Source of the DNA: Flammeovirgaceae bacterium 311
GTDB taxonomy: Bacteria; Bacteroidota; Bacteroidia; Cytophagales; Cyclobacteriaceae
DNA length: 64,000 bases
Reading direction: 5' to 3'
Assembly: GCA_000597885.1 (NCBI GenBank)
Contig: CP004371.1
Coordinates: 1,876,501-1,940,500 of the forward strand
The translations under genes were made by a program, and so were the position numbers. This document shows, in pieces, positions 1 through 64,000 of the stretch. Numbering within the stretch: position 1 is the first letter of the stretch; every line of letters begins with the position of its first letter. The notes under the pieces were generated by a model. That model did no database searches, was not told where the DNA came from, and was given only the letters and a program-made list of their open reading frames with translations.

Positions 1-471
1 CTCCAGGCGGCGCTTTATAAAAAATTCAAGCCAGTCTGTCAGCGGCTCGTTGTTCTGGGGCAGTCGCCCTATGTAGTTATTGTGGCTAAGGCCATAGGTA
101 TCTGCCGAACAGCTGTGCAATTGTGCCAGCCCCTGCCCCAGCCGCTGCCAGTAATCTTTGCGGTGGGGACGGCTGTCCAGGTACTCCAGCAACAGAAAAT
201 ACCTCCCTTCTACCACTCCCAGCCCTATAACCTCAGGTACTGGCAGGGCTTTCGCTTCCCGCAGTAACGCCAGGCCTTTTGCTTCGGCCTCAAACATTTC
301 AGCTTCGGCGGTATCATTCCACTTAATAAAAAACTCCCCTCCACTGGTTTTCAAATATATGGTTTGGTTAATGCAGCCCCCGCCCTTCATTTGCATATCC
401 AGCAGTTGGAGCTCCTGACCGGTGGCGATAAAGAGGGCCTGCTCAAGAAACTGGTTGGGGCTATCGAACAT
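1..471 (-). CDS. Fructosamine/ketosamine-3-kinase family protein, 3' end cut by window edge
   Basis: The frame is open from an ATG at 471 to the window edge, giving the first 157 residues. I translated it by hand. Visible family features are a GGGCINQT glycine-rich segment, a FIKWN nucleotide-binding lysine strand, a VPEVIGLG turn, the LLLEYL hinge, and a later SADTYGLSHNNYIG block followed by WLEFFIKRRLE. These are typical of the fructosamine kinase (FN3K, aminoglycoside-phosphotransferase-like) family. The family phosphorylates the third carbon of ketosamines on glycated proteins so that the adduct decays. The start overlaps the 3' end of the LMW phosphatase by 11 bp, so the two genes are almost certainly co-transcribed. 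The C-terminal catalytic half lies outside the window. Confidence 0.88.
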   Translation of the reverse strand, partial: MFDSPNQFLEQALFIATGQELQLLDMQMKGGGCINQTIYLKTSGGEFFIKWNDTAEAEMFEAEAKGLALLREAKALPVPEVIGLGVVEGRYFLLLEYLDSRPHRKDYWQRLGQGLAQLHSCSADTYGLSHNNYIGRLPQNNEPLTDWLEFFIKRRLE

Positions 472-1042
472 GGGACGGCAGCTTGTGCTTACGAACCACA
501 AAACTGATAAAGTTTTCAATGGTGCGGTCAAGGATATCAAACACCTCCTGGAATCCCTCTTCTCCCCCATAATAAGGATCGGGTACGGCCAGATTTGGGG
601 TTAAGGGATCACGGGGGTTATCTGCCAGGGGATCAATATTGGTATAAGGCTGGTTTTCATTAGCGGTATTATGGGGCTGGGCACCGGGTTCAAAATCGCG
701 CATCAGGTAAATGCGGCCACCCAGTGCTACATCAGCTTCGGCCAGGGTGTTTAGTATTTCCATGTTCTCAGCATCCATAGCCAGTACATAATGATAGTAC
801 TGTAAATCAGGTGTAGTTACCTGGCGGGCCGAGTGAGCTATTTTGATCCCCATTCGTTCAACGGTACTGATGGTGCGTCTGTCAGCAGGGCCGCCCACAT
901 GGTAATCGCCAGTACCGGCAGAGTCTGCCTCAAAATAATCCGCTAATCCCTTTTCTGCAATTTTATGATGAAAGATGGCTTCTGCCATGGGTGACCGGCA
1001 TATGTTGCCCAGGCACACAAACAGTACTTTTATTTTATCCAT
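461..1042 (-). CDS. Low-molecular-weight protein tyrosine phosphatase family protein
   Basis: A 193-residue protein. The CX5RS phosphate loop is CLGNICRS at residues 10-17 (nucleophile C10, R16), and the general-acid loop DPYYGG has D155 as the acid. The family is usually about 150-160 residues. The excess is a polar, proline- and asparagine-rich insert at about residues 117-152, just before the acid loop. The gene is translationally coupled to a fructosamine kinase homologue (11-bp overlap). LMW phosphatases are known to act on ribulosamine 5-phosphates as well as phosphotyrosine. With this neighbour, sugar-phosphate deglycation is a plausible job, though that is inference. Cytoplasmic, with no signal peptide. 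Confidence 0.9.
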   Translation of the reverse strand: MDKIKVLFVCLGNICRSPMAEAIFHHKIAEKGLADYFEADSAGTGDYHVGGPADRRTISTVERMGIKIAHSARQVTTPDLQYYHYVLAMDAENMEILNTLAEADVALGGRIYLMRDFEPGAQPHNTANENQPYTNIDPLADNPRDPLTPNLAVPDPYYGGEEGFQEVFDILDRTIENFISFVVRKHKLPSHVR

Positions 1043-1341
1043 GAATTGATCTGGATTTGGTTAAAAAATTTATTCCATACAAGCATAACCTGCAAAAGCA
1101 CCTGTAGTTTAGCTGTTTTACAATCGTTAAGACAAAGGCAAACCTATTCAGACTGCAGTAAGAGCCGTATTTTGCAGGTGACCGGGGCAGCAGTTAATCG
1201 GTAAGCGAAAACTATATAAAAAAAGGAAATTCCACTTTCAGCAGATATTTTCTTTATTTTTTAAAGTGATAAACAACCTCTAATACAGGTACTTAGCAAT
1301 CAAAAGATGCTGCTTTAAAAAAAATTTAAATTATTTTATTT

Positions 1342-1464
1342 AACAGGGGTTACCTCTGGTGGGGCTTACGGTATAAAGAAGTACATAACACACTTATTCA
1401 TACACCTGTTTAACATCTATTAAGCATTAAGCCTCTCTTAGTTTTAAGAGAGGTTTTCTTTTTT
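1342..1464 (+). ncRNA. Candidate small RNA ending in an intrinsic terminator
   Basis: A strong terminator at 1432-1464 has no plus-strand gene upstream, because the nearest upstream gene is divergent. Just before it, aacagg (1342-1347) can pair with cctgtt (1405-1410), closing an RNA of about 70 nt with an open interior. A long closed structure followed by a terminator resembles a free small RNA such as a 6S-type molecule. I could not confirm a family. The 5' end is a guess and may lie further upstream, in the AT-rich stretch 1200-1340. Confidence 0.35.
1432..1464 (+). terminator. Rho-independent terminator with no upstream gene
   Basis: The perfect 9-bp stem cctctctta (1432-1440) / taagagagg (1445-1453) has a 4-nt loop and is followed by a T-rich tract to 1464. 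It lies between the divergent phosphatase and enoyl-CoA hydratase genes. Confidence 0.75.
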
Positions 1465-1521
1465 ACTTCCCGCCCATTTTATTCATCTTAGGCCCTGAAT
1501 TAAATTTTTCGCCTACGCCAC

Positions 1522-2301
1522 ATGCAAGCAGAATTCATTACCGTTACGCCCCAATACCGCAAACACATTGCCCTCATTGCCCTGAACCGCCCAAAGGAGC
1601 TCAACGCCCTTAATCTGCAGCTGATGGGTGAGTTACGCGATGCCCTGACTACGCTGGACGAAGACGACTCCGTGCGTGTAATAGTGCTAACCGGAAACGA
1701 ACGGGCCTTTGCAGCAGGTGCAGACATTAAGCAGATGGCCGGCAAAGGAGCCATTGACATGGCAAAAGTTGATCAGTTCAGCACCTGGGATAAGATTAAG
1801 CGCACCAAAAAGCCCCTGATAGCAGCTGTATCGGGCTTTGCCCTGGGAGGTGGCTGCGAGCTGGCCATGACCTGCGATATGATCGTAGCCTCAGAAACTG
1901 CCCAGTTTGGCCAACCCGAAATAAAAATTGGCGTGATGCCCGGTGCCGGCGGTACCCAGCGGCTCACCCGCGCCATCGGCAAAGCAAGGGCAATGGAACT
2001 GGTGTTAACAGGCAAATTCATTTCCGCCCAGGAAGCCCTAAGCTGGGGTCTGGTAAACCGGGTAGTGCCGGTAGAGTTGTACCTGCAAAGCGCTATGGAG
2101 CTGGCAGAGGAAATCGCACAGATGTCGCCCATTGCTACCCAGATGGCTAAAGAATCCGTAAACCATGCCTATGAAAGCAGCCTTAGCGAAGGACTCTATT
2201 TCGAGCGCAAAAACTTTTACCTCCTTTTTGCCTCCGAAGATCAGAAAGAAGGCATGAATGCCTTTATCGAAAAACGCCAGCCGGATTTTAAAGGGAGATA
2301 A
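1522..2301 (+). CDS. Enoyl-CoA hydratase/isomerase (crotonase) family protein
   Basis: A 259-residue protein of full crotonase length. The oxyanion-hole segments are AFAAGADIKQM (about 62-72) and SGFALGGGCELAM (about 104-116). Both catalytic glutamates of true hydratases are present: E113 in GGGCEL and E133 in FGQPEI. The PGAGGTQRL block follows. These features favour hydration of trans-2-enoyl-CoA in fatty-acid or amino-acid degradation over an isomerase-only role. The gene stands alone, with repeats and a possible small RNA on either side, so the exact pathway cannot be read from context. Confidence 0.92.
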   Translation: MQAEFITVTPQYRKHIALIALNRPKELNALNLQLMGELRDALTTLDEDDSVRVIVLTGNERAFAAGADIKQMAGKGAIDMAKVDQFSTWDKIKRTKKPLIAAVSGFALGGGCELAMTCDMIVASETAQFGQPEIKIGVMPGAGGTQRLTRAIGKARAMELVLTGKFISAQEALSWGLVNRVVPVELYLQSAMELAEEIAQMSPIATQMAKESVNHAYESSLSEGLYFERKNFYLLFASEDQKEGMNAFIEKRQPDFKGR

Positions 2302-2409
2302 TGTACTAATTGATCAGTGTGACGGTTCGCCGCTGCGACTAACGTGCTAATTGTGGGGCAGTGGGAGAATTGATCTGCTGTTGATGGTATCATTCAGCGG
2401 CCTTTGTAG

Positions 2410-2430
2410 CGTCGTTGTACCACAACGACG
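2410..2430. repeat. REP-like palindrome, family A (variant loop)
   Basis: cgtcgttgt / acaacgacg are perfect arms around a 3-nt centre, flanked by gtag on the left and tggt on the right, exactly as in the other family A copies. The arm interior differs from the other copies but still pairs. Confidence 0.6.
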
Positions 2431-2538
2431 TGGTAGCGTTGAAAACTACCCGATGATGCGCATAGATTAATCAGAAACAACACCGGATCTTAAGCAGGAT
2501 TATATTTAATAAGAAACTGGCTACCTCCTTGTACCACC

Positions 2539-2554
2539 TCGATGCATGCATCGA
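2539..2554. repeat. REP-like palindrome, family A
   Basis: tcgatgcatgcatcga is a perfect palindrome. The left flank accac matches the inverted orientation of the family. Confidence 0.6.
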
Positions 2555-2655
2555 CGAAACAGGGTCTCGGTATAAAATTACCCGCAGCAGACTACTTCTC
2601 CCACTGCCCCAGTTAGCACATTGGTACATTACGTAATTTGCACATTAAACTACTC

Positions 2656-2686
2656 TTGCATTCCTCCCCCGCCTCTCCTACCTTTG
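2656..2686 (+). promoter_or_regulatory. Bacteroidota-type promoter for the peroxiredoxin gene
   Basis: A -33 TTG at 2656-2658, a 20-nt spacer and a -7 box TACCTTTG at 2679-2686 match the TTTG/TTG-N19-21-TAnnTTTG consensus of Bacteroidota sigma-ABfr. Transcription would begin about 75-80 nt before the start codon. Confidence 0.55.
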
Positions 2687-2771
2687 CAGCCGGATTTTTA
2701 CAGTACTGAAATTTTGGGACCGGCGCTGCTGGTTCTTTTGCACAATAACAACCTAACAATTCATCAGTTTT

Positions 2772-3404
2772 ATGGCATCATTAGTTGGAAAAAAAGCTCC
2801 ACTATTTAGCGCTCCTGCTGTTATTAACGGCGAAGAAATCGTAGACAACTTCTCTCTTGACCAGTTCATTGGCAAGAAGTACGTGGTGTTCTACTTCTAT
2901 CCGAAAGATTTTACATTTGTTTGTCCAACTGAAATTCATGCTTTCCAGGAAAAACTGGCTCAGTTTGAGCAGCGTGATGTGGCGATTGTAGGCTGCTCCT
3001 GCGACACTGAAGAAAGCCACCTGGCCTGGCTGAACGTACCGAAAGAACATGGCGGTATCCAGGGTGTAACCTACCCTATCGTTGCTGACTCTGCCAAAAC
3101 CATTGCCCATAACTTTGGTGTACTGGCCGGCGACTGGAACTACGACGAGGAAGGTAACCTGCAGTTCGAAGGCAAGCCTGTTGCATACCGCGGCAGTTTC
3201 CTGATCGATCTGGAAGGTGTTGTCCGTCATGCCACCATCAACGATCTGCCACTGGGCCGCAACATCGACGAAATGATCCGTCTGGTAGATGCCCTGCGTC
3301 ACGTTGAGAAATTTGGCGAGGTATGCCCTGCTAACTGGGAAGAAGGCAAACAGGCCATGAACGCTACCCGCCAGGGTGTAGCCGAGTACCTGTCGAACAA
3401 CTGA
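2772..3404 (+). CDS. 2-Cys peroxiredoxin (AhpC/Prx1 type)
   Basis: A 210-residue cytoplasmic peroxidase. The peroxidatic cysteine is C51 in DFTFVCPTE and the resolving cysteine is C185 in GEVCPANW, which is the typical 2-Cys arrangement of the AhpC/Prx1 class. It reduces hydrogen peroxide and alkyl hydroperoxides and is recycled by thioredoxin or AhpF. No ahpF is adjacent. A consensus promoter lies upstream and an intrinsic terminator downstream, so it is a single-gene transcript. There is no Shine-Dalgarno, as is usual in this phylum. Codon use looks highly biased, which suggests strong expression. Confidence 0.95.
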   Translation: MASLVGKKAPLFSAPAVINGEEIVDNFSLDQFIGKKYVVFYFYPKDFTFVCPTEIHAFQEKLAQFEQRDVAIVGCSCDTEESHLAWLNVPKEHGGIQGVTYPIVADSAKTIAHNFGVLAGDWNYDEEGNLQFEGKPVAYRGSFLIDLEGVVRHATINDLPLGRNIDEMIRLVDALRHVEKFGEVCPANWEEGKQAMNATRQGVAEYLSNN

Positions 3405-3469
3405 TTTGTACTTAATGCCCAGCTCCGGAAGAGTTTCTCTTTCGGGAACAGCGCATAAACTATAGAGAG

Positions 3470-3494
3470 AGCCGGCCCCAAAGCCGGCTTTTTT
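3470..3494 (+). terminator. Intrinsic terminator after the peroxiredoxin gene
   Basis: The stem agccggc (3470-3476) / gccggct (3483-3489) has a 6-nt loop and runs into a T run. It ends only about 15 bp before the waaA start. Confidence 0.85.
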
Positions 3495-3497
3495 CGT

Positions 3498-3505
3498 TAA
3501 ATTTG
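3498..3505 (+). promoter_or_regulatory. Possible -7 box right at the waaA start
   Basis: TAAATTTG matches TAnnTTTG and lies 4 bp before the ATG, so a transcript from it would be leaderless or nearly so. No -33 element is visible, because the upstream DNA is the terminator hairpin. Weak call. Confidence 0.25.
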
Positions 3506-3509
3506 GCCC

Positions 3510-4760
3510 ATGATGCTCCAGAAGTGGCTTTACACCCTTGGCCTTGGCGGCTACCGCACAGTTTTAAAGCTGGCTGCTCCGCTGCACCCTAAAGCAAAAA
3601 AAATGCTGGAAGGGCGGCAACAGCTGCCGGAACGCATCCGTACAGCCATGCTGGGTAATACAGCCCCGGTGGTGTGGTTTCACTGTGCCTCCCTGGGAGA
3701 GTTTGAACAGGGCCGACCGGTTATGGAAGCCCTGCGCCGGGAGTTTCCGGAGTATAAAATATTCCTGACTTTCTTTTCACCCTCAGGCTACGAAATCAGG
3801 AAAGACTACAACGGGGCCGACTGGATCTTTTACCTGCCACTGGATTCTGCCGGCAATGCCAGCCAGCTGCTGGAAGCAGTTAATCCAAGCCTGGCTGTAT
3901 TTGTTAAATACGAGTTCTGGTACTACTACCTGCAGGAGCTCCATAAGCGGAACACACCTACCCTGCTAATCTCCGCCATCTTCCGCTCTAACCAGTTATT
4001 TTTCAGGCCTCATGGAAGCTTTTACCGGCAAATGCTCGATTATTTCAGCCAGTTGTTCGTGCAGAATGAGGAGTCGGCCAGGCTGCTGAAGGAAATTGGG
4101 GTGCAGCATGTAAGCATAGCAGGTGATACTCGTTTTGACAGGGTACTCACCATTAGCCGGCAGGCCAAAGCTGTTCCCCTGGCAAAGGCTTTTGCAGCTG
4201 ATAAACCAGTAATGGTTGTTGGCAGCAGCTGGCCGGCCGATATAGAGGTACTGGCGCCCCTGGTGCAGCAGTATCGGGGAAGGGTAAAGTTTATCATAGC
4301 ACCCCATGAGATGGGCGAAAGCGGGCTGCAGCATACTGAAAAGATGTTTGCAGCTACAACAGTGCGCTACACCAACACCACTCCTGCAGAGGCCGCAACG
4401 GCAGAAGTACTGCTGATCGATACCATTGGTCTCCTTTCGTCGCTCTATGCATTGGGCACCTGGGCTTATGTAGGCGGTAGTTTTGGTAAAGGCCTCCATA
4501 ATACGCTCGAGGCTGCCGTTTGGGGCATCCCGGTATTCTTCGGAAATCGCAATTACCTCAAATTTGCCGAAGCCAGAGAACTTATTGACGTGGAAGCTGC
4601 CTATGCAATTGCAGATTCTGCAGAACTCTTGGCTATTTTTGGCGTTTTGTTTGATAATGAGCAGAAGCGAAAAGCTGCCGGCGAGGCTGCTGCCCGCTAT
4701 GTGGCAGCGCAGGCGGGTGCCACCGAAAAAATCATTCAGTATTGCAAAAGTATACTATGA
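3510..4760 (+). CDS. waaA: 3-deoxy-D-manno-octulosonic-acid (Kdo) transferase
   Basis: A 416-residue GT30-type glycosyltransferase that transfers Kdo to lipid A precursor at the inner membrane. Family features are the N-terminal WFHCASLGEFEQGRPV block (residues about 56-71), TFFSPSGYE, the YEFWYYYL segment, and the C-terminal nucleotide-sugar site YVGGSFGKGLHNTLE with its HNTLEAAVWGIPV continuation. Two tandem ATGs (3510, 3513) can start it. The last codons overlap the ATGA start of rsgA, so the two are translationally coupled. Presence of this gene shows an LPS-bearing outer membrane. Confidence 0.95.
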   Translation: MMLQKWLYTLGLGGYRTVLKLAAPLHPKAKKMLEGRQQLPERIRTAMLGNTAPVVWFHCASLGEFEQGRPVMEALRREFPEYKIFLTFFSPSGYEIRKDYNGADWIFYLPLDSAGNASQLLEAVNPSLAVFVKYEFWYYYLQELHKRNTPTLLISAIFRSNQLFFRPHGSFYRQMLDYFSQLFVQNEESARLLKEIGVQHVSIAGDTRFDRVLTISRQAKAVPLAKAFAADKPVMVVGSSWPADIEVLAPLVQQYRGRVKFIIAPHEMGESGLQHTEKMFAATTVRYTNTTPAEAATAEVLLIDTIGLLSSLYALGTWAYVGGSFGKGLHNTLEAAVWGIPVFFGNRNYLKFAEARELIDVEAAYAIADSAELLAIFGVLFDNEQKRKAAGEAAARYVAAQAGATEKIIQYCKSIL

Positions 4761-5698
4761 GCGAATTACTACGCGGCAGGGTTATTAAATCAACAGGCCT
4801 TTGGTATGAGGTAGAAGACGAGCAGGGTCAGCGCTGGACGGCAAGGCTGCGTGGCAAATTCAAGATAAAAGACCTGAATGTAACCAATCCCCTTGCCGTT
4901 GGCGATTGGGTAAAACTGGAGCCGCTCGAAGAAGCCGGCGGTGATGAGCAGGCTGTTATCACAGATATTGAGCCCCGCCAGAACTACCTTATCCGCCGCA
5001 GCATTCACAACAAGCATAAATCACACATCCTTGCAGCCAACCTCGATCAGGCTGTGCTGATCGCCACCCTGGCTCAGCCCCGTACCTCCCTGGGTTTTAT
5101 CGACCGCTTCCTGGTATCGGCAGAGGCTTACCGCATTCCCGCTGTGATTGTATTCAATAAAAAAGACCTGCTCAAAGAAAAGGGGCACGCCTACCTGCAG
5201 GAGCTCATGGCCATATACGAGCCACTCGGCTATACCTGCATTGCTATTTCGGCCAAAGAGCAAAGCGGCATCGATACCTTTAACCAGCTGCTGGAAGGTA
5301 AGCTTAGCCTGCTCTCCGGCCACAGTGGTGTTGGTAAAAGTACCCTGCTCAATAAAATATCGCCGGAAGCAAACCAGAAAACGGCCGAAATCAGCTCATT
5401 TGCCAATAAAGGAACCCACACCACCACCTTTGCGGAAATGTTTCAGGTGAGCAGTACTACCTGGGTAATTGATACTCCCGGTATTAAGGAGCTGGGCCTG
5501 GCCGACATGGAAGACGATCCGCTGGACCATTATTTTCCTGAAATGAGGGCGCTAATGGGCGAGTGCCGTTTTAACAACTGCACCCATACCCACGAACCCG
5601 ACTGTGCTGTTATGGATGCCGTTGAAGCAGGCAAGATTGCTCCCTCCCGCTACGACAGCTATATCGGTATGCTGGGAGAAGAAGAAAATCACAGATAA
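4757..5698 (+). CDS. rsgA: Ribosome small-subunit-dependent GTPase A
   Basis: I place the start at the ATG at 4757, which overlaps the waaA stop as ATGA, rather than at the TTG at 4742. This gives 313 residues. An N-terminal OB-fold (about 1-75) precedes a circularly permuted GTPase domain with motifs in the order NKKD (134-137), P-loop GHSGVGKS (188-195) and DTPG (239-242). The C-terminal zinc knuckle has C270, C275, a histidine (H277 or H279) and C283. RsgA checks 30S maturation and releases when GTP is hydrolysed. Pairing with waaA is by position only; no functional link is known. Confidence 0.95.
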   Translation: MSELLRGRVIKSTGLWYEVEDEQGQRWTARLRGKFKIKDLNVTNPLAVGDWVKLEPLEEAGGDEQAVITDIEPRQNYLIRRSIHNKHKSHILAANLDQAVLIATLAQPRTSLGFIDRFLVSAEAYRIPAVIVFNKKDLLKEKGHAYLQELMAIYEPLGYTCIAISAKEQSGIDTFNQLLEGKLSLLSGHSGVGKSTLLNKISPEANQKTAEISSFANKGTHTTTFAEMFQVSSTTWVIDTPGIKELGLADMEDDPLDHYFPEMRALMGECRFNNCTHTHEPDCAVMDAVEAGKIAPSRYDSYIGMLGEEENHR

Positions 5699-5752
5699 TT
5701 TCACCTTTTAATTAGCAGTCCGTTCAAACCTTCCACTGCTGCACCCGTTATC

Positions 5753-5784
5753 CTGATAGTAGCACTTTTCCCATATACTATCAG
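5753..5784. terminator. Possible hairpin terminator after rsgA
   Basis: The perfect arms ctgatagta / tactatcag are separated by a 14-nt loop, and no T tract follows. It may act as a weak terminator or an mRNA end. Confidence 0.3.
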
Positions 5785-5816
5785 AATAACATAGTTTTTT
5801 CAGCTAAAAGGTTTGT

Positions 5817-8144
5817 ATGAAAACAATTCTACCTCACCATCGCTGCAATTTTTTAGCCTGGGCTATATTATTGTTTACCGGAATATTGATCTCTAATCCG
5901 GTGTTTAGCCAGCAAAGTAGCCGTCGCCTCGTTAACAAAGGCAGCAACGGAGCCCCCTTCGGATTTTTTGAATATCTGCCAGCTACTTACTCCTCCACCA
6001 GCGAAAAAAAACCACTTATCATTTACCTGCACGGTGCCGGGGAGATTGGCAATGGCACCAGCGACCTCACTAAAATGAGACAGCGGGCCCTGCCCAAGCT
6101 GTTACAAAACGGCAAAGAAATTGGCTTTGTAGTAATTGCACCACAGGCCTCGAGCTGGTGGCATTACCACGACCTGATGCCCATGCTGAACTGGATCAAA
6201 CAAAACTATAACATAGATCCTGAACGCATCTATTTAACAGGTATCAGCATGGGCGGTACCAAAGCCTGGGATTTTGCAGGCGACCATCCCGAACAGTTCG
6301 CTGCTGTTAGTCCCCTTGGCGCCGATGCCCGTAACCAGGATGTCTGCCGCCTAAGCAACGTACCGGTGTGGGCCTTTCATGGCGCTTACGACAATGTATA
6401 TCCTGCCAGCTCCATGACTGCAGCCATTAATATGCTGAATAAAAATTGTAATCCTGTTGCCAGCCCTGCCGCAAAAGGAACAGTATACAGCAACCGGGGC
6501 CACGATGATCTATGGGACTATGTGTATAACGGCACCTATGGCGACGACCTTTATAAATGGATGCTGCAATATCGTAAAACCGGCACATCCACACCTCCTG
6601 CCAACAAGGCGCCGGTGGCCAATGCAGGACCCGATCTTAATATACAACTGCCTGCAAATTCTGTTACCATCAATGGTTCCGGATCAGACGCTGACGGCAG
6701 CGTTAGCACCTACTGGTGGACCAAGATAAGCGGCCCTGCCGCCAAGCTTAGCCGGACCACTTCTGCCTCCATGTATGCCTACGAGCTGGTAGCGGGCACT
6801 TATGAATTTGAGTTGAAGGTAACCGACAATGATGGTGCCGTCGCCAGGGACCGTATGAAGCTTACCGTACGGGAAGCTGATGAAACCAATCCTCCTGCAG
6901 CAACAGCAGGGCTAAACTATAAATATTACGAAGGCGACTGGAGCATGCTGCCAAACTTTGGCTCGCTAAGTCCTAAAAAAACCGGTACAGTGGCTAACTT
7001 CAGCCTGTTGCCCAAAAGCAGGGGTAGCCAGTTTGCCTTTGTGTTCGATGGCTACATCAAAATAGCAACCGCCGGCACCTATACTTTTTACACCCAAAGT
7101 GACGATGGAAGCAAACTGTATATCAACGGAAAGGAAATAGTTAATAATGACGGATTACACTCCCTGCGGGAGAGATCAGGATCTGTGTACTTAACGGCAG
7201 GTTCCCATCCTATCAGGGTAACTTACTTTGAGCGCTACGGTAGTGTGGAAACCCTGAATGTACTGTATAAGGGACCCGGGATCAGCAAGCAAAAAATTCC
7301 GGCAGATGTGCTTGGCACAAGCGGCAGTTCAACGCCTACACCACCTCCTTCAGCAACTGCCGGCCTCAATTACAAATATTATGAAGGTAGCTGGAGCGTA
7401 CTGCCTGATTTCAGCAAGTTACAGGCTAAGAGAACAGGTACAGTAAGCAATTTCAGCCTGGCGCCCAGAAAAGCAAACAACCTCTATGGCTTTGTTTTTG
7501 AAGGTTACGTAAAGATATCAACCGCCGGCACCTATACTTTTTACACCCAAAGTGACGACGGTAGCAAACTGTATATTAATGGAAATCAGATCGTAAACAA
7601 TGATGGTGCACATCCGCTAAGGGAACGCTCCGGAACTGTAACACTGGCAGCAGGCTCCTACCCGATCAAAGTTACCTACTTTGACCGCTACGGATCTGAT
7701 GATTTGCTGATTGTAAAATACAGCGGTCCGGGCCTTAGCAAAAGAGTAATACCTGATGCTGTGCTTAGCACCGGCAGCGGCACCAACACAAGCAGTGTAA
7801 CGGCTCTTATGGCGGAAGCAGCAGATGATGAAGCTGCGCCTGAAGGGACAGAACCAGAACCAGAGATAAATGAGGCAGCAAACTTTACAGAAACGCTGCA
7901 GCTGCTGAACAACCCCGTATCTGATGGCAGGCTGCTGATTTCAGGAAGCAGCACTGAAATACTGGAAGAAGGCGAGGTACTGATATATGATATCGCTGGC
8001 AGAAAATACAACTCTTTAGTGGTACAGGGAGCCTCGGCGAATACCTGGGAAGTAAGCACCCGGCACCTGCATCGCGGCATTTATGTGCTGTTACTCAAAC
8101 AAACCGATGGCCGGGAACAGCGGCTGCGCTTTATACAGCGATAA
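5817..8144 (+). CDS. Secreted alpha/beta-hydrolase esterase with PKD and two PA14 domains, T9SS substrate
   Basis: A 775-residue exported protein. A signal peptide covers about residues 1-31. The hydrolase domain (about 36-255) has LHGAGE, the nucleophile elbow GISMGG with S144, and probable acid D192 and base H229, like the feruloyl-esterase/LpqC carbohydrate esterases. A PKD-type domain (about 265-352) follows, then two PA14-like domains (about 363-497 and 513-650). The C-terminal sorting domain (about 690-775) has an LNNPVSDGRL start and an IYDIAGRK strand. PA14 and PKD modules usually bind glycans, so a polysaccharide deacylase anchored or released by T9SS is likely. The two PA14 domains share 39 identical nucleotides (7067-7105 and 7520-7558). 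Confidence 0.88.
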   Translation: MKTILPHHRCNFLAWAILLFTGILISNPVFSQQSSRRLVNKGSNGAPFGFFEYLPATYSSTSEKKPLIIYLHGAGEIGNGTSDLTKMRQRALPKLLQNGKEIGFVVIAPQASSWWHYHDLMPMLNWIKQNYNIDPERIYLTGISMGGTKAWDFAGDHPEQFAAVSPLGADARNQDVCRLSNVPVWAFHGAYDNVYPASSMTAAINMLNKNCNPVASPAAKGTVYSNRGHDDLWDYVYNGTYGDDLYKWMLQYRKTGTSTPPANKAPVANAGPDLNIQLPANSVTINGSGSDADGSVSTYWWTKISGPAAKLSRTTSASMYAYELVAGTYEFELKVTDNDGAVARDRMKLTVREADETNPPAATAGLNYKYYEGDWSMLPNFGSLSPKKTGTVANFSLLPKSRGSQFAFVFDGYIKIATAGTYTFYTQSDDGSKLYINGKEIVNNDGLHSLRERSGSVYLTAGSHPIRVTYFERYGSVETLNVLYKGPGISKQKIPADVLGTSGSSTPTPPPSATAGLNYKYYEGSWSVLPDFSKLQAKRTGTVSNFSLAPRKANNLYGFVFEGYVKISTAGTYTFYTQSDDGSKLYINGNQIVNNDGAHPLRERSGTVTLAAGSYPIKVTYFDRYGSDDLLIVKYSGPGLSKRVIPDAVLSTGSGTNTSSVTALMAEAADDEAAPEGTEPEPEINEAANFTETLQLLNNPVSDGRLLISGSSTEILEEGEVLIYDIAGRKYNSLVVQGASANTWEVSTRHLHRGIYVLLLKQTDGREQRLRFIQR

Positions 8145-8188
8145 CACAGCATAATTTTCGAAGACTCAATCATAACTGTGTTCTACTA

Positions 8189-8227
8189 AAAGGTTCCTGC
8201 TGAAAAGAGCAGGAACCTTTCTTTTTT
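8189..8227 (+). terminator. Intrinsic terminator after the PA14 esterase
   Basis: A 13-bp perfect stem (8189-8201 / 8208-8220) with a gaaaag loop is followed by cttttttat. It separates this gene from the convergent GT2 gene that ends at 8248. Confidence 0.88.
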
Positions 8228-8247
8228 ATACATGCTGATTAATAGCA

Positions 8248-9156
8248 CTAATACATTTTCAGCATCATTGCCAGCAATCTATCTTCCCAGCTAACCGGCC
8301 ATACTTCCCTTTTTAACGCTAACATTTGCGTACCTATATCCCTGTGCCGGTGCCTGATGGCCTGGCGGATCTCATAGCTTAGTCTTTTCCCCAGGGCTCT
8401 GTTCTCTTCCGGCGTCTGGTTCAGCGATTTTGCCTTGTGGCAAATGGCCAGTGTACTTGCTAATTGCAGGGTTTCTGCTTCGTACTGCCTCACCGACCAG
8501 GATCTGGGCAGCACCCGTTTTTTCACCAGTATCTGATCGGCATAAAGGTACTTCCAGTGCCGGGCAGAACGTACCCAGAAATCAAAATCCTCATAAGCCA
8601 GCCGCTCATCATATCCGCCTAGGGCATCCAGCACCGAGCGGCGCATCATCATGGTAGGCGTGCAGATAAAATAACGCTCCAACACCTCCCGGTACACCCA
8701 GCCCTGGGGCACCGACTGCAGTAAATTTCCCTGCACAGAGCGTCTGTAGTGCGGTTTCAGTAAACTGCCATCGGCATTCATATACCAGGCATCGGTAAAA
8801 TGTACACCCCAGGCTTCTCCTGCCTCTTCCATGTCCTGCACGCCCACGGCAACCCGCTGCGGAAGCAGCACATCATCGGCAGCCAGATCAATCACATACG
8901 CTCCCCTGGCCAGGGCAAGCCCCTTGTTAAAAGCCCTGCAGTTGCCCAGGTTTTCTGTTAAGGAAATAAAGGGAACCTGCGGCTTATCCCGCAACCACTC
9001 CCTGATCACCTCCTGGCTGCCATCACTGCTGGCATCATCTACCACAATCAGTTCCAGGTGTGGGTAAGCCTGCTGCCAGGCTGCATCCAAACTTTCCTGC
9101 ACCCAGGGTGCATGGTTATGGCAAAGGCAAAGAATGGTAACTAGGGGTTGCTTCAT
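8248..9156 (-). CDS. Family 2 glycosyltransferase
   Basis: I choose the ATG at 9156 (MKQPLVTILCLCHNHAPWV), not the ATGs up to 18 bp upstream, because the GT2 core strand begins directly after it. This gives 302 residues. The GT-A fold motifs are VTILCLCHNHAPWVQESL, VVDDASSDGS, and the metal-binding LAADDVLLP. The later sequence YEDFDFWVRSA resembles the acceptor-binding ED motif. It probably adds one sugar to a surface glycan. No membrane segment is visible. It lies 95 bp upstream in map order of an FkbM methyltransferase on the same strand, and the pair may be one transcript. Confidence 0.85.
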   Translation of the reverse strand: MKQPLVTILCLCHNHAPWVQESLDAAWQQAYPHLELIVVDDASSDGSQEVIREWLRDKPQVPFISLTENLGNCRAFNKGLALARGAYVIDLAADDVLLPQRVAVGVQDMEEAGEAWGVHFTDAWYMNADGSLLKPHYRRSVQGNLLQSVPQGWVYREVLERYFICTPTMMMRRSVLDALGGYDERLAYEDFDFWVRSARHWKYLYADQILVKKRVLPRSWSVRQYEAETLQLASTLAICHKAKSLNQTPEENRALGKRLSYEIRQAIRHRHRDIGTQMLALKREVWPVSWEDRLLAMMLKMY

Positions 9157-9269
9157 AAGTAAGGTCATAGGCAAAGAATGGAAGGTTACACCCGAAAGAC
9201 TCCGGTTACGTGAATACCTGAAGCCAAAGAAAAAGCACCATTAACATCAGCACACAAATTTATCAGCCT

Positions 9270-10112
9270 TTAACGTGTGTAAAAAAAATTTCCTGACTGT
9301 TGTTCTTTATGCTCTTCTGCCTGTATTTGCCACGCCTGGTTACAAGGCTTAAAGCCCCATTCTTTCAGCGCTGTTCTTACCTTTTCCACACTTTCAGGAT
9401 GATTTTCAGGAAACTGCTCCACGATCAGGCTTATTTTTTTACCGGAGGCCATCAGCTCCCTGCTGCCTGCTAATACCATCCATTCTGCTCCCTCCACATC
9501 CACTTTCATCAATATATGTCTGTAATCACCCCAGATGCCCCTGTAATTATCCAGCATCTCAGTTTCAACAGTAGTGTCGAAAACCAGGGATTGCGGCTCA
9601 TTTATCAGACTGCCAATACCGGGATTTTGCTTTCCATATCCATCAGTATAATTTTCTGATGGTGTAAAAAAAGGGGCTACTCCTTTTTCCTGGCTAAGGG
9701 CTTTCTGTATTAGTGTATACTCTATCTCATTGATCAGCATATTAGCACGCTGCTGATGGCAGGCAGCCGCATTTGGCTCAAAAGAAAGAACAGCAGCCCC
9801 GGGATTCTTTTTTTTTACATATAAACTAAACTGGCCCAGCTGTGACCCAACATCAATAAACAGAAACTCCTTTTCACGGCTGTACTGGTCAATGGCCAGC
9901 AGTATTTCTTCTTCAAAACATCCGTTTTCCCTGATGATAAAATCAATAAAGTTATTGCAGTTTAACAGCAGGCGCAGGCCAAGCCGCCTGCTGGTATAAA
10001 GCTGCCAGCCTTTTGCTTTACGTGCCCGAAAATGGATATAATAGTTGTAGAACCATGCATATACCCGCTTTAGAATAGCTAACATGCTTAATAAAGAGCA
10101 GATGTTTATCAA
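9270..10112 (-). CDS. FkbM family SAM-dependent methyltransferase
   Basis: A 280-residue protein. The SAM motif I is LFIDVGSQLGQFSLY (about residues 89-103), followed by the acidic strand LSFEPN. The family signature ILMKVDVEGAEWMVLAGS comes near residue 200. FkbM enzymes O-methylate sugars or lipid-linked polyketides. Between a GT2 and a divergent glycosyltransferase group it most likely methylates a glycan hydroxyl, which is inference. The N-terminal 50 residues are basic and hydrophobic and may associate with the membrane. A later ATG (10085) is an alternative start. Confidence 0.85.
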   Translation of the reverse strand: MINICSLLSMLAILKRVYAWFYNYYIHFRARKAKGWQLYTSRRLGLRLLLNCNNFIDFIIRENGCFEEEILLAIDQYSREKEFLFIDVGSQLGQFSLYVKKKNPGAAVLSFEPNAAACHQQRANMLINEIEYTLIQKALSQEKGVAPFFTPSENYTDGYGKQNPGIGSLINEPQSLVFDTTVETEMLDNYRGIWGDYRHILMKVDVEGAEWMVLAGSRELMASGKKISLIVEQFPENHPESVEKVRTALKEWGFKPCNQAWQIQAEEHKEQQSGNFFYTR

Positions 10113-10341
10113 TAATAGTTTGCTACCGAATTCGATAGTAAATTGTGAATATAAAGATTTTGCAGGCTCAGGCTATAAAACAGAACATAATCAATTAAAA
10201 TATACTGCCGGTTTAGCCTCTGAATCACTTTTTACCATACTTGCAGCATAATTGTAACAGGCGCTATGTGCTGCATCAATATTTTTGCAGGATTATCGCC
10301 CGCAGATAGTGCTGCATTTGCCCTGCTAAGAACATATTAAT

Positions 10342-11157
10342 ATGATACATGTAGTTACGGTACATTGGCAATCTGATCAGTGGATTGATCTGCAGCTGTA
10401 CTACTTACAAAAATATTTACCACAACCCTTTCGGGTATATGCATTCCTGAATGGTGTTGACAAACAACACTATGAAAAGTTCTTCTATGTATGCGATGAG
10501 CCTGTTGATGAACATGCTGTTAAACTGAATTTGCTTACACATATGGTAGCGCCGCAGGCAAATGCTGCAGATATTCTTATTTTCCTTGATGGCGATGCAT
10601 TTCCCATCGCTCCCCTGCAGCATTTAATAGAACAGGTTTTTCCAACCTATCCTCTGGCTGCAATTGTGCGTAAAGAAAACCTGCAGGATCCCCAGCCTCA
10701 TCCCAGTTTTTGTATTACAACAGTAGGATTCTGGCAGCAAATCAGGGGCGACTGGAAGCGAGGCTATTGCTGGAAAGATAGTGCAGGACAGCTGATTTCT
10801 GATGTAGGAGGCAATCTGTATAAACAGTTGCTGGATCTTAACATTGACTGGCTGCGCCTCTACCGGACCCATTCGTTGGGTACGCACCCGGTCTGGTATG
10901 GCATTTACCACCAGCTCATTTACCACCATGGCGCCGGGTTCAGGCCTCCTGCAGAACGGGTAGACCTGATGAACAAATCTGTGCTCTCCAAAGCACTCTG
11001 GTGGGCCTCCAGTAAAAGTCGTAGTTTAGATGCCGTGATAGACCGCTTATGGCACAAAACAATGGCCTGGGAAATTGCAAAGCACCAGGAACCAGAACAT
11101 GATGCCATGTTTGTAAAAATACAGCAAAACAAAGATCATTTTTTCAAACTGTATTAA
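10342..11157 (+). CDS. Putative GT-A-like glycosyltransferase, DXD-containing
   Basis: A 271-residue protein of no family that I can name with confidence. It begins with a GT-A-like strand (MIHVVTVHWQSDQWIDLQL). At about residues 78-90 it has ILIFLDGDAFPIAPL, a hydrophobic strand ending in DGD, as in nucleotide-sugar-dependent transferases with a metal-binding DXD. The rest is rich in W, H and Y. It is divergent from the FkbM gene, with a 229-bp promoter region between them, and is followed 75 bp later by a GT4 gene on the same strand. A role in the same glycan pathway is inferred from position. Confidence 0.6.
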   Translation: MIHVVTVHWQSDQWIDLQLYYLQKYLPQPFRVYAFLNGVDKQHYEKFFYVCDEPVDEHAVKLNLLTHMVAPQANAADILIFLDGDAFPIAPLQHLIEQVFPTYPLAAIVRKENLQDPQPHPSFCITTVGFWQQIRGDWKRGYCWKDSAGQLISDVGGNLYKQLLDLNIDWLRLYRTHSLGTHPVWYGIYHQLIYHHGAGFRPPAERVDLMNKSVLSKALWWASSKSRSLDAVIDRLWHKTMAWEIAKHQEPEHDAMFVKIQQNKDHFFKLY

Positions 11158-11232
11158 CCTCTGATTTCCTGTTTAACAATGCCTGCAGCTTTTATGGCAC
11201 ATCGTGAACCTGAATCTCTATCCCTATAGAAC

Positions 11233-12471
11233 ATGAATGTGTTCTTTATACCTTCCTGGTACCCTTCTGCAGATGAAAATATTGCCGGAATCTTTCATCA
11301 GGAGCTTATTCATGCAATGGCGGCAAAGTACCCCATGCTGAACCTGGGCGTTAGCCTGTGGGGCCAGAAATCAGAAACAAACCTGCTTTGGGCAAAAGAC
11401 CATTTTAAAAACATCATCAAGCTTATCCGGTTTCCGACAGAGCCTCCCCATGAGCATAAGGTGCTGGATAATTTACGGGAATACCACTTTCCTGCCTTAA
11501 CCTGGAGCGATAAGTTCCTGAAAGGAAATATCAGGGGCATTGTTAAAGCCAGTGAAGAAAACCTTAAAAAGTTTGAGGCAGCATTTGGAAAAACCACCCT
11601 CATACATGCACAGGTTGCTTTTCCTGCAGGCTACATTGCCATGCATCTGGCAGAGAGCTATAGACTACCCTTTATCATTACCGAGCAAATGAGCCCTTTT
11701 CCCTTTGGCTGTTACTACACCCGCAGGCAGCAAATTATGGACAAGGTGCTTCTGCCCATGCAAAAAGCTGATGCAGTAGTGGCTATCAGCCCGCATGCTG
11801 CCGCAGACATTCAACAAAAAACAGGCGTGAAGCCCGTTGTTATTCCAAATTTAGTAGACGAAAACCTGTTTACCCCTAACCACAGGGAGCAGCCCCAGAT
11901 TAATGCGCAGGAACAAACTATTTTCACTTTCTTCACGCTTGGCAGAATGGTGCCTCAAAAAGGCATTCCTGACCTGTTAAAGGCTATCTCCATTATGAGC
12001 AATAACAAGGTACGCTTTAGAATAGGAGGTAATGGTGCGCAGCTACAGGAGTACCAGCAATTAGCCAAAGAGTTGCGGGCAGACAGCCAAATAGAATGGT
12101 TAGGAGAACTATCTCGGGAAGAAGCAGCTGAAGAGTTTAGAAACTGCCATGCTTTTGTGCTGCCCAGTGTACATGAATCTATGGGGGTAGTATATGCCGA
12201 AGCACTGGCCAGTGGTAAACCCGTAATAGCAACCCGCTGTGGCGGCCCTGAATTTATTGTAAAGGAGCATAATGGTTTGTTGGTTGATGTGCATGCCCCC
12301 GACCAGCTGGCAGGTGCAATGAAGTACCTGATGGCGCACTACAGCAGCTACAACCCTACCATCATCAGGGATGATTTTATGGCTCGCTTCTCCGGCACAG
12401 CCATCAGCAGGCAAATCTACAGCTTATACAAAGCAGTAGTTTCGGGCCATCAGGAAAGCCTGTATGTTTAA
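11233..12471 (+). CDS. Family 4 glycosyltransferase (GT-B)
   Basis: A 412-residue retaining GT-B enzyme. The N-terminal domain starts with MNVFFIPSWYPSADENIAGIFHQE, a segment common in GT4 polysaccharide enzymes. The C-terminal Rossmann domain has GRMVPQKGIPDLLKA, RIGGNG, and the donor-site block VLPSVHESMGVVYAEALASGKPVIAT, which holds the EX7E pair. It probably transfers a hexose from UDP- or GDP-sugar to a lipid-linked glycan at the cytoplasmic face of the membrane. It sits 75 bp after the DXD transferase and is probably co-transcribed. Confidence 0.88.
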   Translation: MNVFFIPSWYPSADENIAGIFHQELIHAMAAKYPMLNLGVSLWGQKSETNLLWAKDHFKNIIKLIRFPTEPPHEHKVLDNLREYHFPALTWSDKFLKGNIRGIVKASEENLKKFEAAFGKTTLIHAQVAFPAGYIAMHLAESYRLPFIITEQMSPFPFGCYYTRRQQIMDKVLLPMQKADAVVAISPHAAADIQQKTGVKPVVIPNLVDENLFTPNHREQPQINAQEQTIFTFFTLGRMVPQKGIPDLLKAISIMSNNKVRFRIGGNGAQLQEYQQLAKELRADSQIEWLGELSREEAAEEFRNCHAFVLPSVHESMGVVYAEALASGKPVIATRCGGPEFIVKEHNGLLVDVHAPDQLAGAMKYLMAHYSSYNPTIIRDDFMARFSGTAISRQIYSLYKAVVSGHQESLYV

Positions 12472-12521
12472 GGCTTTCATAAATATTCATTAATTTCGCA
12501 CCCCAATTTATTCTGCAATTT

Positions 12522-13418
12522 ATGCCCTATTTGCTGTTAGGCATCCTTTTTAATGTTGCTATTTTCCTGATATTCAGGGGGTATGCGCGCTATGGCGTAA
12601 ATACCTTACCGGCCATTGTGGTAAACTATTTTGTTTGTGTTATCACCGGCCTGGTTTTTCTGGGAGGCCTCAGTAACCTTCGGCTTATTACCCTTGATAG
12701 TCCCTGGCTGTTACTGGCTTTTCTGCTGGGGGCACTCTTTATAGGCACCTTCTATATGATAGCCCTTACTACCCAGCGGCTTAGTGTAACCGTGTCTTCC
12801 ATTGCCGCTAAAATGTCGCTGGCGCTGCCGGTGGTATTCAGTATGTTTGTGCTGCAGATTGAGAGCAAAGAGTTTACATTCTGGAATTACCTGGGCATTG
12901 CCCTGGCATTTGTAGCCATTTACCTAAGCTCCTGGAAGCCACAGGTGGAAAAAAAAGCACCACTGCCCGGCAATAAGCTTTTACTGCTGCTCCCCCTGGG
13001 CGTGTTTTTATGCAGCGGCATTATCGATACCACCATTAACTATACCTCATACCACTACTTAACACCCAGGGAGGAAGGTATTTTCCCGCTGGTGATCTTT
13101 ATTATTGCAGCAGTCCTGGGGCTTATGCTACAGTTGTTCAGAAAACAGCCAACCGGTCGTAAGGAGTTTTTAGGAGGTATTGCCCTGGGGGTTCCCAATT
13201 ATTTCAGCATCTATTTTATTGTAAAAGGACTGGCCGATTTTGGCAATAACGGAGCTTTCTTTTACCCCCTGCTCAACATCAGTATTATTCTGGGTTCATC
13301 GCTGGCTGCAGTACTGTTCTTTAAAGAAAAGCTCCTGCCCCTTAACCACCTGGGCCTGCTGCTGTCAGTTTTGGCCATATTTTTGTTATCTTATCAGGAA
13401 ATCTTAAGTGCCTTATAA
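12522..13418 (+). CDS. EamA/DMT superfamily transporter
   Basis: A 298-residue integral membrane protein with about ten hydrophobic segments in two EamA-like halves. The loop KRSV-type signature is replaced by QRLSVTVSSIAAKMSLALPVV (about residues 87-107), a common DMT helix start. The substrate cannot be told from sequence. The 3' end overlaps the GTG start of the TPR gene by 11 bp, so the genes form an operon with the TPR and YigZ genes. Confidence 0.85.
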   Translation: MPYLLLGILFNVAIFLIFRGYARYGVNTLPAIVVNYFVCVITGLVFLGGLSNLRLITLDSPWLLLAFLLGALFIGTFYMIALTTQRLSVTVSSIAAKMSLALPVVFSMFVLQIESKEFTFWNYLGIALAFVAIYLSSWKPQVEKKAPLPGNKLLLLLPLGVFLCSGIIDTTINYTSYHYLTPREEGIFPLVIFIIAAVLGLMLQLFRKQPTGRKEFLGGIALGVPNYFSIYFIVKGLADFGNNGAFFYPLLNISIILGSSLAAVLFFKEKLLPLNHLGLLLSVLAIFLLSYQEILSAL

Positions 13419-14556
13419 GTTGATCCGTACTGCCTCCATCCTACTGCTGCTCCTTGTCGTTTGTTGTCCACTCCTGCTCCGGGGGCAGTCATATACCTTA
13501 TATGGCGATCCGCAGGGATTGGAACATGTGGAGCGCATCACTTACCTGATCTATGATGCCCGGCACCAGCAGGTAGACCAGGAGCTGCAGCTTTTAAAAC
13601 AGAAGGTGCCGGCCACACACCCTGTGCACCCGCTTCTGAAAGCCCTGAACCTCTACTGGATGGATGCACCCATGCACCTGGCCTCTCCGCATTATAAAGA
13701 ATTCATACAGCTGCTGCACCAAACCAACAGACAGGCCGAGGCTTACCTGGACAAAGACATTGATAAATCAGTGAGTATTTTCGCTGCCCTAACAGCAAAC
13801 AGCCTGCTTACCCGCTACCATGCTGAAACAGGTGATTATATGGCAGCCCTGAAACAGGCCAGGCCAACTTATGCCTATATGAAGCAGGGCTTTGAGCTGA
13901 AAGATGAGTATAAGGAATTTTATTTTCCTACCGGCCTCTATAATTACTACAGGGTAAAATACCCCGAACTGCATCCCGTCTACAAATCCTTTATGTGGAT
14001 GTTCCAGGATGGTAATAAAACCCTTGGCCTGCAACAGATGGAGTATTCTGTGCGCAACAATGTATTTACAAAAGCAGAAGCAGCGGTATTTCTGGTGCAC
14101 CTCTACCTTTATTATGAGAACCAGCCACAGAAGGCCCTGCAAAACATACAGATACTCTATAAGCAGTTTCCCAACAACCGTTTTATACGCCTACAGCTGG
14201 CCGAATCGCTTCTGGCGGCCAGGCAATATGCAGCAGCTGCTCCGCATGTGGCTTACCTCTTACAACAGTCTGATGCTTATTACCGGGCAGCAGGCGAGCT
14301 TTTTATGGGTATCCTGCAGGAAAAACACTATCGGAATTATCAGCAGGCTTTAAGCCTGTATAATACTGCACTCACTACCGCAGCGCCGCTCAACTACATA
14401 GCCGATACCTACAGAAGCATGGCCCATGCAGGTATTGCCCGCTATCATGAAGCACAAAACCAGAAAGAGAAAGCCAAAGCTGCCTGGCAGGAGGCGCTCA
14501 AACTGGCCCAGTATGAGTATCCCGTAAAACAGGAAGCCAAAGCCCACCTGAAGTAA
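13408..14556 (+). CDS. Exported tetratricopeptide-repeat protein
   Basis: A 382-residue protein starting with GTG at 13408, overlapping the EamA gene. A signal peptide (about residues 1-27: IRTASILLLLLVVCCPLLLRG) is followed by helical repeats. The TPR-like pattern is clearest at about 220-375 (ALQNIQILYKQFPNNRF, AEARQYAAAAPHVAYLL and a C-terminal AGIARYHEAQNQKEKAKAAWQEALKLA). It is probably periplasmic and a binding or scaffold protein. The stop codon overlaps the next start by 1 bp (taATG). Confidence 0.75.
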   Translation: MPYKLIRTASILLLLLVVCCPLLLRGQSYTLYGDPQGLEHVERITYLIYDARHQQVDQELQLLKQKVPATHPVHPLLKALNLYWMDAPMHLASPHYKEFIQLLHQTNRQAEAYLDKDIDKSVSIFAALTANSLLTRYHAETGDYMAALKQARPTYAYMKQGFELKDEYKEFYFPTGLYNYYRVKYPELHPVYKSFMWMFQDGNKTLGLQQMEYSVRNNVFTKAEAAVFLVHLYLYYENQPQKALQNIQILYKQFPNNRFIRLQLAESLLAARQYAAAAPHVAYLLQQSDAYYRAAGELFMGILQEKHYRNYQQALSLYNTALTTAAPLNYIADTYRSMAHAGIARYHEAQNQKEKAKAAWQEALKLAQYEYPVKQEAKAHLK

Positions 14557-15158
14557 TGCAGGCGACAGACACGTACCGCACCCTTGCCCGTACCTCCGAA
14601 GGCCTTTACAAAGAAAAAGGCAGCAAGTTTATTGGCAGGGCTTACCCGGTACGCAGCGAAGATGAAATCAAAGAAATTCTGGAGGCACTGAAGAAAGAAT
14701 ATTTCGATGCCCGCCACCACTGCTATGCATGGATCCTGGAGCCCGGCGGGGACCGCTACCGCGCTAATGATGGCGGCGAGCCTAACCATTCGGCTGGCGA
14801 TCCTATCCTGGGGCAAATCCGCTCTCTGGAACTAACCAATACCCTGGTGGTGGTAATTCGCTATTTTGGCGGCACCAAGCTGGGGGTAAGCGGCCTGATA
14901 CAGGCATACAAAACTGCCGCAGCCGAAGCCCTTGCCGCCAATGAGATCAGGGAAGAAATAGTGAAGAAGGCACTAAAGCTACAGTATGGCTACGAGCTTA
15001 CCAACGAAGTCATGAGGCTGGTGAGTGAGTTTGAGATGGAAGTAGTGCATCAGGAATTCACTGACAGATGCGCTCTGGAGGTGCTTGTTCGCAAAAGCCA
15101 GCACCCCGAAGCCCTGGAAAAAGCCCGGCAGATTTTAGGAGTGGAGGTTCAGGAGTGA
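14556..15158 (+). CDS. YigZ/IMPACT family protein
   Basis: A 200-residue protein. The UPF0029 N-terminal domain has SKFIGRAYPV (about residues 23-32), DARHHCYAWI and DGGEPNHSAGDPILGQI, then VVVIRYFGGTKLGVSGLIQAY. The C-terminal ferredoxin-like domain follows (about 135-200). This is the full YigZ length. Its role in bacteria is unsettled; eukaryotic IMPACT regulates Gcn2. The ATG overlaps the TPR stop, so it is the last gene of a three-gene operon. Confidence 0.9.
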   Translation: MQATDTYRTLARTSEGLYKEKGSKFIGRAYPVRSEDEIKEILEALKKEYFDARHHCYAWILEPGGDRYRANDGGEPNHSAGDPILGQIRSLELTNTLVVVIRYFGGTKLGVSGLIQAYKTAAAEALAANEIREEIVKKALKLQYGYELTNEVMRLVSEFEMEVVHQEFTDRCALEVLVRKSQHPEALEKARQILGVEVQE

Positions 15159-15289
15159 ATGTGCTAATGAGATAATGTGCTAATAACTGGCAACCATATG
15201 GAGTCAGCAATCAGCTTCGCTCCTGGGTCTATTTATTATACCACATATGATATAGCCAATACTAACTACCCAATACCAAATACTATCAC

Positions 15290-15961
15290 CTAAAAGCTAT
15301 CACGTTCACCAAAGGATCTGCCGTTTGGCCTGAACTTTGGTTTTGCCGGAGCAGGCATCTGGAAAAGGTGTTCTCCGGGCTGGATATAACCCCAGCGTTC
15401 CAGCTTTTCATAGAGCTGCAGACATACCCAGGCATCGGTGGCGGCATAATAGATCTGGCTCTTGCTTAGGGTATCGCGCTCCCAGTTAGAGGTTTGCTGG
15501 CTTTTACTGATCCGGATACCCATGATGATGGCAGAAAGACTGCGCACACCAATGTTTTTAATACCGGCTGCCTGGGCTACCTGATTCAGTTCTATAATGC
15601 CACCTGGCTTAAAACTCGCCAGCTTTTGCAATTCCCGTAAATCATCCAGGATAGAAATCCCGGCCTTGATAACGGTTGGTGTTTCAAAAAGGGCTCTTAA
15701 GCCCGAGGAAAAGCCTGTTTTGTTTGTTCTGATCAGGTATACCAATCCCGGGGTGGCTATCTGCACCAGTGATATCGGATAATACTCACCTTTGCGGAAC
15801 GAAGGCCGGCTTTCGGTATCGAAGCCCAGCACCGGCTGACGGCGAAGATCAACCAGCGCTTCTGCCAGCTCCTCCTCCGTCGTCACCACCTCTACCTTAC
15901 CTTCATAGCGAATAAGGGGCAGTTCGTTTATCTCTTCTTTTGTAACCTCTTGCTTAAACAT
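15290..15961 (-). CDS. DEDDy 3'-5' exonuclease domain protein (RNase D-like)
   Basis: A 223-residue single-domain exonuclease. The acidic motifs are LGFDTESRPSF (D and E, motif I), AGISILDDLREL (motif II) and YYAATDAWVCLQLYEKL (motif III with Y and D), which together form the DEDDy active site. HRDC domains of true RNase D are absent. It probably trims RNA or single-stranded DNA ends in the cytoplasm. Its start overlaps the nhaC-like 3' end by 8 bp on the same strand. Confidence 0.88.
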   Translation of the reverse strand: MFKQEVTKEEINELPLIRYEGKVEVVTTEEELAEALVDLRRQPVLGFDTESRPSFRKGEYYPISLVQIATPGLVYLIRTNKTGFSSGLRALFETPTVIKAGISILDDLRELQKLASFKPGGIIELNQVAQAAGIKNIGVRSLSAIIMGIRISKSQQTSNWERDTLSKSQIYYAATDAWVCLQLYEKLERWGYIQPGEHLFQMPAPAKPKFRPNGRSFGERDSF

Positions 15962-17429
15962 TTACTAAAGTATCTGTTTTTTCAGGCGTTTGGTTTGAAA
16001 TTCGGGTCAGTTTTATGTTCATATAGCCATAGGCAATGGTCATAAGCGGGCTTATGATATTGAAAAAGCAAAAGGGCAGATACACCAGCGTAGCCACACC
16101 CAAAACCGACGACTGCGTAAGACCGCAGGTATTCCAGGGCACCAGCACAGAGGTAACCGTGCCGCTGTCTTCCAGCGTGCGGCTTAAATTTTCAGGACAA
16201 AGGCCCCGCTTTCTGTAGGTGTCGGCAAACATACGCCCCGGCACCACAATGGCCAGGTACTGATCTGATGCAGTTAGGTTAAAGAAAATACAGGTAACGG
16301 CAGTAGAAGCTATCAGGGAACCGGTTGAGGTAGCCCAGGATATAATGCCCTCAGTAATACGCTGCAAGGAGCCTGTGCTTTCCATTACGCCGCCAAAAAC
16401 CATGGCACACACAATGAGCCAGATGGTATTGAGCATACCCGACATACCACCAGTGGTCAGCAGCTCGTCCACTATCTCATTACCGGCTGGAATGCTGATT
16501 TCCGTATACATTGATTTCATCAGGGCTACATAGCCGCCCAGCCAGGGATCGTTCATTTCTCCCGATACCAGGGCAACCACTTCCGGCTGAAAGATAAAGG
16601 CAAAAACACCACCCAGCAGTGTGCCTGCCAACAAGGCCGGCAGAGCCGGTACTTTGCCCACAATCATGGCAATAACGGCTGCCGGCACCAGAAACAACCA
16701 GCCACTGATGTTAAAGCGTTGTTCTATGGCTTGCTGTACAATGCCAACATTCGCAGTTGCACCGCCCGTATCGTTGGTCAAACCTATTACCAGAAATATT
16801 ATAAGTGTAATGATGATGGAGGGTATAGTCGTCCACATCATATAACGAATGTGCGTGAAAAGATCGGTACCGGCCACTGCAGGGGCCAGGTTGGTGGTAT
16901 CACTTAGAGGCGACATTTTATCGCCAAAATAAGCGCCCGAAATAATAGCACCTGCAATCAGGCCTTCTGATAAGCCCAGGGCTTTGCCAATACCCAGCAG
17001 GGCAATGCCGATGGTTGCTACGGTAGACCAGGACGAACCTGTTGCCAGGGCCACCACCGCACTTACAAAACAGGCCGCAAAAAGAAATATAGTAGGGTTG
17101 AGTACTTTAAGACCGTAGTAGATCATGGCTGGGACAATACCGCTTAGCAGCCAGGTACCCGCCAGTGAACCGATCAGCAATAGAATAAGTATGGCAGAGA
17201 GGGCTGTAGAGATGCTGCGCACGATACCATCCTGCATTTCATCATAGGTATAGCCCAGCCTAACCCCTATAATACCTGCAACAGCAGCCGCAAAAAGAAG
17301 CGCCAGCTGGTTAGACCCATCCAGAGCACCATCGCCAAAAATCAGCACATTAAGTGCCAGCAGACATATCAGCAGAAGAATAGGAATCAGCGCCTCAAAC
17401 AGGCGTGGTTTACGCTTGGTAACCTTCAT
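15954..17429 (-). CDS. Na+/H+ antiporter, NhaC family
   Basis: A 491-residue membrane protein with about 12 hydrophobic segments. NhaC-family marks include ATGSSWSTVATIGIALLGIG, GAIISGAYFGDKMSPLSDTTNLAPA, and near the end LSRTLEDSGTVTSVLVPWNTCG. These are typical of the sodium:proton exchange group of the ion transporter superfamily. It exchanges internal sodium for external protons. The downstream exonuclease overlaps it by 8 bp. Confidence 0.92.
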   Translation of the reverse strand: MKVTKRKPRLFEALIPILLLICLLALNVLIFGDGALDGSNQLALLFAAAVAGIIGVRLGYTYDEMQDGIVRSISTALSAILILLLIGSLAGTWLLSGIVPAMIYYGLKVLNPTIFLFAACFVSAVVALATGSSWSTVATIGIALLGIGKALGLSEGLIAGAIISGAYFGDKMSPLSDTTNLAPAVAGTDLFTHIRYMMWTTIPSIIITLIIFLVIGLTNDTGGATANVGIVQQAIEQRFNISGWLFLVPAAVIAMIVGKVPALPALLAGTLLGGVFAFIFQPEVVALVSGEMNDPWLGGYVALMKSMYTEISIPAGNEIVDELLTTGGMSGMLNTIWLIVCAMVFGGVMESTGSLQRITEGIISWATSTGSLIASTAVTCIFFNLTASDQYLAIVVPGRMFADTYRKRGLCPENLSRTLEDSGTVTSVLVPWNTCGLTQSSVLGVATLVYLPFCFFNIISPLMTIAYGYMNIKLTRISNQTPEKTDTLVNV

Positions 17430-17555
17430 TGTAATAAGAAAACGATAGGCGTTAAACTTCTAATATACGCCTTAATCGTACAAAGCCGAAAAACTTAAAG
17501 AAAAAGAAGCCGGAAACAGAAAAAACCAGCACAGGAAATAAGGGTTTAACAGCTG

Positions 17556-17813
17556 CTAATCTTTGAATGTAACTTTAAAAAAAAGAATACAGCCGGCCAG
17601 GATCAGGGTAATGCCGTTCGCCAGGATAATGGGTAAGTCACGCACCAGCACACCATACACCAGCCACAGCATAACGCCCAGCACAAAAAAGAGAAACATG
17701 CCCAACGATATGTCTTTAGCAGAACGGCTTCGCCAGGTTTTAATAACCTGCGGTAAAAAGGCAATTGTTGTACAAAAACCGGCAACCAACCCAATAACTT
17801 TCACTATATCCAT
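17556..17813 (-). CDS. SemiSWEET-type PQ-loop sugar transporter
   Basis: I place the start at the ATG at 17813 (MDIVKVIGLVAGFCTTIAFLPQV), which gives the usual 85 residues; the upstream ATG at 17849 adds 12 leader residues. Three membrane helices and one PQ motif (FLPQVIKTWRSRSAKDIS) are visible. SemiSWEETs dimerise to form a small sugar facilitator. It stands 79 bp away from the YvlD-like gene on the same strand. Confidence 0.85.
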   Translation of the reverse strand: MDIVKVIGLVAGFCTTIAFLPQVIKTWRSRSAKDISLGMFLFFVLGVMLWLVYGVLVRDLPIILANGITLILAGCILFFKVTFKD

Positions 17814-17892
17814 AGCCGCAAATAAAAGAAGAAGGACAGAAAGCGCCAACTCTGCCCTTTCTGCCCTTCTTTTCAGTTTATCTATTTAGGTA

Positions 17893-18252
17893 TTAAGAGA
17901 ACATGATAAGGTCTATAATCCAGCTGACAAGCGCAATAAGCACTGCCAGTATCAGGGATGGTGTAAAACCTTTGGTCTCAAATCCTCTATGAAGTTTATC
18001 TACAATTTCAATGATGATGGCATTGACGATAATCCTGATGATAAACCCAAGTCCTGTAAAGAAAAAGAGGCCCAGGGTGGCTATGTTCAGGATCAGTGTA
18101 AGCAGCCAGCCAATCAGGAAGCTGAAGATACCTATCAGTATAGCAACCCAGATGGCAGTGCTGAAGCTCCGTACATGTACCGTGCTCATTGCCCTTGAGG
18201 CTATCAAAAGTACCAAGGCATCTACAACCAGATGCACTAACATTCTAATCAT
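17893..18252 (-). CDS. YvlD/phage-holin-4-like membrane protein
   Basis: A 119-residue protein with four hydrophobic helices and the segment FTGLGFIIRIIVNAIIIEIVDKL, typical of the YvlD (DUF360, phage holin 4 superfamily) group. Despite the name it is a chromosomal envelope protein with no phage genes around. The molecular role is unknown. An envelope-stress link is known in some Firmicutes. Confidence 0.75.
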   Translation of the reverse strand: MIRMLVHLVVDALVLLIASRAMSTVHVRSFSTAIWVAILIGIFSFLIGWLLTLILNIATLGLFFFTGLGFIIRIIVNAIIIEIVDKLHRGFETKGFTPSLILAVLIALVSWIIDLIMFS

Positions 18253-18326
18253 GGTTAAAAAAATTTTTTAGTTGAAATCTTTTCATTAACGAGAAAAGAA
18301 GCTTTTGTGTTTAAGGAGAGAAACCT

Positions 18327-19463
18327 TTAGTCTACAAGGAGCAAAGCGGCCAGCCTTTCTGCAAGCCTGCTGCCAATGGCAACGCCCATACCGCCTAACC
18401 GCACCCCTACTACAATTCTGCTGCTTTGCCGATGCACCACTGGCTCTTTAATAGGGCCAAAAGCCATTATGCCCGACCAGCGCTGTTCTACTGCAACAGA
18501 CCTGCCAGGCATGATCACCTCCTGCAACAGCTGGTCCAGTGCCTGCTGTATGCTGTTGTTCAGGCTTAGCACTGTGGTGGTTTCTGATTTGAAATCCAGG
18601 TTGCGGCCACCGCCCAGCATAACACGGTTGCCAATGTTTCGGAAATAGTAGTAGCCTTCTTCCAGGTGAAAGGTGCCCCTGAAGGGCAGATCAGCTACAG
18701 GAGCTGTGAGCAGTACCTGCCCCCTGCCCGGCTGCAGTTCCAGCTCAGGCAAAAACTGTGGCGCAAAGGCATTGGTACAAATGGCTACTTTTTCTGCTCT
18801 GAAGGGCACCTCACTTTTTCGGGCAGGGTCCAGCGCCACCACTGCAACGCCTGCAGCATCTTCGGCTATGTGCTCAACCTGTACCCCTGTTAGTACCTCT
18901 ACCCCTGCCGCCCGTGCATAGCCTGCCAGCGCCTGCATAAGCTCGCCGGTATGCACCTGCCCCTCCAGCGGACTATAAATAAGCGTTTGTACCCGCTGCT
19001 GCGAAAACCCAAAGGCAGCGAGCTGCTCCTGGCGCTCCCTGAATACCGACTGCCTGAATAATGGGAACAGCCACTCATTTACAGCATCCAGCTGTTGCAG
19101 GCAATCCTTTTCTTTTTCACGAATCAGCTCATAGCCTCCCCACTGATGGTAGCCAATGCGGCTGTCGCCCAGGCGATGGCGCAGTTTCTGCAGGCCCCGC
19201 CAGCGCTCTTCCACCAGCTGCAGGGCTCTGTCGTCGCCCATAGCCTGCCGGTCTGCCAGCAGCTCCGTTAAACTGCCAAAGCAGGCAAAGCCTGCATTGC
19301 GGGTACTGGCCCCAGAGGGGAAAAGTCCCCGCTCAAGCACCAGCACCCTAGCCGATGGGCGTTTTTCTTTTAGTTCTATTGCTGTAGAGAGTCCGGTTAT
19401 ACCGCCTCCCACCACTATATAATCAGCTTTTATAAAGCTTTCCTGCTCCCAGAAACTTAACAT
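18327..19463 (-). CDS. FAD-dependent amine/glycine-type oxidoreductase (DAO family)
   Basis: A 378-residue DAO-fold flavoprotein. The dinucleotide-binding YIVVGGGITGLSTAIELKE begins at about residue 15. SGASTRNAGFACFG follows, and the C-terminal FAD-contact region contains VVGVRLGGMGVAIGSRLAERLA. It presumably oxidises an amino acid or amine, but the substrate is not known. The neighbours give no pathway clue. Confidence 0.85.
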   Translation of the reverse strand: MLSFWEQESFIKADYIVVGGGITGLSTAIELKEKRPSARVLVLERGLFPSGASTRNAGFACFGSLTELLADRQAMGDDRALQLVEERWRGLQKLRHRLGDSRIGYHQWGGYELIREKEKDCLQQLDAVNEWLFPLFRQSVFRERQEQLAAFGFSQQRVQTLIYSPLEGQVHTGELMQALAGYARAAGVEVLTGVQVEHIAEDAAGVAVVALDPARKSEVPFRAEKVAICTNAFAPQFLPELELQPGRGQVLLTAPVADLPFRGTFHLEEGYYYFRNIGNRVMLGGGRNLDFKSETTTVLSLNNSIQQALDQLLQEVIMPGRSVAVEQRWSGIMAFGPIKEPVVHRQSSRIVVGVRLGGMGVAIGSRLAERLAALLLVD

Positions 19464-19587
19464 GCCTTAAAGTTAAAGCGCTTATTCCAGGCTGCCAAAG
19501 CATATTACTGCAAACGTTATAGTAGCTATTCCGGATTTTTTTTATATTAGGCATAGAAGCAATTTTTTAAACAAACCTCTTCCCTAC

Positions 19588-20118
19588 ATGACCGATCCCG
19601 TCAGTTTACTGAACAAAGCAAAAAAGTCCCGTTTTTACCTGTGGATCCTCAACCAGGTACTAAGCCGCATGATTCCTTTTAACCTGCCCCATAAATTCGA
19701 GATACTGGAGATCAGCGACCTCCACATAAAAACAATGCTTCCATACCGCAGAAAAAACAAAAACCACATAGGAGGGCTGCATGCCTGCGCCCTTGCAACA
19801 CTATCAGAGTACAGTACTGGTGTGCTCTTGTTATCCGGCCTAAATCCCAAGGAGTATCGCATTATCCTCAAGAACCTGGACATAGCTTTTTTTTACCAGG
19901 GAAAGATGGATGCCTTCGCAACCTGGCGCATCAATCCTGAATATATTCAGGAGTCGGTACTGGAGCCACTTAAGTCTGCAGAGTCTGTAGTGCTTCCCTG
20001 CGAGATCAAGATCCATGACAAGCAGGGCAACCATCTGTCTACCGCCCGGGTATTCTGGCAAATCAAGCCCTGGGCAAAAGTAAAAACCGGAAAAGCCCAA
20101 CTCGAAAAAGCCGCTTAA
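19588..20118 (+). CDS. DUF4442 hotdog-fold protein
   Basis: A 176-residue protein. NHIGGLHACALATLSEYSTGVLLL is the hotdog helix typical of DUF4442/PaaI-like thioesterase relatives. A catalytic acyl-CoA thioesterase function is likely but unproven. It is immediately followed, 4 bp later, by the Mpo1-like gene on the same strand, so a lipid-related operon is plausible. Confidence 0.75.
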   Translation: MTDPVSLLNKAKKSRFYLWILNQVLSRMIPFNLPHKFEILEISDLHIKTMLPYRRKNKNHIGGLHACALATLSEYSTGVLLLSGLNPKEYRIILKNLDIAFFYQGKMDAFATWRINPEYIQESVLEPLKSAESVVLPCEIKIHDKQGNHLSTARVFWQIKPWAKVKTGKAQLEKAA

Positions 20119-20122
20119 TTTT

Positions 20123-20605
20123 ATGCGAAAAATCGATGCTTTATTAAGTGAATATGGTGAGAGCCACCGCAATTCACTCAACAAAACCATTCACTGGATT
20201 TGCGTACCCCTGATTTTTTTCAGCATTGTTTGCCTGCTCTGGTCCATTCCGGCTGGTCCGCTGAATAATCTATTTACCGGCAGTGCTGCTGCATTTGCCA
20301 ACTGGGCAACCCTGTTGCTGCTCATTACGCTGGTGTATTACCTGGTGCTGTCACCGCCCTTGTTTATAGGCATGCTGCTATTTGGGGCAATATGTCTGTT
20401 TGGGGCCTGGCAGTTGGAGCAGGCCGCTTTTGCCCCACTCTGGGTTATAGCGCTGGTTATCTTTATAGTAGCCTGGATCGGGCAGTTCTACGGGCATAAA
20501 GTAGAAGGCAAGAAACCAAGCTTTCTGAAAGACGTACAGTTTTTGCTCATCGGCCCCGCCTGGCTCATGCACTTTATCTTCAGGAAGCTGGGCATCGGGT
20601 ATTGA
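20123..20605 (+). CDS. Mpo1-like (DUF962) membrane protein
   Basis: A 160-residue protein. The N-terminal ESHRNSLNKTIHWICVPLIF and C-terminal WIGQFYGHKVEGKKPS carry the conserved histidines of the Mpo1 (YGL010w) family. In yeast this is a Fe2+-dependent dioxygenase that shortens 2-hydroxy fatty acids. Four hydrophobic helices lie between and after these motifs. Together with the DUF4442 neighbour this suggests fatty-acid turnover, which is inference. Confidence 0.8.
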   Translation: MRKIDALLSEYGESHRNSLNKTIHWICVPLIFFSIVCLLWSIPAGPLNNLFTGSAAAFANWATLLLLITLVYYLVLSPPLFIGMLLFGAICLFGAWQLEQAAFAPLWVIALVIFIVAWIGQFYGHKVEGKKPSFLKDVQFLLIGPAWLMHFIFRKLGIGY

Positions 20606-20673
20606 TTTTTTCCTGCAGCCATGCAACCAATCCCCTCCGGCCTGCATCTAACAGTAAACAATCCCCTTATACC

Positions 20674-21360
20674 ATGAAAACTTTTTTAACCCTGTTCCTG
20701 GCCCTATGTATCAGCCTGCCTTTGCTGGCACAAAACACTGAAAACCGTTCACATACCGGCTTTACCAAATTATCAGTAGCGGTACCTGCAGATGTGCGCC
20801 TAACCAAAGGTCCTTTTAAGGTGCAGCTGGAGGGCGATGACCTGGATGAGATTATCACCGAGGTGAAAGGAGACCAGCTGGTCATCAAGCGTAAAAATGA
20901 TAAATGGAACTTCTTTGGCAACAACTCTGACAGTGTGGAGATCCATATCAGCATGCCCGCTCTGGAAGGAGTTTCCCTAAGCGGCTCCGGCAAGCTGGAA
21001 AGCAATGACCAGTTCTCTGCCAGTCATATGAAGCTGCATGTGAGCGGCTCCGGCAGGGTACGTCTCAATGTTGCAGCCGAAAAGCTGGAGACCCATATTT
21101 CCGGCTCCGGTAACATTGAAACCAGGGGCACTGCCAATACCTTAGATGCCCATATCAGCGGTTCCGGTAAAGTGAATGCACAGGAGCTGCGCGCCGGCGA
21201 GGCGGAGGTACACATAAGCGGTAGTGGTAACTGCTCTGTACATGCCGATAATAAACTGGATGCCCACATCAGCGGCAGCGGAAATGTTAATTACACAGGC
21301 AGCCCTGCCACTGTAAATGCCCGCACCAGCGGCAGCGGAAAAATCATCAAAAGGGGTTAA
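20674..21360 (+). CDS. Exported head-GIN-domain (DUF2807) protein
   Basis: The real start is the ATG at 20674 (MKTFLTLFLALCISLPLLAQ, a signal peptide), not the upstream frame start at 20602. This gives 228 residues. From about residue 85 on, SGSG recurs seven times at about 20-residue spacing (ISGSGN, VSGSGR and so on), the hallmark of the right-handed parallel beta-helix of GIN domains. It is probably an outer-membrane or periplasmic protein of unknown function, common in Bacteroidota. Confidence 0.85.
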   Translation: MKTFLTLFLALCISLPLLAQNTENRSHTGFTKLSVAVPADVRLTKGPFKVQLEGDDLDEIITEVKGDQLVIKRKNDKWNFFGNNSDSVEIHISMPALEGVSLSGSGKLESNDQFSASHMKLHVSGSGRVRLNVAAEKLETHISGSGNIETRGTANTLDAHISGSGKVNAQELRAGEAEVHISGSGNCSVHADNKLDAHISGSGNVNYTGSPATVNARTSGSGKIIKRG

Positions 21361-21372
21361 TCCTTTACAGGC

Positions 21373-21927
21373 TTGTTGCAGGAAACAGCAGCTGTTTTAT
21401 TCAACGCCCTCAAGCATCACCAGGGCTACCTGCAGCAGCTGGTAAAAAACACACCTCCTTCTATCACACCTCATGAGCTGCGCCGTCTCTTATTACCCAT
21501 AGGAGCGGCGCAGCTTGATTTTTATACGGGCCCCCTGGCTGTAGATGTACTTGTTCAGGAGGTAAAGCGATTACTCCTTCGGCAGGAACTACTGGCTCCG
21601 GAAGCTTATACTGCCTGGATTAGCGGCAATAATGGCTATCGCCTCATCAGCCTTTCCGACCACTCCAGCTGGGTGCTGCGGGTAGGCCGCCTGAAAAACC
21701 AGTGGGTACACCTGCACCCGGCACGTTACTCCCTGCACACCAGGCGCATTAAAGCCCACAGCCTTAAAACTGCCCTGGCATACGCCATTTTATACCCTCA
21801 GCAGGCTGCTGTAAGCCCACCCAAACTGGTAATTGTAAATCAGGTGCGACAAGCTTTTGATTTACCACCCCTGGCAGCCCGGCAGCTTCAGCAAGGGCTG
21901 GGGGAAGTACTTCAGCTGCTGCTTTAG
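21373..21927 (+). CDS. Hypothetical protein
   Basis: A 184-residue open frame starting with TTG at 21373, 12 bp after the GIN gene. I do not recognise a family. The middle part, WVLRVGRLKNQWVHLHPARYSLHTRRIKAHSLKTALAY, is basic and looks like a compact nucleic-acid or phosphate-binding segment. The C-terminus (QVRQAFDLPPLAARQLQQG) is helical. The codon use fits a real gene, but the start is uncertain because no ATG lies early in the frame. Confidence 0.6.
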   Translation: MLQETAAVLFNALKHHQGYLQQLVKNTPPSITPHELRRLLLPIGAAQLDFYTGPLAVDVLVQEVKRLLLRQELLAPEAYTAWISGNNGYRLISLSDHSSWVLRVGRLKNQWVHLHPARYSLHTRRIKAHSLKTALAYAILYPQQAAVSPPKLVIVNQVRQAFDLPPLAARQLQQGLGEVLQLLL

Positions 21928-22003
21928 CAGCAAAGTATTGTAGCGGCAAACCTACAGAGCCTGTTAAACGTCTGTAAAAGTGTATCAGCAGAAAAATTTA
22001 AGT

Positions 22004-22579
22004 ATGAACATTGCCATTATATCTGCCAGTATCCGGGAGGGGCGCGAAACACATAAAGTATCTGAGGAACTGTGCAGACGCCTGCGGAAGCAGGAGAATA
22101 TTAATCCAAGCCTGATTGATCTGAAGGAATATGCGCTTCCGCTTTTTGAGGCGCTCTACAGCGAAGAAAATGCCTCAGAGGCTACAAGTAAACTACGCCG
22201 GTACCTGCACGAGGCCGATGCCATGATTTTTGTATCTCCGGAATATAATGGCAGCTATACGGCAGCCCTTAAAAACATGACCGATGGTTTCAGCAAAGCC
22301 CATTTCTCCGGAAAACCAATTGGGGTGGTGAGTGTATCTTCCGGCTCACTTGGGGGTATGCGGGCGGCACAGCTCATGCAGCAGCTGGTGCTGGCCTTAA
22401 GGGGCTACCCCATTCCGCAAATGTTGCTGGTGCCCGATGTAGATCAGAAATTTTCTGATGAGGGAGAGCTGCTTGATCAGGCCTTCGGTAAAAATATCGC
22501 ACTCTTTCTGGAACAATTCCTTTGGTTTACAGAAGCCATCACTGCTAAAAAGCAGCAGGAAAAGGAGCTGATTTCCTGA
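22004..22579 (+). CDS. NADPH-dependent FMN reductase family protein
   Basis: I choose the ATG at 22004 (MNIAIISASIREGRETHKV) instead of a GTG 24 bp upstream. This gives 191 residues. A flavodoxin-like fold is shown by the phosphate-binding SASIREGRETHKVS, the FMN-contact FVSPEYNGSYTAALKN, and VVSVSSGSLGGMRAAQ. These are typical of the NADPH-dependent FMN reductases (ArsH/azoreductase relatives). It reduces FMN or quinones. A terminator follows at 22592. Confidence 0.88.
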   Translation: MNIAIISASIREGRETHKVSEELCRRLRKQENINPSLIDLKEYALPLFEALYSEENASEATSKLRRYLHEADAMIFVSPEYNGSYTAALKNMTDGFSKAHFSGKPIGVVSVSSGSLGGMRAAQLMQQLVLALRGYPIPQMLLVPDVDQKFSDEGELLDQAFGKNIALFLEQFLWFTEAITAKKQQEKELIS

Positions 22580-22591
22580 TTTAGTACAGCG

Positions 22592-22620
22592 GCCTGGCGC
22601 CACAAAGCCAGGCTTTATTA
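22592..22620 (+). terminator. Intrinsic terminator between convergent genes
   Basis: Stem gcctggc (22592-22598) / gccaggc (22607-22613) with an 8-nt loop and a short T-rich tail. It separates the FMN reductase from the convergent VRR-NUC gene. Confidence 0.65.
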
Positions 22621-22630
22621 ATACGGCACC

Positions 22631-24304
22631 CTAAATCCACTCTACCCTTAGCACATCGGCCCTGATACCGGCTTCCTTAAAATAGCGGAGCCAGTACAGC
22701 TGCTGTGGCGATAGCGCATCTGTGGGTGATTTAACCTCCACAAAGCGATAGTCTTTTTTCGACCACATGAACAGGTCGGGAAAACCACGCCCATACTCCT
22801 TCAGGTTTTGGGCCATGTTCAGCAATACCTGGTACAGGGCCTCCAGCGGCAGCTTTTTACAGGCACCTTCCAGCAGGGGCAGGGTATTCTCATGCCAGCC
22901 CACCAGGGGGTTGCCAATGCCCCACTTCTGGTCATAGGTTTGGCGCAGGTGCTTCAGCAGGGCTTTGCGTTTCCCCAGCTCTTCCACACGTTTCTTCAGC
23001 TGCTCCTGCCTGCGGTCCAGAAACTGCGGCAAATACAGATCGGCCGGAAAGCGCTGCAGCGGACTGTGGTATACCGGCACATCCTGATCGAAAATCACAT
23101 CCCAGAACAGGAGTCCAAATAAACTCCTGAAAAGATAGTTCTCGCTGTACATGACCTCATATCCCTTATCGGCAAAGTAACGGATCACTCCTTTTTCCAC
23201 ATAGTAGCGGTACTCTTCCGATATCTGCACCGATTCTGCTTTTTTAAGCAGCTCGGTTGTGCTTCTTACTGCTTTTTTAACCGCCAGCTTCCTGCAGAAA
23301 TCCTGTGCAAAAATAGATTCTTCTGCATTATAGGGCAATGCCTCTATTTGTTTACACAGCTGCATGGCTTCCTGCACATCTCCTCTTTTATGCAGCAGCC
23401 GAATCTGGCGCTCACGCGAGGGCGGCTGCTGGCTGTAGCGGTATACCTCCAGGGCCCAGTCGGGCTGCTGAAGCCTTTCCAGGAGCCTGGCGGTTTTAAG
23501 AGTAAGCCTGTCGAAAGTAGGCCTGGCTTCCTCTCCCAGCTGTGATCCCCGACCTGCAATATGCATATACCAGGCATAGAGAGGTTCTGCTACAGGTTCT
23601 TCCCTTAGCTCCCTGAACTGCTGATACACACCGGAGATCCAGAATTTGTCTTCTATTTCTTTCCTGCTGCTGAATTTCGGGACTAGCTTGTCTGCATCCA
23701 GTACCTCGTATTGCACATACCCAAGGTCGCGGATCACAAATTCCGACATTTCGCCGTGCAGATGGCCAAAGAACAGGAACTTCAGCAGTTCGTACTCCTC
23801 CAGATATCGCTGAATCACTACTGTTTCGAGGGCAAGAACGGCTTCTAAGATACCATCATGATCAAGCTCCTCCAGCATCTTCCGGAGCAAATCTTCTTTC
23901 TTCAGCGGGCTCAGGCCTTTTACGGCTGGTTGCAGCAGCTTCCAGATGCTGCAAAGCTCCTGTTTGTTGAAGATATGCAGTACATGCGCAAGCTCTGTTT
24001 TGAGGCTTCCATCCAAGAGCAGGCAAAAGCCGGCCGATGTCAGCTCCTGCAGCGGAGCATCCAGTGCGCCAATTTCAGGATAATTCAACTTGTTTAACCT
24101 GAAGAACTGTCCTTTACGATTGGCAAAGCGCAGAAAAAGGCAGCGGCCTTCTTCGTGCAAAGCCCTGAAGCGGGCAATAAAACTTTTTTCGTCCTCCTGC
24201 AAAAGGTGGCCGTATTTTTCCTCAACGAACTCCAGCAGGGAGTAAAAATTGTCGAGGTAGTATTTTGGTGGTAATTCCGTTACCGGCTGCGCAGTCCATC
24301 CCAT
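22631..24304 (-). CDS. FAN1-like VRR-NUC domain nuclease
   Basis: I place the start at the ATG at 24304 (MGWTAQPVTELPPKYYLDNF). The open frame extends 66 codons further, but that stretch runs into a dispersed repeat and is not conserved-looking. This gives 557 residues. The N-terminal part (about 1-70) includes FYSLLEFVEEKYGHLLQ and RLNKLNYPEIG. The middle is helical, and the C-terminal VRR-NUC domain ends in GRGFPDLFMWSKKDYRFVEVKSPTD. The PD and EVK residues are the PD-(D/E)XK catalytic core. Bacterial FAN1 homologues cut flap and crosslinked DNA. Here it is a lone gene. Confidence 0.85.
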   Translation of the reverse strand: MGWTAQPVTELPPKYYLDNFYSLLEFVEEKYGHLLQEDEKSFIARFRALHEEGRCLFLRFANRKGQFFRLNKLNYPEIGALDAPLQELTSAGFCLLLDGSLKTELAHVLHIFNKQELCSIWKLLQPAVKGLSPLKKEDLLRKMLEELDHDGILEAVLALETVVIQRYLEEYELLKFLFFGHLHGEMSEFVIRDLGYVQYEVLDADKLVPKFSSRKEIEDKFWISGVYQQFRELREEPVAEPLYAWYMHIAGRGSQLGEEARPTFDRLTLKTARLLERLQQPDWALEVYRYSQQPPSRERQIRLLHKRGDVQEAMQLCKQIEALPYNAEESIFAQDFCRKLAVKKAVRSTTELLKKAESVQISEEYRYYVEKGVIRYFADKGYEVMYSENYLFRSLFGLLFWDVIFDQDVPVYHSPLQRFPADLYLPQFLDRRQEQLKKRVEELGKRKALLKHLRQTYDQKWGIGNPLVGWHENTLPLLEGACKKLPLEALYQVLLNMAQNLKEYGRGFPDLFMWSKKDYRFVEVKSPTDALSPQQLYWLRYFKEAGIRADVLRVEWI

Positions 24305-24438
24305 CGTTAGCCTAAAGTTAAGAAAATGAGGATTATAAACAGGAGGCTTGCGGTGATTTATTCTATTTATCGAGCAGGTGATTACCTGGAATGAAAAAAC
24401 GCTCGTGTAGCTTCCAGGTACTTTTTTTTGTACTGCCT

Positions 24439-24554
24439 GTCTTTCCGAGCCACCGAAGCCCGGGAGGTACGATAAGATCCCGGCGGAGAGGCAATCTGGC
24501 ATCTATGCGTGTAGAAGTCAGATTGCTTCTTCCGCTGTGCTCCATCGCAAAGAC
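24439..24554. repeat. Large imperfect-palindrome repeat, family C copy 1
   Basis: The ends gtctttcc... and ...gcaaagac are inverted, and the middle is gcaatctggc ... gtcagattgc. A second copy with the same core (ctatgcgtgtaga) is at 36841-36931. It looks like the dispersed gcaatc/gattgc repeat seen in many Bacteroidota genomes. Confidence 0.65.
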
Positions 24555-24567
24555 ACTGCTAGTAAAT

Positions 24568-24603
24568 AATAACGGCCTTAGAAAAATTTATAAGGCCGTT
24601 ATT
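24568..24603 (-). terminator. Intrinsic terminator candidate, probably bidirectional
   Basis: A perfect 13-bp stem (24568-24580 / 24591-24603) with a 10-nt loop. It lies 37 bp after the double-HTH gene ends on the minus strand. The T tract on either side is short. Confidence 0.6.
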
Positions 24604-24639
24604 TTAATAATATAGTGCTTTCCTGAGTATAGGATGAAA

Positions 24640-25449
24640 CTATCGGGCCAGACGGCTCAGGCGTTCTTCCAGGTAGTTAATTCTGTTGGTCAGAAAATCA
24701 ATCTTCATGCGCAGTTCCTGCATGCCTTCATGATCTGCAGCGGCCGCATAAGGTTGCTGAACGGCATAGGTTTGTGGCTGCGCTACCGGCATTGGCGCAG
24801 TAGCCTGCTGTACCGGCTGCGGCGCTGCCTGCTCTGCCTGTGCTTCTGCCTGCGGCTGGGCATCTTCCAAAGACTGAACTTCGGCTGTGGTTTGCTCTTC
24901 AGCAGCGGATTTAGCCTGCTTTTCTTTTTCCTTTTGCTGCTGGGGCACTGCCACACCAGCTTTTTGGGCCAGCTGATCAACCGTTACACCAAGTTCTGAC
25001 AGCAGTACGCTCATAAACTGCGGCGTTGGCGATTGTTTTCCGCTTAAGGTTTTGTTCAGCCTGTACATCGAAAAGCCGGTAGCCTTTGCTATTTCTTCAG
25101 GAGATTTATCAGATTTGCGTATCAGCTTACGCACCTGGCGGCCCACTTTTGGCCAGTGCTCATCGCTCGTCATCACCTGAAAGCCAGGATGTTCCTGTGT
25201 AGCAGACAAGGTTGGACGTCCCTTCCCGTTCTGCAACCAGGCCGGATTGATAAATCCGTCATAAGCTTCTAAAATTTTTTGAATGGTGCCTTTACGAGGC
25301 TTTTTATCTTCAGTATACAAATTACGTAATGTGCCATATGCAATACCAACTTCTTTTGCAAAGCGGTTTGCACTGACTTTCAGGATATCATCCTGAAAAT
25401 ACTGAATACGATCATTAACTTTGGAGAGATCGCTAGAATTATTACTCAT
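24640..25449 (-). CDS. Double-HTH regulator with Q/A-rich linker and C-terminal coiled coil
   Basis: A 269-residue protein. Two helix-turn-helix segments are visible. The first is at about residues 20-70 (ANRFAKEVGIAYGTLRNLYTE). The second, at about 110-155, contains SPEEIAKATGFSMYRLNKTLSG. A low-complexity linker rich in E, Q and A (about 165-240) follows, and the last 28 residues form a leucine-type coiled coil (MKIDFLTNRINYLEERL). It is most likely a dimeric DNA-binding regulator. The palindrome at 25529-25542 upstream may be its own operator. No single family name fits. Confidence 0.7.
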   Translation of the reverse strand: MSNNSSDLSKVNDRIQYFQDDILKVSANRFAKEVGIAYGTLRNLYTEDKKPRKGTIQKILEAYDGFINPAWLQNGKGRPTLSATQEHPGFQVMTSDEHWPKVGRQVRKLIRKSDKSPEEIAKATGFSMYRLNKTLSGKQSPTPQFMSVLLSELGVTVDQLAQKAGVAVPQQQKEKEKQAKSAAEEQTTAEVQSLEDAQPQAEAQAEQAAPQPVQQATAPMPVAQPQTYAVQQPYAAAADHEGMQELRMKIDFLTNRINYLEERLSRLAR

Positions 25450-25929
25450 TATTTTGGGTATGGTTAGAACAAAAAGAAATTCTAATTAAAAAATTAATAC
25501 TATATAATTAAACAAAAGAAAGGATACCTGCTAATATTAGCAAAATATTTTTTGATTTTTTTCAACTTATCAACTAACAACAGATTATGTGCTTTTTTTA
25601 GTTGCTTTTATGTAAATCAGGAATAGAAAAAGCTTATCTATTTTTATAAAGCTGCGTATTAATGAAGGCTGTGATTTGTTGAAGTGATGCCGAAAAACTC
25701 TCCCAGCACAGTATAGTTAATTTTGTATGATGCTATATTTAAAAGATATTGAAGGCTCTCATTAAAAACCCTTGGCTTGATCTGCTACTGCAGTTAAAGG
25801 CCCGGGGAGCGTGGCCATGCACCGGAGAAGCAAACCAGCATGCACAAAAGCAGGGAACGTGACAACAGCAAACATGGCCACCAATATTAAACAGAACTTA
25901 TAGAGGTCTGTAACTTATTAAACAAATTC
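25450..25929. other. 480-bp promoter region between divergent HTH and MscS genes
   Basis: The region is AT-rich with no open frame. It contains the 14-bp perfect palindrome at 25529-25542 and a taattttg box near 25715, which fits TAnnTTTG on the plus strand without a clear -33 partner. Nothing else is evident. Confidence 0.5.
25529..25542. promoter_or_regulatory. Candidate operator palindrome
   Basis: tgctaatattagca is a perfect palindrome 80 bp upstream of the double-HTH gene start, placed as an operator would be. There is no direct evidence of binding. Confidence 0.35.
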
Positions 25930-27063
25930 ATGGAACAAATTCAGGATTTTTATCAGAGTCTGGCACCTATTTTTCAAAACATGATTCTTATTAGTGCCGC
26001 TATTTTTGGAGGATTGTTAGTAAAGTATATCATCTTTAATAGTCTGCGATTTACTTTCAGAAACCATAAAGATGCTATATTAATACACTCTTTACTTAGC
26101 AGGTGTAGTAGTGTATTAAGTTTTCTGATACCGCTTATTATACTTTCAATCACCTTACCACTGATGGATACTACGCCAAAAGAACACAGGTTTTTGGAAA
26201 AAACACTTGAGGTGCTAATGATTATAGGTTTTGCCTGGCTGGCGATTAAAGTAATCTATGTTGCCCAGGATTATATCAATGAGAACTTCGATATAGATAA
26301 AGAAAACAATTTTCTGGCCCGAAAAGTACGAACACAGGTACAGTTTATCAGAAAACTGCTCATCATCGGTGTTGTTATCATTACCTTATCTATATTATTA
26401 CTAAGCTTTGAAAGTGTAAGAACCATTGGTGCCGGTTTGTTAACATCTGCCGGTGTTACAGGCATTATTATTGGCTTTGCTGCACAAAAATCAATTGCAA
26501 ACCTGATTGCCGGTTTCCAGATTGCATTTACACAGCCCATCAGAATCGATGATGTTGTAATTGTTGAGAGTGAATTTGGCCGTATTGAAGAAATAACCCT
26601 CACCTATGTGGTAATTCGTTTGTGGGACCTGCGGCGGCTGGTGGTGCCTATTAACTATTTTATAGAAAAACCATTCCAGAACTGGACCCGTCAGTCGACC
26701 GAATTGCTGGGAACGGTATTCCTCTACACCGACTATTTTGTGCCGCTTAAAGAGATTAGGGCGGAGCTTAGACGCCTGTGCGAAGCGAGCCCCCACTGGG
26801 ACAAAAAAGTGTGTGTGCTGCAGGTAACGGATACCACAGAAACCGCTGTACAACTACGTGTACTGGTAAGTGCACTTAACTCCGGTAATGCCTGGGAGCT
26901 GCGGGTTTACCTGCGGGAAAAATTAGTGGAATTTATCAGGGAGCAATATCCTGAAAGCCTGCCCCTTACCCGTGCAGAGTTGCGTACTGAAAATGGAAAG
27001 GATTTTCAGGAAGAGGCGCTCCTGCAGCTACAAAAAAGTAAAAGTCGATCTGATGACAGGTAG
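25930..27063 (+). CDS. MscS-type mechanosensitive channel
   Basis: A 377-residue membrane protein with an N-terminal helix, two to three further helices, and the pore helix TM3 segment TSAGVTGIIIGFAAQKSIANLIAGF (about residues 175-199). This is followed by the beta domain (IRIDDVVIVESEFGRIEEI) and C-terminal soluble domain. The longer N-terminus (about 130 residues before the core) places it with the MscS-like families of Bacteroidota. It releases solutes on hypo-osmotic shock. A potassium-channel gene follows after 188 bp, perhaps as an osmotic-response neighbourhood. Confidence 0.88.
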   Translation: MEQIQDFYQSLAPIFQNMILISAAIFGGLLVKYIIFNSLRFTFRNHKDAILIHSLLSRCSSVLSFLIPLIILSITLPLMDTTPKEHRFLEKTLEVLMIIGFAWLAIKVIYVAQDYINENFDIDKENNFLARKVRTQVQFIRKLLIIGVVIITLSILLLSFESVRTIGAGLLTSAGVTGIIIGFAAQKSIANLIAGFQIAFTQPIRIDDVVIVESEFGRIEEITLTYVVIRLWDLRRLVVPINYFIEKPFQNWTRQSTELLGTVFLYTDYFVPLKEIRAELRRLCEASPHWDKKVCVLQVTDTTETAVQLRVLVSALNSGNAWELRVYLREKLVEFIREQYPESLPLTRAELRTENGKDFQEEALLQLQKSKSRSDDR

Positions 27064-27251
27064 GCTGCAGGAATTAGTTTAGATTTAGGATTGATTTGCG
27101 CAAAATACTGCAGAACTAAATTGGTGAAAGCAGGCCCTGGAAACTGTACGATATATTTTTTTTCCAGCATTAAAGTACCGGCACCTGTCTCCAACAATGA
27201 AGCAAAAGAACAGCTAGTAATAACACTGATATATATACTGATCAAAAGTAA

Positions 27252-28106
27252 ATGGTATACGGAAAAGAGCGGCTGAAACAGGGCTGGCGTAAAAAGCTTT
27301 ACATCATCATCTTTGAATCTGATACGAAAGCCGGCAAGGCCTTTGACGTAGTGCTCCTGGTACTGATTCTGCTAAGCATCCTTACGGTAGTACTGGAAAG
27401 TGTGGAATCTATTCAGGACCATTACGGCCCGTTTTTGGTTGCGGTGGAATGGTTTTTTACAATCTGCTTTACCATAGAATATATGCTGCGCATTATATGT
27501 GCCGGTTACACCTGGCGGTACGTTTTCAGCTTTTACGGCATGGTAGATCTCTTGTCTATTTTACCAACCTATATCAACTTGCTTTATAGCGGTAGCCGTT
27601 TTTTACTGGTAATCAGAGGCCTGCGCTTACTGCGAATTTTCAGAGTTTTAAAATTAAGCAGGTATCTTGGAGAAGCAGAAACCCTGCAGCGTGCCCTGCG
27701 CAACAGTATTTATAAAATTATTGTCTTTATAGGTGCCGTAATAACGGTAGTAATCATTGTAGGCACCATGATGTACCTGATAGAGGGTCCTGAAAATGGA
27801 TTTCACAACATTCCGGTAAGTATTTACTGGGCTATTGTTACCATCACTACCGTAGGTTTTGGAGACATAACACCTCACACAACCGCGGGCCAGCTGCTGG
27901 CTACTATTCTGATGTTGCTCGGTTATGGCATTATTGCCGTACCAACAGGGATTGTTTCTTCTGAATTAACCAAAGCCGACAGAAATGACAGTCAACGGGC
28001 AAAAGCCTGCATGAGTTGTACACCAGATGACCATCCTGCCGATGCCACCTACTGCCGTTTTTGCGGGGTTCAGCTACACCGTCCGGAAATTAATAAAGGC
28101 AAATAA
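27252..28106 (+). CDS. Voltage-gated potassium channel with C-terminal zinc ribbon
   Basis: A 284-residue KvAP-like six-helix channel. S4 has the repeated basic pattern RGLRLLRIFRVLKLSRY (about residues 117-133), and the selectivity filter is TTVGFGD (about residues 196-202). After S6 the tail carries CMSC-X14-CRFCG, a zinc-ribbon-like pair of CxxC motifs, which is an uncommon ending. The start is an ATG at 27252 overlapping nothing. Selectivity for K+ follows from the filter; gating by voltage is inferred from S4. Confidence 0.9.
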   Translation: MVYGKERLKQGWRKKLYIIIFESDTKAGKAFDVVLLVLILLSILTVVLESVESIQDHYGPFLVAVEWFFTICFTIEYMLRIICAGYTWRYVFSFYGMVDLLSILPTYINLLYSGSRFLLVIRGLRLLRIFRVLKLSRYLGEAETLQRALRNSIYKIIVFIGAVITVVIIVGTMMYLIEGPENGFHNIPVSIYWAIVTITTVGFGDITPHTTAGQLLATILMLLGYGIIAVPTGIVSSELTKADRNDSQRAKACMSCTPDDHPADATYCRFCGVQLHRPEINKGK

Positions 28107-28120
28107 AGTTGAACAATTTC

Positions 28121-28152
28121 TTGTTATCCCTGCACTGCTTTCCCTAAATTTA
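28121..28152 (+). promoter_or_regulatory. Possible promoter for the M28 peptidase
   Basis: TTG at 28121-28123, a 21-nt spacer and TAAATTTA at 28145-28152 fit the Bacteroidota consensus with one mismatch in the -7 box. Confidence 0.3.
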
Positions 28153-28192
28153 TGGTAAGTATTTTGGCAGCTCTTTCTCCCTGTTTCTACCT

Positions 28193-29509
28193 GTGTTTAC
28201 GCTCAACCGCATCGGCATTCTGCTGGTCCTTTCCTTCTTTTTTTCTTCCGGCTCATCCTTTGGTCAACAGGCATTGCCCTATGCCCGCAGCATCATCGAC
28301 ACCCTCTCGGCCCCCGGCATGCACGGCCGTGGCTATGTTGCCGATGGCCATGTAAAAGCAGCACAGTTTATCGCAGGCGAATTCGGCAAGCTAAAGCTTC
28401 AGTCATTTGGGAATGGCTATTTTCAGGAGTTTCCCATTTCGGTTAATACTTTTCCCGAAGAGGTTACACTGAAAGCCGGCGACCGGGTACTGGAGCCCGG
28501 CCAGGATTTCCTGGTATCGCCCTGCTCCCAAAGTATCAGCGGCCGTTATGAGCTGATGCCGCTCTCCGCTGCTGCCATCAAAGATCCGCAGGTATTGCTC
28601 ACCCAGCTGCAGGAAGCACGTAATCGTGTGCTCTTAATCGATAAAACAGGCTTTAGCCATGCCCCTAAAGAAGATAAACAGCGGCTGGAAGATGTGCTTG
28701 CATTTTTACGCGGGTTTAAAAATAATCCTGCAGTAGCCGTTATTGTGCTTACAGATGAAAAGCTCACCTGGCATGTGGCGCAGCAGCCCTGCGAGCGGCC
28801 GCAGCTGATCGTGAACAAAGCAGCAGCCCCTGACAGCTTTCGTTTTGTAGAGCTGGAGATCCAGAGCAAGTTTATTCCCAGGCTTACCACCCAGAATGTA
28901 GTGGGCCTTTTGGCCGGTAAAAATCCCGGCAAAGGCTTGGTGGTTTACAGCGCACACTACGATCACCTGGGTCGCCTGGGCCGCAATACCTTTTTTCCCG
29001 GTGCCAACGACAACGCCAGCGGAGTGGCCATGCTGCTAAGCCTTGCAAAACATTTTGCCCAGCCACAACACAAGCCCGAATACGATATGCTGTTTATTGC
29101 TTTCGGAGCCGAAGAAGCCGGCCTGCTGGGATCCCGCTATTTTGTGCAAAACCCATTGGTACCCCTGGAAAACATCCACTTTATGCTTAACCTGGATATT
29201 ACCGGCACTGGTGAAGAGGGTATTAAAGTAGTGAACGGCAGTGTGTATAAAGAGCATTTTGAATTACTGCAGTCACTGAACAGGGAGAAAGAGCTGCTCA
29301 GGCAGGTCTCTCCCCGTGGCGAAGCATGCAACAGCGACCACTGCCCATTCTATGAGCAGGGGGTTCCTTCTTTCTTTATCTACACACTGGGAGGCATACA
29401 GGCTTACCACGATATATACGACCGCAGTGAAACCCTGCCCCTGACAGAGTTCGAAGACCTGCACAGGCTGCTGATTGAATTCACTAAAAAACTTGAGTTG
29501 ATATATTAA
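28193..29509 (+). CDS. Exported M28 family zinc metallopeptidase
   Basis: A 438-residue protein that starts with GTG. A signal peptide is at about 1-25 (IGILLVLSFFFSSGSSFG). Zinc-site motifs are SAHYDHLG, NDNASGVAMLL, GAEEAGLLGS, NLDITG and NSDHCPFYEQGVPSFFIYT. These supply the usual H, D, EE, D and H ligands of the co-catalytic di-zinc centre. It is probably a periplasmic or extracellular aminopeptidase. Its 3' end overlaps the 3' end of the convergent nnr gene by 26 bp. Confidence 0.9.
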   Translation: MFTLNRIGILLVLSFFFSSGSSFGQQALPYARSIIDTLSAPGMHGRGYVADGHVKAAQFIAGEFGKLKLQSFGNGYFQEFPISVNTFPEEVTLKAGDRVLEPGQDFLVSPCSQSISGRYELMPLSAAAIKDPQVLLTQLQEARNRVLLIDKTGFSHAPKEDKQRLEDVLAFLRGFKNNPAVAVIVLTDEKLTWHVAQQPCERPQLIVNKAAAPDSFRFVELEIQSKFIPRLTTQNVVGLLAGKNPGKGLVVYSAHYDHLGRLGRNTFFPGANDNASGVAMLLSLAKHFAQPQHKPEYDMLFIAFGAEEAGLLGSRYFVQNPLVPLENIHFMLNLDITGTGEEGIKVVNGSVYKEHFELLQSLNREKELLRQVSPRGEACNSDHCPFYEQGVPSFFIYTLGGIQAYHDIYDRSETLPLTEFEDLHRLLIEFTKKLELIY

Positions 29510-31022
29510 AGGAAGGATCGTTGATCTTTTGATAGGCCTTTGGCAGAAAAGTGATCAGGTCGGAAGCAATGATGGCCTCCTCCCCTAAATCCCTGGCTGC
29601 CAGATCTGCCGCAAGCCCGTGCAGGAACACCCCCAGCACGGCTGCATCAAAAGGCTCGTAGCCCTGGCCCAGCATCCCTGCCAGAATTCCCGTTAATACA
29701 TCGCCGGTACCACCGGTTGCCAGTCCCGGGTTACCTGTGCTGTTAAAATATACCTTTCCATCAGGGGCAGAAATACTTGAGTGAGGACCTTTCAGCACCA
29801 TGACCACCCCATGCCGGCGGCTGAACTCTTTCTGCTTGTCGAGGCGCTCGTAATCGTGCTGCCAGCTGCCCACCAGGCGTTCAAACTCTTTGGGGTGCGG
29901 GGTGAGTATGGCTTTGCGGGGCAGGTGCTCCAACAGCTCAGGGTAGCGGGCCAGCAGATTCAGGGCATCTGCATCCAGCACCATGGGCACCTTTACCCTG
30001 TGCAGCATTTCTTTAAAGGCGTCACGGGTTTGTTCGGAGGTTCCCAGGCCCGGCCCAACGCCCAGCACATCAAAGCCATCCAGATCGGGTGCCGTACTGA
30101 ATTCTTCATCGCTCTTATCTACCAGCGCCATTGCCTCCGGCACAGTAGATTGTATGATCACATAACCGCTGGAGGGCACGTGCACGGTCAGGAGGCCGGC
30201 GCCACTGCGCAGGCAGGCCTTTGCACACAGTACCCCTGCGCCCATTTTGCCTTTGCTGCCTGCTATCAGTAATATTTTACCATAGTCGCCCTTGTGCGAC
30301 CATTTATCGCGCTTGCGGTAGATTTCTGCAATGGTACTGGTATCGGTAAAGCAGTATTCGGTTTTTACATGCTCCAGGTAATTTCTGCTAAGGCCTATGT
30401 TTACAAACTTCCAGTGGTGCAGATGTTTGCCGCTGCCCGGCAGCATAAAGGCTAGCTTGGGCACCTCAAAGGTAATTACCATGTCGGCGCACACCACAGG
30501 AGAATCTGCCTCAATGGGCTTATCCAGGTAAATGCCACTGGGCACATCTACCGACACCACCTCTGCCCCACTATGATTAATCACCTTCACCACCTCGGCC
30601 AGCAGTCCTGTAATAGGCCTGCTTAATCCGGAGCCCAGCAGGGCATCGATTATAATGGCCCCTGAGGGGAATTCAGGCAGCTGCCCTGCCTCCTGCACCT
30701 GCTGCAGGGTCTGAAATTTTTCCAGCCGTTCTTTATTCGTGGTGAAATCAGGCTTTGCTTTCTCCGGATCGCCTACCACAAAGGCCGAAACTTTGTACTG
30801 CTGGCTAATAAGCATGCGGGCAATGGCCATTCCATCTCCCCCATTGTTACCGGTGCCACATATCACAAATACAGGACGCTTCTCATCGTACAATTTCACA
30901 AAGGCCCGCACAAAGGCGGCAGAGGCACGCTCCATCAGCTCAAGCGACTCTATTTTCTCCTCTTCAATGGTAATGCGGTCTGCTTCTCTGATCTGCTCGG
31001 CGGTAAGTATTTTAAGGGACAT
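29484..31022 (-). CDS. nnr: Bifunctional NAD(P)H-hydrate epimerase/ADP-dependent dehydratase
   Basis: A 512-residue fusion. The N-terminal YjeF_N epimerase domain (about 1-215) has CGTGNNGGDGMAIAR and IIDALLGSGLSRPI. The C-terminal ribokinase-like dehydratase domain (about 225-500) has KGDYGKILLIAGSKGKMGAG, LTPHPKEFERL and the catalytic STGNPGLATGGTGDVLTG. It repairs hydrated NADH and NADPH. The gene sits directly after nuoD on the same strand but 290 bp away. Its 3' end overlaps the M28 gene. Confidence 0.93.
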   Translation of the reverse strand: MSLKILTAEQIREADRITIEEEKIESLELMERASAAFVRAFVKLYDEKRPVFVICGTGNNGGDGMAIARMLISQQYKVSAFVVGDPEKAKPDFTTNKERLEKFQTLQQVQEAGQLPEFPSGAIIIDALLGSGLSRPITGLLAEVVKVINHSGAEVVSVDVPSGIYLDKPIEADSPVVCADMVITFEVPKLAFMLPGSGKHLHHWKFVNIGLSRNYLEHVKTEYCFTDTSTIAEIYRKRDKWSHKGDYGKILLIAGSKGKMGAGVLCAKACLRSGAGLLTVHVPSSGYVIIQSTVPEAMALVDKSDEEFSTAPDLDGFDVLGVGPGLGTSEQTRDAFKEMLHRVKVPMVLDADALNLLARYPELLEHLPRKAILTPHPKEFERLVGSWQHDYERLDKQKEFSRRHGVVMVLKGPHSSISAPDGKVYFNSTGNPGLATGGTGDVLTGILAGMLGQGYEPFDAAVLGVFLHGLAADLAARDLGEEAIIASDLITFLPKAYQKINDPSFNISTQVF

Positions 31023-31245
31023 TGGGGTGGTATTTGGCTAATAAACTCGCTGGCTGTTAATTGTTCACAGGAGTAAATTACATTTATAGCAAGTAATAAG
31101 TTGAGATGTTTGATTAGCTGCTATTATAAGCGCATGTATGCCCCCTGAGCTTCGGTGCATGCAAGAAAAATTGAATGCGCATGAAAGCCCTAACCAGGAA
31201 CCCTTCAACTTATCCTATTCAATAAAAAGGCTGCTGGCACACTGA

Positions 31246-31273
31246 ACCACGTCGATGCATGCATCGACGCTAC
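31246..31273. repeat. REP-like palindrome, family A
   Basis: accac-GTCGATGCATGCATCGAC-gctac with perfect 18-bp palindromic core at 31251-31268. It lies between nnr and the nuoD 3' end. Confidence 0.65.
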
Positions 31274-31312
31274 GAATGGAGCCACAAAGTTACTAACGTT
31301 GTTTTTGAGTAC

Positions 31313-32530
31313 TCACCTGTCCACCTCTCCCAAAATAAAATCTATGGAGCCGATGATGGCGATGAGGTCGGCGATCATAACGCCTTTGCTGATCTCGGGC
31401 AGCACCGACAGGTTGACAAAGCAGGTGCTGCGGGCTTTGCAGCGGTAGGGCACATCTGCCCTGCCATCGGCTCTGAAGAAAAAGCCCAGCTCACCACGGG
31501 GCGTTTCACCCCTGATGTAATAATCGCCTTTGGGAGGGCGTACTTTTTTGGGCACAGCAGCTTTGGGATCAAAGTCCCTTGTTCTTTTCAGGTCGGTGGT
31601 AAGGCGCTGCAGGCACTGCTCGGCTATGTACACCGACTGGTGACACTCCTGCACCCGCACCCAACTGCGGTCCCAGCAATCACCCAGCGCACCCACCATG
31701 CCTTTGCCTACGGGCACCTCAAAATCAAGTTCGGGGTAAACGCTGTAGCCATCGATACGGCGCAGGTCATAGGCCAGCCCGGAGCCGCGGAGCATGGGGC
31801 CGGTTACACCATAATTAATGGCCAGGTCGAGGGGCAGCACCCCTATGCCGGCAGTACGGTCTATAAATATCTTGTTCTCCATCACCAGCTCCTCCAGTTC
31901 CTTCAGCTTTGGTTTCAGGTAACGGAGAAATTCAGCACAGCGCTCCTCAAAACCAACAGGGAGATCATAGTACAAGCCCCCTATCCAGATGTAGTTGTAC
32001 AGCATGCGGGCACCGCATACCCACTCCAGCAGGCGCAGAATATGTTCGCGGTCGCGCATCAGCCATAAAAATGGGGTAAAAGCGCCTATATCCATGGCAT
32101 AGGAACCAACCGCAATAAAGTGCGAGGCAATCCGGTTCAGCTCGGCCACCAGCACCCGTATATATTCTACCCTTGCCGGAATTTTATCTGATATCCCCAG
32201 CATCTTTTCCACCCCCAGGCACCAGATGTGCTCATTGTTCATGGCCGCTACATAATCAAGTCGGTCTACAAAGGGAATGGTTTGCTGATAGGTAAGGTTC
32301 TCGGCATGTTTTTCGAAGCAGCGGTGCAGGTAGCCAAGGTGGGGCACCACATCTACCACGATCTCGCCATCGGTAATCACCTCCAGCCGCAACACACCAT
32401 GGGTAGAGGGGTGCTGCGGACCAATGTTGATGAGCATATGCCCCGGTGGCAGCTCTTCAGGTTTGTACCTGGTAGGCTCTGAATTTTTAAAATGTTCAGG
32501 CTTGTACTGATATTGAACGGGATTGGCCAT
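31313..32530 (-). CDS. nuoD: NADH-quinone oxidoreductase subunit D
   Basis: I choose the ATG at 32530 (MANPVQYQYKPEHF), which gives 405 residues; an ATG at 32548 adds 6. Family marks are INIGPQHPSTHGVLRL near residue 40, HRCFEKHAENLTYQQ, the MNNEH segment and the C-terminal GDYYIRGETPRGELGFFFRADG and IIGSIDFILGEVDR. It is the 49-kDa quinone-site subunit of complex I, cytoplasmic side. In most bacteria it directly follows nuoC; here about 1.6 kb separates them. Confidence 0.95.
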   Translation of the reverse strand: MANPVQYQYKPEHFKNSEPTRYKPEELPPGHMLINIGPQHPSTHGVLRLEVITDGEIVVDVVPHLGYLHRCFEKHAENLTYQQTIPFVDRLDYVAAMNNEHIWCLGVEKMLGISDKIPARVEYIRVLVAELNRIASHFIAVGSYAMDIGAFTPFLWLMRDREHILRLLEWVCGARMLYNYIWIGGLYYDLPVGFEERCAEFLRYLKPKLKELEELVMENKIFIDRTAGIGVLPLDLAINYGVTGPMLRGSGLAYDLRRIDGYSVYPELDFEVPVGKGMVGALGDCWDRSWVRVQECHQSVYIAEQCLQRLTTDLKRTRDFDPKAAVPKKVRPPKGDYYIRGETPRGELGFFFRADGRADVPYRCKARSTCFVNLSVLPEISKGVMIADLIAIIGSIDFILGEVDR

Positions 32531-32608
32531 ACAGCCCCTAAGATACAAATAGATTCCGGAGCATGGAATAAAGCTGTTAAATAAGGGCTGGTGTATTGTA
32601 TTGATGAT

Positions 32609-32626
32609 GTAAGCCTCCTGGCTTAC
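32609..32626. repeat. RAYT-flanking hairpin (family B), left side
   Basis: gtaagcc-tcct-ggcttac: a 7-bp stem with a tcct loop. Its exact reverse complement is at 33232-33249 on the other side of the RAYT gene. Confidence 0.75.
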
Positions 32627-32683
32627 TTTACCTTATTCCCGCTTCGCTTACAACATTACTAAAGCTTCCCGTCTTACTCATAT

Positions 32684-33214
32684 ATGTCAGAATACAGAAA
32701 AACTTATGAAGGAGGTCTGTTCTTTATAACCTGCACAGTGGTAGACTGGCTGGATGTATTCACCCGTACTGAATACGCGGATGAACTCCTGAACAACCTC
32801 AAATACTGCCAGCAGCACAAAGGGCTTGAGCTGTTTGCTTATGTGGTGATGCCGAATCATATTCATATGGTTGCCTCAAGAGCAGCTGGACAGATGGGTG
32901 ATCTGCTGCGCGACTTCAAAAGCTTTACTGCAAAAAGAATTATATTGCAGATCAGGGACAACCCCCAGGAAAGCAGGAAGGAATGGCTGCTACAGCAGTT
33001 CAGCTATCATGGCAGGCACCAGCAGCATCATAAGGAATATCTGTTCTGGCAAAAAACCAATTACCCGGTAGACATAACAGATGCTGGGATGCTGGAGCAG
33101 AAGATTGAATACATCCATCAGAACCCCGTTCGTGCAGGCTATGTCGATGAACCGCAGCATTGGCGGTATAGCAGTGCTTATCCGCTCTCGGCTGTTAAGG
33201 TACTGGATACTTGA
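32684..33214 (+). CDS. REP-associated tyrosine transposase (RAYT, Y1_Tnp/IS200-like)
   Basis: A 176-residue Y1 transposase. The HUH motif is PNHIHMV with H59 and H61, and the probable catalytic tyrosine is Y143 in KIEYIHQNPVRAG. These are the usual RAYT features. It is transcribed against the flanking nuo genes. Hairpins with conserved TCCT/AGGA loops flank it (32609-32626 and a cluster at 33232-33382). RAYTs are domesticated transposases thought to spread REP sequences. It appears full length and intact. Confidence 0.88.
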   Translation: MSEYRKTYEGGLFFITCTVVDWLDVFTRTEYADELLNNLKYCQQHKGLELFAYVVMPNHIHMVASRAAGQMGDLLRDFKSFTAKRIILQIRDNPQESRKEWLLQQFSYHGRHQQHHKEYLFWQKTNYPVDITDAGMLEQKIEYIHQNPVRAGYVDEPQHWRYSSAYPLSAVKVLDT

Positions 33215-33231
33215 GCTTAGGAGATTAATTT

Positions 33232-33382
33232 GTAAGCCAGGAGGCTTACAGAAAGGTGCCACCCGCCAGGAGGCGGGGCGGCAGGAAACTTTATACGCCT
33301 GCTGACTATAGTTGTATCACTACCAGCTCACCACCGCCCGCCTCCTGGCGGGTGGTAACTTCCCCTAAGCCTCCTGTCTTAC
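33232..33382. repeat. RAYT-flanking hairpin cluster (family B), right side
   Basis: Four hairpins share the tcct/agga loop but have different stems. These are gtaagcc-agga-ggcttac (33232-33249), cccgcc-agga-ggcggg (33262-33277), cccgcc-tcct-ggcggg (33337-33352) and the weaker taagcc-tcct-gtctta (33367-33382). Stem changes on both arms keep pairing, so selection is on the hairpin. Confidence 0.75.
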
Positions 33383-33427
33383 CGCACTTCCTGCTACACC
33401 CCCGGCTGCCAACCGGCAAATGTAATG

Positions 33428-33769
33428 CTACAACCCTAACAGTGAATAGCCCGCAAGGCCCATCAGCGCCAGGAGGACCCCTAAACCGGCGCAGGACCAG
33501 TAGGGTATTGAGGTTTTCTTTTCAATTTGCCTGAAAGCAAGCTGGTAGTGCTGCAGATGGCTGAATCCCTGGTTGTCGACAGAGTGATTGCATGACTGGC
33601 AGACTGCTACACCTATTTTCCCCAGGGGGAAACTTGGAATTCCGGAAATATGAAAATATTTGGCAAATACCTTCATCTTCACCGAATTCTCTCCACCACA
33701 CTTCGAGCAGCACAGCTGCTCCGCCTGATACATCCCAAGAGAGGTTGCTTCAATTCCGTAAAACATCAT
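33428..33769 (-). CDS. Small zinc-ribbon protein with C-terminal membrane helix
   Basis: A 113-residue protein of unknown function. A zinc ribbon is formed by CCSKCGGE near residue 20 and VCQSC near residue 57. A C-terminal hydrophobic helix (YWSCAGLGVLLALMGLAGYSLLGL) would anchor it in the inner membrane. The start may be either of two ATGs at 33769/33766 or the ATG at codon 13. It sits between nuoC and the RAYT element on the nuo strand. Confidence 0.65.
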   Translation of the reverse strand: MMFYGIEATSLGMYQAEQLCCSKCGGENSVKMKVFAKYFHISGIPSFPLGKIGVAVCQSCNHSVDNQGFSHLQHYQLAFRQIEKKTSIPYWSCAGLGVLLALMGLAGYSLLGL

Positions 33770-34110
33770 ATTCAGCCGTTTAGCAGAGTAGACCTATATA
33801 CTCTTACTATCCGAAATTTAGCAAGTCTTTGAGTTTGAAGCGATAAGATGTAATTAAACCTGATAAAGGAAAAAAATGCTGCTTTTTAGCACATACAGAT
33901 CATGAAATCTTACAGCTGCTCCTGCTGCTGTTGCGCATCGGAAATGGGGCAGCGAGTTAAGAAATCCCCTGTACTGCTGCTGGTAATGCTTTTCAGCAGA
34001 AGAAAATTCGGATCAGTTAATTCAAGGAATAGCACCACCAGGCTATTTCTTACCTGCAAGAATCAGGGGCCTATTTGGATCTGTTTTAGAAATGGTGTAA
34101 AGCCTGCAGC
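33770..34110. other. Non-coding stretch between the zinc-ribbon gene and nuoC
   Basis: I see no conserved frame here. A plus-strand frame at 33902-34156 is a poor candidate (see rejected items). No clear promoter or terminator. Confidence 0.45.
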
Positions 34111-34662
34111 CTATTGTTTTTCTCCAGCTCCATCGCCCAATCGTTCCTGTCCATAGCGTACCCAGATGCCGTGATAATATTCCTGCTCACGGTAATCTCT
34201 GCGCAGGGGGTGGCCCACCCAATCGGCAGGCAGCAGGATCCTGCGCAGGTCGGGGTGGCCGGTAAAGTGAATACCCACCAGGTCGTAGATCTCCCGCTCA
34301 TGCCAGTCGGCGGTGCGCCAGATGCTGCTCACGCTCGGAACTACGGGCAGGGCTTTCCCCGGCCCATTCCGGGGCACCACTACTTTGAGCATCAGGTGCA
34401 GGTGGTAAGGAATGGAGTAGAGGTTGTAGACTACTTCCATGGTGCCTGCTTCAGGACCATTATCCACTCCCGTGATACAGCTTAATAAATCAAAATAAGT
34501 CTGCTCTCCTTCATACAAAAAGCGGCAGACTACATCAATGGCATCAGGGGCAATCAGCACTGCCGGCGGCATGCCGTTTTCATCAGTACCCAATACTACC
34601 GCCTGACCAAATTGATCCTGCAGCAGCTTTACAAGATCAGCATAGGAGGTTGAGGTACTCAT
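34111..34662 (-). CDS. nuoC: NADH-quinone oxidoreductase subunit C
   Basis: I place the start at the ATG at 34662 ([14 protein letters not shown]), which overlaps the nuoB stop by 4 bp. The longer frame from 34788 is out of register with that coupling. This gives 183 residues. The 30-kDa subunit signature is [40 protein letters not shown]. It belongs to the peripheral arm of complex I. Confidence 0.95.
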
Positions 34663-35189
34663 GCAGCAAGTCCTTTCTTTTTGGCAATCAGCTTCTCGAG
34701 GGCTTCGGGGGTCATCAGGGTTTCTTTCCTGATCTTTTCCTGCAGCTTCAGGATGCCACCGATCAAGGTCTCGGGGCGGGGCGGACAACCCGGTACATAC
34801 ACATCTACCGGCACAATCCTGTCCACCCCCTTCACCACATGGTATCCATACTGCCAGTATGGTCCGCCGCAGTTGGAGCAGCTGCCCATGGAGATCACAT
34901 AGCGTGGCTCCGGCATTTGCTCGTAGAGGCGGCGCAGGCGATCGGCCATTTTAAAAGTAACCGTACCCGCAACGATCATCACATCACTCTGGCGCGGGCT
35001 GGGACGGGGGAAAACTCCTATCCTGTCGAGGTCGTAGCCTGAGGTAAAGGCACCCATCATTTCGATGGCACAGCAGGCAATGCCAAAGCCCATCGGCCAA
35101 AGGCTGCTAAGCCTGGCCCAGTTCACCAGGTCATCTACGCGGCTGATCATCACACCACCCTGTCCAAACTTCTGATCCAGTAATCCCAT
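34659..35189 (-). CDS. nuoB: NADH-quinone oxidoreductase subunit B
   Basis: A 176-residue subunit that carries iron-sulfur cluster N2. The cluster cysteines are in [21 protein letters not shown] and VPGCPPRPE. It sits at the join of the peripheral and membrane arms. It overlaps nuoC by 4 bp and follows nuoA by 5 bp. Confidence 0.96.
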
Positions 35190-35194
35190 TGCTG

Positions 35195-35710
35195 TTACTC
35201 CTTCTGCTTATGTTGCTGCACCCTGCTGCCTTGTGCAGCTACTGCTTTGTTAATTTGTTTATAAAGTCCCTGCGGCACCGGAGAGCCCTGCTGCTTCACG
35301 TAGGGCTCCGGCTTTACCCAGTCCAGGAGTCCTTTTGCCCAGACCCAGCCTAAACCCAGGGCCAGAACGGCAACAAAGATCGCCATTTCAATAAAAGCAA
35401 ACCAGCCCCAGAGTCCGTCTGTTGCTTCGATCAGTTCTTTTTTTCCAAAAACGATTGCCCAGGGAAAAAGAAACACCAGTTCCACATCAAATAAAATAAA
35501 AACCAGTGCCACGATATAAAACCGCACATTAAACTGTCCCCAGGCACTTCCTACCGGCTCCTCGCCCGACTCATAGGTGGCCAGCTTCTCTACATTAGGC
35601 CTGCTGGGACGAATAATCCAGGCTGTAACCAGCGCACCAGCCACAAAAACAATTCCACAGATCAGGTACAGCAGAATTTCACCAAATGACGAAACAGCAG
35701 GGTTCAGCAA
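35195..35710 (-). CDS. nuoA: NADH-quinone oxidoreductase subunit A
   Basis: A 171-residue membrane subunit with three helices. [31 protein letters not shown] is the conserved NuoA loop and second helix. The C-terminal tail is longer than in E. coli. It begins with TTG at 35710, and no nearer ATG fits the first helix. A TAnnTTTG box lies 24-31 bp upstream. Confidence 0.93.
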
Positions 35711-35733
35711 GGAGGTTTAGGTTTGGTATGTCT

Positions 35734-35741
35734 CAAAGATA
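35734..35741 (-). promoter_or_regulatory. -7 promoter box for nuoA
   Basis: On the minus strand this reads TATCTTTG, a perfect match to TAnnTTTG. No clear -33 TTTG is seen at the expected spacing. Confidence 0.4.
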
Positions 35742-35860
35742 GGAAATAGTGAGTTAGTGAGGGAGTGATTTGGAGATTTAGCGGTCCGCCGCTGTGGTGA
35801 GTGATAGGTCGGCTCATGTAAAATAGGTCTGCTACAGGCAGCTATTACCTGGAGACCCCT

Positions 35861-35888
35861 GTAGCGTCGATGCATGCATTGACGTGGT
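35861..35888. repeat. REP-like palindrome, family A
   Basis: gtag-cGTCGATGCATGCATtGACg-tggt, with one arm mismatch. Same flanks as the other copies. Confidence 0.65.
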
Positions 35889-35990
35889 GGAGGGATCTGG
35901 GAATCTTTCTATCACATGATAATCTTATAGAAAACCACTGCATTTTTGTCTTATTTTTCTGGAATAGAATACAGGTTTCTTCTTACCGCC

Positions 35991-36018
35991 ACCACGCCGA
36001 TGCGTGCATCGGCGCTAC
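35991..36018. repeat. REP-like palindrome, family A (covarying copy)
   Basis: accac-GcCGATGCgTGCATCGgC-gctac: the t/a pair of the other copies has become c/g, keeping the stem. A partial half copy (gtcgatgcat) follows at 36023-36032. Confidence 0.65.
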
Positions 36019-36137
36019 AGGACGTCGATGCATAGATATCACCATCTCAGCAATAAACCGTGCAGCAACCCCCATTAGCAGATTAGTCGCAGCGGCTACG
36101 CGCTCCGGGCTAACCGTCATATTGAATAATTAGCACA

Positions 36138-36728
36138 TTAGCGTTTCCCCCACTCCCACTTGTCCAGCAGCAGCTGATAGCGGGGGCCAAAACCGTCGCC
36201 ATATTCTGCGGGGTACTGGATCAGAAAATAAAAGTACCGCCCCTCTTTTTCTCCCATCAGGATCCTGCTTACCTGCTTGGGGTTATTGCCTGAATAGTAG
36301 CAGCCCCACTGCCACTCCCATTCATTGTCGCAGGGGTCTACTGAAGCGGAACCAAGAGCAGTATAAGCAGTTTTCTGGGCTCTGGAACGATTGGTGCCTT
36401 CGGGAAAAGTAAAGAACAGGATCCTGGCCATGTAGAAGCTGAACTGTATGGCACCTCCTTCGCCGGAGCTGATGGTTTCTGCTTCCATCTCCGGTGGCAG
36501 ATAAGTACGGAACTGCAGGGGCCAGTTTTCAGGGGAGCGGTAAAGGCTAAGTGTTACAGCCTCGGGCATGCCTTCTATCAGCAGGGTATCCTGGATACTA
36601 TCTGGCACCGACGCTACAGTCGCAGGTACGGGCTGATCAGCGGTATGCGGTTGTTGCCTGTCATTGTGTTGTTCACCGCAGGATAACATAAGCACCAGCA
36701 TACTAAAAATGATGGGTGTAGGCTTCAT
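36138..36728 (-). CDS. Lipoprotein, hypothetical
   Basis: A 196-residue protein with a lipoprotein signal peptide: the lipobox is LMLSC with the acylated cysteine at about residue 17. The mature part has no recognised domain. It ends in a W- and Y-rich segment (ECNEWEWQWGC-like, DKWEWGKR). It is probably periplasmic and membrane-anchored. Its role is unknown. Confidence 0.65.
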   Translation of the reverse strand: MKPTPIIFSMLVLMLSCGEQHNDRQQPHTADQPVPATVASVPDSIQDTLLIEGMPEAVTLSLYRSPENWPLQFRTYLPPEMEAETISSGEGGAIQFSFYMARILFFTFPEGTNRSRAQKTAYTALGSASVDPCDNEWEWQWGCYYSGNNPKQVSRILMGEKEGRYFYFLIQYPAEYGDGFGPRYQLLLDKWEWGKR

Positions 36729-36791
36729 GCCTTGAATATAGTTTAAAAAACAAATTGAGTTATCCTGAATTTATGTGAAACTAAGATTTAT

Positions 36792-36833
36792 AATTAAAAT
36801 GGCCTCTTGAGATCTCCAGAGGCCATTTTAATT
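36792..36833. terminator. Palindromic terminator candidate
   Basis: A perfect 16-bp stem (36792-36807 / 36818-36833) with a 10-nt loop. The outer arms are A/T-rich, so it could work in both directions. Confidence 0.6.
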
Positions 36834-36840
36834 AGCAGTA

Positions 36841-36931
36841 CAGTCTTTGCGAACGTAGCGAAGCGGAGTGCGGCAATCCGGCTTCTATGCGTGTAGATGC
36901 CAGATTGCTTCGTCGTGCCTCCTCGCAAATG
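36841..36931. repeat. Large imperfect-palindrome repeat, family C copy 2
   Basis: Shares ctatgcgtgtaga and cagattgcttc with the copy at 24439-24554. A fragment with the tttgcgagc motif recurs at 37033-37041. Confidence 0.65.
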
Positions 36932-36945
36932 GAGTCTCTAGAATA

Positions 36946-36979
36946 AAAAGGCTCTGGATGTTCTTCCAGAGCCTTTTTT
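36946..36979 (+). terminator. Intrinsic-terminator-like hairpin
   Basis: A 13-bp stem (36946-36958 / 36965-36977) with tgttct loop and a T run. No plus-strand gene lies upstream, so it may be part of the repeat block. Confidence 0.55.
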
Positions 36980-37052
36980 AAAATCATAGCCCATACAAAA
37001 TTTGGTATGATTCATGTTTATTGACAGTACAGCATTTGCGAGCATAGCCCTT

Positions 37053-37090
37053 AGAAAAAAAACTGCTCCGAAAACTAATTCAGAGCAGTT
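37053..37090 (-). terminator. Intrinsic terminator of the isocitrate dehydrogenase gene
   Basis: On the minus strand a stem aactgctc / gagcagtt (outer ends 37090 and 37061) is followed by eight T residues (complement of 37053-37060). It is correctly placed after the gene that ends at 37154. Confidence 0.8.
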
Positions 37091-37153
37091 AATAGTCGCA
37101 AAGCCTAATCTGACATACGGATAAATCGTACTCGCCCGATTCAATATTCTCCT

Positions 37154-39400
<2,247 letters not shown>

Positions 39401-39645
39401 TTATGATGTTCTCCTTCTGTTGTGCTTTGGAAGGATTCATGCTACTGTATTTAAAAAATTTAATGCTGCTCTTTAGCTGCTTATTTATTATTTGCCTATC
39501 TACCGTCCATTAGTAAAGCTAGTGCCTTAAACTCTGCGGTTACTGGATGTACACTAAGAAAGCTACCTGCACAAGAATGACCGAAAGCTGTGGGGTAATT
39601 GCTTATTTTGTTGTTGACTCTGTCGTTTTACATTCATCTGCTTAT

Positions 39646-40045
39646 CTACCACAGGAGCTTGATGTTTTGATATTTATGAAAATTACCATCCTTCGAGATA
39701 ATCATTAATTTCTCAAATTTTGCCTGTGCAATAATGATCCGGTCAATAGGATCTCTATGCTGATCCTCAAGATCCATAGTTTCCAAAATATGCTCAAAGG
39801 CAATAGGGAGTAGGGAGTAATTCAATGTAACTCTTAGCCAGGTGTATAGACAATTCCTGAAAGTCGAACTGCAGGTCCAGCTTGCCTAATTTAATTTTAA
39901 TTGCCATCTCCCATAGGGAGGCTATACTAATGAAGCACCTGTTCTGCGGGTCAGCAATGGCCTTTCTAGCTTTTATGGAAAGCTGTTCATCTCCGTTCAG
40001 GAACCAAAGGAGTACATGAGTATCGAGCAGGTACGAATTATCCAC
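39646..40045 (-). pseudogene. VapC-like PIN toxin, frameshifted by a 7-bp tandem duplication
   Basis: The frame from the GTG at 40045 stops at 39794 after 83 residues. Removing one copy of the 7-bp direct repeat tagggag (39804-39810 and 39811-39817) restores the frame to a stop at 39646, for about 130 residues, the normal PIN-toxin length. PIN acids are visible as LLDTHVLLWFL (D8), SLWEMAIK and, in the lost frame, DRIIIAQA and SKDGN. The start overlaps the antitoxin stop by 1 bp. Confidence 0.8.
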
Positions 40046-40248
40046 TACATATAATCCTTAAAATCTTCCATTGGATCATCAAAGTCCTCTGCCATTTTGA
40101 TTTTACCTTTTAAGCTACCAAAAGTTCTGGGCTTTTTGCCGGGTCCTTTTTTGTTCTTTGTTTGAAGGAACTCAACAAAGTCAAGCACCTCCTTTTTTAG
40201 GTTTTCAGGGAGAGCACTGATCTTGTTATATAGGCTTACATTGTTCAT
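40045..40248 (-). CDS. DUF2281-type antitoxin (VapB-like)
   Basis: A 67-residue protein. LPENLKKEVLDFVEFLQTK at about residues 13-31, then TFGSLKGKIKMAEDFDDPMEDFKDYM at the end. This is the usual pattern of DUF2281 antitoxins that pair with PIN toxins. It would bind the toxin and its own promoter. It is intact whereas the toxin is frameshifted. Confidence 0.8.
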   Translation of the reverse strand: MNNVSLYNKISALPENLKKEVLDFVEFLQTKNKKGPGKKPRTFGSLKGKIKMAEDFDDPMEDFKDYM

Positions 40249-40499
40249 ATACCAATTTAACTATTTAATGCATTCCCCGGTTCTGCCATGCTGCTTTTTC
40301 GCCTGCCCCTAACTATCCGCTACCACGTCCTTGTACTACTCCAACGCGCAGACCTAACCAAGATAAGCAACTGCCACTACGGGGAAAGCAGTGTATAATT
40401 AATGCGCTCCAGAAAACGCTCCCACAGCGCCCCCTACTCACTCCCTCACCGCATCGGCTATGCGCCCCGGGCGGAACGTTCCCTCACCAATTCACTCCC
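40249..40499. repeat. Intergenic region with degenerate gtgaggga/ccctcac repeats
   Basis: Contains cactccctcacc and gcgccccgggcgg segments that recur at 35745-35790 and 41385-41475 in either orientation. No gene is visible. Confidence 0.45.
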
Positions 40500-41318
40500 C
40501 TAATAGCTCTCCTCCTCACTCGGAAAGCTCTTTGCTTTTACATCGTTGATATAGCGGACTACCGCATCATTGATGATGGTGTTGAGGTCGGCGTACTGGC
40601 GCAGGAACCTTGGTTTAAAATCCTGGGTGATGCCCAGCATATCGTGTACCACCAGCACCTGTCCGTCCACATCGGGGCCGGCACCTATGCCTATAACAGG
40701 AATCTTCAGCTTTTGTGCGACCGATTGCGCAAGTGAGGCCGGAATTTTCTCCAGCACCAGGGCAAAACAGCCGCATTCTTCCAGCATAATGGCATCCTCT
40801 ATCAGCCGCTCGGCCTCTCCCTGTTCTTTGGCACGTACACTGTAGGTTCCAAACTTGTAGATAGACTGCGGGGTGAGGCCCAGGTGACCCATGACCGGTA
40901 CCCCGGCACTAAGAATCCGCACCACCGATTCCTGGATTTCCCTGCCGCCTTCTACCTTCACGGCATGAGCGCCGCTTTCCTTCATGATGCGGATGGCTGA
41001 TTTCAGGGCCTCCGTACTATTGGCCTGGTAGCTGCCAAAGGGAATATCCACCACCACCAGTGCCCGCTCCACAGCCTTCACCACCCCGCTGGCATGCCAG
41101 ATCATATGGTCCAGGGTAATGGGCAGCGTGGTATCATTGCCGGCCATTACGTTAGAGGCCGAATCGCCTACCAACAGCACATCGGTACCGGCGGCATCAA
41201 GAATACGCGCCATGGAATAATCGTAGGCCGTCAGCATGGAGATCTTCTCTCCCCTGCTTTTCATTTCCTGTAGCTGGTGGGTGGTGATTTTACGGATGCT
41301 TGACTTATGTACTGACAT
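40500..41318 (-). CDS. panB: 3-methyl-2-oxobutanoate hydroxymethyltransferase
   Basis: I choose the ATG at 41318 ([19 protein letters not shown]), giving 272 residues. The catalytic and cofactor motifs are [26 protein letters not shown] and [12 protein letters not shown], then KVEGG and [10 protein letters not shown]. It adds a hydroxymethyl group from methylenetetrahydrofolate to 2-oxoisovalerate in pantothenate synthesis. No panC or panD is adjacent. Confidence 0.94.
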
Positions 41319-41540
41319 GGCTGAAAAATATAGTCTACACAAATAAAGCCGGAGGTTTTGGCAAATCCAAACGTTCAGAGTTGGTGAGGGGGTGATTTAG
41401 TGAGGGAGTGAGTTGGGAGTACCGGAAAATCACCAAATCACCGCTATGGCGGACGCGCCCCGGGTGAACTGTTCCCGCACTCCCGCATTAACCAAATTAA
41501 TGTGAGTTATGGATGCTAGCAAAGGTTGATAGAGGTAGGA

Positions 41541-41687
41541 GATCCCCCTTGGAGAAGGGGGCTGGGGGATTGAATAAAAGGTATAAAGAGCAGATAAATT
41601 ATTTAACAGCTAACAGTGATAGGAAAAGCATCAGAGCGGAGCTTTGTCAGCAGTTCAATCCCCCTACCCCCTTCTCCATGGGGGATT
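41541..41687. repeat. Small inverted-repeat element (MITE-like)
   Basis: Long imperfect inverted ends are at 41541-41574 (gatcccccttggag...) and 41654-41687 (...ctccatgggggat). A non-coding centre of about 80 bp lies between. The C/G-rich ends resemble a dispersed repeat type known in many Bacteroidota. Confidence 0.55.
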
Positions 41688-41779
41688 ATCGTAACTTTTA
41701 TCATACGTACTTGAGTGGAGAATCAAATACTGGAAAAAGAATTAGATGTCGCGCAGTGTTACCCTTAGCTCACGTTGAG

Positions 41780-42889
41780 TTATTCGGCTGGCTCGTTTAA
41801 GCGGTTCGGCAAACGGACTGTAAAGCGGGTTCCTACATTTTCTTCAGACTCCATGGTAATCGTGCCGTTGAGCTTCTCCAGCACATTCTTTACGATATAA
41901 AGGCCGAGGCCGGAGCCTTCACTGCTTTCGGATGCCCGCACAAACATATCGAAGATATAATCCTGTTTAGAGAGCGGAATACCCTCTCCGTTGTCTTCTA
42001 CAATAAAAACCGCCTCTGTATTATTTACCGCTACATCGATGTGGATGTAGGAACGCTCACGTTCGTAACTGCGGTATTTAATGGCGTTGGAGATCAGGTT
42101 GTTCAGGATGATGCGGATGCGGGTAATATCTGATTTAAACGTGATCGGCTGAATCACCTTTGTTACGATCTCCAGGTTTTTGGTATCCGATACATGGTAG
42201 AAGTTGGCGAAGGAGTAATTGATTTCATTCATCAGGTTTACCTCTACATGGGCATCGTTCACACGGTTGTTGCGGCTCATGCTAAGGAGGTCCTGCACCA
42301 GGTTATCGAGGCGTTTGATGCTGCCCTCGATCATGTCTACGCAGTTCTGCTTTGCCTTTTCGTTATCCTCAATGCGCAGCAGGTTAATCAGTCCCAGGAT
42401 AGACCGCAGCGGCGAGCGCAGGTCGTGTGAGGCGTGGTACACAAAGTTATCGAGCTCAAAATTTACTTTCTGGAGCTCCAGCAGAGTTTGCTTAGTTTCG
42501 GTAATATCTTTCAGCACACACTCCACCATGCCCTCTTCCGCATAATAGCAAGCCGAGAGCGAGATCCACAGTGAGCGCTCATCACAGGTGCGCACCTGCA
42601 TCTCATGGTTTTCAACCAGCCGGTGCTCGCGCAGCAGTTTCAGCGCATTCAGGCGTTCATCGTCATTTATGAAAATATCCGTGAGGGAAATACCGGGGCC
42701 GGGGGCAATGCCAATCAGCTTCCAGGCCTTTCCATTAGCCTCCAGGATCTCACCGCTGATGATATCCGCCCGCAGCATGGCCACCAGTGAATTATCAAAC
42801 AGGTTTCCATGCCTTTGCTCACTTTTCATAAATGCTTGTTCCGCCATCTTACATTCTTTATAGCGCTTTTTATACCAGATCCACTGCAA
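41780..42889 (-). CDS. PAS-domain sensor histidine kinase
   Basis: A 369-residue cytoplasmic kinase. A coiled-coil start leads into a PAS domain (about 30-140). A HisKA domain follows with YHASHDLRSPLRSILG, whose H is the phosphorylation site. The HATPase core has the N box NNLISNAIKYR, VEDNGEGIP and GSGLGLYIV. No membrane helix is visible and no response regulator is adjacent, so the partner is elsewhere. The start is uncertain; the ATG at 42847 is a good alternative. The gene ends in a repeat region. Confidence 0.85.
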   Translation of the reverse strand: MQWIWYKKRYKECKMAEQAFMKSEQRHGNLFDNSLVAMLRADIISGEILEANGKAWKLIGIAPGPGISLTDIFINDDERLNALKLLREHRLVENHEMQVRTCDERSLWISLSACYYAEEGMVECVLKDITETKQTLLELQKVNFELDNFVYHASHDLRSPLRSILGLINLLRIEDNEKAKQNCVDMIEGSIKRLDNLVQDLLSMSRNNRVNDAHVEVNLMNEINYSFANFYHVSDTKNLEIVTKVIQPITFKSDITRIRIILNNLISNAIKYRSYERERSYIHIDVAVNNTEAVFIVEDNGEGIPLSKQDYIFDMFVRASESSEGSGLGLYIVKNVLEKLNGTITMESEENVGTRFTVRLPNRLNEPAE

Positions 42890-43311
42890 ACAGACTGCCT
42901 TTTACCCAATCATAACTCCTGCTTTATGTCTGGCTCCATAAGGAATTGCAACAGCTGTACAGCGCATGTACTGCTACATGAAAAGGCAGCTGCTGTCCTT
43001 AAATGAAAGAGAACAGGTCCATGCTGTTAGCCACAATCCGGCATAGTATTTCTGCAGCTTAAAAATACAGCTAAAGCTACTTCAAGCGCATTGAATATGG
43101 GTCAGGATATTGCAATGTAATATTTTGGATTATTTAAATACAGAAAGGGATGCAACAAAATTTACATCCCTTTATAAAAATTAATAATCACATGATAAAC
43201 AGCATATTACAAGCCATTACTTAAACAAGCACTATAAATAAAGCCGAATTTTTAGCTGCCAGTTCGCTGCAAGGCTTTGGGGAAAAGTAGCGTTTAAGGG
43301 GGCAATTTCTC
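42890..43311. other. Intergenic region upstream of the histidine kinase
   Basis: No gene is visible. The aaagggatg / catcccttt hairpin at 43144-43173 has no T tract and is a weak terminator candidate for the convergent-facing gene that ends at 43312. Confidence 0.4.
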
Positions 43312-43806
43312 TTACTGGAGGTAAACTGCCATTTTTTCGGCCGACAGCTGCACCTCGATATGGTCTGAAAGTGTGGTGGCCAGCTCGTAGCCGGTGTACT
43401 TGGCCTGCACGGGAAAGGTGGTATGGCTGCGGTTCACCAGCACAGCAATTTCCAGCTTGCGGACAGGCTGCTGCAGAAAGGGCTTGAGGCTGTAGGCCAG
43501 GGTACGGCCGGTGTTGAGCACGTCGTCTGTGAGGATCACAGTCTTATTGGCCAGTGAATCCGGTGCCCCATGCAGCAGCACCTCTGTTTGGGAGGGGGTG
43601 AATTTATTCAGTTCCAGTCGCATCAGCGAAACCTGCAGCGGACTGATCTGCCGGAGCACCTCCTGCAGCATAAGGGCAAAGTTCCACCCCTGCCCTTCAA
43701 TACCGGCCAGCCAGAGCTCCTGCTCCTCAAAATTATTCTCGTAAATCTCAAAGGCAATTCTCCGTACCTTCTGCTGTATTTCTGTTTCCTGGAGTATGAG
43801 GGACAT
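43312..43806 (-). CDS. PyrR-like phosphoribosyltransferase domain protein
   Basis: A 164-residue type I PRTase. The PRPP motif is VILTDDVLNTGRTL (about residues 90-103), and the ADEX-like region with KLEIAVLVNR follows. PyrR proteins control pyrimidine genes and can act as uracil PRTases. No pyr gene is adjacent, so regulation is not shown here. Confidence 0.85.
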   Translation of the reverse strand: MSLILQETEIQQKVRRIAFEIYENNFEEQELWLAGIEGQGWNFALMLQEVLRQISPLQVSLMRLELNKFTPSQTEVLLHGAPDSLANKTVILTDDVLNTGRTLAYSLKPFLQQPVRKLEIAVLVNRSHTTFPVQAKYTGYELATTLSDHIEVQLSAEKMAVYLQ

Positions 43807-44155
43807 GGGTATTAATGTGCTAATTGGTTAATGTGCTAATGTGCTAATTTGGCGGACCGCCCGGGGCGCGTAGTCAATGCGGCTAATTGGGCATGCTAAC
43901 TTTAGTTCAGGGCCAGATATATACATGTTGCGAGCCTGAGCGGACCCCGGACTGAAGTCCGGGGCTAACTACGGCTGCCTTGGGGCAAAGTTCTTTTGGA
44001 GATAGCATGTTGCTGCTCGTATTTAGCCCAGGGTTTTAACCCTGGGTACATCATCTTCAAGCGACACCACTGACCATTTTTAGATGCAGCTAATTTGACT
44101 TAGCCTATATACAATATACTACATACCCCATACCAACATCAGCCTCCCCTCCCCC
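43807..44155. repeat. Repeat-rich intergenic region with paired hairpins
   Basis: Contains three gtgctaat motifs (43814-43848), a perfect hairpin ccccggactgaagtccgggg (43945-43964) and another, cccagggttttaaccctggg (44027-44046). The two hairpins carry gggcta on the right and tagccc on the left, so they form an inverted pair about 100 bp across. No gene. Confidence 0.6.
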
Positions 44156-44194
44156 AAATAAAAAAAGTCTTTACCGTAAAGCAAAGACTTTTTA
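44155..44194 (-). terminator. Intrinsic terminator of the Lrp-type gene
   Basis: On the minus strand an 11-bp stem aaaaagtcttt / aaagacttttt (44183-44193 and 44162-44172) with a 10-nt loop runs into a T tract. It lies directly after the Lrp stop at 44209. Confidence 0.8.
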
Positions 44195-44208
44195 ATGTGA
44201 TTTAGCCC

Positions 44209-44679
44209 TTACAGGGGCAGCGGCATACTTTTCTTTTCCTTGAAGGTAGAAAGGATCACCATCGATTGCAGGTTGTCCACAACGGGTATTTCGCTTACCT
44301 TCTCCAGCATCAGGCGCTGGTAAGAGGTAATGTCTTTGGCAATCACCCGCAGGATAAAATCGCCGGTGCCGGTAACGTGGTGGCATTCGATGATCTCATC
44401 GATACCGCGGATGGCCGACAGAAACACCTCGATATTTTCTTTATTATGCCCTTTGAGGCCTACATGCACAAAGGTAGAAACCCCCAGGCCTATTTTCGCA
44501 GGATCTAATTTTGCGTGGTAGCTTTCAATAATGCCTGTTTGCTCCAGCTTTTTCACCCTTTCCAGCGTTGGTGCCGGCGACAGTCCTACTTCCTTGGAAA
44601 GCTGTGCATTTGTGATCTTCGCATTAATTTGCAGTATCTCCAGAATCTTGCGGTCGATCTGATCGAGCTTGTAATTCAT
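44209..44679 (-). CDS. Lrp/AsnC family transcriptional regulator
   Basis: A 156-residue regulator. The N-terminal winged HTH reads LDQIDRKILEILQINAKITNAQLSKEVGLSPAPTLERV, and the C-terminal RAM domain with GLKGHNKENIEVF and HHVTGTGDFIL follows. It senses small effectors, often amino acids. A TAATTTTG box just upstream on the minus strand fits a -7 element. It lies 64 bp beyond the glycosyltransferase gene and is not part of that operon. Confidence 0.9.
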   Translation of the reverse strand: MNYKLDQIDRKILEILQINAKITNAQLSKEVGLSPAPTLERVKKLEQTGIIESYHAKLDPAKIGLGVSTFVHVGLKGHNKENIEVFLSAIRGIDEIIECHHVTGTGDFILRVIAKDITSYQRLMLEKVSEIPVVDNLQSMVILSTFKEKKSMPLPL

Positions 44680-44743
44680 GTTACTATGGTTAACAACACA
44701 AAATTAGCGTTAATCCCCAAACCTGCTACAGATTATTTTGTTT

Positions 44744-45958
44744 TTATTTTGTTTGCAGATAGATATCGGAAGATGGTTTGGCAGCTGTCAATGCAAAGGC
44801 CTTTTCATAGACTTGTGCAATGTGCCTCCTACCCCTATACTTAATCGCAAGTTCTTTATAATCAGATTTTGATACAGCCTCTACCACTTTCCTCATTTCT
44901 TTCAGCGCTGTTTGCACACTCTTCATTGTAAATAAAACTCCCCCTTTACCGGCCGCTATAATTTCAGTTTCATCACCAACACCTTCACTTAACATTACAG
45001 GCAGGCCAGCCGCCCAATATTCCCCAATTTTAATAGGCGATAAATATTTCTTTGAGGGTGAAGGACGGTACAGCGCATAAGCGAAATCTGCAGCATGGAG
45101 GTACAGGGGGATCTCATGATGAGGTTTACCATCCACAAAAAACTCATTCTCCTGAAAACCAACATCCATAAGTTTTTTCCGAATTTCTTCAGCTGGCTGG
45201 GGACTCAAAATGATCAAATGAAAATTTGGAATAAGCTGCCTGGATAATCTGAATATCTCAAAGGCTTCCTCATCATAATATAAGCCTCCAAACTTGCCAA
45301 CATAAATTCCACAGACAGCCTGATCTGCTAATCCCAATGCAGCTCTTACTTGCCGTCTGGTTGTTTCTCTGAACCCAAAGTAGTCGACATCGACTGTACA
45401 TGGCAATGTCATAAGTTTCTCCTCTGGCACCGCTTTGCTGATAAGTACAGATCGATACCCCTCAGCCACAGGCATAATCGCTGTAGCTGTTCTGAGTTGC
45501 GCCGACTCTCCAAAGTGTTCAATCAGGTAACGCAGATCCCACTTAGGCCAAACACCAGATTCCAGCATATAAGCAGCATGAGGTTCAAAGGATTCTACCC
45601 AGTATGGGATTTTTGTATATAGATGAACAAGATGACCAAGTATGCCTGCAGGAGCACCCCTACAAATCAAAAGATCAATATGCTCTTGTGCGATAATTGT
45701 ATTAAGCTTCTTCGGGAATAAGATGAAATCATTAACCTTATTAAGAATAACATTTTGTTGGGGAGGACTGTGCAGCGGTATATGTGAAACCTTCGGTAGC
45801 TGAATAGAAAATGCAGGTAGTGTTGACTCCCGCTCAATAGAGCAGTAGAAGATCCTGTCCACAAAAGGGAATGCAGCCAATACCTGCAAATGCGGATATA
45901 TGGTTGACACTGAAAGCCCTTCATTCGCACTCCAATATCCCAGAAAAAGAATTTTCAT
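44744..45958 (-). CDS. Glycosyltransferase (GT-B fold)
   Basis: I choose the ATG at 45958 (MKILFLGYWSANEGLSVST), giving 404 residues. It overlaps the upstream GT2 stop by 4 bp. The GT-B Rossmann features are CGIYVGKFGGLYYDEEAFEIFR, the HLHLIILSPQP-type strand, and PSKKYLSPIKIGEYWAAGLPVMLSEGVGDETEII. It is the last gene of the polysaccharide operon. Confidence 0.8.
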   Translation of the reverse strand: MKILFLGYWSANEGLSVSTIYPHLQVLAAFPFVDRIFYCSIERESTLPAFSIQLPKVSHIPLHSPPQQNVILNKVNDFILFPKKLNTIIAQEHIDLLICRGAPAGILGHLVHLYTKIPYWVESFEPHAAYMLESGVWPKWDLRYLIEHFGESAQLRTATAIMPVAEGYRSVLISKAVPEEKLMTLPCTVDVDYFGFRETTRRQVRAALGLADQAVCGIYVGKFGGLYYDEEAFEIFRLSRQLIPNFHLIILSPQPAEEIRKKLMDVGFQENEFFVDGKPHHEIPLYLHAADFAYALYRPSPSKKYLSPIKIGEYWAAGLPVMLSEGVGDETEIIAAGKGGVLFTMKSVQTALKEMRKVVEAVSKSDYKELAIKYRGRRHIAQVYEKAFALTAAKPSSDIYLQTK

Positions 45959-46773
45959 GGTAACGATATCAATGCATTGCAAGCTTTCAGGTACTGGCTT
46001 TTGCTTAGATATGAGAGCGCCATGATTTTCTTTATTTTCATCTTGAGATTGAATACAGGAATAAAACCTGATTCAGGCATTGACTTGACAGAAGCATATA
46101 ATATCCTGTATCCTTTGGCCAAACCATCCAAGTTAGACATAGCGGAAGAAGAACTCTTCCTGTAATACAACACACAGCTATTTGTAGCTTTATAATATCC
46201 TCCCTTTCTGGCTGCTTCTATATAAAAAAGCAGATCTTCTCCATGAGTCATGCCTTCCTTGAATGAGATATCATTTACAATATCAGCTTTCAACATCCAG
46301 GAGGGTCCAAAGAAACAATCTGGATTCAGTTGAATAAGCTGATCAAATACCTGACCCTCCCAGCTATGGTATTTATGATATAACACTTTATCAAGATTTC
46401 TGTCTCTTACTTCAACCATTCCATCTGCAAATGACAAATAAGGGTGTTCCAAAAACAAACTTACTCTATCAAGAATACTGTCAAACGGATACTCATCATC
46501 AGCATCAAGAAAACATATAAAATTACCTGTCGCATATGATAAACCTAAATTTCTAGCTGCAGAGACGCCTCTATTAGCCTGTTCATGGTATCTGATACGA
46601 GTGTCAGTATAATTTAAAACACATTGCCGAGTAGTATCTGTACTACCATCATTTATTATAATTAATTCCCAATGCGTGTAAGACTGATATATAACAGAAT
46701 TGATTGCCTTTTCAATGTAATTACTTGCATTGTAGGCGGGCATAATGATAGAAACAAGCAATTGTTTACTCAC
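45955..46773 (-). CDS. Family 2 glycosyltransferase
   Basis: I favour the GTG at 46773 (VSKQLLVSIIMPAYN) over upstream ATGs up to 46806, because it gives the usual start before VSIIMPAYN; the result is 272 residues. GT-A motifs are IIINDGSTDTT and FLDADDEYPFD. It is coupled to the following gene by a 4-bp overlap and to the sulfotransferase upstream by 8 bp. Confidence 0.87.
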   Translation of the reverse strand: MSKQLLVSIIMPAYNASNYIEKAINSVIYQSYTHWELIIINDGSTDTTRQCVLNYTDTRIRYHEQANRGVSAARNLGLSYATGNFICFLDADDEYPFDSILDRVSLFLEHPYLSFADGMVEVRDRNLDKVLYHKYHSWEGQVFDQLIQLNPDCFFGPSWMLKADIVNDISFKEGMTHGEDLLFYIEAARKGGYYKATNSCVLYYRKSSSSAMSNLDGLAKGYRILYASVKSMPESGFIPVFNLKMKIKKIMALSYLSKSQYLKACNALISLP

Positions 46774-47590
46774 TTTTGAAGCCCCATTTTGATACATCAA
46801 AATCATAAACTTTACTAAATTTCAACATATCATCTTTTAAAGCCTGATATATATATTCTCGTTCTATATCTGATAATCTTCTATTCTGTTCAGGAAATTT
46901 AAGCCTCATCAATTTTGCCCCTAGAAGTTTTATCGGTTTCGGAATGTAAGGCAGTATTTTATTATACCTAGACCGATATTCATTTATAACCCTATTCTCA
47001 TTAGCTGTCTCATTTGAAACAATAAATTTGTCAGGCATAAAATTTTTAGTTAATCCAATAAATTCAAATACATCGTAGAGCACCTGTTTAGGATGAGTTT
47101 TTAAATTATCAAAATCTAATAATAACAAATTTTCGCTAGGGAAATATATTCTAAACTGCTCAAGCTGTAAAAAATAATTACTAAGGTTCACCAAGTGTGA
47201 AGAATCAATCTTTATTTTAATAGAACCTTTCCTGACCATGAAATTGTAGTGTGATTCAATGCGATCGAAAGGATTTCTAACTATATAGATAAATTTAGGA
47301 TTGATACCATATTCAAAAATTTTCCTAGCAACGTTAGGCTCCATCGGATATTTTGTATAGCCAGTTGATGCTTCTAAAACATATTTATGCTTATTAGCAT
47401 TAAAATTAAAAAGTTTATCATAAACTTCTACATGATATCTATGCCCCTGATGTTCTGAAAAGAACTCTGGTTCTTTTGTTAAAGCGGGGCAAACCTGTGG
47501 GATAATTTTTAAATAATCAAATAAAGAACTAGTCCCGCACTTCATTGCACCAATGATCATTATATATGCATCTGAAGGAATTCTAGTCAT
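46766..47590 (-). CDS. PAPS-dependent sulfotransferase
   Basis: A 274-residue cytosolic sulfotransferase. The 5'-phosphosulfate loop is IGAMKCGTSSLFDYL near residues 12-27, and the 3'-phosphate site is IVRNPFDRIESHYN near residue 105. These match the heparan-sulfotransferase-like Sulfotransfer_1 family. It transfers sulfate from PAPS to a glycan hydroxyl. It is one of two sulfotransferases in the island. Confidence 0.88.
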   Translation of the reverse strand: MTRIPSDAYIMIIGAMKCGTSSLFDYLKIIPQVCPALTKEPEFFSEHQGHRYHVEVYDKLFNFNANKHKYVLEASTGYTKYPMEPNVARKIFEYGINPKFIYIVRNPFDRIESHYNFMVRKGSIKIKIDSSHLVNLSNYFLQLEQFRIYFPSENLLLLDFDNLKTHPKQVLYDVFEFIGLTKNFMPDKFIVSNETANENRVINEYRSRYNKILPYIPKPIKLLGAKLMRLKFPEQNRRLSDIEREYIYQALKDDMLKFSKVYDFDVSKWGFKSE

Positions 47591-47715
47591 TTTAAAAAAA
47601 TTGATTGATAAAAAGGATTATATAATTATTATGACCTTTTAGCAATATCTAGGCCACAAAGGAATATTAGTAGGTAAAATTCTATACAAAAGAAGATAAG
47701 AATGTTGATCAACAG

Positions 47716-48798
47716 TTATTCTCTTTCTGCCAAAGACATGCTTAACTCTCCCGCTTCCCCAGCCAATAAAAATAAATTCTTATCAGAGAGATTTTGTAAG
47801 TTTTCAATTTGTTGTATCACCGCGGAAGGAGATAAATTATTTTGATAGTACGAGAAAAGATTATTAGTAAAATCAGTAGTGTGAATCTCTCCTGAGAGTA
47901 TCATATTTATTTTTGAAATAAAATCATATTCATTCCCATCAAATGAAATGCATTCCACTAAGTGTTGAAGTTCTGGATTTAATAATTTATTATACTGCAG
48001 AACAGGAATTGTACCTGTATAAATGCACTCTATCAAGTTGTGGCAAAAAGGCATTCTTAATCCTACTGGACATAAACCAAAATCTGAATTGGAAAGGAAC
48101 GATATATATTCTTTTTTATCCAGCCAAAAATTACTGATATCTATTATACATATTGGTTTATCAGTACTATAAAGTTCATTTTTTGTTTTTGGAAAATGCA
48201 CATATTGGCTGAATTTACTCATTAAAATTTCAACCAATACCACTCTACTTAGATATACCTCATCAAAACATTTTATATTTTTGTAAATACCACTTAAATT
48301 ACCAGCAAAAACTAATTTAAATTTTCTGGTAATTACCTTTTCTAAATTTAAAGAGTCTAACTCTTTAAAATAAAACATAGGGTGCAAGCTAAATGGGACT
48401 TTATAGTTGTTACTCAGCAATTCTTCACTAATCGGATAATAATAGTTTGGTTTTAATGAAAGTCTGTTGTTATTTAAAAAAATAGTATCGGAGAAAATTT
48501 GGCTCTGATTCTTTTTGCTCCATAGAACAATCGAAACATATTTATTATAGGAAAGATCAAACCAATATTTATTTAAAATTGACCAAAATTCCCTATTAAG
48601 CACAATCCTAACATTGTAACCATTTTTTACAAAAAAAAGGATTAGACTAACGAGATATCTACTATAATCAGTTCTGATTAAAAAAGTCACTTTCTTCCTC
48701 CCCTCCCTTCTATTATAAAAAATATTTCTAACAAATCTTATAAAAGCCATTGTTTTTAGAAAAATGAAAAATAAATATTCAATAAGCTTATTTTTCAT
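47716..48798 (-). CDS. Putative exostosin-like glycosyltransferase
   Basis: A 360-residue protein. The C-terminal part has FLSNSDFGLCPVGLRMPFCHNLIECIYTGTIPVLQYN, which resembles the donor-site segment of exostosin-like (GT47-type) transferases. The N-terminus has a short hydrophobic run. The sequence is very AT-rich. The family call is tentative. The start overlaps the next gene by 11 bp. Confidence 0.5.
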   Translation of the reverse strand: MKNKLIEYLFFIFLKTMAFIRFVRNIFYNRREGRKKVTFLIRTDYSRYLVSLILFFVKNGYNVRIVLNREFWSILNKYWFDLSYNKYVSIVLWSKKNQSQIFSDTIFLNNNRLSLKPNYYYPISEELLSNNYKVPFSLHPMFYFKELDSLNLEKVITRKFKLVFAGNLSGIYKNIKCFDEVYLSRVVLVEILMSKFSQYVHFPKTKNELYSTDKPICIIDISNFWLDKKEYISFLSNSDFGLCPVGLRMPFCHNLIECIYTGTIPVLQYNKLLNPELQHLVECISFDGNEYDFISKINMILSGEIHTTDFTNNLFSYYQNNLSPSAVIQQIENLQNLSDKNLFLLAGEAGELSMSLAERE

Positions 48799-49897
48799 TT
48801 CTAATCTGTATTAGTTCTTGAATTTTTCTGATTTGCTCTGTATAAGTATTGTCTGCTGCAAAAGCCTTTCTTTTAGCAGCAGACAACTCACTAGAGGCGG
48901 AACCAATATTATCAATTACCCAACTAAATATTTTTAGAAAATCCTCCATGGATTTAGACATATAAAGCAAATCTTTATCAGCATACTCTTCGGTCCAGGT
49001 TGCGACAACTGGTTTACCTGAGGCTAGATATTCCATTATTTTATGTGGGCTAGCCTGATCATCGTAATTATCTTCCTTATATGACACAAGTAACAAATCA
49101 GCTGCTAACAAATAATACATAATTAGATCGGCAGGCACAGGTGGCATAAAATATGTGTTAGGCAGACTCTTTATTTCGTCTTTTGCCGAGCTGGTAATAA
49201 TAGATGTTGATAGATTACTTCTACCTTCAGGGCCAAGGAATAGAAAGTCTATATTTGCATGAGATCGTATTACAGTCAATAACTTTTCCCAATCCAAGAA
49301 CTGCATAGAAAGATTCCCTACATATAAAGCTTTTATTAAATTATTTCCTGGCAATTTGATCTGTCTATCTATGCCATTACCGAATTCATTCAGCCTCACT
49401 CCATGATGTATCTTATGAGTATTGATATTGAAGGGTAGTAATTTAGCTTTGATTAGTTCAGTGGTACAGAGGCAAATGTCTGCTGTTTTTGCTGCTGATT
49501 CTGTTTGAAAGTCTTGATTCAAATCAACAATGTGTAGAATTTTAATTACAGAAGCAGGTAAGGCAGAAAAGTCATAAAAAACTGAAGTATCAAAAGACCA
49601 AACAATATCAAAGTGCTTACAACTCAAGTGCTCTAACTTCTGATATCTATTAGCGATAAAATGTTTTTGAAGAAAATTTGGGTAATATCGCATCCCTTTT
49701 GGAAATCCGGGATAATTTAAAATAGATAAGTTATCAAACTTTGTTGATTCAATCGTATACCCTTTAGAAGGCGGATTAAGAAAATACACATAGTTACCTT
49801 GTGCAGCTAGTTCAGTGGCATAATGGTGCTTTGAAACAAAATACTCGCCCCAGGCCTCTGGAGAAATGATTAAAATATTTTTACCTATTAGCTTCAT
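48788..49897 (-). CDS. Glycosyltransferase (GT-B fold)
   Basis: I choose the ATG at 49897 (MKLIGKNILIISPEAWG), giving 369 residues. The GT-B features are ALYVGNLSMQFLDWEKLLTVI, FLFLGPEG, and the block DQASPHKIMEYLASGKPVVATWTEEYADK with the acceptor/donor loop. It overlaps the previous gene by 17 bp and the next by 11 bp, so it is inside a tightly packed operon. Confidence 0.8.
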   Translation of the reverse strand: MKLIGKNILIISPEAWGEYFVSKHHYATELAAQGNYVYFLNPPSKGYTIESTKFDNLSILNYPGFPKGMRYYPNFLQKHFIANRYQKLEHLSCKHFDIVWSFDTSVFYDFSALPASVIKILHIVDLNQDFQTESAAKTADICLCTTELIKAKLLPFNINTHKIHHGVRLNEFGNGIDRQIKLPGNNLIKALYVGNLSMQFLDWEKLLTVIRSHANIDFLFLGPEGRSNLSTSIITSSAKDEIKSLPNTYFMPPVPADLIMYYLLAADLLLVSYKEDNYDDQASPHKIMEYLASGKPVVATWTEEYADKDLLYMSKSMEDFLKIFSWVIDNIGSASSELSAAKRKAFAADNTYTEQIRKIQELIQIRNEK

Positions 49898-51026
49898 TAC
49901 AAAGTTCCTCCAAATAAGTATAATATTTCTCACCTACCGCTTTTGAACTAAATCTTGCCTTTGCATAATCAGCTATGGCAAGATTTTGATATTTAGAGTA
50001 GTTCTTCACTTCTTCAATTATAGCCTCAGCCCAACTTTGTCCTTGATTTATCAATCTTCCATTTGAAGAGTTAATAAATTCTGCAACAGCTGCCAAATTA
50101 GTCATTATCACAGGTGTACCACACATAAGGGCTTCTGCACAAACAACCGAAAAAGTTTCATAATCTGCAGAATGAATAAAGAGAAGGCAATTTTGCATTT
50201 CTTTTGCCACATCTTCTTTTTCTAATTTACCAAGTAAACTAATATTTCCAAGTAGATTATATTCTTCAACATAAGCAATGATTTCATCCCATAAAGGCCC
50301 ATATCCTGCTATACGTAATTGAGCATGTGGATAAACCTTTAACACCTCTCTAAATGCATTTAAAATAACAAATGGCTTTTTTATAGTACGCCAATAATTG
50401 ATCATAAAAAAAACCAACTTGTCCTTTTCTTTTTCTTTGTAGTAAAACAGTTGCTCATTAACTACATTAGGCACTACTGTGCAAGAGTGGTCAAAACATC
50501 CAGAAAACGTCTTTATGTCATTGCACAATGCTTTTGAAACAGTAATTATAGGTAATTCAGAAGAGAAAATTTTTTTGATTCTGTCTAACTTTGTTGTCGT
50601 TTCAGGTAAATTAAAATTGTAATGATATGCAGTCCAATGCTCAGTAACAACAATTGGAACTTTGATTATCTTCTTGAGAATGTTTATATGAGTAAGTAAT
50701 GGATATGCTATATGAACATTAATTAGGTTATACCTACTATTGATCTTATACTTAATTAGTACCCACACTAAAGTTTTTAAGTATAAGAATTCAATGATCC
50801 GCCATACTTTTATTTTCGTTAATATAATGTAAGCTTCTTCTGTAGGGCTTATTCTATACTTTACTAGTCTAAATACTGTATCTGGATTATATCTGATTTC
50901 AATATGTACCGTATCATTATGGCAATATTGCTGTAATGCAGAAATATGTTCCTGTATAAAAAGTGCTTCTTTATTTTCCCAACGATTAGGATACCAGTTT
51001 GCTATGTGCAATACTCTCATTTTCAA
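49881..51026 (-). CDS. Family 4 glycosyltransferase
   Basis: A 381-residue GT4. The N-terminal MRVLHIANWYPNRWENKEALFIQEHI and later FSVVCAEALMCGTPVIMTN with the EX7E pair support the call. A second ATG at 51020 is the likelier start, as the first two residues add nothing. It overlaps the upstream GT4 by about 35-41 bp. Confidence 0.85.
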   Translation of the reverse strand: MKMRVLHIANWYPNRWENKEALFIQEHISALQQYCHNDTVHIEIRYNPDTVFRLVKYRISPTEEAYIILTKIKVWRIIEFLYLKTLVWVLIKYKINSRYNLINVHIAYPLLTHINILKKIIKVPIVVTEHWTAYHYNFNLPETTTKLDRIKKIFSSELPIITVSKALCNDIKTFSGCFDHSCTVVPNVVNEQLFYYKEKEKDKLVFFMINYWRTIKKPFVILNAFREVLKVYPHAQLRIAGYGPLWDEIIAYVEEYNLLGNISLLGKLEKEDVAKEMQNCLLFIHSADYETFSVVCAEALMCGTPVIMTNLAAVAEFINSSNGRLINQGQSWAEAIIEEVKNYSKYQNLAIADYAKARFSSKAVGEKYYTYLEELCNEANR

Positions 51027-52146
51027 CCAATTTCAGGATAAACTCGAAATAATCCTTTGTTACTTTTTCCCATGTAAATTCTTTCTGGGCATAGTGATAG
51101 CTTTTCTCCCTCAGGTCTAGAGTTAGTTCTTGATCATTTAGAACATTCTTCAAAGCCAAATATAATCGTTCTACTGTTATGTCAGCTACTAGAACTCCAC
51201 GTTCAGAATCAATAGCTTCACTTACTCCTCCTACGTCTGAGGCTACCACAAGCAACTTGCAAAACATGGCTTCAACCACAACCATGGGAAAAGCCTCAGT
51301 GGTCAGAGAAGGAAGACACAAAATAGTATGCTGATTGAATACTGCAGGCAATTCTGTATCATGTTCTAAATAGCCAAGACATATAACCCTCCCTTGCTCT
51401 ATATTTTTAATCTTCTGAAAGAGCGACTTTTCAAAAGGAGTTTGTAATTCTGTTTTACCATAATGGCCTGCACCTACTATAGTTAATGTCAAACCTGGAA
51501 AATCTTGTAGCAATAACTGAAATGCATCTATCAATAAATGAACACCTTTTCCCTCAACTAATCTACCCACATATAAAAGCGAAGATTTCTTGATTTCTGA
51601 TGCAGGTTTAAATAAGCTAGGATTTACACCATTATAAATGACTTTGGTTTTATTATAGAGAGAATCACTCAGTGGCCTATATTTTTGAGCTACTTTTTCA
51701 CTACATGAAATTACTGCATCAATGGCTCTGTCTAATTCAATAATATATCTTTCACTAAAAAAGTGGATCCTTTCATTATGAACATGAAGAATTATTATAC
51801 CATTAAACCCAAGTTTACGCAACACTACAGCATACTCCGGCCTATTTTGTATATGTACAACTTTGCAGTCTCTAATCAATTTATAATGAGACAAACAATA
51901 AAGATATATTTTGAAAGAGGGTGATATTTTAGTGAATTTTCCTAGCAGTGAATATATACCCCTAGCGGGGGTTATGATATCTAATGTTCGTTCAAAATCA
52001 TTTTTAGTATTTTTTACTAAGATCTTGTATTTAATATCTATACTGATATTCCGGCTTATAACTTCATATACCCACCTTACTACTGGTCCTCCCTCTATAG
52101 CGCTAAAAACCGATTCCTCAGGAAGCAACATGGCTATCTTAAACAT
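50986..52146 (-). CDS. Family 4 glycosyltransferase
   Basis: A 386-residue GT4. Motifs are LLYVGRLVEGKGVHLLIDAF, LTIVGAGHYGK, and LPSLTTEAFPMVVVEAMFCKLLVVASDVGG. It overlaps the sulfotransferase gene upstream by 8 bp. Confidence 0.87.
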   Translation of the reverse strand: MFKIAMLLPEESVFSAIEGGPVVRWVYEVISRNISIDIKYKILVKNTKNDFERTLDIITPARGIYSLLGKFTKISPSFKIYLYCLSHYKLIRDCKVVHIQNRPEYAVVLRKLGFNGIIILHVHNERIHFFSERYIIELDRAIDAVISCSEKVAQKYRPLSDSLYNKTKVIYNGVNPSLFKPASEIKKSSLLYVGRLVEGKGVHLLIDAFQLLLQDFPGLTLTIVGAGHYGKTELQTPFEKSLFQKIKNIEQGRVICLGYLEHDTELPAVFNQHTILCLPSLTTEAFPMVVVEAMFCKLLVVASDVGGVSEAIDSERGVLVADITVERLYLALKNVLNDQELTLDLREKSYHYAQKEFTWEKVTKDYFEFILKLVENESIAHSKLVS

Positions 52147-53050
52147 CTAGTGGATAATTATAAATTTTTAAATACTTTTGAGTACGTGTTGAAATATAGG
52201 AAATCTCTTCTCTAGTAAGCTCTGACTTCCACTTGTTTACTTCATTTGAAGTAATAGGATTATTAAGCTTTTTATGATGAGGTTTTATATCATCGCCTAA
52301 TAATATTTTTTTATCTTCAAAGAACTGTTCAGTGAAATTCATCTCCAGGTAAATGGAAATCAGTTCAAGCGTACTTTTGGGATCATTAACTAAATCCTCA
52401 TACTTTACCTCTAAAAGGGAAAGTCGCTTTTTATATTTAAAAACTTCTTTTACTGACCAGACCCATCTATTTACTGCGTACTCTAGTGATTCATTTAAAG
52501 TGCTTTTTCTAGAATTAACAACAGCTCTGCTGTCTCTAACTAGATGTATAATCTTAGCGCCTGGGAATAAAGTTTTTAGCCATTCAAGCCTTAGAACCAG
52601 GTATGGTGTTTTATCTCCTATCAATGTAGCATTTGGACTGTTAAGCATTTGATGATATTTATAAACACCTAAAATAAGATTTTGAAGTGTTCTTTCACTC
52701 TCCTGAATATTTAGAAGATATCCTTTTAGTGCCTCCGAATCCAAATTCCAATATCTAAAGTCATTGCTGGTATAAACCAGAGCAACAATACTATTTACTA
52801 TCACATACCAGCCTTTTTTCCTATGCTGGAAATATTGCTGGCTTGCCTGAACAATAAAATCACCTGTCTCTGGTGGTATGTGAACTACTCCAGAATTCAT
52901 CAAAAGCTTTCTAAGTAAGGTCGTCCCACTTCGGCCACAGGAAACAATAAAAAAAAAGTTTAATGGTCTTGAGGCTTTTTTGGAAAAATAAGCCCTTTGA
53001 ACAATAAACTTCTCATTCAATTTATTATAATAATATTTCACATTCCTCAT
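52139..53050 (-). CDS. PAPS-dependent sulfotransferase (Sulfotransfer_3 type)
   Basis: A 303-residue protein. The 5'-phosphosulfate loop is FIVSCGRSGTTLLRKLL (about residues 33-49) and the 3'-phosphate site is KIIHLVRDSRAVVNSRKS. It is coupled to both neighbours by overlaps of 8 and 4 bp. Substrate unknown, but a glycan is implied by context. Confidence 0.85.
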   Translation of the reverse strand: MRNVKYYYNKLNEKFIVQRAYFSKKASRPLNFFFIVSCGRSGTTLLRKLLMNSGVVHIPPETGDFIVQASQQYFQHRKKGWYVIVNSIVALVYTSNDFRYWNLDSEALKGYLLNIQESERTLQNLILGVYKYHQMLNSPNATLIGDKTPYLVLRLEWLKTLFPGAKIIHLVRDSRAVVNSRKSTLNESLEYAVNRWVWSVKEVFKYKKRLSLLEVKYEDLVNDPKSTLELISIYLEMNFTEQFFEDKKILLGDDIKPHHKKLNNPITSNEVNKWKSELTREEISYISTRTQKYLKIYNYPLDV

Positions 53051-54021
53051 CTTATTCCGGCCTTACTCACTACAAACTTTTTCAATATGTAGAGAAAATC
53101 CTTATAAAAAGATTTCTCCTGTACTGGATTGTAAAAAAGAATGCTACCCATCGTTTTCAAGGAATGCAAATATTTTCCGTGATAACTAAACCATAAGGCT
53201 AGTTTTTTTTGAGGTAACTTTTGATCGAAAATATATTTTTCAATTTGTTTTACTTTATTTAAACCTTTATCTGAAAACAAATCTTCTCCAGTACTAATTT
53301 CGTGCCTTAGTATTTCTTTTACGATATAGGTAGATGCTAATTTCCTAAGGTTAGTATTCCTATATGATGTAAATGAATCGGGATTGTTTCTATAATAAAA
53401 ATGAATCTCTGGTAAATTGATCAATTTATGTCGCAGCGCAATCTTTGCACACCAATAATAATCATCACTCCCAATTCTATCAAAATACTCTTCCAGCAGC
53501 CCCACATCCTCTACTACTTCTTTTTTTACCATTATTGAAGTTGGCCAAAAAGAAAAATCCTCAGGCAATTTATCTCTGATAGATTGATAATTTGTTGGAT
53601 AAGATGATACATTGGAAAGGTATTCTCCAGTACTACTAATCCTTTGATATTGTACACCACATGCTCCTAATTCTCTATCAGCTGCAAAAGCAGCTAATTG
53701 TTTCTCTAATTTGAATCGAGAATAAACATCATCTGCATCCTGAAAAGCAATATAATCACCCTTTGCCAGCCTCATCAGCCTATTTCGGGATCTCAAAAAT
53801 CCTATATTAATCTCATTGTTAAAGATTTTAATCCGGTCATCCTTATATCCTTCTATAACATGTTTTGTATTATCAGTGGATTTATCATCTAAAATGATTA
53901 ATTCAAAATTTTCATAAGTCTGGTTTAGAACACTTTCTATAGCCTCTTTGATAAACCTTTCAGTATTATAAGCAGGAAGCAAGACAGAAACCAGAGGCTT
54001 GTATTCACTAACTTTTAACAT
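53047..54021 (-). CDS. Family 2 glycosyltransferase
   Basis: A 324-residue GT-A enzyme. VSVLLPAYNTERFIKEAI, LIILDDKSTDNTKHV and YIAFQDADDVYSR carry the nucleotide-binding and DXD features. It overlaps the sulfotransferase by 4 bp. Confidence 0.88.
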   Translation of the reverse strand: MLKVSEYKPLVSVLLPAYNTERFIKEAIESVLNQTYENFELIILDDKSTDNTKHVIEGYKDDRIKIFNNEINIGFLRSRNRLMRLAKGDYIAFQDADDVYSRFKLEKQLAAFAADRELGACGVQYQRISSTGEYLSNVSSYPTNYQSIRDKLPEDFSFWPTSIMVKKEVVEDVGLLEEYFDRIGSDDYYWCAKIALRHKLINLPEIHFYYRNNPDSFTSYRNTNLRKLASTYIVKEILRHEISTGEDLFSDKGLNKVKQIEKYIFDQKLPQKKLALWFSYHGKYLHSLKTMGSILFYNPVQEKSFYKDFLYILKKFVVSKAGIR

Positions 54022-54041
54022 TTCTATTCTTATATAGATTC

Positions 54042-55112
54042 TTATAAAGGATGAGAATTTTCGTCAGCTACCCAATGATAGTTTAAGAAATATCTATTTG
54101 TGCCACTATTAAACTGATAGCCTAAAAGCCTGTATGCCAATGAATCAAAAATTCGAATAGAAAAGGTTTGTAGATTTTTTCTGCTATTCAACTGTATTTG
54201 AATGTATAGATACAGCCACCAAAAGTAATACTCATGTTCTGGTAACAACTCCATAGTTTTGATTTTAACAAAAGTTTTCAAAGCTAAAGAATCTTTATGA
54301 TTCAGATAAAGCTTTAAGGATGATCTGAAATAGTTCCCTGCATAACATCTTTTCATTTCTTTTGTAAGCGGTAGCCCTTTACCTATTATCTCCATAAAAA
54401 CCCTATCTAACAAGCTAACTCTATTCAGAATCTTATTTTTTTCTAACCATGAGTTACTAATTGTATGTTCATGTCGCCTATAATATACATCGCTTTTGCG
54501 AATGTCCGCTACAACCACATAGTTCAGTTTATTAATGAGTGCACGTATATGCAACTCCCAATCCTGAGCAGATAATGCCTCTTCATCAAATCCGCCAAGC
54601 TTGATGAATGAAGATTTTTTCCAAATGGGGCCACTGGTTTGCCATGGAGTATCAAAATCCATAAACCTAGTTAAATCATCCCTGTCAGCAACAGGTTTAT
54701 TCCAGTATATATCTAAATCTCCGACATGATGATGGAACAGCTTTGTAGGATAAACAATAAAATCAGCTTCAGGATGCTGTGAAAATTTGTTCAATCTCCT
54801 TTTAAGACAATAATCTGCTAACATATCATCGGAGTCAAGGAAGAGTAAATATTCACCTAATGCGTTAGTAGCACCAATATTTCTACAAGTTGGCGCGCCT
54901 TTAGGCCCCCTATTTCTTTCTAATAATTTAATTCTGCTATCTTTCTTAGCATATTTAATAACAACCTCCTTTGTACCATCTGTAGATCCATCATCTACTA
55001 CCAATGTCTCCCAATTTGAATACGTTTGTCTCAATAAGGAATTTAGACATTCAGAAATGAAATGTATTCTGTTATAAACAGGTACTATTATTGAAACAAG
55101 TTGAATACTCAC
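54042..55112 (-). CDS. Family 2 glycosyltransferase
   Basis: A 356-residue GT-A enzyme with VSIIVPVYNRIHFISECL, VVDDGSTDGTKEVV and LLFLDSDDMLADY. The C-terminal 120 residues are of unknown function. It is 20 bp from the next GT2. Confidence 0.88.
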   Translation of the reverse strand: MSIQLVSIIVPVYNRIHFISECLNSLLRQTYSNWETLVVDDGSTDGTKEVVIKYAKKDSRIKLLERNRGPKGAPTCRNIGATNALGEYLLFLDSDDMLADYCLKRRLNKFSQHPEADFIVYPTKLFHHHVGDLDIYWNKPVADRDDLTRFMDFDTPWQTSGPIWKKSSFIKLGGFDEEALSAQDWELHIRALINKLNYVVVADIRKSDVYYRRHEHTISNSWLEKNKILNRVSLLDRVFMEIIGKGLPLTKEMKRCYAGNYFRSSLKLYLNHKDSLALKTFVKIKTMELLPEHEYYFWWLYLYIQIQLNSRKNLQTFSIRIFDSLAYRLLGYQFNSGTNRYFLNYHWVADENSHPL

Positions 55113-55167
55113 TTATATAAATTGATTGCAATTCTATTAAAAGATTATATATGTCATTTATCACATT

Positions 55168-56289
55168 TCATATAATATTTGTTATAATGTCCTTCCACAT
55201 CCTATCAACGGTGACTTCAACTATAGCTATATTATCTTCTAATTTACCATTAACTTCATAATTATTTAATTGTGCAAGAGCCTTCTCAAATGATGTATTT
55301 ACATCTAATATTCCATTTTTTATTCCATAAAGATCCATAAGTTCTTTGTACTTGTGCGACCAACTGGTACAATAAGTTTGTACACCTTGATTTAACCCAC
55401 TTGCTACTCCATGATATCTTGAAGAAATTAACAACTTAAAATGTTTTATACATGCCTTGATTTCGAGCGCATTTAAACCATTTAATACTGGAAGTTCAAC
55501 ATTAGTTTTATTCTTAATTTCATTAATGATAGCAAAATCATCACTTCCTTCATGATTCAAGAGTATTATCTTTTCTCCATTTGCTAGATAATGAGATATA
55601 AGCGCAATTAAAAAAGGTATATATTTAGTCTTTATCTCATCTGGTGTATGAGTTAACATTTTTGAATTAGGAATAATGCAAATAGCGTCTTTTGCTAACA
55701 AATAATTTGACAAGGAAATATCAGGCTTTAGCAAATTTGTAAAATCGGGTGATATAGAAATTTTTTGGTTTTCGCCAAAAACTTCTTCTAAATACTTATA
55801 TGATATTCTATCTCGTGCATAAATTTTATCTGCATATTCAAATACTATTTTTATTCGTTGGAGAGACAACGGCTTATTAAAAGGCCCAAATGCCTGAGGC
55901 ATAAACACAATCTTAGCACCATGATTTTTTAACTTTTTATAATATCGCTTTAATTCAAGATTATTCTCTGTACTATACAGATATTCCCACTGGTCTCCAA
56001 ACTGAAAACCTCCGGCATCCAATACAGCATTTATCTTATTCTCTTTTATTAAACCATATTGTTCAAATCTATATTGATCAAATAACTTCTCAAACGGAAT
56101 ATTCAATCTTTGTAAATTAACTTTTTGAAAGAGTCCAGCTTTTCTAATACTTTCTGCCCTACCTATACCTCTTCCAGCAACAAATATAGGATTAAGGTTT
56201 TTCTCCTTACCTAATCGATCCATTATCGAAAAAAGCATGAGTTCTGCTCCTTTGTTTACAAAACCAGCTTTGTCAATTTGTATATACAT
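55168..56289 (-). CDS. Polysaccharide pyruvyltransferase family protein
   Basis: A 373-residue protein. The pyruvyltransferase features are MYIQIDKAGFVNKGAELML at the N-terminus, AVLDAGGFQFGDQW, and the C-terminal block KLLISSRYHGVASGLNQGVQTYCTSW. It adds a pyruvate ketal from PEP to a sugar, giving a negative charge. A decayed IS1 element lies immediately upstream in the reading direction. Confidence 0.9.
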   Translation of the reverse strand: MYIQIDKAGFVNKGAELMLFSIMDRLGKEKNLNPIFVAGRGIGRAESIRKAGLFQKVNLQRLNIPFEKLFDQYRFEQYGLIKENKINAVLDAGGFQFGDQWEYLYSTENNLELKRYYKKLKNHGAKIVFMPQAFGPFNKPLSLQRIKIVFEYADKIYARDRISYKYLEEVFGENQKISISPDFTNLLKPDISLSNYLLAKDAICIIPNSKMLTHTPDEIKTKYIPFLIALISHYLANGEKIILLNHEGSDDFAIINEIKNKTNVELPVLNGLNALEIKACIKHFKLLISSRYHGVASGLNQGVQTYCTSWSHKYKELMDLYGIKNGILDVNTSFEKALAQLNNYEVNGKLEDNIAIVEVTVDRMWKDIITNII

Positions 56290-56354
56290 TTAACGTAAAA
56301 ACTAGACTTAAAAAAACAATTTCTTTCACTTATGTAGTATAATGATTCGGCTCT

Positions 56355-57128
56355 GGTCTAAAATGTATGATAGTTTCTATTTTGTAAAATCAGCTTCATT
56401 TGTAGCTCATGGTTTCGTTGCTTTTTAGAGAAACAGGTGGTTTTTCTAACCAGCCTTCTATTTCTCGCCCTAAGGCTGGTATTTACCCCCTTAATGTGTT
56501 TAGTTCCTAATTTTCCAATCAGATGCTTTTCAGCGGGTAGCTCAGCAGAGAAGGCTTTCCAGTCATCGGTATAGAATAGTTGAATGTTAAGTTCATCAAG
56601 CTGCTTATAGAGCCGTTCTACTGTTTTTATACTTCTGTCTTCCTACTGCCAAGCCAGCACCTCATCAGTGTTAGGGGCATAAGCGTAAAGGAGCCATTGC
56701 TTGTTCTTTTTTGCTGCCTACAAAGCTATAAAGCTCATCTATCTGCACCAGGTCATAGCTGCTTTGCTAATGCTTGAAGCTAAGCTGACTGGCCTTTTCT
56801 TCCAAAATCCTGATGCTGGTCTTACGATGTACTCCAGCAATAAACTCAATGTCTCTAAGCCCACAGTTCTTGTTGAGCATCTTAATCACAAACCTTTTTA
56901 CCTCTAGTGAGCAACCTTTATAGGTGTATTCCCTTTGAAACTGTTTTCTACATTTGGAGCATCGCAGCGGCGAACCGCAGAAAATTCTGCCTACCATTCC
57001 GCTTTCGCCCATTTTTCCATACCTTACTACTTTGGCAATAGGGGCAGATGATTTGGATATTTAAGTCGCACATAACCTCCTCAACATCCCCCTATTGCTT
57101 TTTATTCAACTCTCATACATTCTCTACC
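56355..57128 (-). mobile_element. Decayed IS1-family insertion sequence
   Basis: Inverted ends match at 17 of 21 positions (56355-56375 and 57108-57128) and begin with GGT, as in IS1. The total length of 774 bp is close to IS1 (768 bp). No clear target-site duplication is visible. The transposase inside is broken in several places. Confidence 0.8.
56358..57073 (-). pseudogene. IS1-family transposase, multiply disrupted
   Basis: The InsA-like part begins at 57073 (MCDLNIQIICPYCQSSK, a zinc-finger start) and is interrupted by a 13-bp insertion at 56968-56980 in which cgcag is repeated on both sides of 8 bp. The InsB-like part follows in other frames with DELYSFVGSKK, YTDDWKAFSAELP and GVNTSLRARNRRLVRKT. 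These are recognisable as the DDE-type core of IS1. Frameshifts and a stop near 56645 prevent a full product. Confidence 0.75.
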
Positions 57129-57229
57129 ACTGCCGGCAGGAATTATAATTTTAATATACTTGAGATACGTACTGATTATGCAACATCATCCAAGTAAATT
57201 TTCAACATTATAAAATTCAATAATTCTGT

Positions 57230-58135
57230 CTATTCTTTCCAACCGTGAGGATCGCCTAGTTTATGCTTTCCAACATACGGCTGCAAATCCCAATACATAG
57301 GGGCATTATTTAATTTTTCATCCTTTGATTTCAAAATGCACAAGCCGACAGCTCCAAGATCCATGGCATGTGAAAATTCTTTTCTCTTGCTAAGAATGTC
57401 CCATGCATCACGCATATCATATGACCAAGAAATATCGTCAAATAGAACAACAGCTCCAGGGCTTAAAAAAGGAATTAGTTTATTTAGATAATGAATGGTA
57501 GCGATTTTTTCATGGTGTCCATCTATATAAGCCAAATCAATTTTTTTATTTAGAGAAGGAAGTTCTTGATGGAGTGCATCATCAAAAAGAGCATTGACAA
57601 CCTTAACGTTTTTGTGTGATTTCAGACTCTCCTTAGCAATATTAGCCAAGGCCTCTGATCCTTCCACTGTGATGAATTTATCCATACTAGGCGCTGAAGA
57701 AATATAGAGAGATGATATCCCTGCACAAGTACCGAGTTCAATACCTATCGATGATTTAAATTCTCTTGCAATCAAATAAAGGGCAGTAGCCCATTTTTGA
57801 TTTTTTCCTGTCGCGGCTACACGTTCCATTGTGAATTCTAAAACTTCACCTGGTTGAGGTCTAGCACCAGCACTAGTGTCACTGCCCGCACTTGAAGGTT
57901 TAGGAGAGTACCATATCGGTACTTTTTTGTCGCCCCCTTTTGCTATTTCATTTCGACGAGTTTCAGCAAGTACAGCAACAGCTTTTGCCTGATCATCTAT
58001 CTCACCATTAATCAAAAAAGCTAATACAGGTTTCATCTGCGTGGGTAATCCTAGACTGAATATGTATGAAATATCCTTTTTACTTGAATTATCTACTGCA
58101 GAATTAAAAAATTTATTGAATAGTTTTTTAAACAT
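57230..58135 (-). CDS. Class I SAM-dependent methyltransferase (Methyltransf_24 type)
   Basis: A 301-residue protein. SAM motifs are IGIELGTCAGISSLYIS near residue 130, ITVEGSE, and LAYIDGHHEKIATIHYL followed by LSPGAVVLFDDISW. Its place in the island suggests methylation of a glycan. It is 202 bp from the nitroreductase-like gene. Confidence 0.85.
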   Translation of the reverse strand: MFKKLFNKFFNSAVDNSSKKDISYIFSLGLPTQMKPVLAFLINGEIDDQAKAVAVLAETRRNEIAKGGDKKVPIWYSPKPSSAGSDTSAGARPQPGEVLEFTMERVAATGKNQKWATALYLIAREFKSSIGIELGTCAGISSLYISSAPSMDKFITVEGSEALANIAKESLKSHKNVKVVNALFDDALHQELPSLNKKIDLAYIDGHHEKIATIHYLNKLIPFLSPGAVVLFDDISWSYDMRDAWDILSKRKEFSHAMDLGAVGLCILKSKDEKLNNAPMYWDLQPYVGKHKLGDPHGWKE

Positions 58136-58337
58136 TACCCTTTGTCTTTAATTATACATTAGTAAGTTAGTAACAAGAAGTTGATACTAGATAAAATACT
58201 TTAAAATTAATTTATTTTTCAAATTCTTAATATAAATCAATCTTTTCCAGTTCTGTCAATATTCTCTAATTTAATGAAGCAACAGCTCATTTTCTTTAAT
58301 TGCAAGTCATTAGTTTTATTAGTTTATACCCTTAGAA

Positions 58338-59411
58338 TTAGAACATTTTATGAACTCCATCTACAGACTTCTTTTGAGAAAATGGAATCTTTCCTTCTTC
58401 TAAAGGAAATCCAATTGAGATAAACATTATACAACGCTCATGGGGCGATAAACTTAAAAACTTATCTAATTTCTTTTCTCTTTCTTCTATATCTGGCCAA
58501 TTAATTGGACAGGATGATAATCCTAGAGTTTCAAGTGCAAACATAAAACTCATGGCTGCCAAACCTCCATCTATATAAATAACATGCCTATCCCTCTCAT
58601 CAAAATATGCAGTTAAGTCACCGATCAAAATAGCAATCATAGGAATATTATGAGCAAATGAAGTCGCCCCCATTGGCAAAAAACCAGCCATCTTTAGTTT
58701 TTCAGGATCATCGATAAAAATAAATCTAAACGGCTGCCTGTTACATGCACTAGGCGAGTATAAAGCAGCAGTAATTGCTTGCTTTATCAGTACATGTGGA
58801 ACTTTTACCTGCTCATACCAACGCACTGAACGTCTTTGCTGACAGAGTCTTAAAAATTCCTCAAACTCAATATTACTTTTTACACTAGTTTTTCGTTCAT
58901 ATGGCAGATAAGGAGATGTTGAAATGAAAGAATTAAGAGGTAAATTACTATTACATTGATTATATCTTTCTTTAGCTCTTTCTATGACATCATGGGATTC
59001 TACAACACTAAAATACTCTTGAAGTACATCTTTTGCCCATTTGATGGTATCAACTTCACTAGAACCTGCAGATACTTTTTCGTAAGCAGATATAGTTTCT
59101 TCAATATAATCAAGAGCAAAAATATTCTTCAATGGAATTGAAATTAGACCTTTCTCAATTCTATGAATATTACGACGAAGTGTAGCATCATCAGATGTGC
59201 TACCTTGTTCTTTTTTCAAATGAATTAGCTTACCCCTTAATACACTATAGTGCTCTCTATCAAATTTATCACTAAATAAAAAATAGTAAAAAGAACTTTT
59301 ACGTGGAGATTGCGAAGCCCAAGTCAAGATCTTATCATTTTCAAAAATTTGTTTTTTGAGCTTGTTATATCTCCAAAGTAAACTTTGTTTTATATCTAAA
59401 AAGAGTCCCAT
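58338..59411 (-). CDS. Nitroreductase-family protein with long N-terminal extension
   Basis: A 357-residue protein. The C-terminal half (about 185-357) is a nitroreductase fold: RRSVRWYEQVKVPHVLIKQAITAALYSPSACNRQPFRF is the FMN-binding start and LGLSSCPINWPDIEEREKK the later helix. The first about 185 residues show a helical region with no match that I recognise. It is 3 bp from the ABC ATPase and probably co-transcribed. The role in polysaccharide synthesis is unknown. Confidence 0.8.
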   Translation of the reverse strand: MGLFLDIKQSLLWRYNKLKKQIFENDKILTWASQSPRKSSFYYFLFSDKFDREHYSVLRGKLIHLKKEQGSTSDDATLRRNIHRIEKGLISIPLKNIFALDYIEETISAYEKVSAGSSEVDTIKWAKDVLQEYFSVVESHDVIERAKERYNQCNSNLPLNSFISTSPYLPYERKTSVKSNIEFEEFLRLCQQRRSVRWYEQVKVPHVLIKQAITAALYSPSACNRQPFRFIFIDDPEKLKMAGFLPMGATSFAHNIPMIAILIGDLTAYFDERDRHVIYIDGGLAAMSFMFALETLGLSSCPINWPDIEEREKKLDKFLSLSPHERCIMFISIGFPLEEGKIPFSQKKSVDGVHKMF

Positions 59412-59414
59412 ATA

Positions 59415-60683
59415 CTATACGACAGCCCAATTTTGTTCTACTAACACTTTAGAACCTTCAGGATTTGGTACTCTACCATTTCCGTAAAAATCCCCACTTT
59501 CAACTATCAACTTCATTGCATTTTCTATTCTTTGATATGGCTGACCATTTAGATGCAATGAGATATTGATATAATATGAACCCGCCACCAAAGGAAACCT
59601 TGGGATTGTACAGATAACCTCTCCATGTGATTCAGTTATAAATGTATCAAACCCACCATAGATTGAACCCAAATGGAGAATTTTTTCACCGTAACTATTA
59701 TAAATTCCAATATGTAGTGCACATTTCAGACCTAATTCCTTTGCCTTATATTCAAAAGAAAAAGTAACATCTTTTCCAGACATTACTTCTCTATCATAAG
59801 CTCCAGAAGAAATTACATTTGCAGATTCAATCCATACAAGAAAAGTTGATTTAACAAACTTATTTTTATAAAATAATGAATTATTATTCTGATTTAATGA
59901 TAAATATTTACCTACAATTTCAGAAATTTCTCCATCAGTGTTTAAGCCACCGTTTGATAATAAAATCCCTCTTGTACATAATGCTTGAATTGATGCCATA
60001 TTATGGCTTACAAAAATCACAGTCCTTCCTCCACCTTGTGCTACATCTTGCATTTTACCAACTGCCTTTTTTTGAAACTCGGCATCCCCAACTGCCAAAA
60101 CCTCATCAACAATTAAAATTTCAGGTTCTAAATGAGCGGCAACTGCAAATCCAAGCCTTACTCTCATACCTGATGAATACCGCTTTACCGGAGTATCTAT
60201 ATAGCGTTCTGTACCGGAAAAATCAATTATTTCATCTAACCTAGAACGAATCTCAGCTTTGGTCATGCCCATTATAGAACCATTCAGGAAAATATTTTCC
60301 CGCCCTGTCAGTTCCTCATGAAAGCCTGTGCCTACCTCCAGCAATGAAGCAATTCTTCCTTTTGACCTAATTCTTCCAGTAGTTGGGGAAGTGACCCGGG
60401 AGAGTAATTTAAGAAGAGTAGACTTACCAGCACCATTTTTACCGATGATCCCCAGTACCTCACCTCTCTTTACCTCAAAATTAATATCCCTAATCGCCCA
60501 TACGTAATCGCTATTACCCTTAGTAGCCCGGTCATTGACCTCACCCACTTTCAGGTAGGGATCTTCCAGACCTCTTACTTTATGCCACCAGCGGTTTAGG
60601 TCATGAGAAAGTGTACCAGTTCCTAACTCTCCTAACCTATACTGTTTGGATAGATTCTCAACCTTTATGACAGTATCAGACAT
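59415..60683 (-). CDS. Wzt-like ABC transporter ATPase with C-terminal glycan-binding-like domain
   Basis: A 422-residue ATPase. Walker A is GIIGKNGAGKSTLL, the signature is YSSGMRVRLGFAVA, and Walker B is EILIVDEVLAVGD. After about residue 250 the sequence continues in a beta-rich extension (SFEYKAKELGLKCALHIGIYN), as in Wzt proteins whose C-terminal domain selects the finished O-antigen. It works with the permease 61 bp upstream. Confidence 0.93.
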   Translation of the reverse strand: MSDTVIKVENLSKQYRLGELGTGTLSHDLNRWWHKVRGLEDPYLKVGEVNDRATKGNSDYVWAIRDINFEVKRGEVLGIIGKNGAGKSTLLKLLSRVTSPTTGRIRSKGRIASLLEVGTGFHEELTGRENIFLNGSIMGMTKAEIRSRLDEIIDFSGTERYIDTPVKRYSSGMRVRLGFAVAAHLEPEILIVDEVLAVGDAEFQKKAVGKMQDVAQGGGRTVIFVSHNMASIQALCTRGILLSNGGLNTDGEISEIVGKYLSLNQNNNSLFYKNKFVKSTFLVWIESANVISSGAYDREVMSGKDVTFSFEYKAKELGLKCALHIGIYNSYGEKILHLGSIYGGFDTFITESHGEVICTIPRFPLVAGSYYINISLHLNGQPYQRIENAMKLIVESGDFYGNGRVPNPEGSKVLVEQNWAVV

Positions 60684-60744
60684 GCTTAAATCTAATCAAA
60701 TTGCTTTTGTACCTTGACTTCCGTTTAGTTAGTAACAGAAATTC

Positions 60745-61644
60745 TCATACAGTATCCATAAATGTACGTTGTACTTTATTGAATATAATTAACCCTAAAA
60801 AGAAAATCACCACTGTAAAAGCAGTTGAATAGCCTATATACCCCCAGGAAAAAGTGCCCTGGCTTATAAAAGCAAAACGGAAAGTTTCAATAATACCTGA
60901 TACTGGATTAGCCAATATAATCAACTTATATTTTTCAGGAAGAGAAGATATGGGATAAATAACTGGAGAGGCGTACATCGCTAATTGAACACCAAAAGCA
61001 ACCAAAAACTGCAGGTCACGGTATTTAGTAGTCATAGATGATATAATCATACCACCTCCCAAACCCATCAGCGCCATCAAAGCCACCAGGTATGGCACCA
61101 ACAGAATATAAAGATTAGGCCGTATATCTGCACCCTGCACATAGTAATAACCTAATAATAGGAGGAACAGTAGAAACTGAACACCAAATTTCAAAAGGTT
61201 TGATATTACTACAGATAAAGGAGTTATAAATCTCGGGAAATATACTTTACCAAAAATATTAGCATTTTTAGTAAAAGTAGTTGAAGTATCAGTGAGACAG
61301 GTTGAAAAATAATTCCAACCGATAATACCTGCCAAATAAAATAGTGCGGGAGGAATACCCTCTGTGGTAATACCCGCTACATTACTAAAAACGAAGGTAA
61401 AGATAATAGTAGTGAACACAGGTTGAATAAAAAACCAGATAGGCCCTAAAATGGTTTGCTTGAAAGTTGCAACAAAATCCCTTTTAACAAACATTTGAAG
61501 CAGGTCGCGATATTGCCACACTTCCTTTAGTTGCAAATCAAATAGTGAGGTACTTGGCTGAATATCAAGCGTCCATCCCTCATCTCCATCTTCCTTTTCA
61601 GCCTGTTTTGCTGGATACTCCAGCAAGGCTTTATCGTCCTGCAT
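60745..61644 (-). CDS. Wzm-like ABC-2 type permease
   Basis: A 299-residue membrane protein. A 40-residue cytoplasmic N-terminus precedes LQMFVKRDFVATFKQTILGPIWFFIQP, the usual start of polysaccharide exporter permeases. Six hydrophobic helices follow. It exports the completed glycan across the inner membrane. It is the first gene of the operon. Confidence 0.93.
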   Translation of the reverse strand: MQDDKALLEYPAKQAEKEDGDEGWTLDIQPSTSLFDLQLKEVWQYRDLLQMFVKRDFVATFKQTILGPIWFFIQPVFTTIIFTFVFSNVAGITTEGIPPALFYLAGIIGWNYFSTCLTDTSTTFTKNANIFGKVYFPRFITPLSVVISNLLKFGVQFLLFLLLLGYYYVQGADIRPNLYILLVPYLVALMALMGLGGGMIISSMTTKYRDLQFLVAFGVQLAMYASPVIYPISSLPEKYKLIILANPVSGIIETFRFAFISQGTFSWGYIGYSTAFTVVIFFLGLIIFNKVQRTFMDTV

Positions 61645-62077
61645 GTTGGTGGTTCTTTTTTTCCAATTTCAAATTTAGTGCTTTCTTCAAAATAAATAAC
61701 ACTATAGCAAAAAGTATTGGATGAACAGCCTTGTTGCAAGCTGAGTATGAGGAATCAACATTTCTTAGTTTGCAATGAATTGTTATCCGACCTCACATAT
61801 GACTTTTAATAAAAGAAGCAACATATGGAAATGCTTATGCTGTTTCTTTCATTTATACTCATGTAGCTTGCTTCTTCCCTATAATTTCAGGAGTAACAAC
61901 AATATAATTTTTAGATATTCATCCCCGCCCCAACAGTCTCATGCTTAAAATAATGAATCAGAATTCACGAACCTGTTGAGCGGTTGCAGTTGTAGCTGTC
62001 TAAGAAAAGAGGTCCTGTAGTGTGCAGCTAATATGGCAAATTTAATTGATTTCCAGGTTAAGAAATTCATTTATCCT
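61645..62077. other. Intergenic region upstream of the exporter operon
   Basis: AT-rich, about 430 bp, and the likely site of the main promoter for the polysaccharide operon, although I cannot point to a perfect -33/-7 pair. No gene. Confidence 0.4.
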
Positions 62078-63055
62078 TCACCAATAGCACCCCTCTTCGA
62101 CCACCATGAAATTATCAGGATAGTCTATCTGAAGTGGTTTTATCCAATGTTTGTTGAACAGCTTACTGATGGTTTCATGGCTTTCCCAGCGAGCTCCCCT
62201 GATGCCAAACAGTATTTGCAGAGCGCCACCCATATGCACAGCTTGCTTCCCCATGAGCTTTACAAAACTGGCTAATGGCATTCCATAGGCACCACAACCC
62301 ATCAATGCTATATCAAACTTTTCCTTGGCTACTGCTTCCTTCATATACTCCAGGGCCTCAAACCAATCCTTGAAGTTCACTTTGTTATGGGCAATGCTTT
62401 GTACGGCCTTGATGATTGTTAGATCGAACTGGGGCAATATTCTTTTATCAGAAAAAAGCAGTGCTCTTTTCTGATACTGGTGCCTGATACTCTCTTCGAA
62501 GGGATGAATCACCAACACTTTTTTCCCTTCCAGCACCTGGCTCCAGGGACGGGGGTGGTAATAAGGTTCCAGGTCCCGCAGCCTCACCTTCTTTGCATTT
62601 TTCAACTCCTCCTTAAATAGATTTTCCTCTGCACGCCAGGAACCAAGGATATCTATTTGCTCCATTTCCGCCAGCATCAATTCGCTAAACTTCTCAAAAT
62701 TTCTGACGTTGGGAGGGAAAAAGCCTGCGTTACGGGGCATATCTTCAAAGGTAAACCTGCTCCATCCAATCGAATCTATCTCTCCCTTGATATATTTTAA
62801 GCTGTTTTCAAAATTTGGCTGTGTCAGGTACTCATACACACACTGTATCTCTACAGCACCAAAGCGACTGATCATGGCAGGTTTATCAGACGACAAGGTT
62901 TTCATAATTAAATCTGAAGCTTCCTGACCTGCGAAGTCCATAATCGGAAGATGGGTAGTAGTACTCCCTTGAGGTGCTAATAAGGCATTTGCTTTTCTAA
63001 TAATATTAAGTATGCTTGTTATACCTCTATTCATGCAGTAGAGATTTACGCCCAA
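62078..63055 (-). CDS. GT-D fold-like protein
   Basis: A 325-residue protein. SRFGAVEIQCVYEYL (about residues 64-78), LRDLEPYYHPRPW and VLVIHPFEESIRHQYQKRA are marks of a GT-D-like (DUF1792-related) glycosyltransferase family. MGCGAYGMPLASFVKLMGKQAVHMGGALQILFG near the end is also conserved in these proteins. It is transcribed with the exporter but 430 bp upstream. The ATG at 63034 is an alternative start. Confidence 0.65.
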   Translation of the reverse strand: MGVNLYCMNRGITSILNIIRKANALLAPQGSTTTHLPIMDFAGQEASDLIMKTLSSDKPAMISRFGAVEIQCVYEYLTQPNFENSLKYIKGEIDSIGWSRFTFEDMPRNAGFFPPNVRNFEKFSELMLAEMEQIDILGSWRAEENLFKEELKNAKKVRLRDLEPYYHPRPWSQVLEGKKVLVIHPFEESIRHQYQKRALLFSDKRILPQFDLTIIKAVQSIAHNKVNFKDWFEALEYMKEAVAKEKFDIALMGCGAYGMPLASFVKLMGKQAVHMGGALQILFGIRGARWESHETISKLFNKHWIKPLQIDYPDNFMVVEEGCYW

Positions 63056-63429
63056 TGATTGAACGAAATGAGTTATTCCTGATTTTTTTTCAGAAGTGCC
63101 TGTTCACCAATATAAACGAAAGCTGCCAGGTAATTAAAAGACTGATTCACTGCGCTATAATTTAGCCTGGCGTACAGGTAATTTATATGTTTTCCCAAAA
63201 AACCATGTGAAATGATATTTTATAACTCAATCACTTCTGCTGAAAATTAATCGTTCAGGTTCTGCGGTCCATTGCACAACTTGTGGTGGATACTCTTGCA
63301 AATGTTCATGAGTATGCTGACTATTACGGTCAAATTTTTCAACTCTGGCGTTATTACAAATTCTATCCAGACAGATGTTGATGTTTACATTATAGCGCAT
63401 CTCAAGAACAGTTTATTTTCAGGCTTAGC
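63056..63429. other. Intergenic region
   Basis: About 370 bp, AT-rich, no gene and no clear regulatory signal. Confidence 0.4.
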
Positions 63430-64000
63430 TCAAAATTTGTTGTTCTTATTTTTGTAAACATTTAAGGCCCCTATTTTGATAAGAAAAACAAAATCATCTT
63501 CTAAGCTGGCACCGAAAAAGCTCGGCGGTATCCCCTCCTTATCTATGTAATATTTAAATTGTCCGCTTTGTACATGCTTATGCAAAGATGCATAACTAAA
63601 AACTTTTTTTGCAAATAAGCCTTGTTCTCCAAACACAACTTCGTCTTGGGGAAAAAGCGCATTGAACGGAAATCTTAATCTTAGACTTCTTTCAGGGCTG
63701 TAAAAATAATCTTCGCCTATTTCCGCTTCTAAGAAAGCAATAATTCCATTTTCTGCAGATTCTTTTTCACCTGGCAAAATAATTCCGGCGATCATTTCAG
63801 AAGCTGCTACAAAATCTTTATGATATCGGTATACATGTAACATCATAACTGATGTACTATATATTAACACCACCCATGTTGATAATGCTATGGCTAGTTT
63901 TCTCACCCCACTACTTTTGATTTTGGTTGTAACATAACCAAACATGATCAATGAAATAGTAAACCAGTCTAACAGATAATGCTCCGCGGATCCCTGCTTC
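63430..64000 (-). CDS. Membrane protein, 5' end cut by window edge
   Basis: The frame continues without a stop from 63430 to the edge of the window, so the gene starts beyond it. At least 189 residues are visible. Two hydrophobic segments (LLDWFTISLIMFGYV and LAIALSTWVVLIYSTSVMML) precede a soluble C-terminal part of about 130 residues with no recognised motif. It may be the tail of a larger multi-helix envelope protein, possibly part of the same glycan locus. Confidence 0.6.
   Translation of the reverse strand, partial: KQGSAEHYLLDWFTISLIMFGYVTTKIKSSGVRKLAIALSTWVVLIYSTSVMMLHVYRYHKDFVAASEMIAGIILPGEKESAENGIIAFLEAEIGEDYFYSPERSLRLRFPFNALFPQDEVVFGEQGLFAKKVFSYASLHKHVQSGQFKYYIDKEGIPPSFFGASLEDDFVFLIKIGALNVYKNKNNKF

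Follow-up and report, generated by a model that had tools for sequence, protein, structure and literature searches.

A low-G+C gene island beside PAPS genes in Flammeovirgaceae bacterium 311 probably encodes an exported, sulfated surface polysaccharide

The window analysed here is a stretch of 64,000 nucleotides from Flammeovirgaceae bacterium 311, a relative of Cesiribacter. An island of genes, all on the minus strand, was located at positions 44744-63055 and contains nine glycosyltransferase-like genes, two PAPS-type sulfotransferases (ST1 and ST2), a pyruvyltransferase-family protein, a methyltransferase, a nitroreductase-family protein and the exporter pair Wzm/Wzt. Pfam matches bear out the gene set named in a preliminary description of this DNA (two sulfotransferases, PS_pyruv_trans, methyltransferase, GT2 and GT4 enzymes, Wzm/Wzt). 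The lower G+C content reported there was also confirmed, at 0.347 in 44744-63999 versus 0.485 in the rest of the window (flanks 48-49%), with 15 of 19 1-kb blocks of the island stretch falling under the lowest flank block. The island continues past position 64000, since the gene for a PMT_2 membrane glycosyltransferase (63430-64000 for the 3' part in the window; L010:1930-3429; PF13231, E 5.7e-09) reaches genome position 1941429 (approximately window position 64929); G+C climbs at cysN. No tRNA was found in the whole window, and a repeat scan of 44100-64000, a stretch that leaves the island's other edge outside, revealed nothing resembling a recombination site. Among the island's genes, none was recognised as serving nucleotide-sugar synthesis.

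Downstream of the PMT_2 gene lies a conserved edge gene for a GT-D-like glycosyltransferase (62078-63055; PF22882, 23 bits against a cut-off of 27), a 59% identical gene being found in the same place in the relative G001. It has the highest G+C (0.436) and GC3 (0.485) among the 16 complete island genes. The exporter follows, with the permease Wzm of "type A" (60745-61644; PF01061, E 1.7e-19) and the ATPase Wzt (59415-60683; PF00005, E 1.2e-22), which bears a carbohydrate-binding Wzt_C domain (PF14524, E 1e-09, 39 bits versus a cut-off of 30.4). The nitroreductase-family gene (58338-59411; PF00881, E 1.7e-23), whose product begins with about 190 residues assigned to no family, and the GT-D-like gene were not named in the preliminary description. 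Next are the genes for a SAM methyltransferase (Methyltransf_24; 57230-58135; PF13578, E 1.6e-15) and, beyond a gap of 940 bases, for the polysaccharide pyruvyltransferase family protein (55168-56289; PF04230, E 2.9e-28, 100 bits versus a cut-off of 25.3). The gap (56290-57229, minus strand) contains a decayed IS1-like element with an InsA N-terminal fragment (PF03811, E 1.5e-05, 25 bits, under the cut-off of 26.1); along some 640-800 bases it aligns at 69-77% with four diverged copies at other places in the genome.

The remaining ten genes form a packed run at 44744-55112. Two GT2-family glycosyltransferases (54042-55112, PF00535, E 1.2e-32; 53047-54021, PF00535, E 1.1e-37) precede ST2 (52139-53050), a Sulfotransfer_3 protein (PF13469, E 2.5e-25) with weak similarity to NoeE (36 bits, below the model's cut-off). 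Two GT4-family enzymes (50986-52146, PF00534, E 2.3e-31; 49881-51026, PF00534, E 5.5e-25) are followed by a GT4-like protein (48788-49933; PF13692, 22.2 bits, under the cut-off of 27) with weak similarity to TuaH (NF047676, E 3.2e-12, below cut-off) and 45% identity to a gene in L082. An "exostosin-like" enzyme claimed earlier corresponds to 47716-48798, which does match PF03016, yet at 20.6 bits against a cut-off of 33.4, and it is better called a weak GT47/exostosin-like candidate. ST1 (46766-47590; PF00685, E 1.1e-14; PDB 3rnl and 3-OST-5 3bd9) resembles heparan sulfate sulfotransferases. A GT2-family glycosyltransferase (45955-46806; PF00535, E 9e-34) and a GT4-family glycosyltransferase (44744-45982; PF00534, E 2.6e-07) complete the run; the latter, the last gene of the island, is 52% identical to a gene of the island at the cysCDN site of the relative G029.

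Coupling is tightest in this run, where overlaps of 4 to 53 bases and gaps of 20 and 125 were counted, based on the longest open reading frames, several with TTG or GTG starts that are possibly called too far upstream. Upstream of the run the gaps are 55, 940, 202, 3, 61, 433 and 374 bases. The earlier proposal that overlaps of 4-41 bp make the island one unit therefore stands best for 44744-55112, but not so well for the upstream part, which contains the IS relic and intergenic distances of 202-433 bases. The relic may have reduced expression of the distal genes. A terminator scan inside the island returned 11 sites versus 10.8 expected, none of them both intergenic and on the minus strand.

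Beyond the window end there is one more gene, and then cysN, cysD, cysC and the divergent cysQ, each product scoring above a curated NCBIfam cut-off. Their products make and recycle PAPS. The cysC gene (C1:1944007) gave the genome's sole match to APS kinase. The PAPS genes, for which a check had been proposed, are present and lie at the island edge. A 14-pair terminator-like hairpin was found after cysN, between these genes and the island (the scan gave 10 sites versus 7.3 expected, and it is the strength and place of this one alone that count), and a single operon of PAPS genes and island was rejected on this ground.

Both sulfotransferase genes have intact open frames. Sequence alignment with solved sulfotransferases placed the PAPS-site motifs at residues 14-23, 39-44 and 102-115 of ST1 and 37-47, 58-65 and 169-183 of ST2. 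The 5'-phosphosulfate loop corresponds to 14-23 in ST1 and 37-47 in ST2, and the 3'-phosphate motif to 102-115 and 169-183; on this alignment, both enzymes retain the PAPS-site residues. Single-sequence structure prediction yielded models too poor to use (pLDDT 36 for ST1 and 31 for ST2); both family profiles are matched above cut-off. Three further sulfotransferases, with orthologues in G001, are encoded elsewhere in the genome and would use PAPS too.

The earlier prediction of an exported sulfated glycan gains support from the PAPS genes at the island edge and from the conserved site in both enzymes. The glycan could also be made and exported unsulfated, the two sulfotransferase-family proteins acting on a lipid, a small molecule or a protein, or being inactive. 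Lipids and proteins are substrates of related families; among solved structures, ST2 finds its relatives in polyketide-synthase (CurM) and tyrosylprotein sulfotransferases, and a Bacteroides sulfotransferase adjoining PAPS genes is described as sulfating cholesterol (PMC9417993). Against this, both genes sit within the packed glycosyltransferase run, the named solved relatives of ST1 are heparan sulfate sulfotransferases, and frames and motifs are intact in both, and we regard an unsulfated product as improbable.

A different question is whether cysCDN are ordinary sulfate-assimilation genes that lie beside the island by chance. The glycan islands of G001 and G029 have cysCDN at the same place and gave no sulfotransferase match, which means that nearness to PAPS genes alone does not indicate sulfation by an island; it was rejected as proof. 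The hairpin after cysN also speaks for an incidental place. Both CysH proteins of the genome carry a CC...CxxC pair, which we take to be a sign of iron-sulfur APS reductases; if they are such enzymes, CysC is not needed for cysteine synthesis, which argues against a purely assimilatory role. The curated models speak partly against this: both proteins pass NF002537, named phosphoadenylyl-sulfate reductase, at 225.5 and 213.5 versus 154 bits, and one of the two exceeds the cut-off of TIGR00434, a model with the same name, as well. NF002537 presumably covers both APS and PAPS reductase types, and the separate APS (TIGR02055) and PAPS (TIGR02057) reductase models were reached by neither protein.

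Distribution across the order Cytophagales was examined in 59 genomes. Both cysC and Sulfotransfer_3 were matched in 33, cysC only in 8, the sulfotransferase only in 3 and neither in 15 (Fisher P 5.7e-6; size-stratified permutation P 3e-5), so that cysC tracks sulfotransferases here; CysC matches are absent from 18 of the 59 genomes, and 8 of the 41 cysC genomes are without a Sulfotransfer_3 match. In one of the three sulfotransferase-only genomes, G045, a repeated search for the APS kinase family gave no match. In the other two, G033 and G047, the matches were short and partial, at 23.5 and 25.3 bits (cut-off 21.1; ORFs of 442 and 459 aa). Because G017, G035 and G040 have a second match of the same partial kind (ORFs of 444-447 aa) beside a full CysC, these were read as another protein and kept as discordant; counted as CysC, they would change the table to 35, 8, 1 and 15. 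In 5 of the 33 genomes having both, cysC has a sulfotransferase gene no more than 25 kb away, versus 1.1-2.0 expected (P 0.004-0.04), a limit that was picked after the data were seen. Among 14 named control genomes an APS kinase was matched in 11 and Sulfotransfer_3 in 2, indicating that the association of cysC with sulfotransferases is not general among bacteria. Taken with these counts, an incidental place of ordinary assimilation genes is the less likely explanation, though by no means negligible. Under it ST1 and ST2 would have a supply of PAPS all the same, and a sulfated glycan stays compatible with either answer.

The cysCDN site was also compared among relatives. G001, G029 and G059 share one Wzm type there, 34-35% identical to the window's Wzm, whereas the genome studied here has another type at this site and no match of theirs. 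G001 has a further ABC cluster (Wzm 61-62%, Wzt 56%) together with a Sulfotransfer_3 gene. Since a different exported-glycan island, in which no sulfotransferase was found, lies at cysCDN in these three relatives, the island of the window seems to have replaced another cassette at a variable surface-glycan site, in a direction that we infer. Acquisition, formerly suggested from base composition, is thus supported by this comparison as well.

The reading we favour, and consider probable, is a surface-polysaccharide cassette beside PAPS genes, having replaced another, which builds and exports a sulfated, pyruvylated and methylated chain, most likely O-antigen-like. It draws on the gene families, the PAPS-site residues, the PAPS cassette with its single APS kinase match and the differing islands at one site. 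In the order we propose, GT2, GT4 and related enzymes would assemble a heteropolysaccharide on a lipid carrier in the cytoplasm, with CysD, CysN and CysC providing PAPS and CysQ clearing the by-product PAP. ST1 and ST2 would transfer sulfate from PAPS to two different positions. The pyruvyltransferase-family protein would attach a pyruvate ketal, a step suggested by family membership (the curated CsaB and WcaK models are not reached), and the methyltransferase would add a methyl group, possibly the cap. The completed chain would be recognised by Wzt_C, exported by Wzm/Wzt and attached to an anchor at the surface, most likely in the manner of an O-antigen.

For this product type, a permease and an ATPase were found beside glycosyltransferases, with a Wzt_C domain, and the genome has three matches to the Wzy_C/ligase family, two above cut-off. 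A capsule or a protein-linked glycan of S-layer type is the less probable outcome, though not a remote one: CsaB is the best NCBIfam match of the pyruvyltransferase (57.7 bits, below cut-off), and Wzm matches galactan-exporter and KpsM models, also below cut-off, but Wzt bears Wzt_C and the KpsC/KpsS family has no match in the whole genome (the control matched in E. coli). A Kps-type capsule was rejected on the latter result, and an O-antigen-like chain is favoured.

Bacteroidota are usually regarded as degraders of sulfated polysaccharides. The present genome has a gene set fit for producing a sulfated glycan and exporting it. Should the glycan indeed be sulfated, these bacteria would contribute to the pool of sulfated polymers, bear an unusual surface charge, of consequence for the binding of metals and water and for contact with phages, and be a source of new carbohydrate sulfotransferases. 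One metagenome study states that all of its Bacteroidetes bins were without a sulfotransferase gene (PMC9723792), and in a search of open-licence papers no account of a sulfated surface-glycan cluster from a member of the Bacteroidota came up. The statement that such glycans are rarely described in the phylum fits this literature, but the genes themselves are not rare, as Sulfotransfer_3 is matched in 36 of the 59 genomes. Speculatively, and with more doubt than belief, many Cytophagales and perhaps wider Bacteroidota might make their own sulfated surface glycans. The main job of cysC in the order would then be feeding glycan sulfation, and the cysCDN site of Cesiribacteraceae would be a docking place for exchanged exported-glycan cassettes, at which a sulfotransferase-bringing cassette lands beside its donor supply.

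Several known systems share parts of this arrangement. In Bacteroides, BT_0411-BT_0416 likewise place a sulfotransferase beside PAPS genes in Bacteroidota, but the substrate is cholesterol and the account describes no glycan cluster (PMC9417993). The wbsalmo locus of Aeromonas salmonicida is a Wzm/Wzt O-antigen cluster with a sulfotransferase-domain ORF adjoining wzt; in contrast, its account describes no PAPS genes, and the role of the sulfotransferase is putative (PMC4483657). The synechan xss cluster of Synechocystis PCC 6803 combines two sulfotransferases with eight glycosyltransferases, and sulfate was demonstrated in its product, but it is plasmid-borne, belongs to a cyanobacterium and follows the Wzx/Wzy route (PMC8205485). 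In the capsule cluster of Vibrio sp. KMM 8419 an ABC exporter, cysN, cysD, cysC and sulfotransferases occur together, a pairing its authors call a hallmark of sulfated polysaccharide synthesis, and a strain of the same species is reported without a sulfotransferase gene in the differing region; its exporter is of the Kps type and its cys genes are second copies (PMC11641403), unlike the sole cysC match here. Cobetia marina KMM 1449 makes a sulfated capsular polysaccharide that leaves the cell through an ABC exporter and shows a pyruvate ketal by minor NMR signals, and its clusters contain cysN/cysC, cysD, cysQ, a sulfotransferase, a pyruvyltransferase and glycosyltransferases (PMC11766843). 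Cobetia is not a member of the Bacteroidota, and its exporter is of Kps group III, accompanied by KpsS/KpsC and wcb genes (PMC11766843); the island has Wzm/Wzt with Wzt_C and no KpsC/KpsS family match. The Cobetia and Vibrio clusters for sulfated capsules with ABC export are the nearest known systems, and the island would work like them, with PAPS genes beside it, yet it stands outside that Kps capsule group.

The genome of Flammeovirgaceae bacterium 311, a member or close relative of Cesiribacter (Cytophagales, Bacteroidota), consists of 6,665,617 bases in a single contig (window, G000:C1:1876501-1940500). All genes of the surface-glycan island are carried by the minus strand and are read from high to low coordinates. 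The first encodes a PMT_2 membrane glycosyltransferase, and its start lies beyond the window; then come GT-D-like, Wzm, Wzt, nitroreductase-family, methyltransferase, decayed IS1-like element, pyruvyltransferase-family, GT2, GT2, ST2, GT4, GT4, GT4-like, exostosin-like, ST1, GT2 and GT4. The lower G+C content noted in the preliminary description was borne out, the 16 complete island genes having values of 0.28-0.44 against a flank mean of 0.494 (1-kb blocks); GC3 was 0.21-0.37, except in the GT-D-like gene (0.485). The tight gene coupling also claimed there holds for the 11 distal genes (44744-56289; widest gap 125 bases) and is looser upstream, where one intergenic gap of 940 bases (56290-57229) contains the IS relic. 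This element has four diverged genome copies (69-77% over 639-797 bases) and short-stretch matches at three further places. In the nitroreductase-family protein (58338-59411, between Wzt and the methyltransferase) approximately 190 N-terminal residues showed no family match.

The preliminary description had called for a check for PAPS synthesis genes in the genome. cysN, cysD and cysC are present and adjoin the end of the island, past the window end (L010) and on the same strand, with cysQ divergent. Each of the four products scored above a curated NCBIfam cut-off, and this cysC is the one APS kinase family match in the whole genome. After cysN comes a hairpin of 14 pairs with a run of T, so the PAPS genes are probably transcribed as a separate unit. 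Elsewhere, a CysH gene adjoins a 723-aa sulfite-reductase-like ORF, which from its sequence we take to be sulfite reductase; a second CysH lies at another place. Both CysH proteins contain CC...CxxC, the mark of iron-sulfur APS reductases, some of which also accept PAPS. Both passed NF002537 and one also passed TIGR00434, two models named phosphoadenylyl-sulfate reductase; the separate curated models for APS and PAPS reductases were reached by neither. As to CysH type, these models are not decisive and speak in part against an APS-reductase reading.

ST1 (46766-47590) could be aligned with 3rnl and heparan sulfate sulfotransferases, and ST2 (52139-53050) with polyketide-synthase/CurM and tyrosylprotein sulfotransferases. 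Alignment with solved enzymes located the motifs GAMKCGTSSL (14-23), KEPEFF (39-44) and YIVRNPFDRIESHY (102-115) in ST1, and SCGRSGTTLLR (37-47), IPPETGDF (58-65) and HLVRDSRAVVNSRKS (169-183) in ST2. A Glu within KEPEFF aligned with a 3-OST-5 Glu which acts as the catalytic base. Three more sulfotransferases of this genome (at 190159, 6558787 and 107925) each have a 78-91% identical relative in Cesiribacter sp. SM1 (G001); in the G001 stretches examined, the relatives of ST1 and ST2 reach only about 26%.

The gene order of G001 is cysQ / cysC-cysD-cysN, GT-D gene, Wzm, Wzt, variable genes, Lrp, phosphoribosyltransferase, histidine kinase and panB, and the window's genome shares it, the PMT_2 gene apart. 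The variable part differs, comprising in G001 a DegT aminotransferase, a PglD-like gene, FkbM and another methyltransferase, two epimerases, a GT11-like gene and other glycosyltransferases. A whole-genome search of G001 with both sulfotransferase families gave matches on contigs C41 and C93 alone, and none on C73. In G029, a genome from a different genus, the genes after cysCDN include Wzm, Wzt, glycosyltransferases and a pyruvyltransferase-family gene; two ORFs at the site have no Pfam family, and the sulfotransferase matches are on other contigs. Cesiribacteraceae bacterium YIM B00369 (G059; L082) has cysCDN, one unassigned ORF, Wzm, Wzt and relatives of two of the window's glycosyltransferases (38% and 45% identity); its single Sulfotransfer_3 match is on another contig. 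A 46% relative of the island's GT-D-like gene was seen in Maribellus sediminis (L106:15478-16461), approximately 5 kb after cysC.

At this site G001, G029 and G059 share one Wzm type, 34-35% identical to the window's Wzm, which is of another type (62-65% to Wzm at other loci of G001, G059 and the window's genome). Since the site Wzm differs and a search for the shared type gave no match in the window's genome, the simplest reading is that, in this lineage, a cassette of the other Wzm type took over the cysCDN site. A second ABC cluster in G001 (C41) has the window's Wzm type and a Wzt that shares 56% identity with that of the window; a Sulfotransfer_3 gene comes directly after this Wzt. This cluster (L132:6090-12831) has two Wzt genes and extends towards the contig end.

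Across the order, CysC was matched in 41/59 genomes, Sulfotransfer_3 in 36 and Sulfotransfer_1 in 36 (34 above cut-off). CysC and Sulfotransfer_3 occurred together in 33 genomes, CysC only in 8, the sulfotransferase only in 3 and neither in 15 (Fisher P = 5.7e-6; size-stratified permutation P = 3e-5), statistics which treat the 59 genomes as independent, with shared ancestry outside the model. The corresponding counts were 28, 4, 1 and 4 in the window's family (P = 0.005) and 5, 4, 2 and 11 in other families (P = 0.07). No such tie was seen in 14 named control genomes (APS kinase in 11, Sulfotransfer_3 in 2). One single-contig genome (G045) has eight Sulfotransfer_3 matches, and neither protein nor family search matched an APS kinase there.

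Of the 33 genomes with both, five (G000, G022, G025, G032, G034) have a sulfotransferase no more than 25 kb from cysC, where uniform placement expects 1.1-2.0 (P = 0.004-0.04, depending on how copies are counted); the limit was picked after the data were seen, and further cases are hidden by contig breaks. The linked gene directly follows a flippase-family gene in G032 and G025. In the Saprospiraceae bin MAG-131 one contig carries both cysC and, some 9-11 kb after it, sulfotransferase domains; a 618-aa open frame of this bin (G061:C95:19240-20823) holds two sulfotransferase matches. A weak sulfotransferase match (30-33 bits, seven-sequence model) directly follows cysN in 5/6 Alistipes loci, the sixth stopping short of this position. 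The Alistipes ORFs after cysN (370-398 aa; L101, L102, L104, L110, L111) recall Bacteroides BT_0416.

PAPS and PEP are cytoplasmic donors, and Wzt_C would recognise a finished or capped chain. Sulfation and pyruvylation would take place in the cytoplasm before export, an order which would fit Wzm/Wzt because of the location of the donors and because chains leave fully assembled. The Wzm/Wzt route is described as one that exports fully assembled lipid-linked chains (PMC6379404). An O-antigen-like chain is favoured as product with moderate confidence, because KpsC/KpsS gave no match in the genome (same search positive in an E. coli control) and the ligase/polymerase family gave two matches above cut-off.

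Cobetia marina KMM 1449 is reported to have a sulfated capsule with minor pyruvate signals and to combine, as the gene set of the island does, an ABC exporter, PAPS genes, a sulfotransferase and a pyruvyltransferase (PMC11766843); Vibrio KMM 8419 likewise pairs PAPS genes with sulfotransferases (PMC11641403), and the Synechan cluster has two sulfotransferases and eight glycosyltransferases (PMC8205485). By analogy, the island would work like these clusters. It differs from them in its negative Kps search, in its phylum and in its position at an exchange site adjoining the genome's only cysC match, and it is thus read as a variant within a known kind of cluster.
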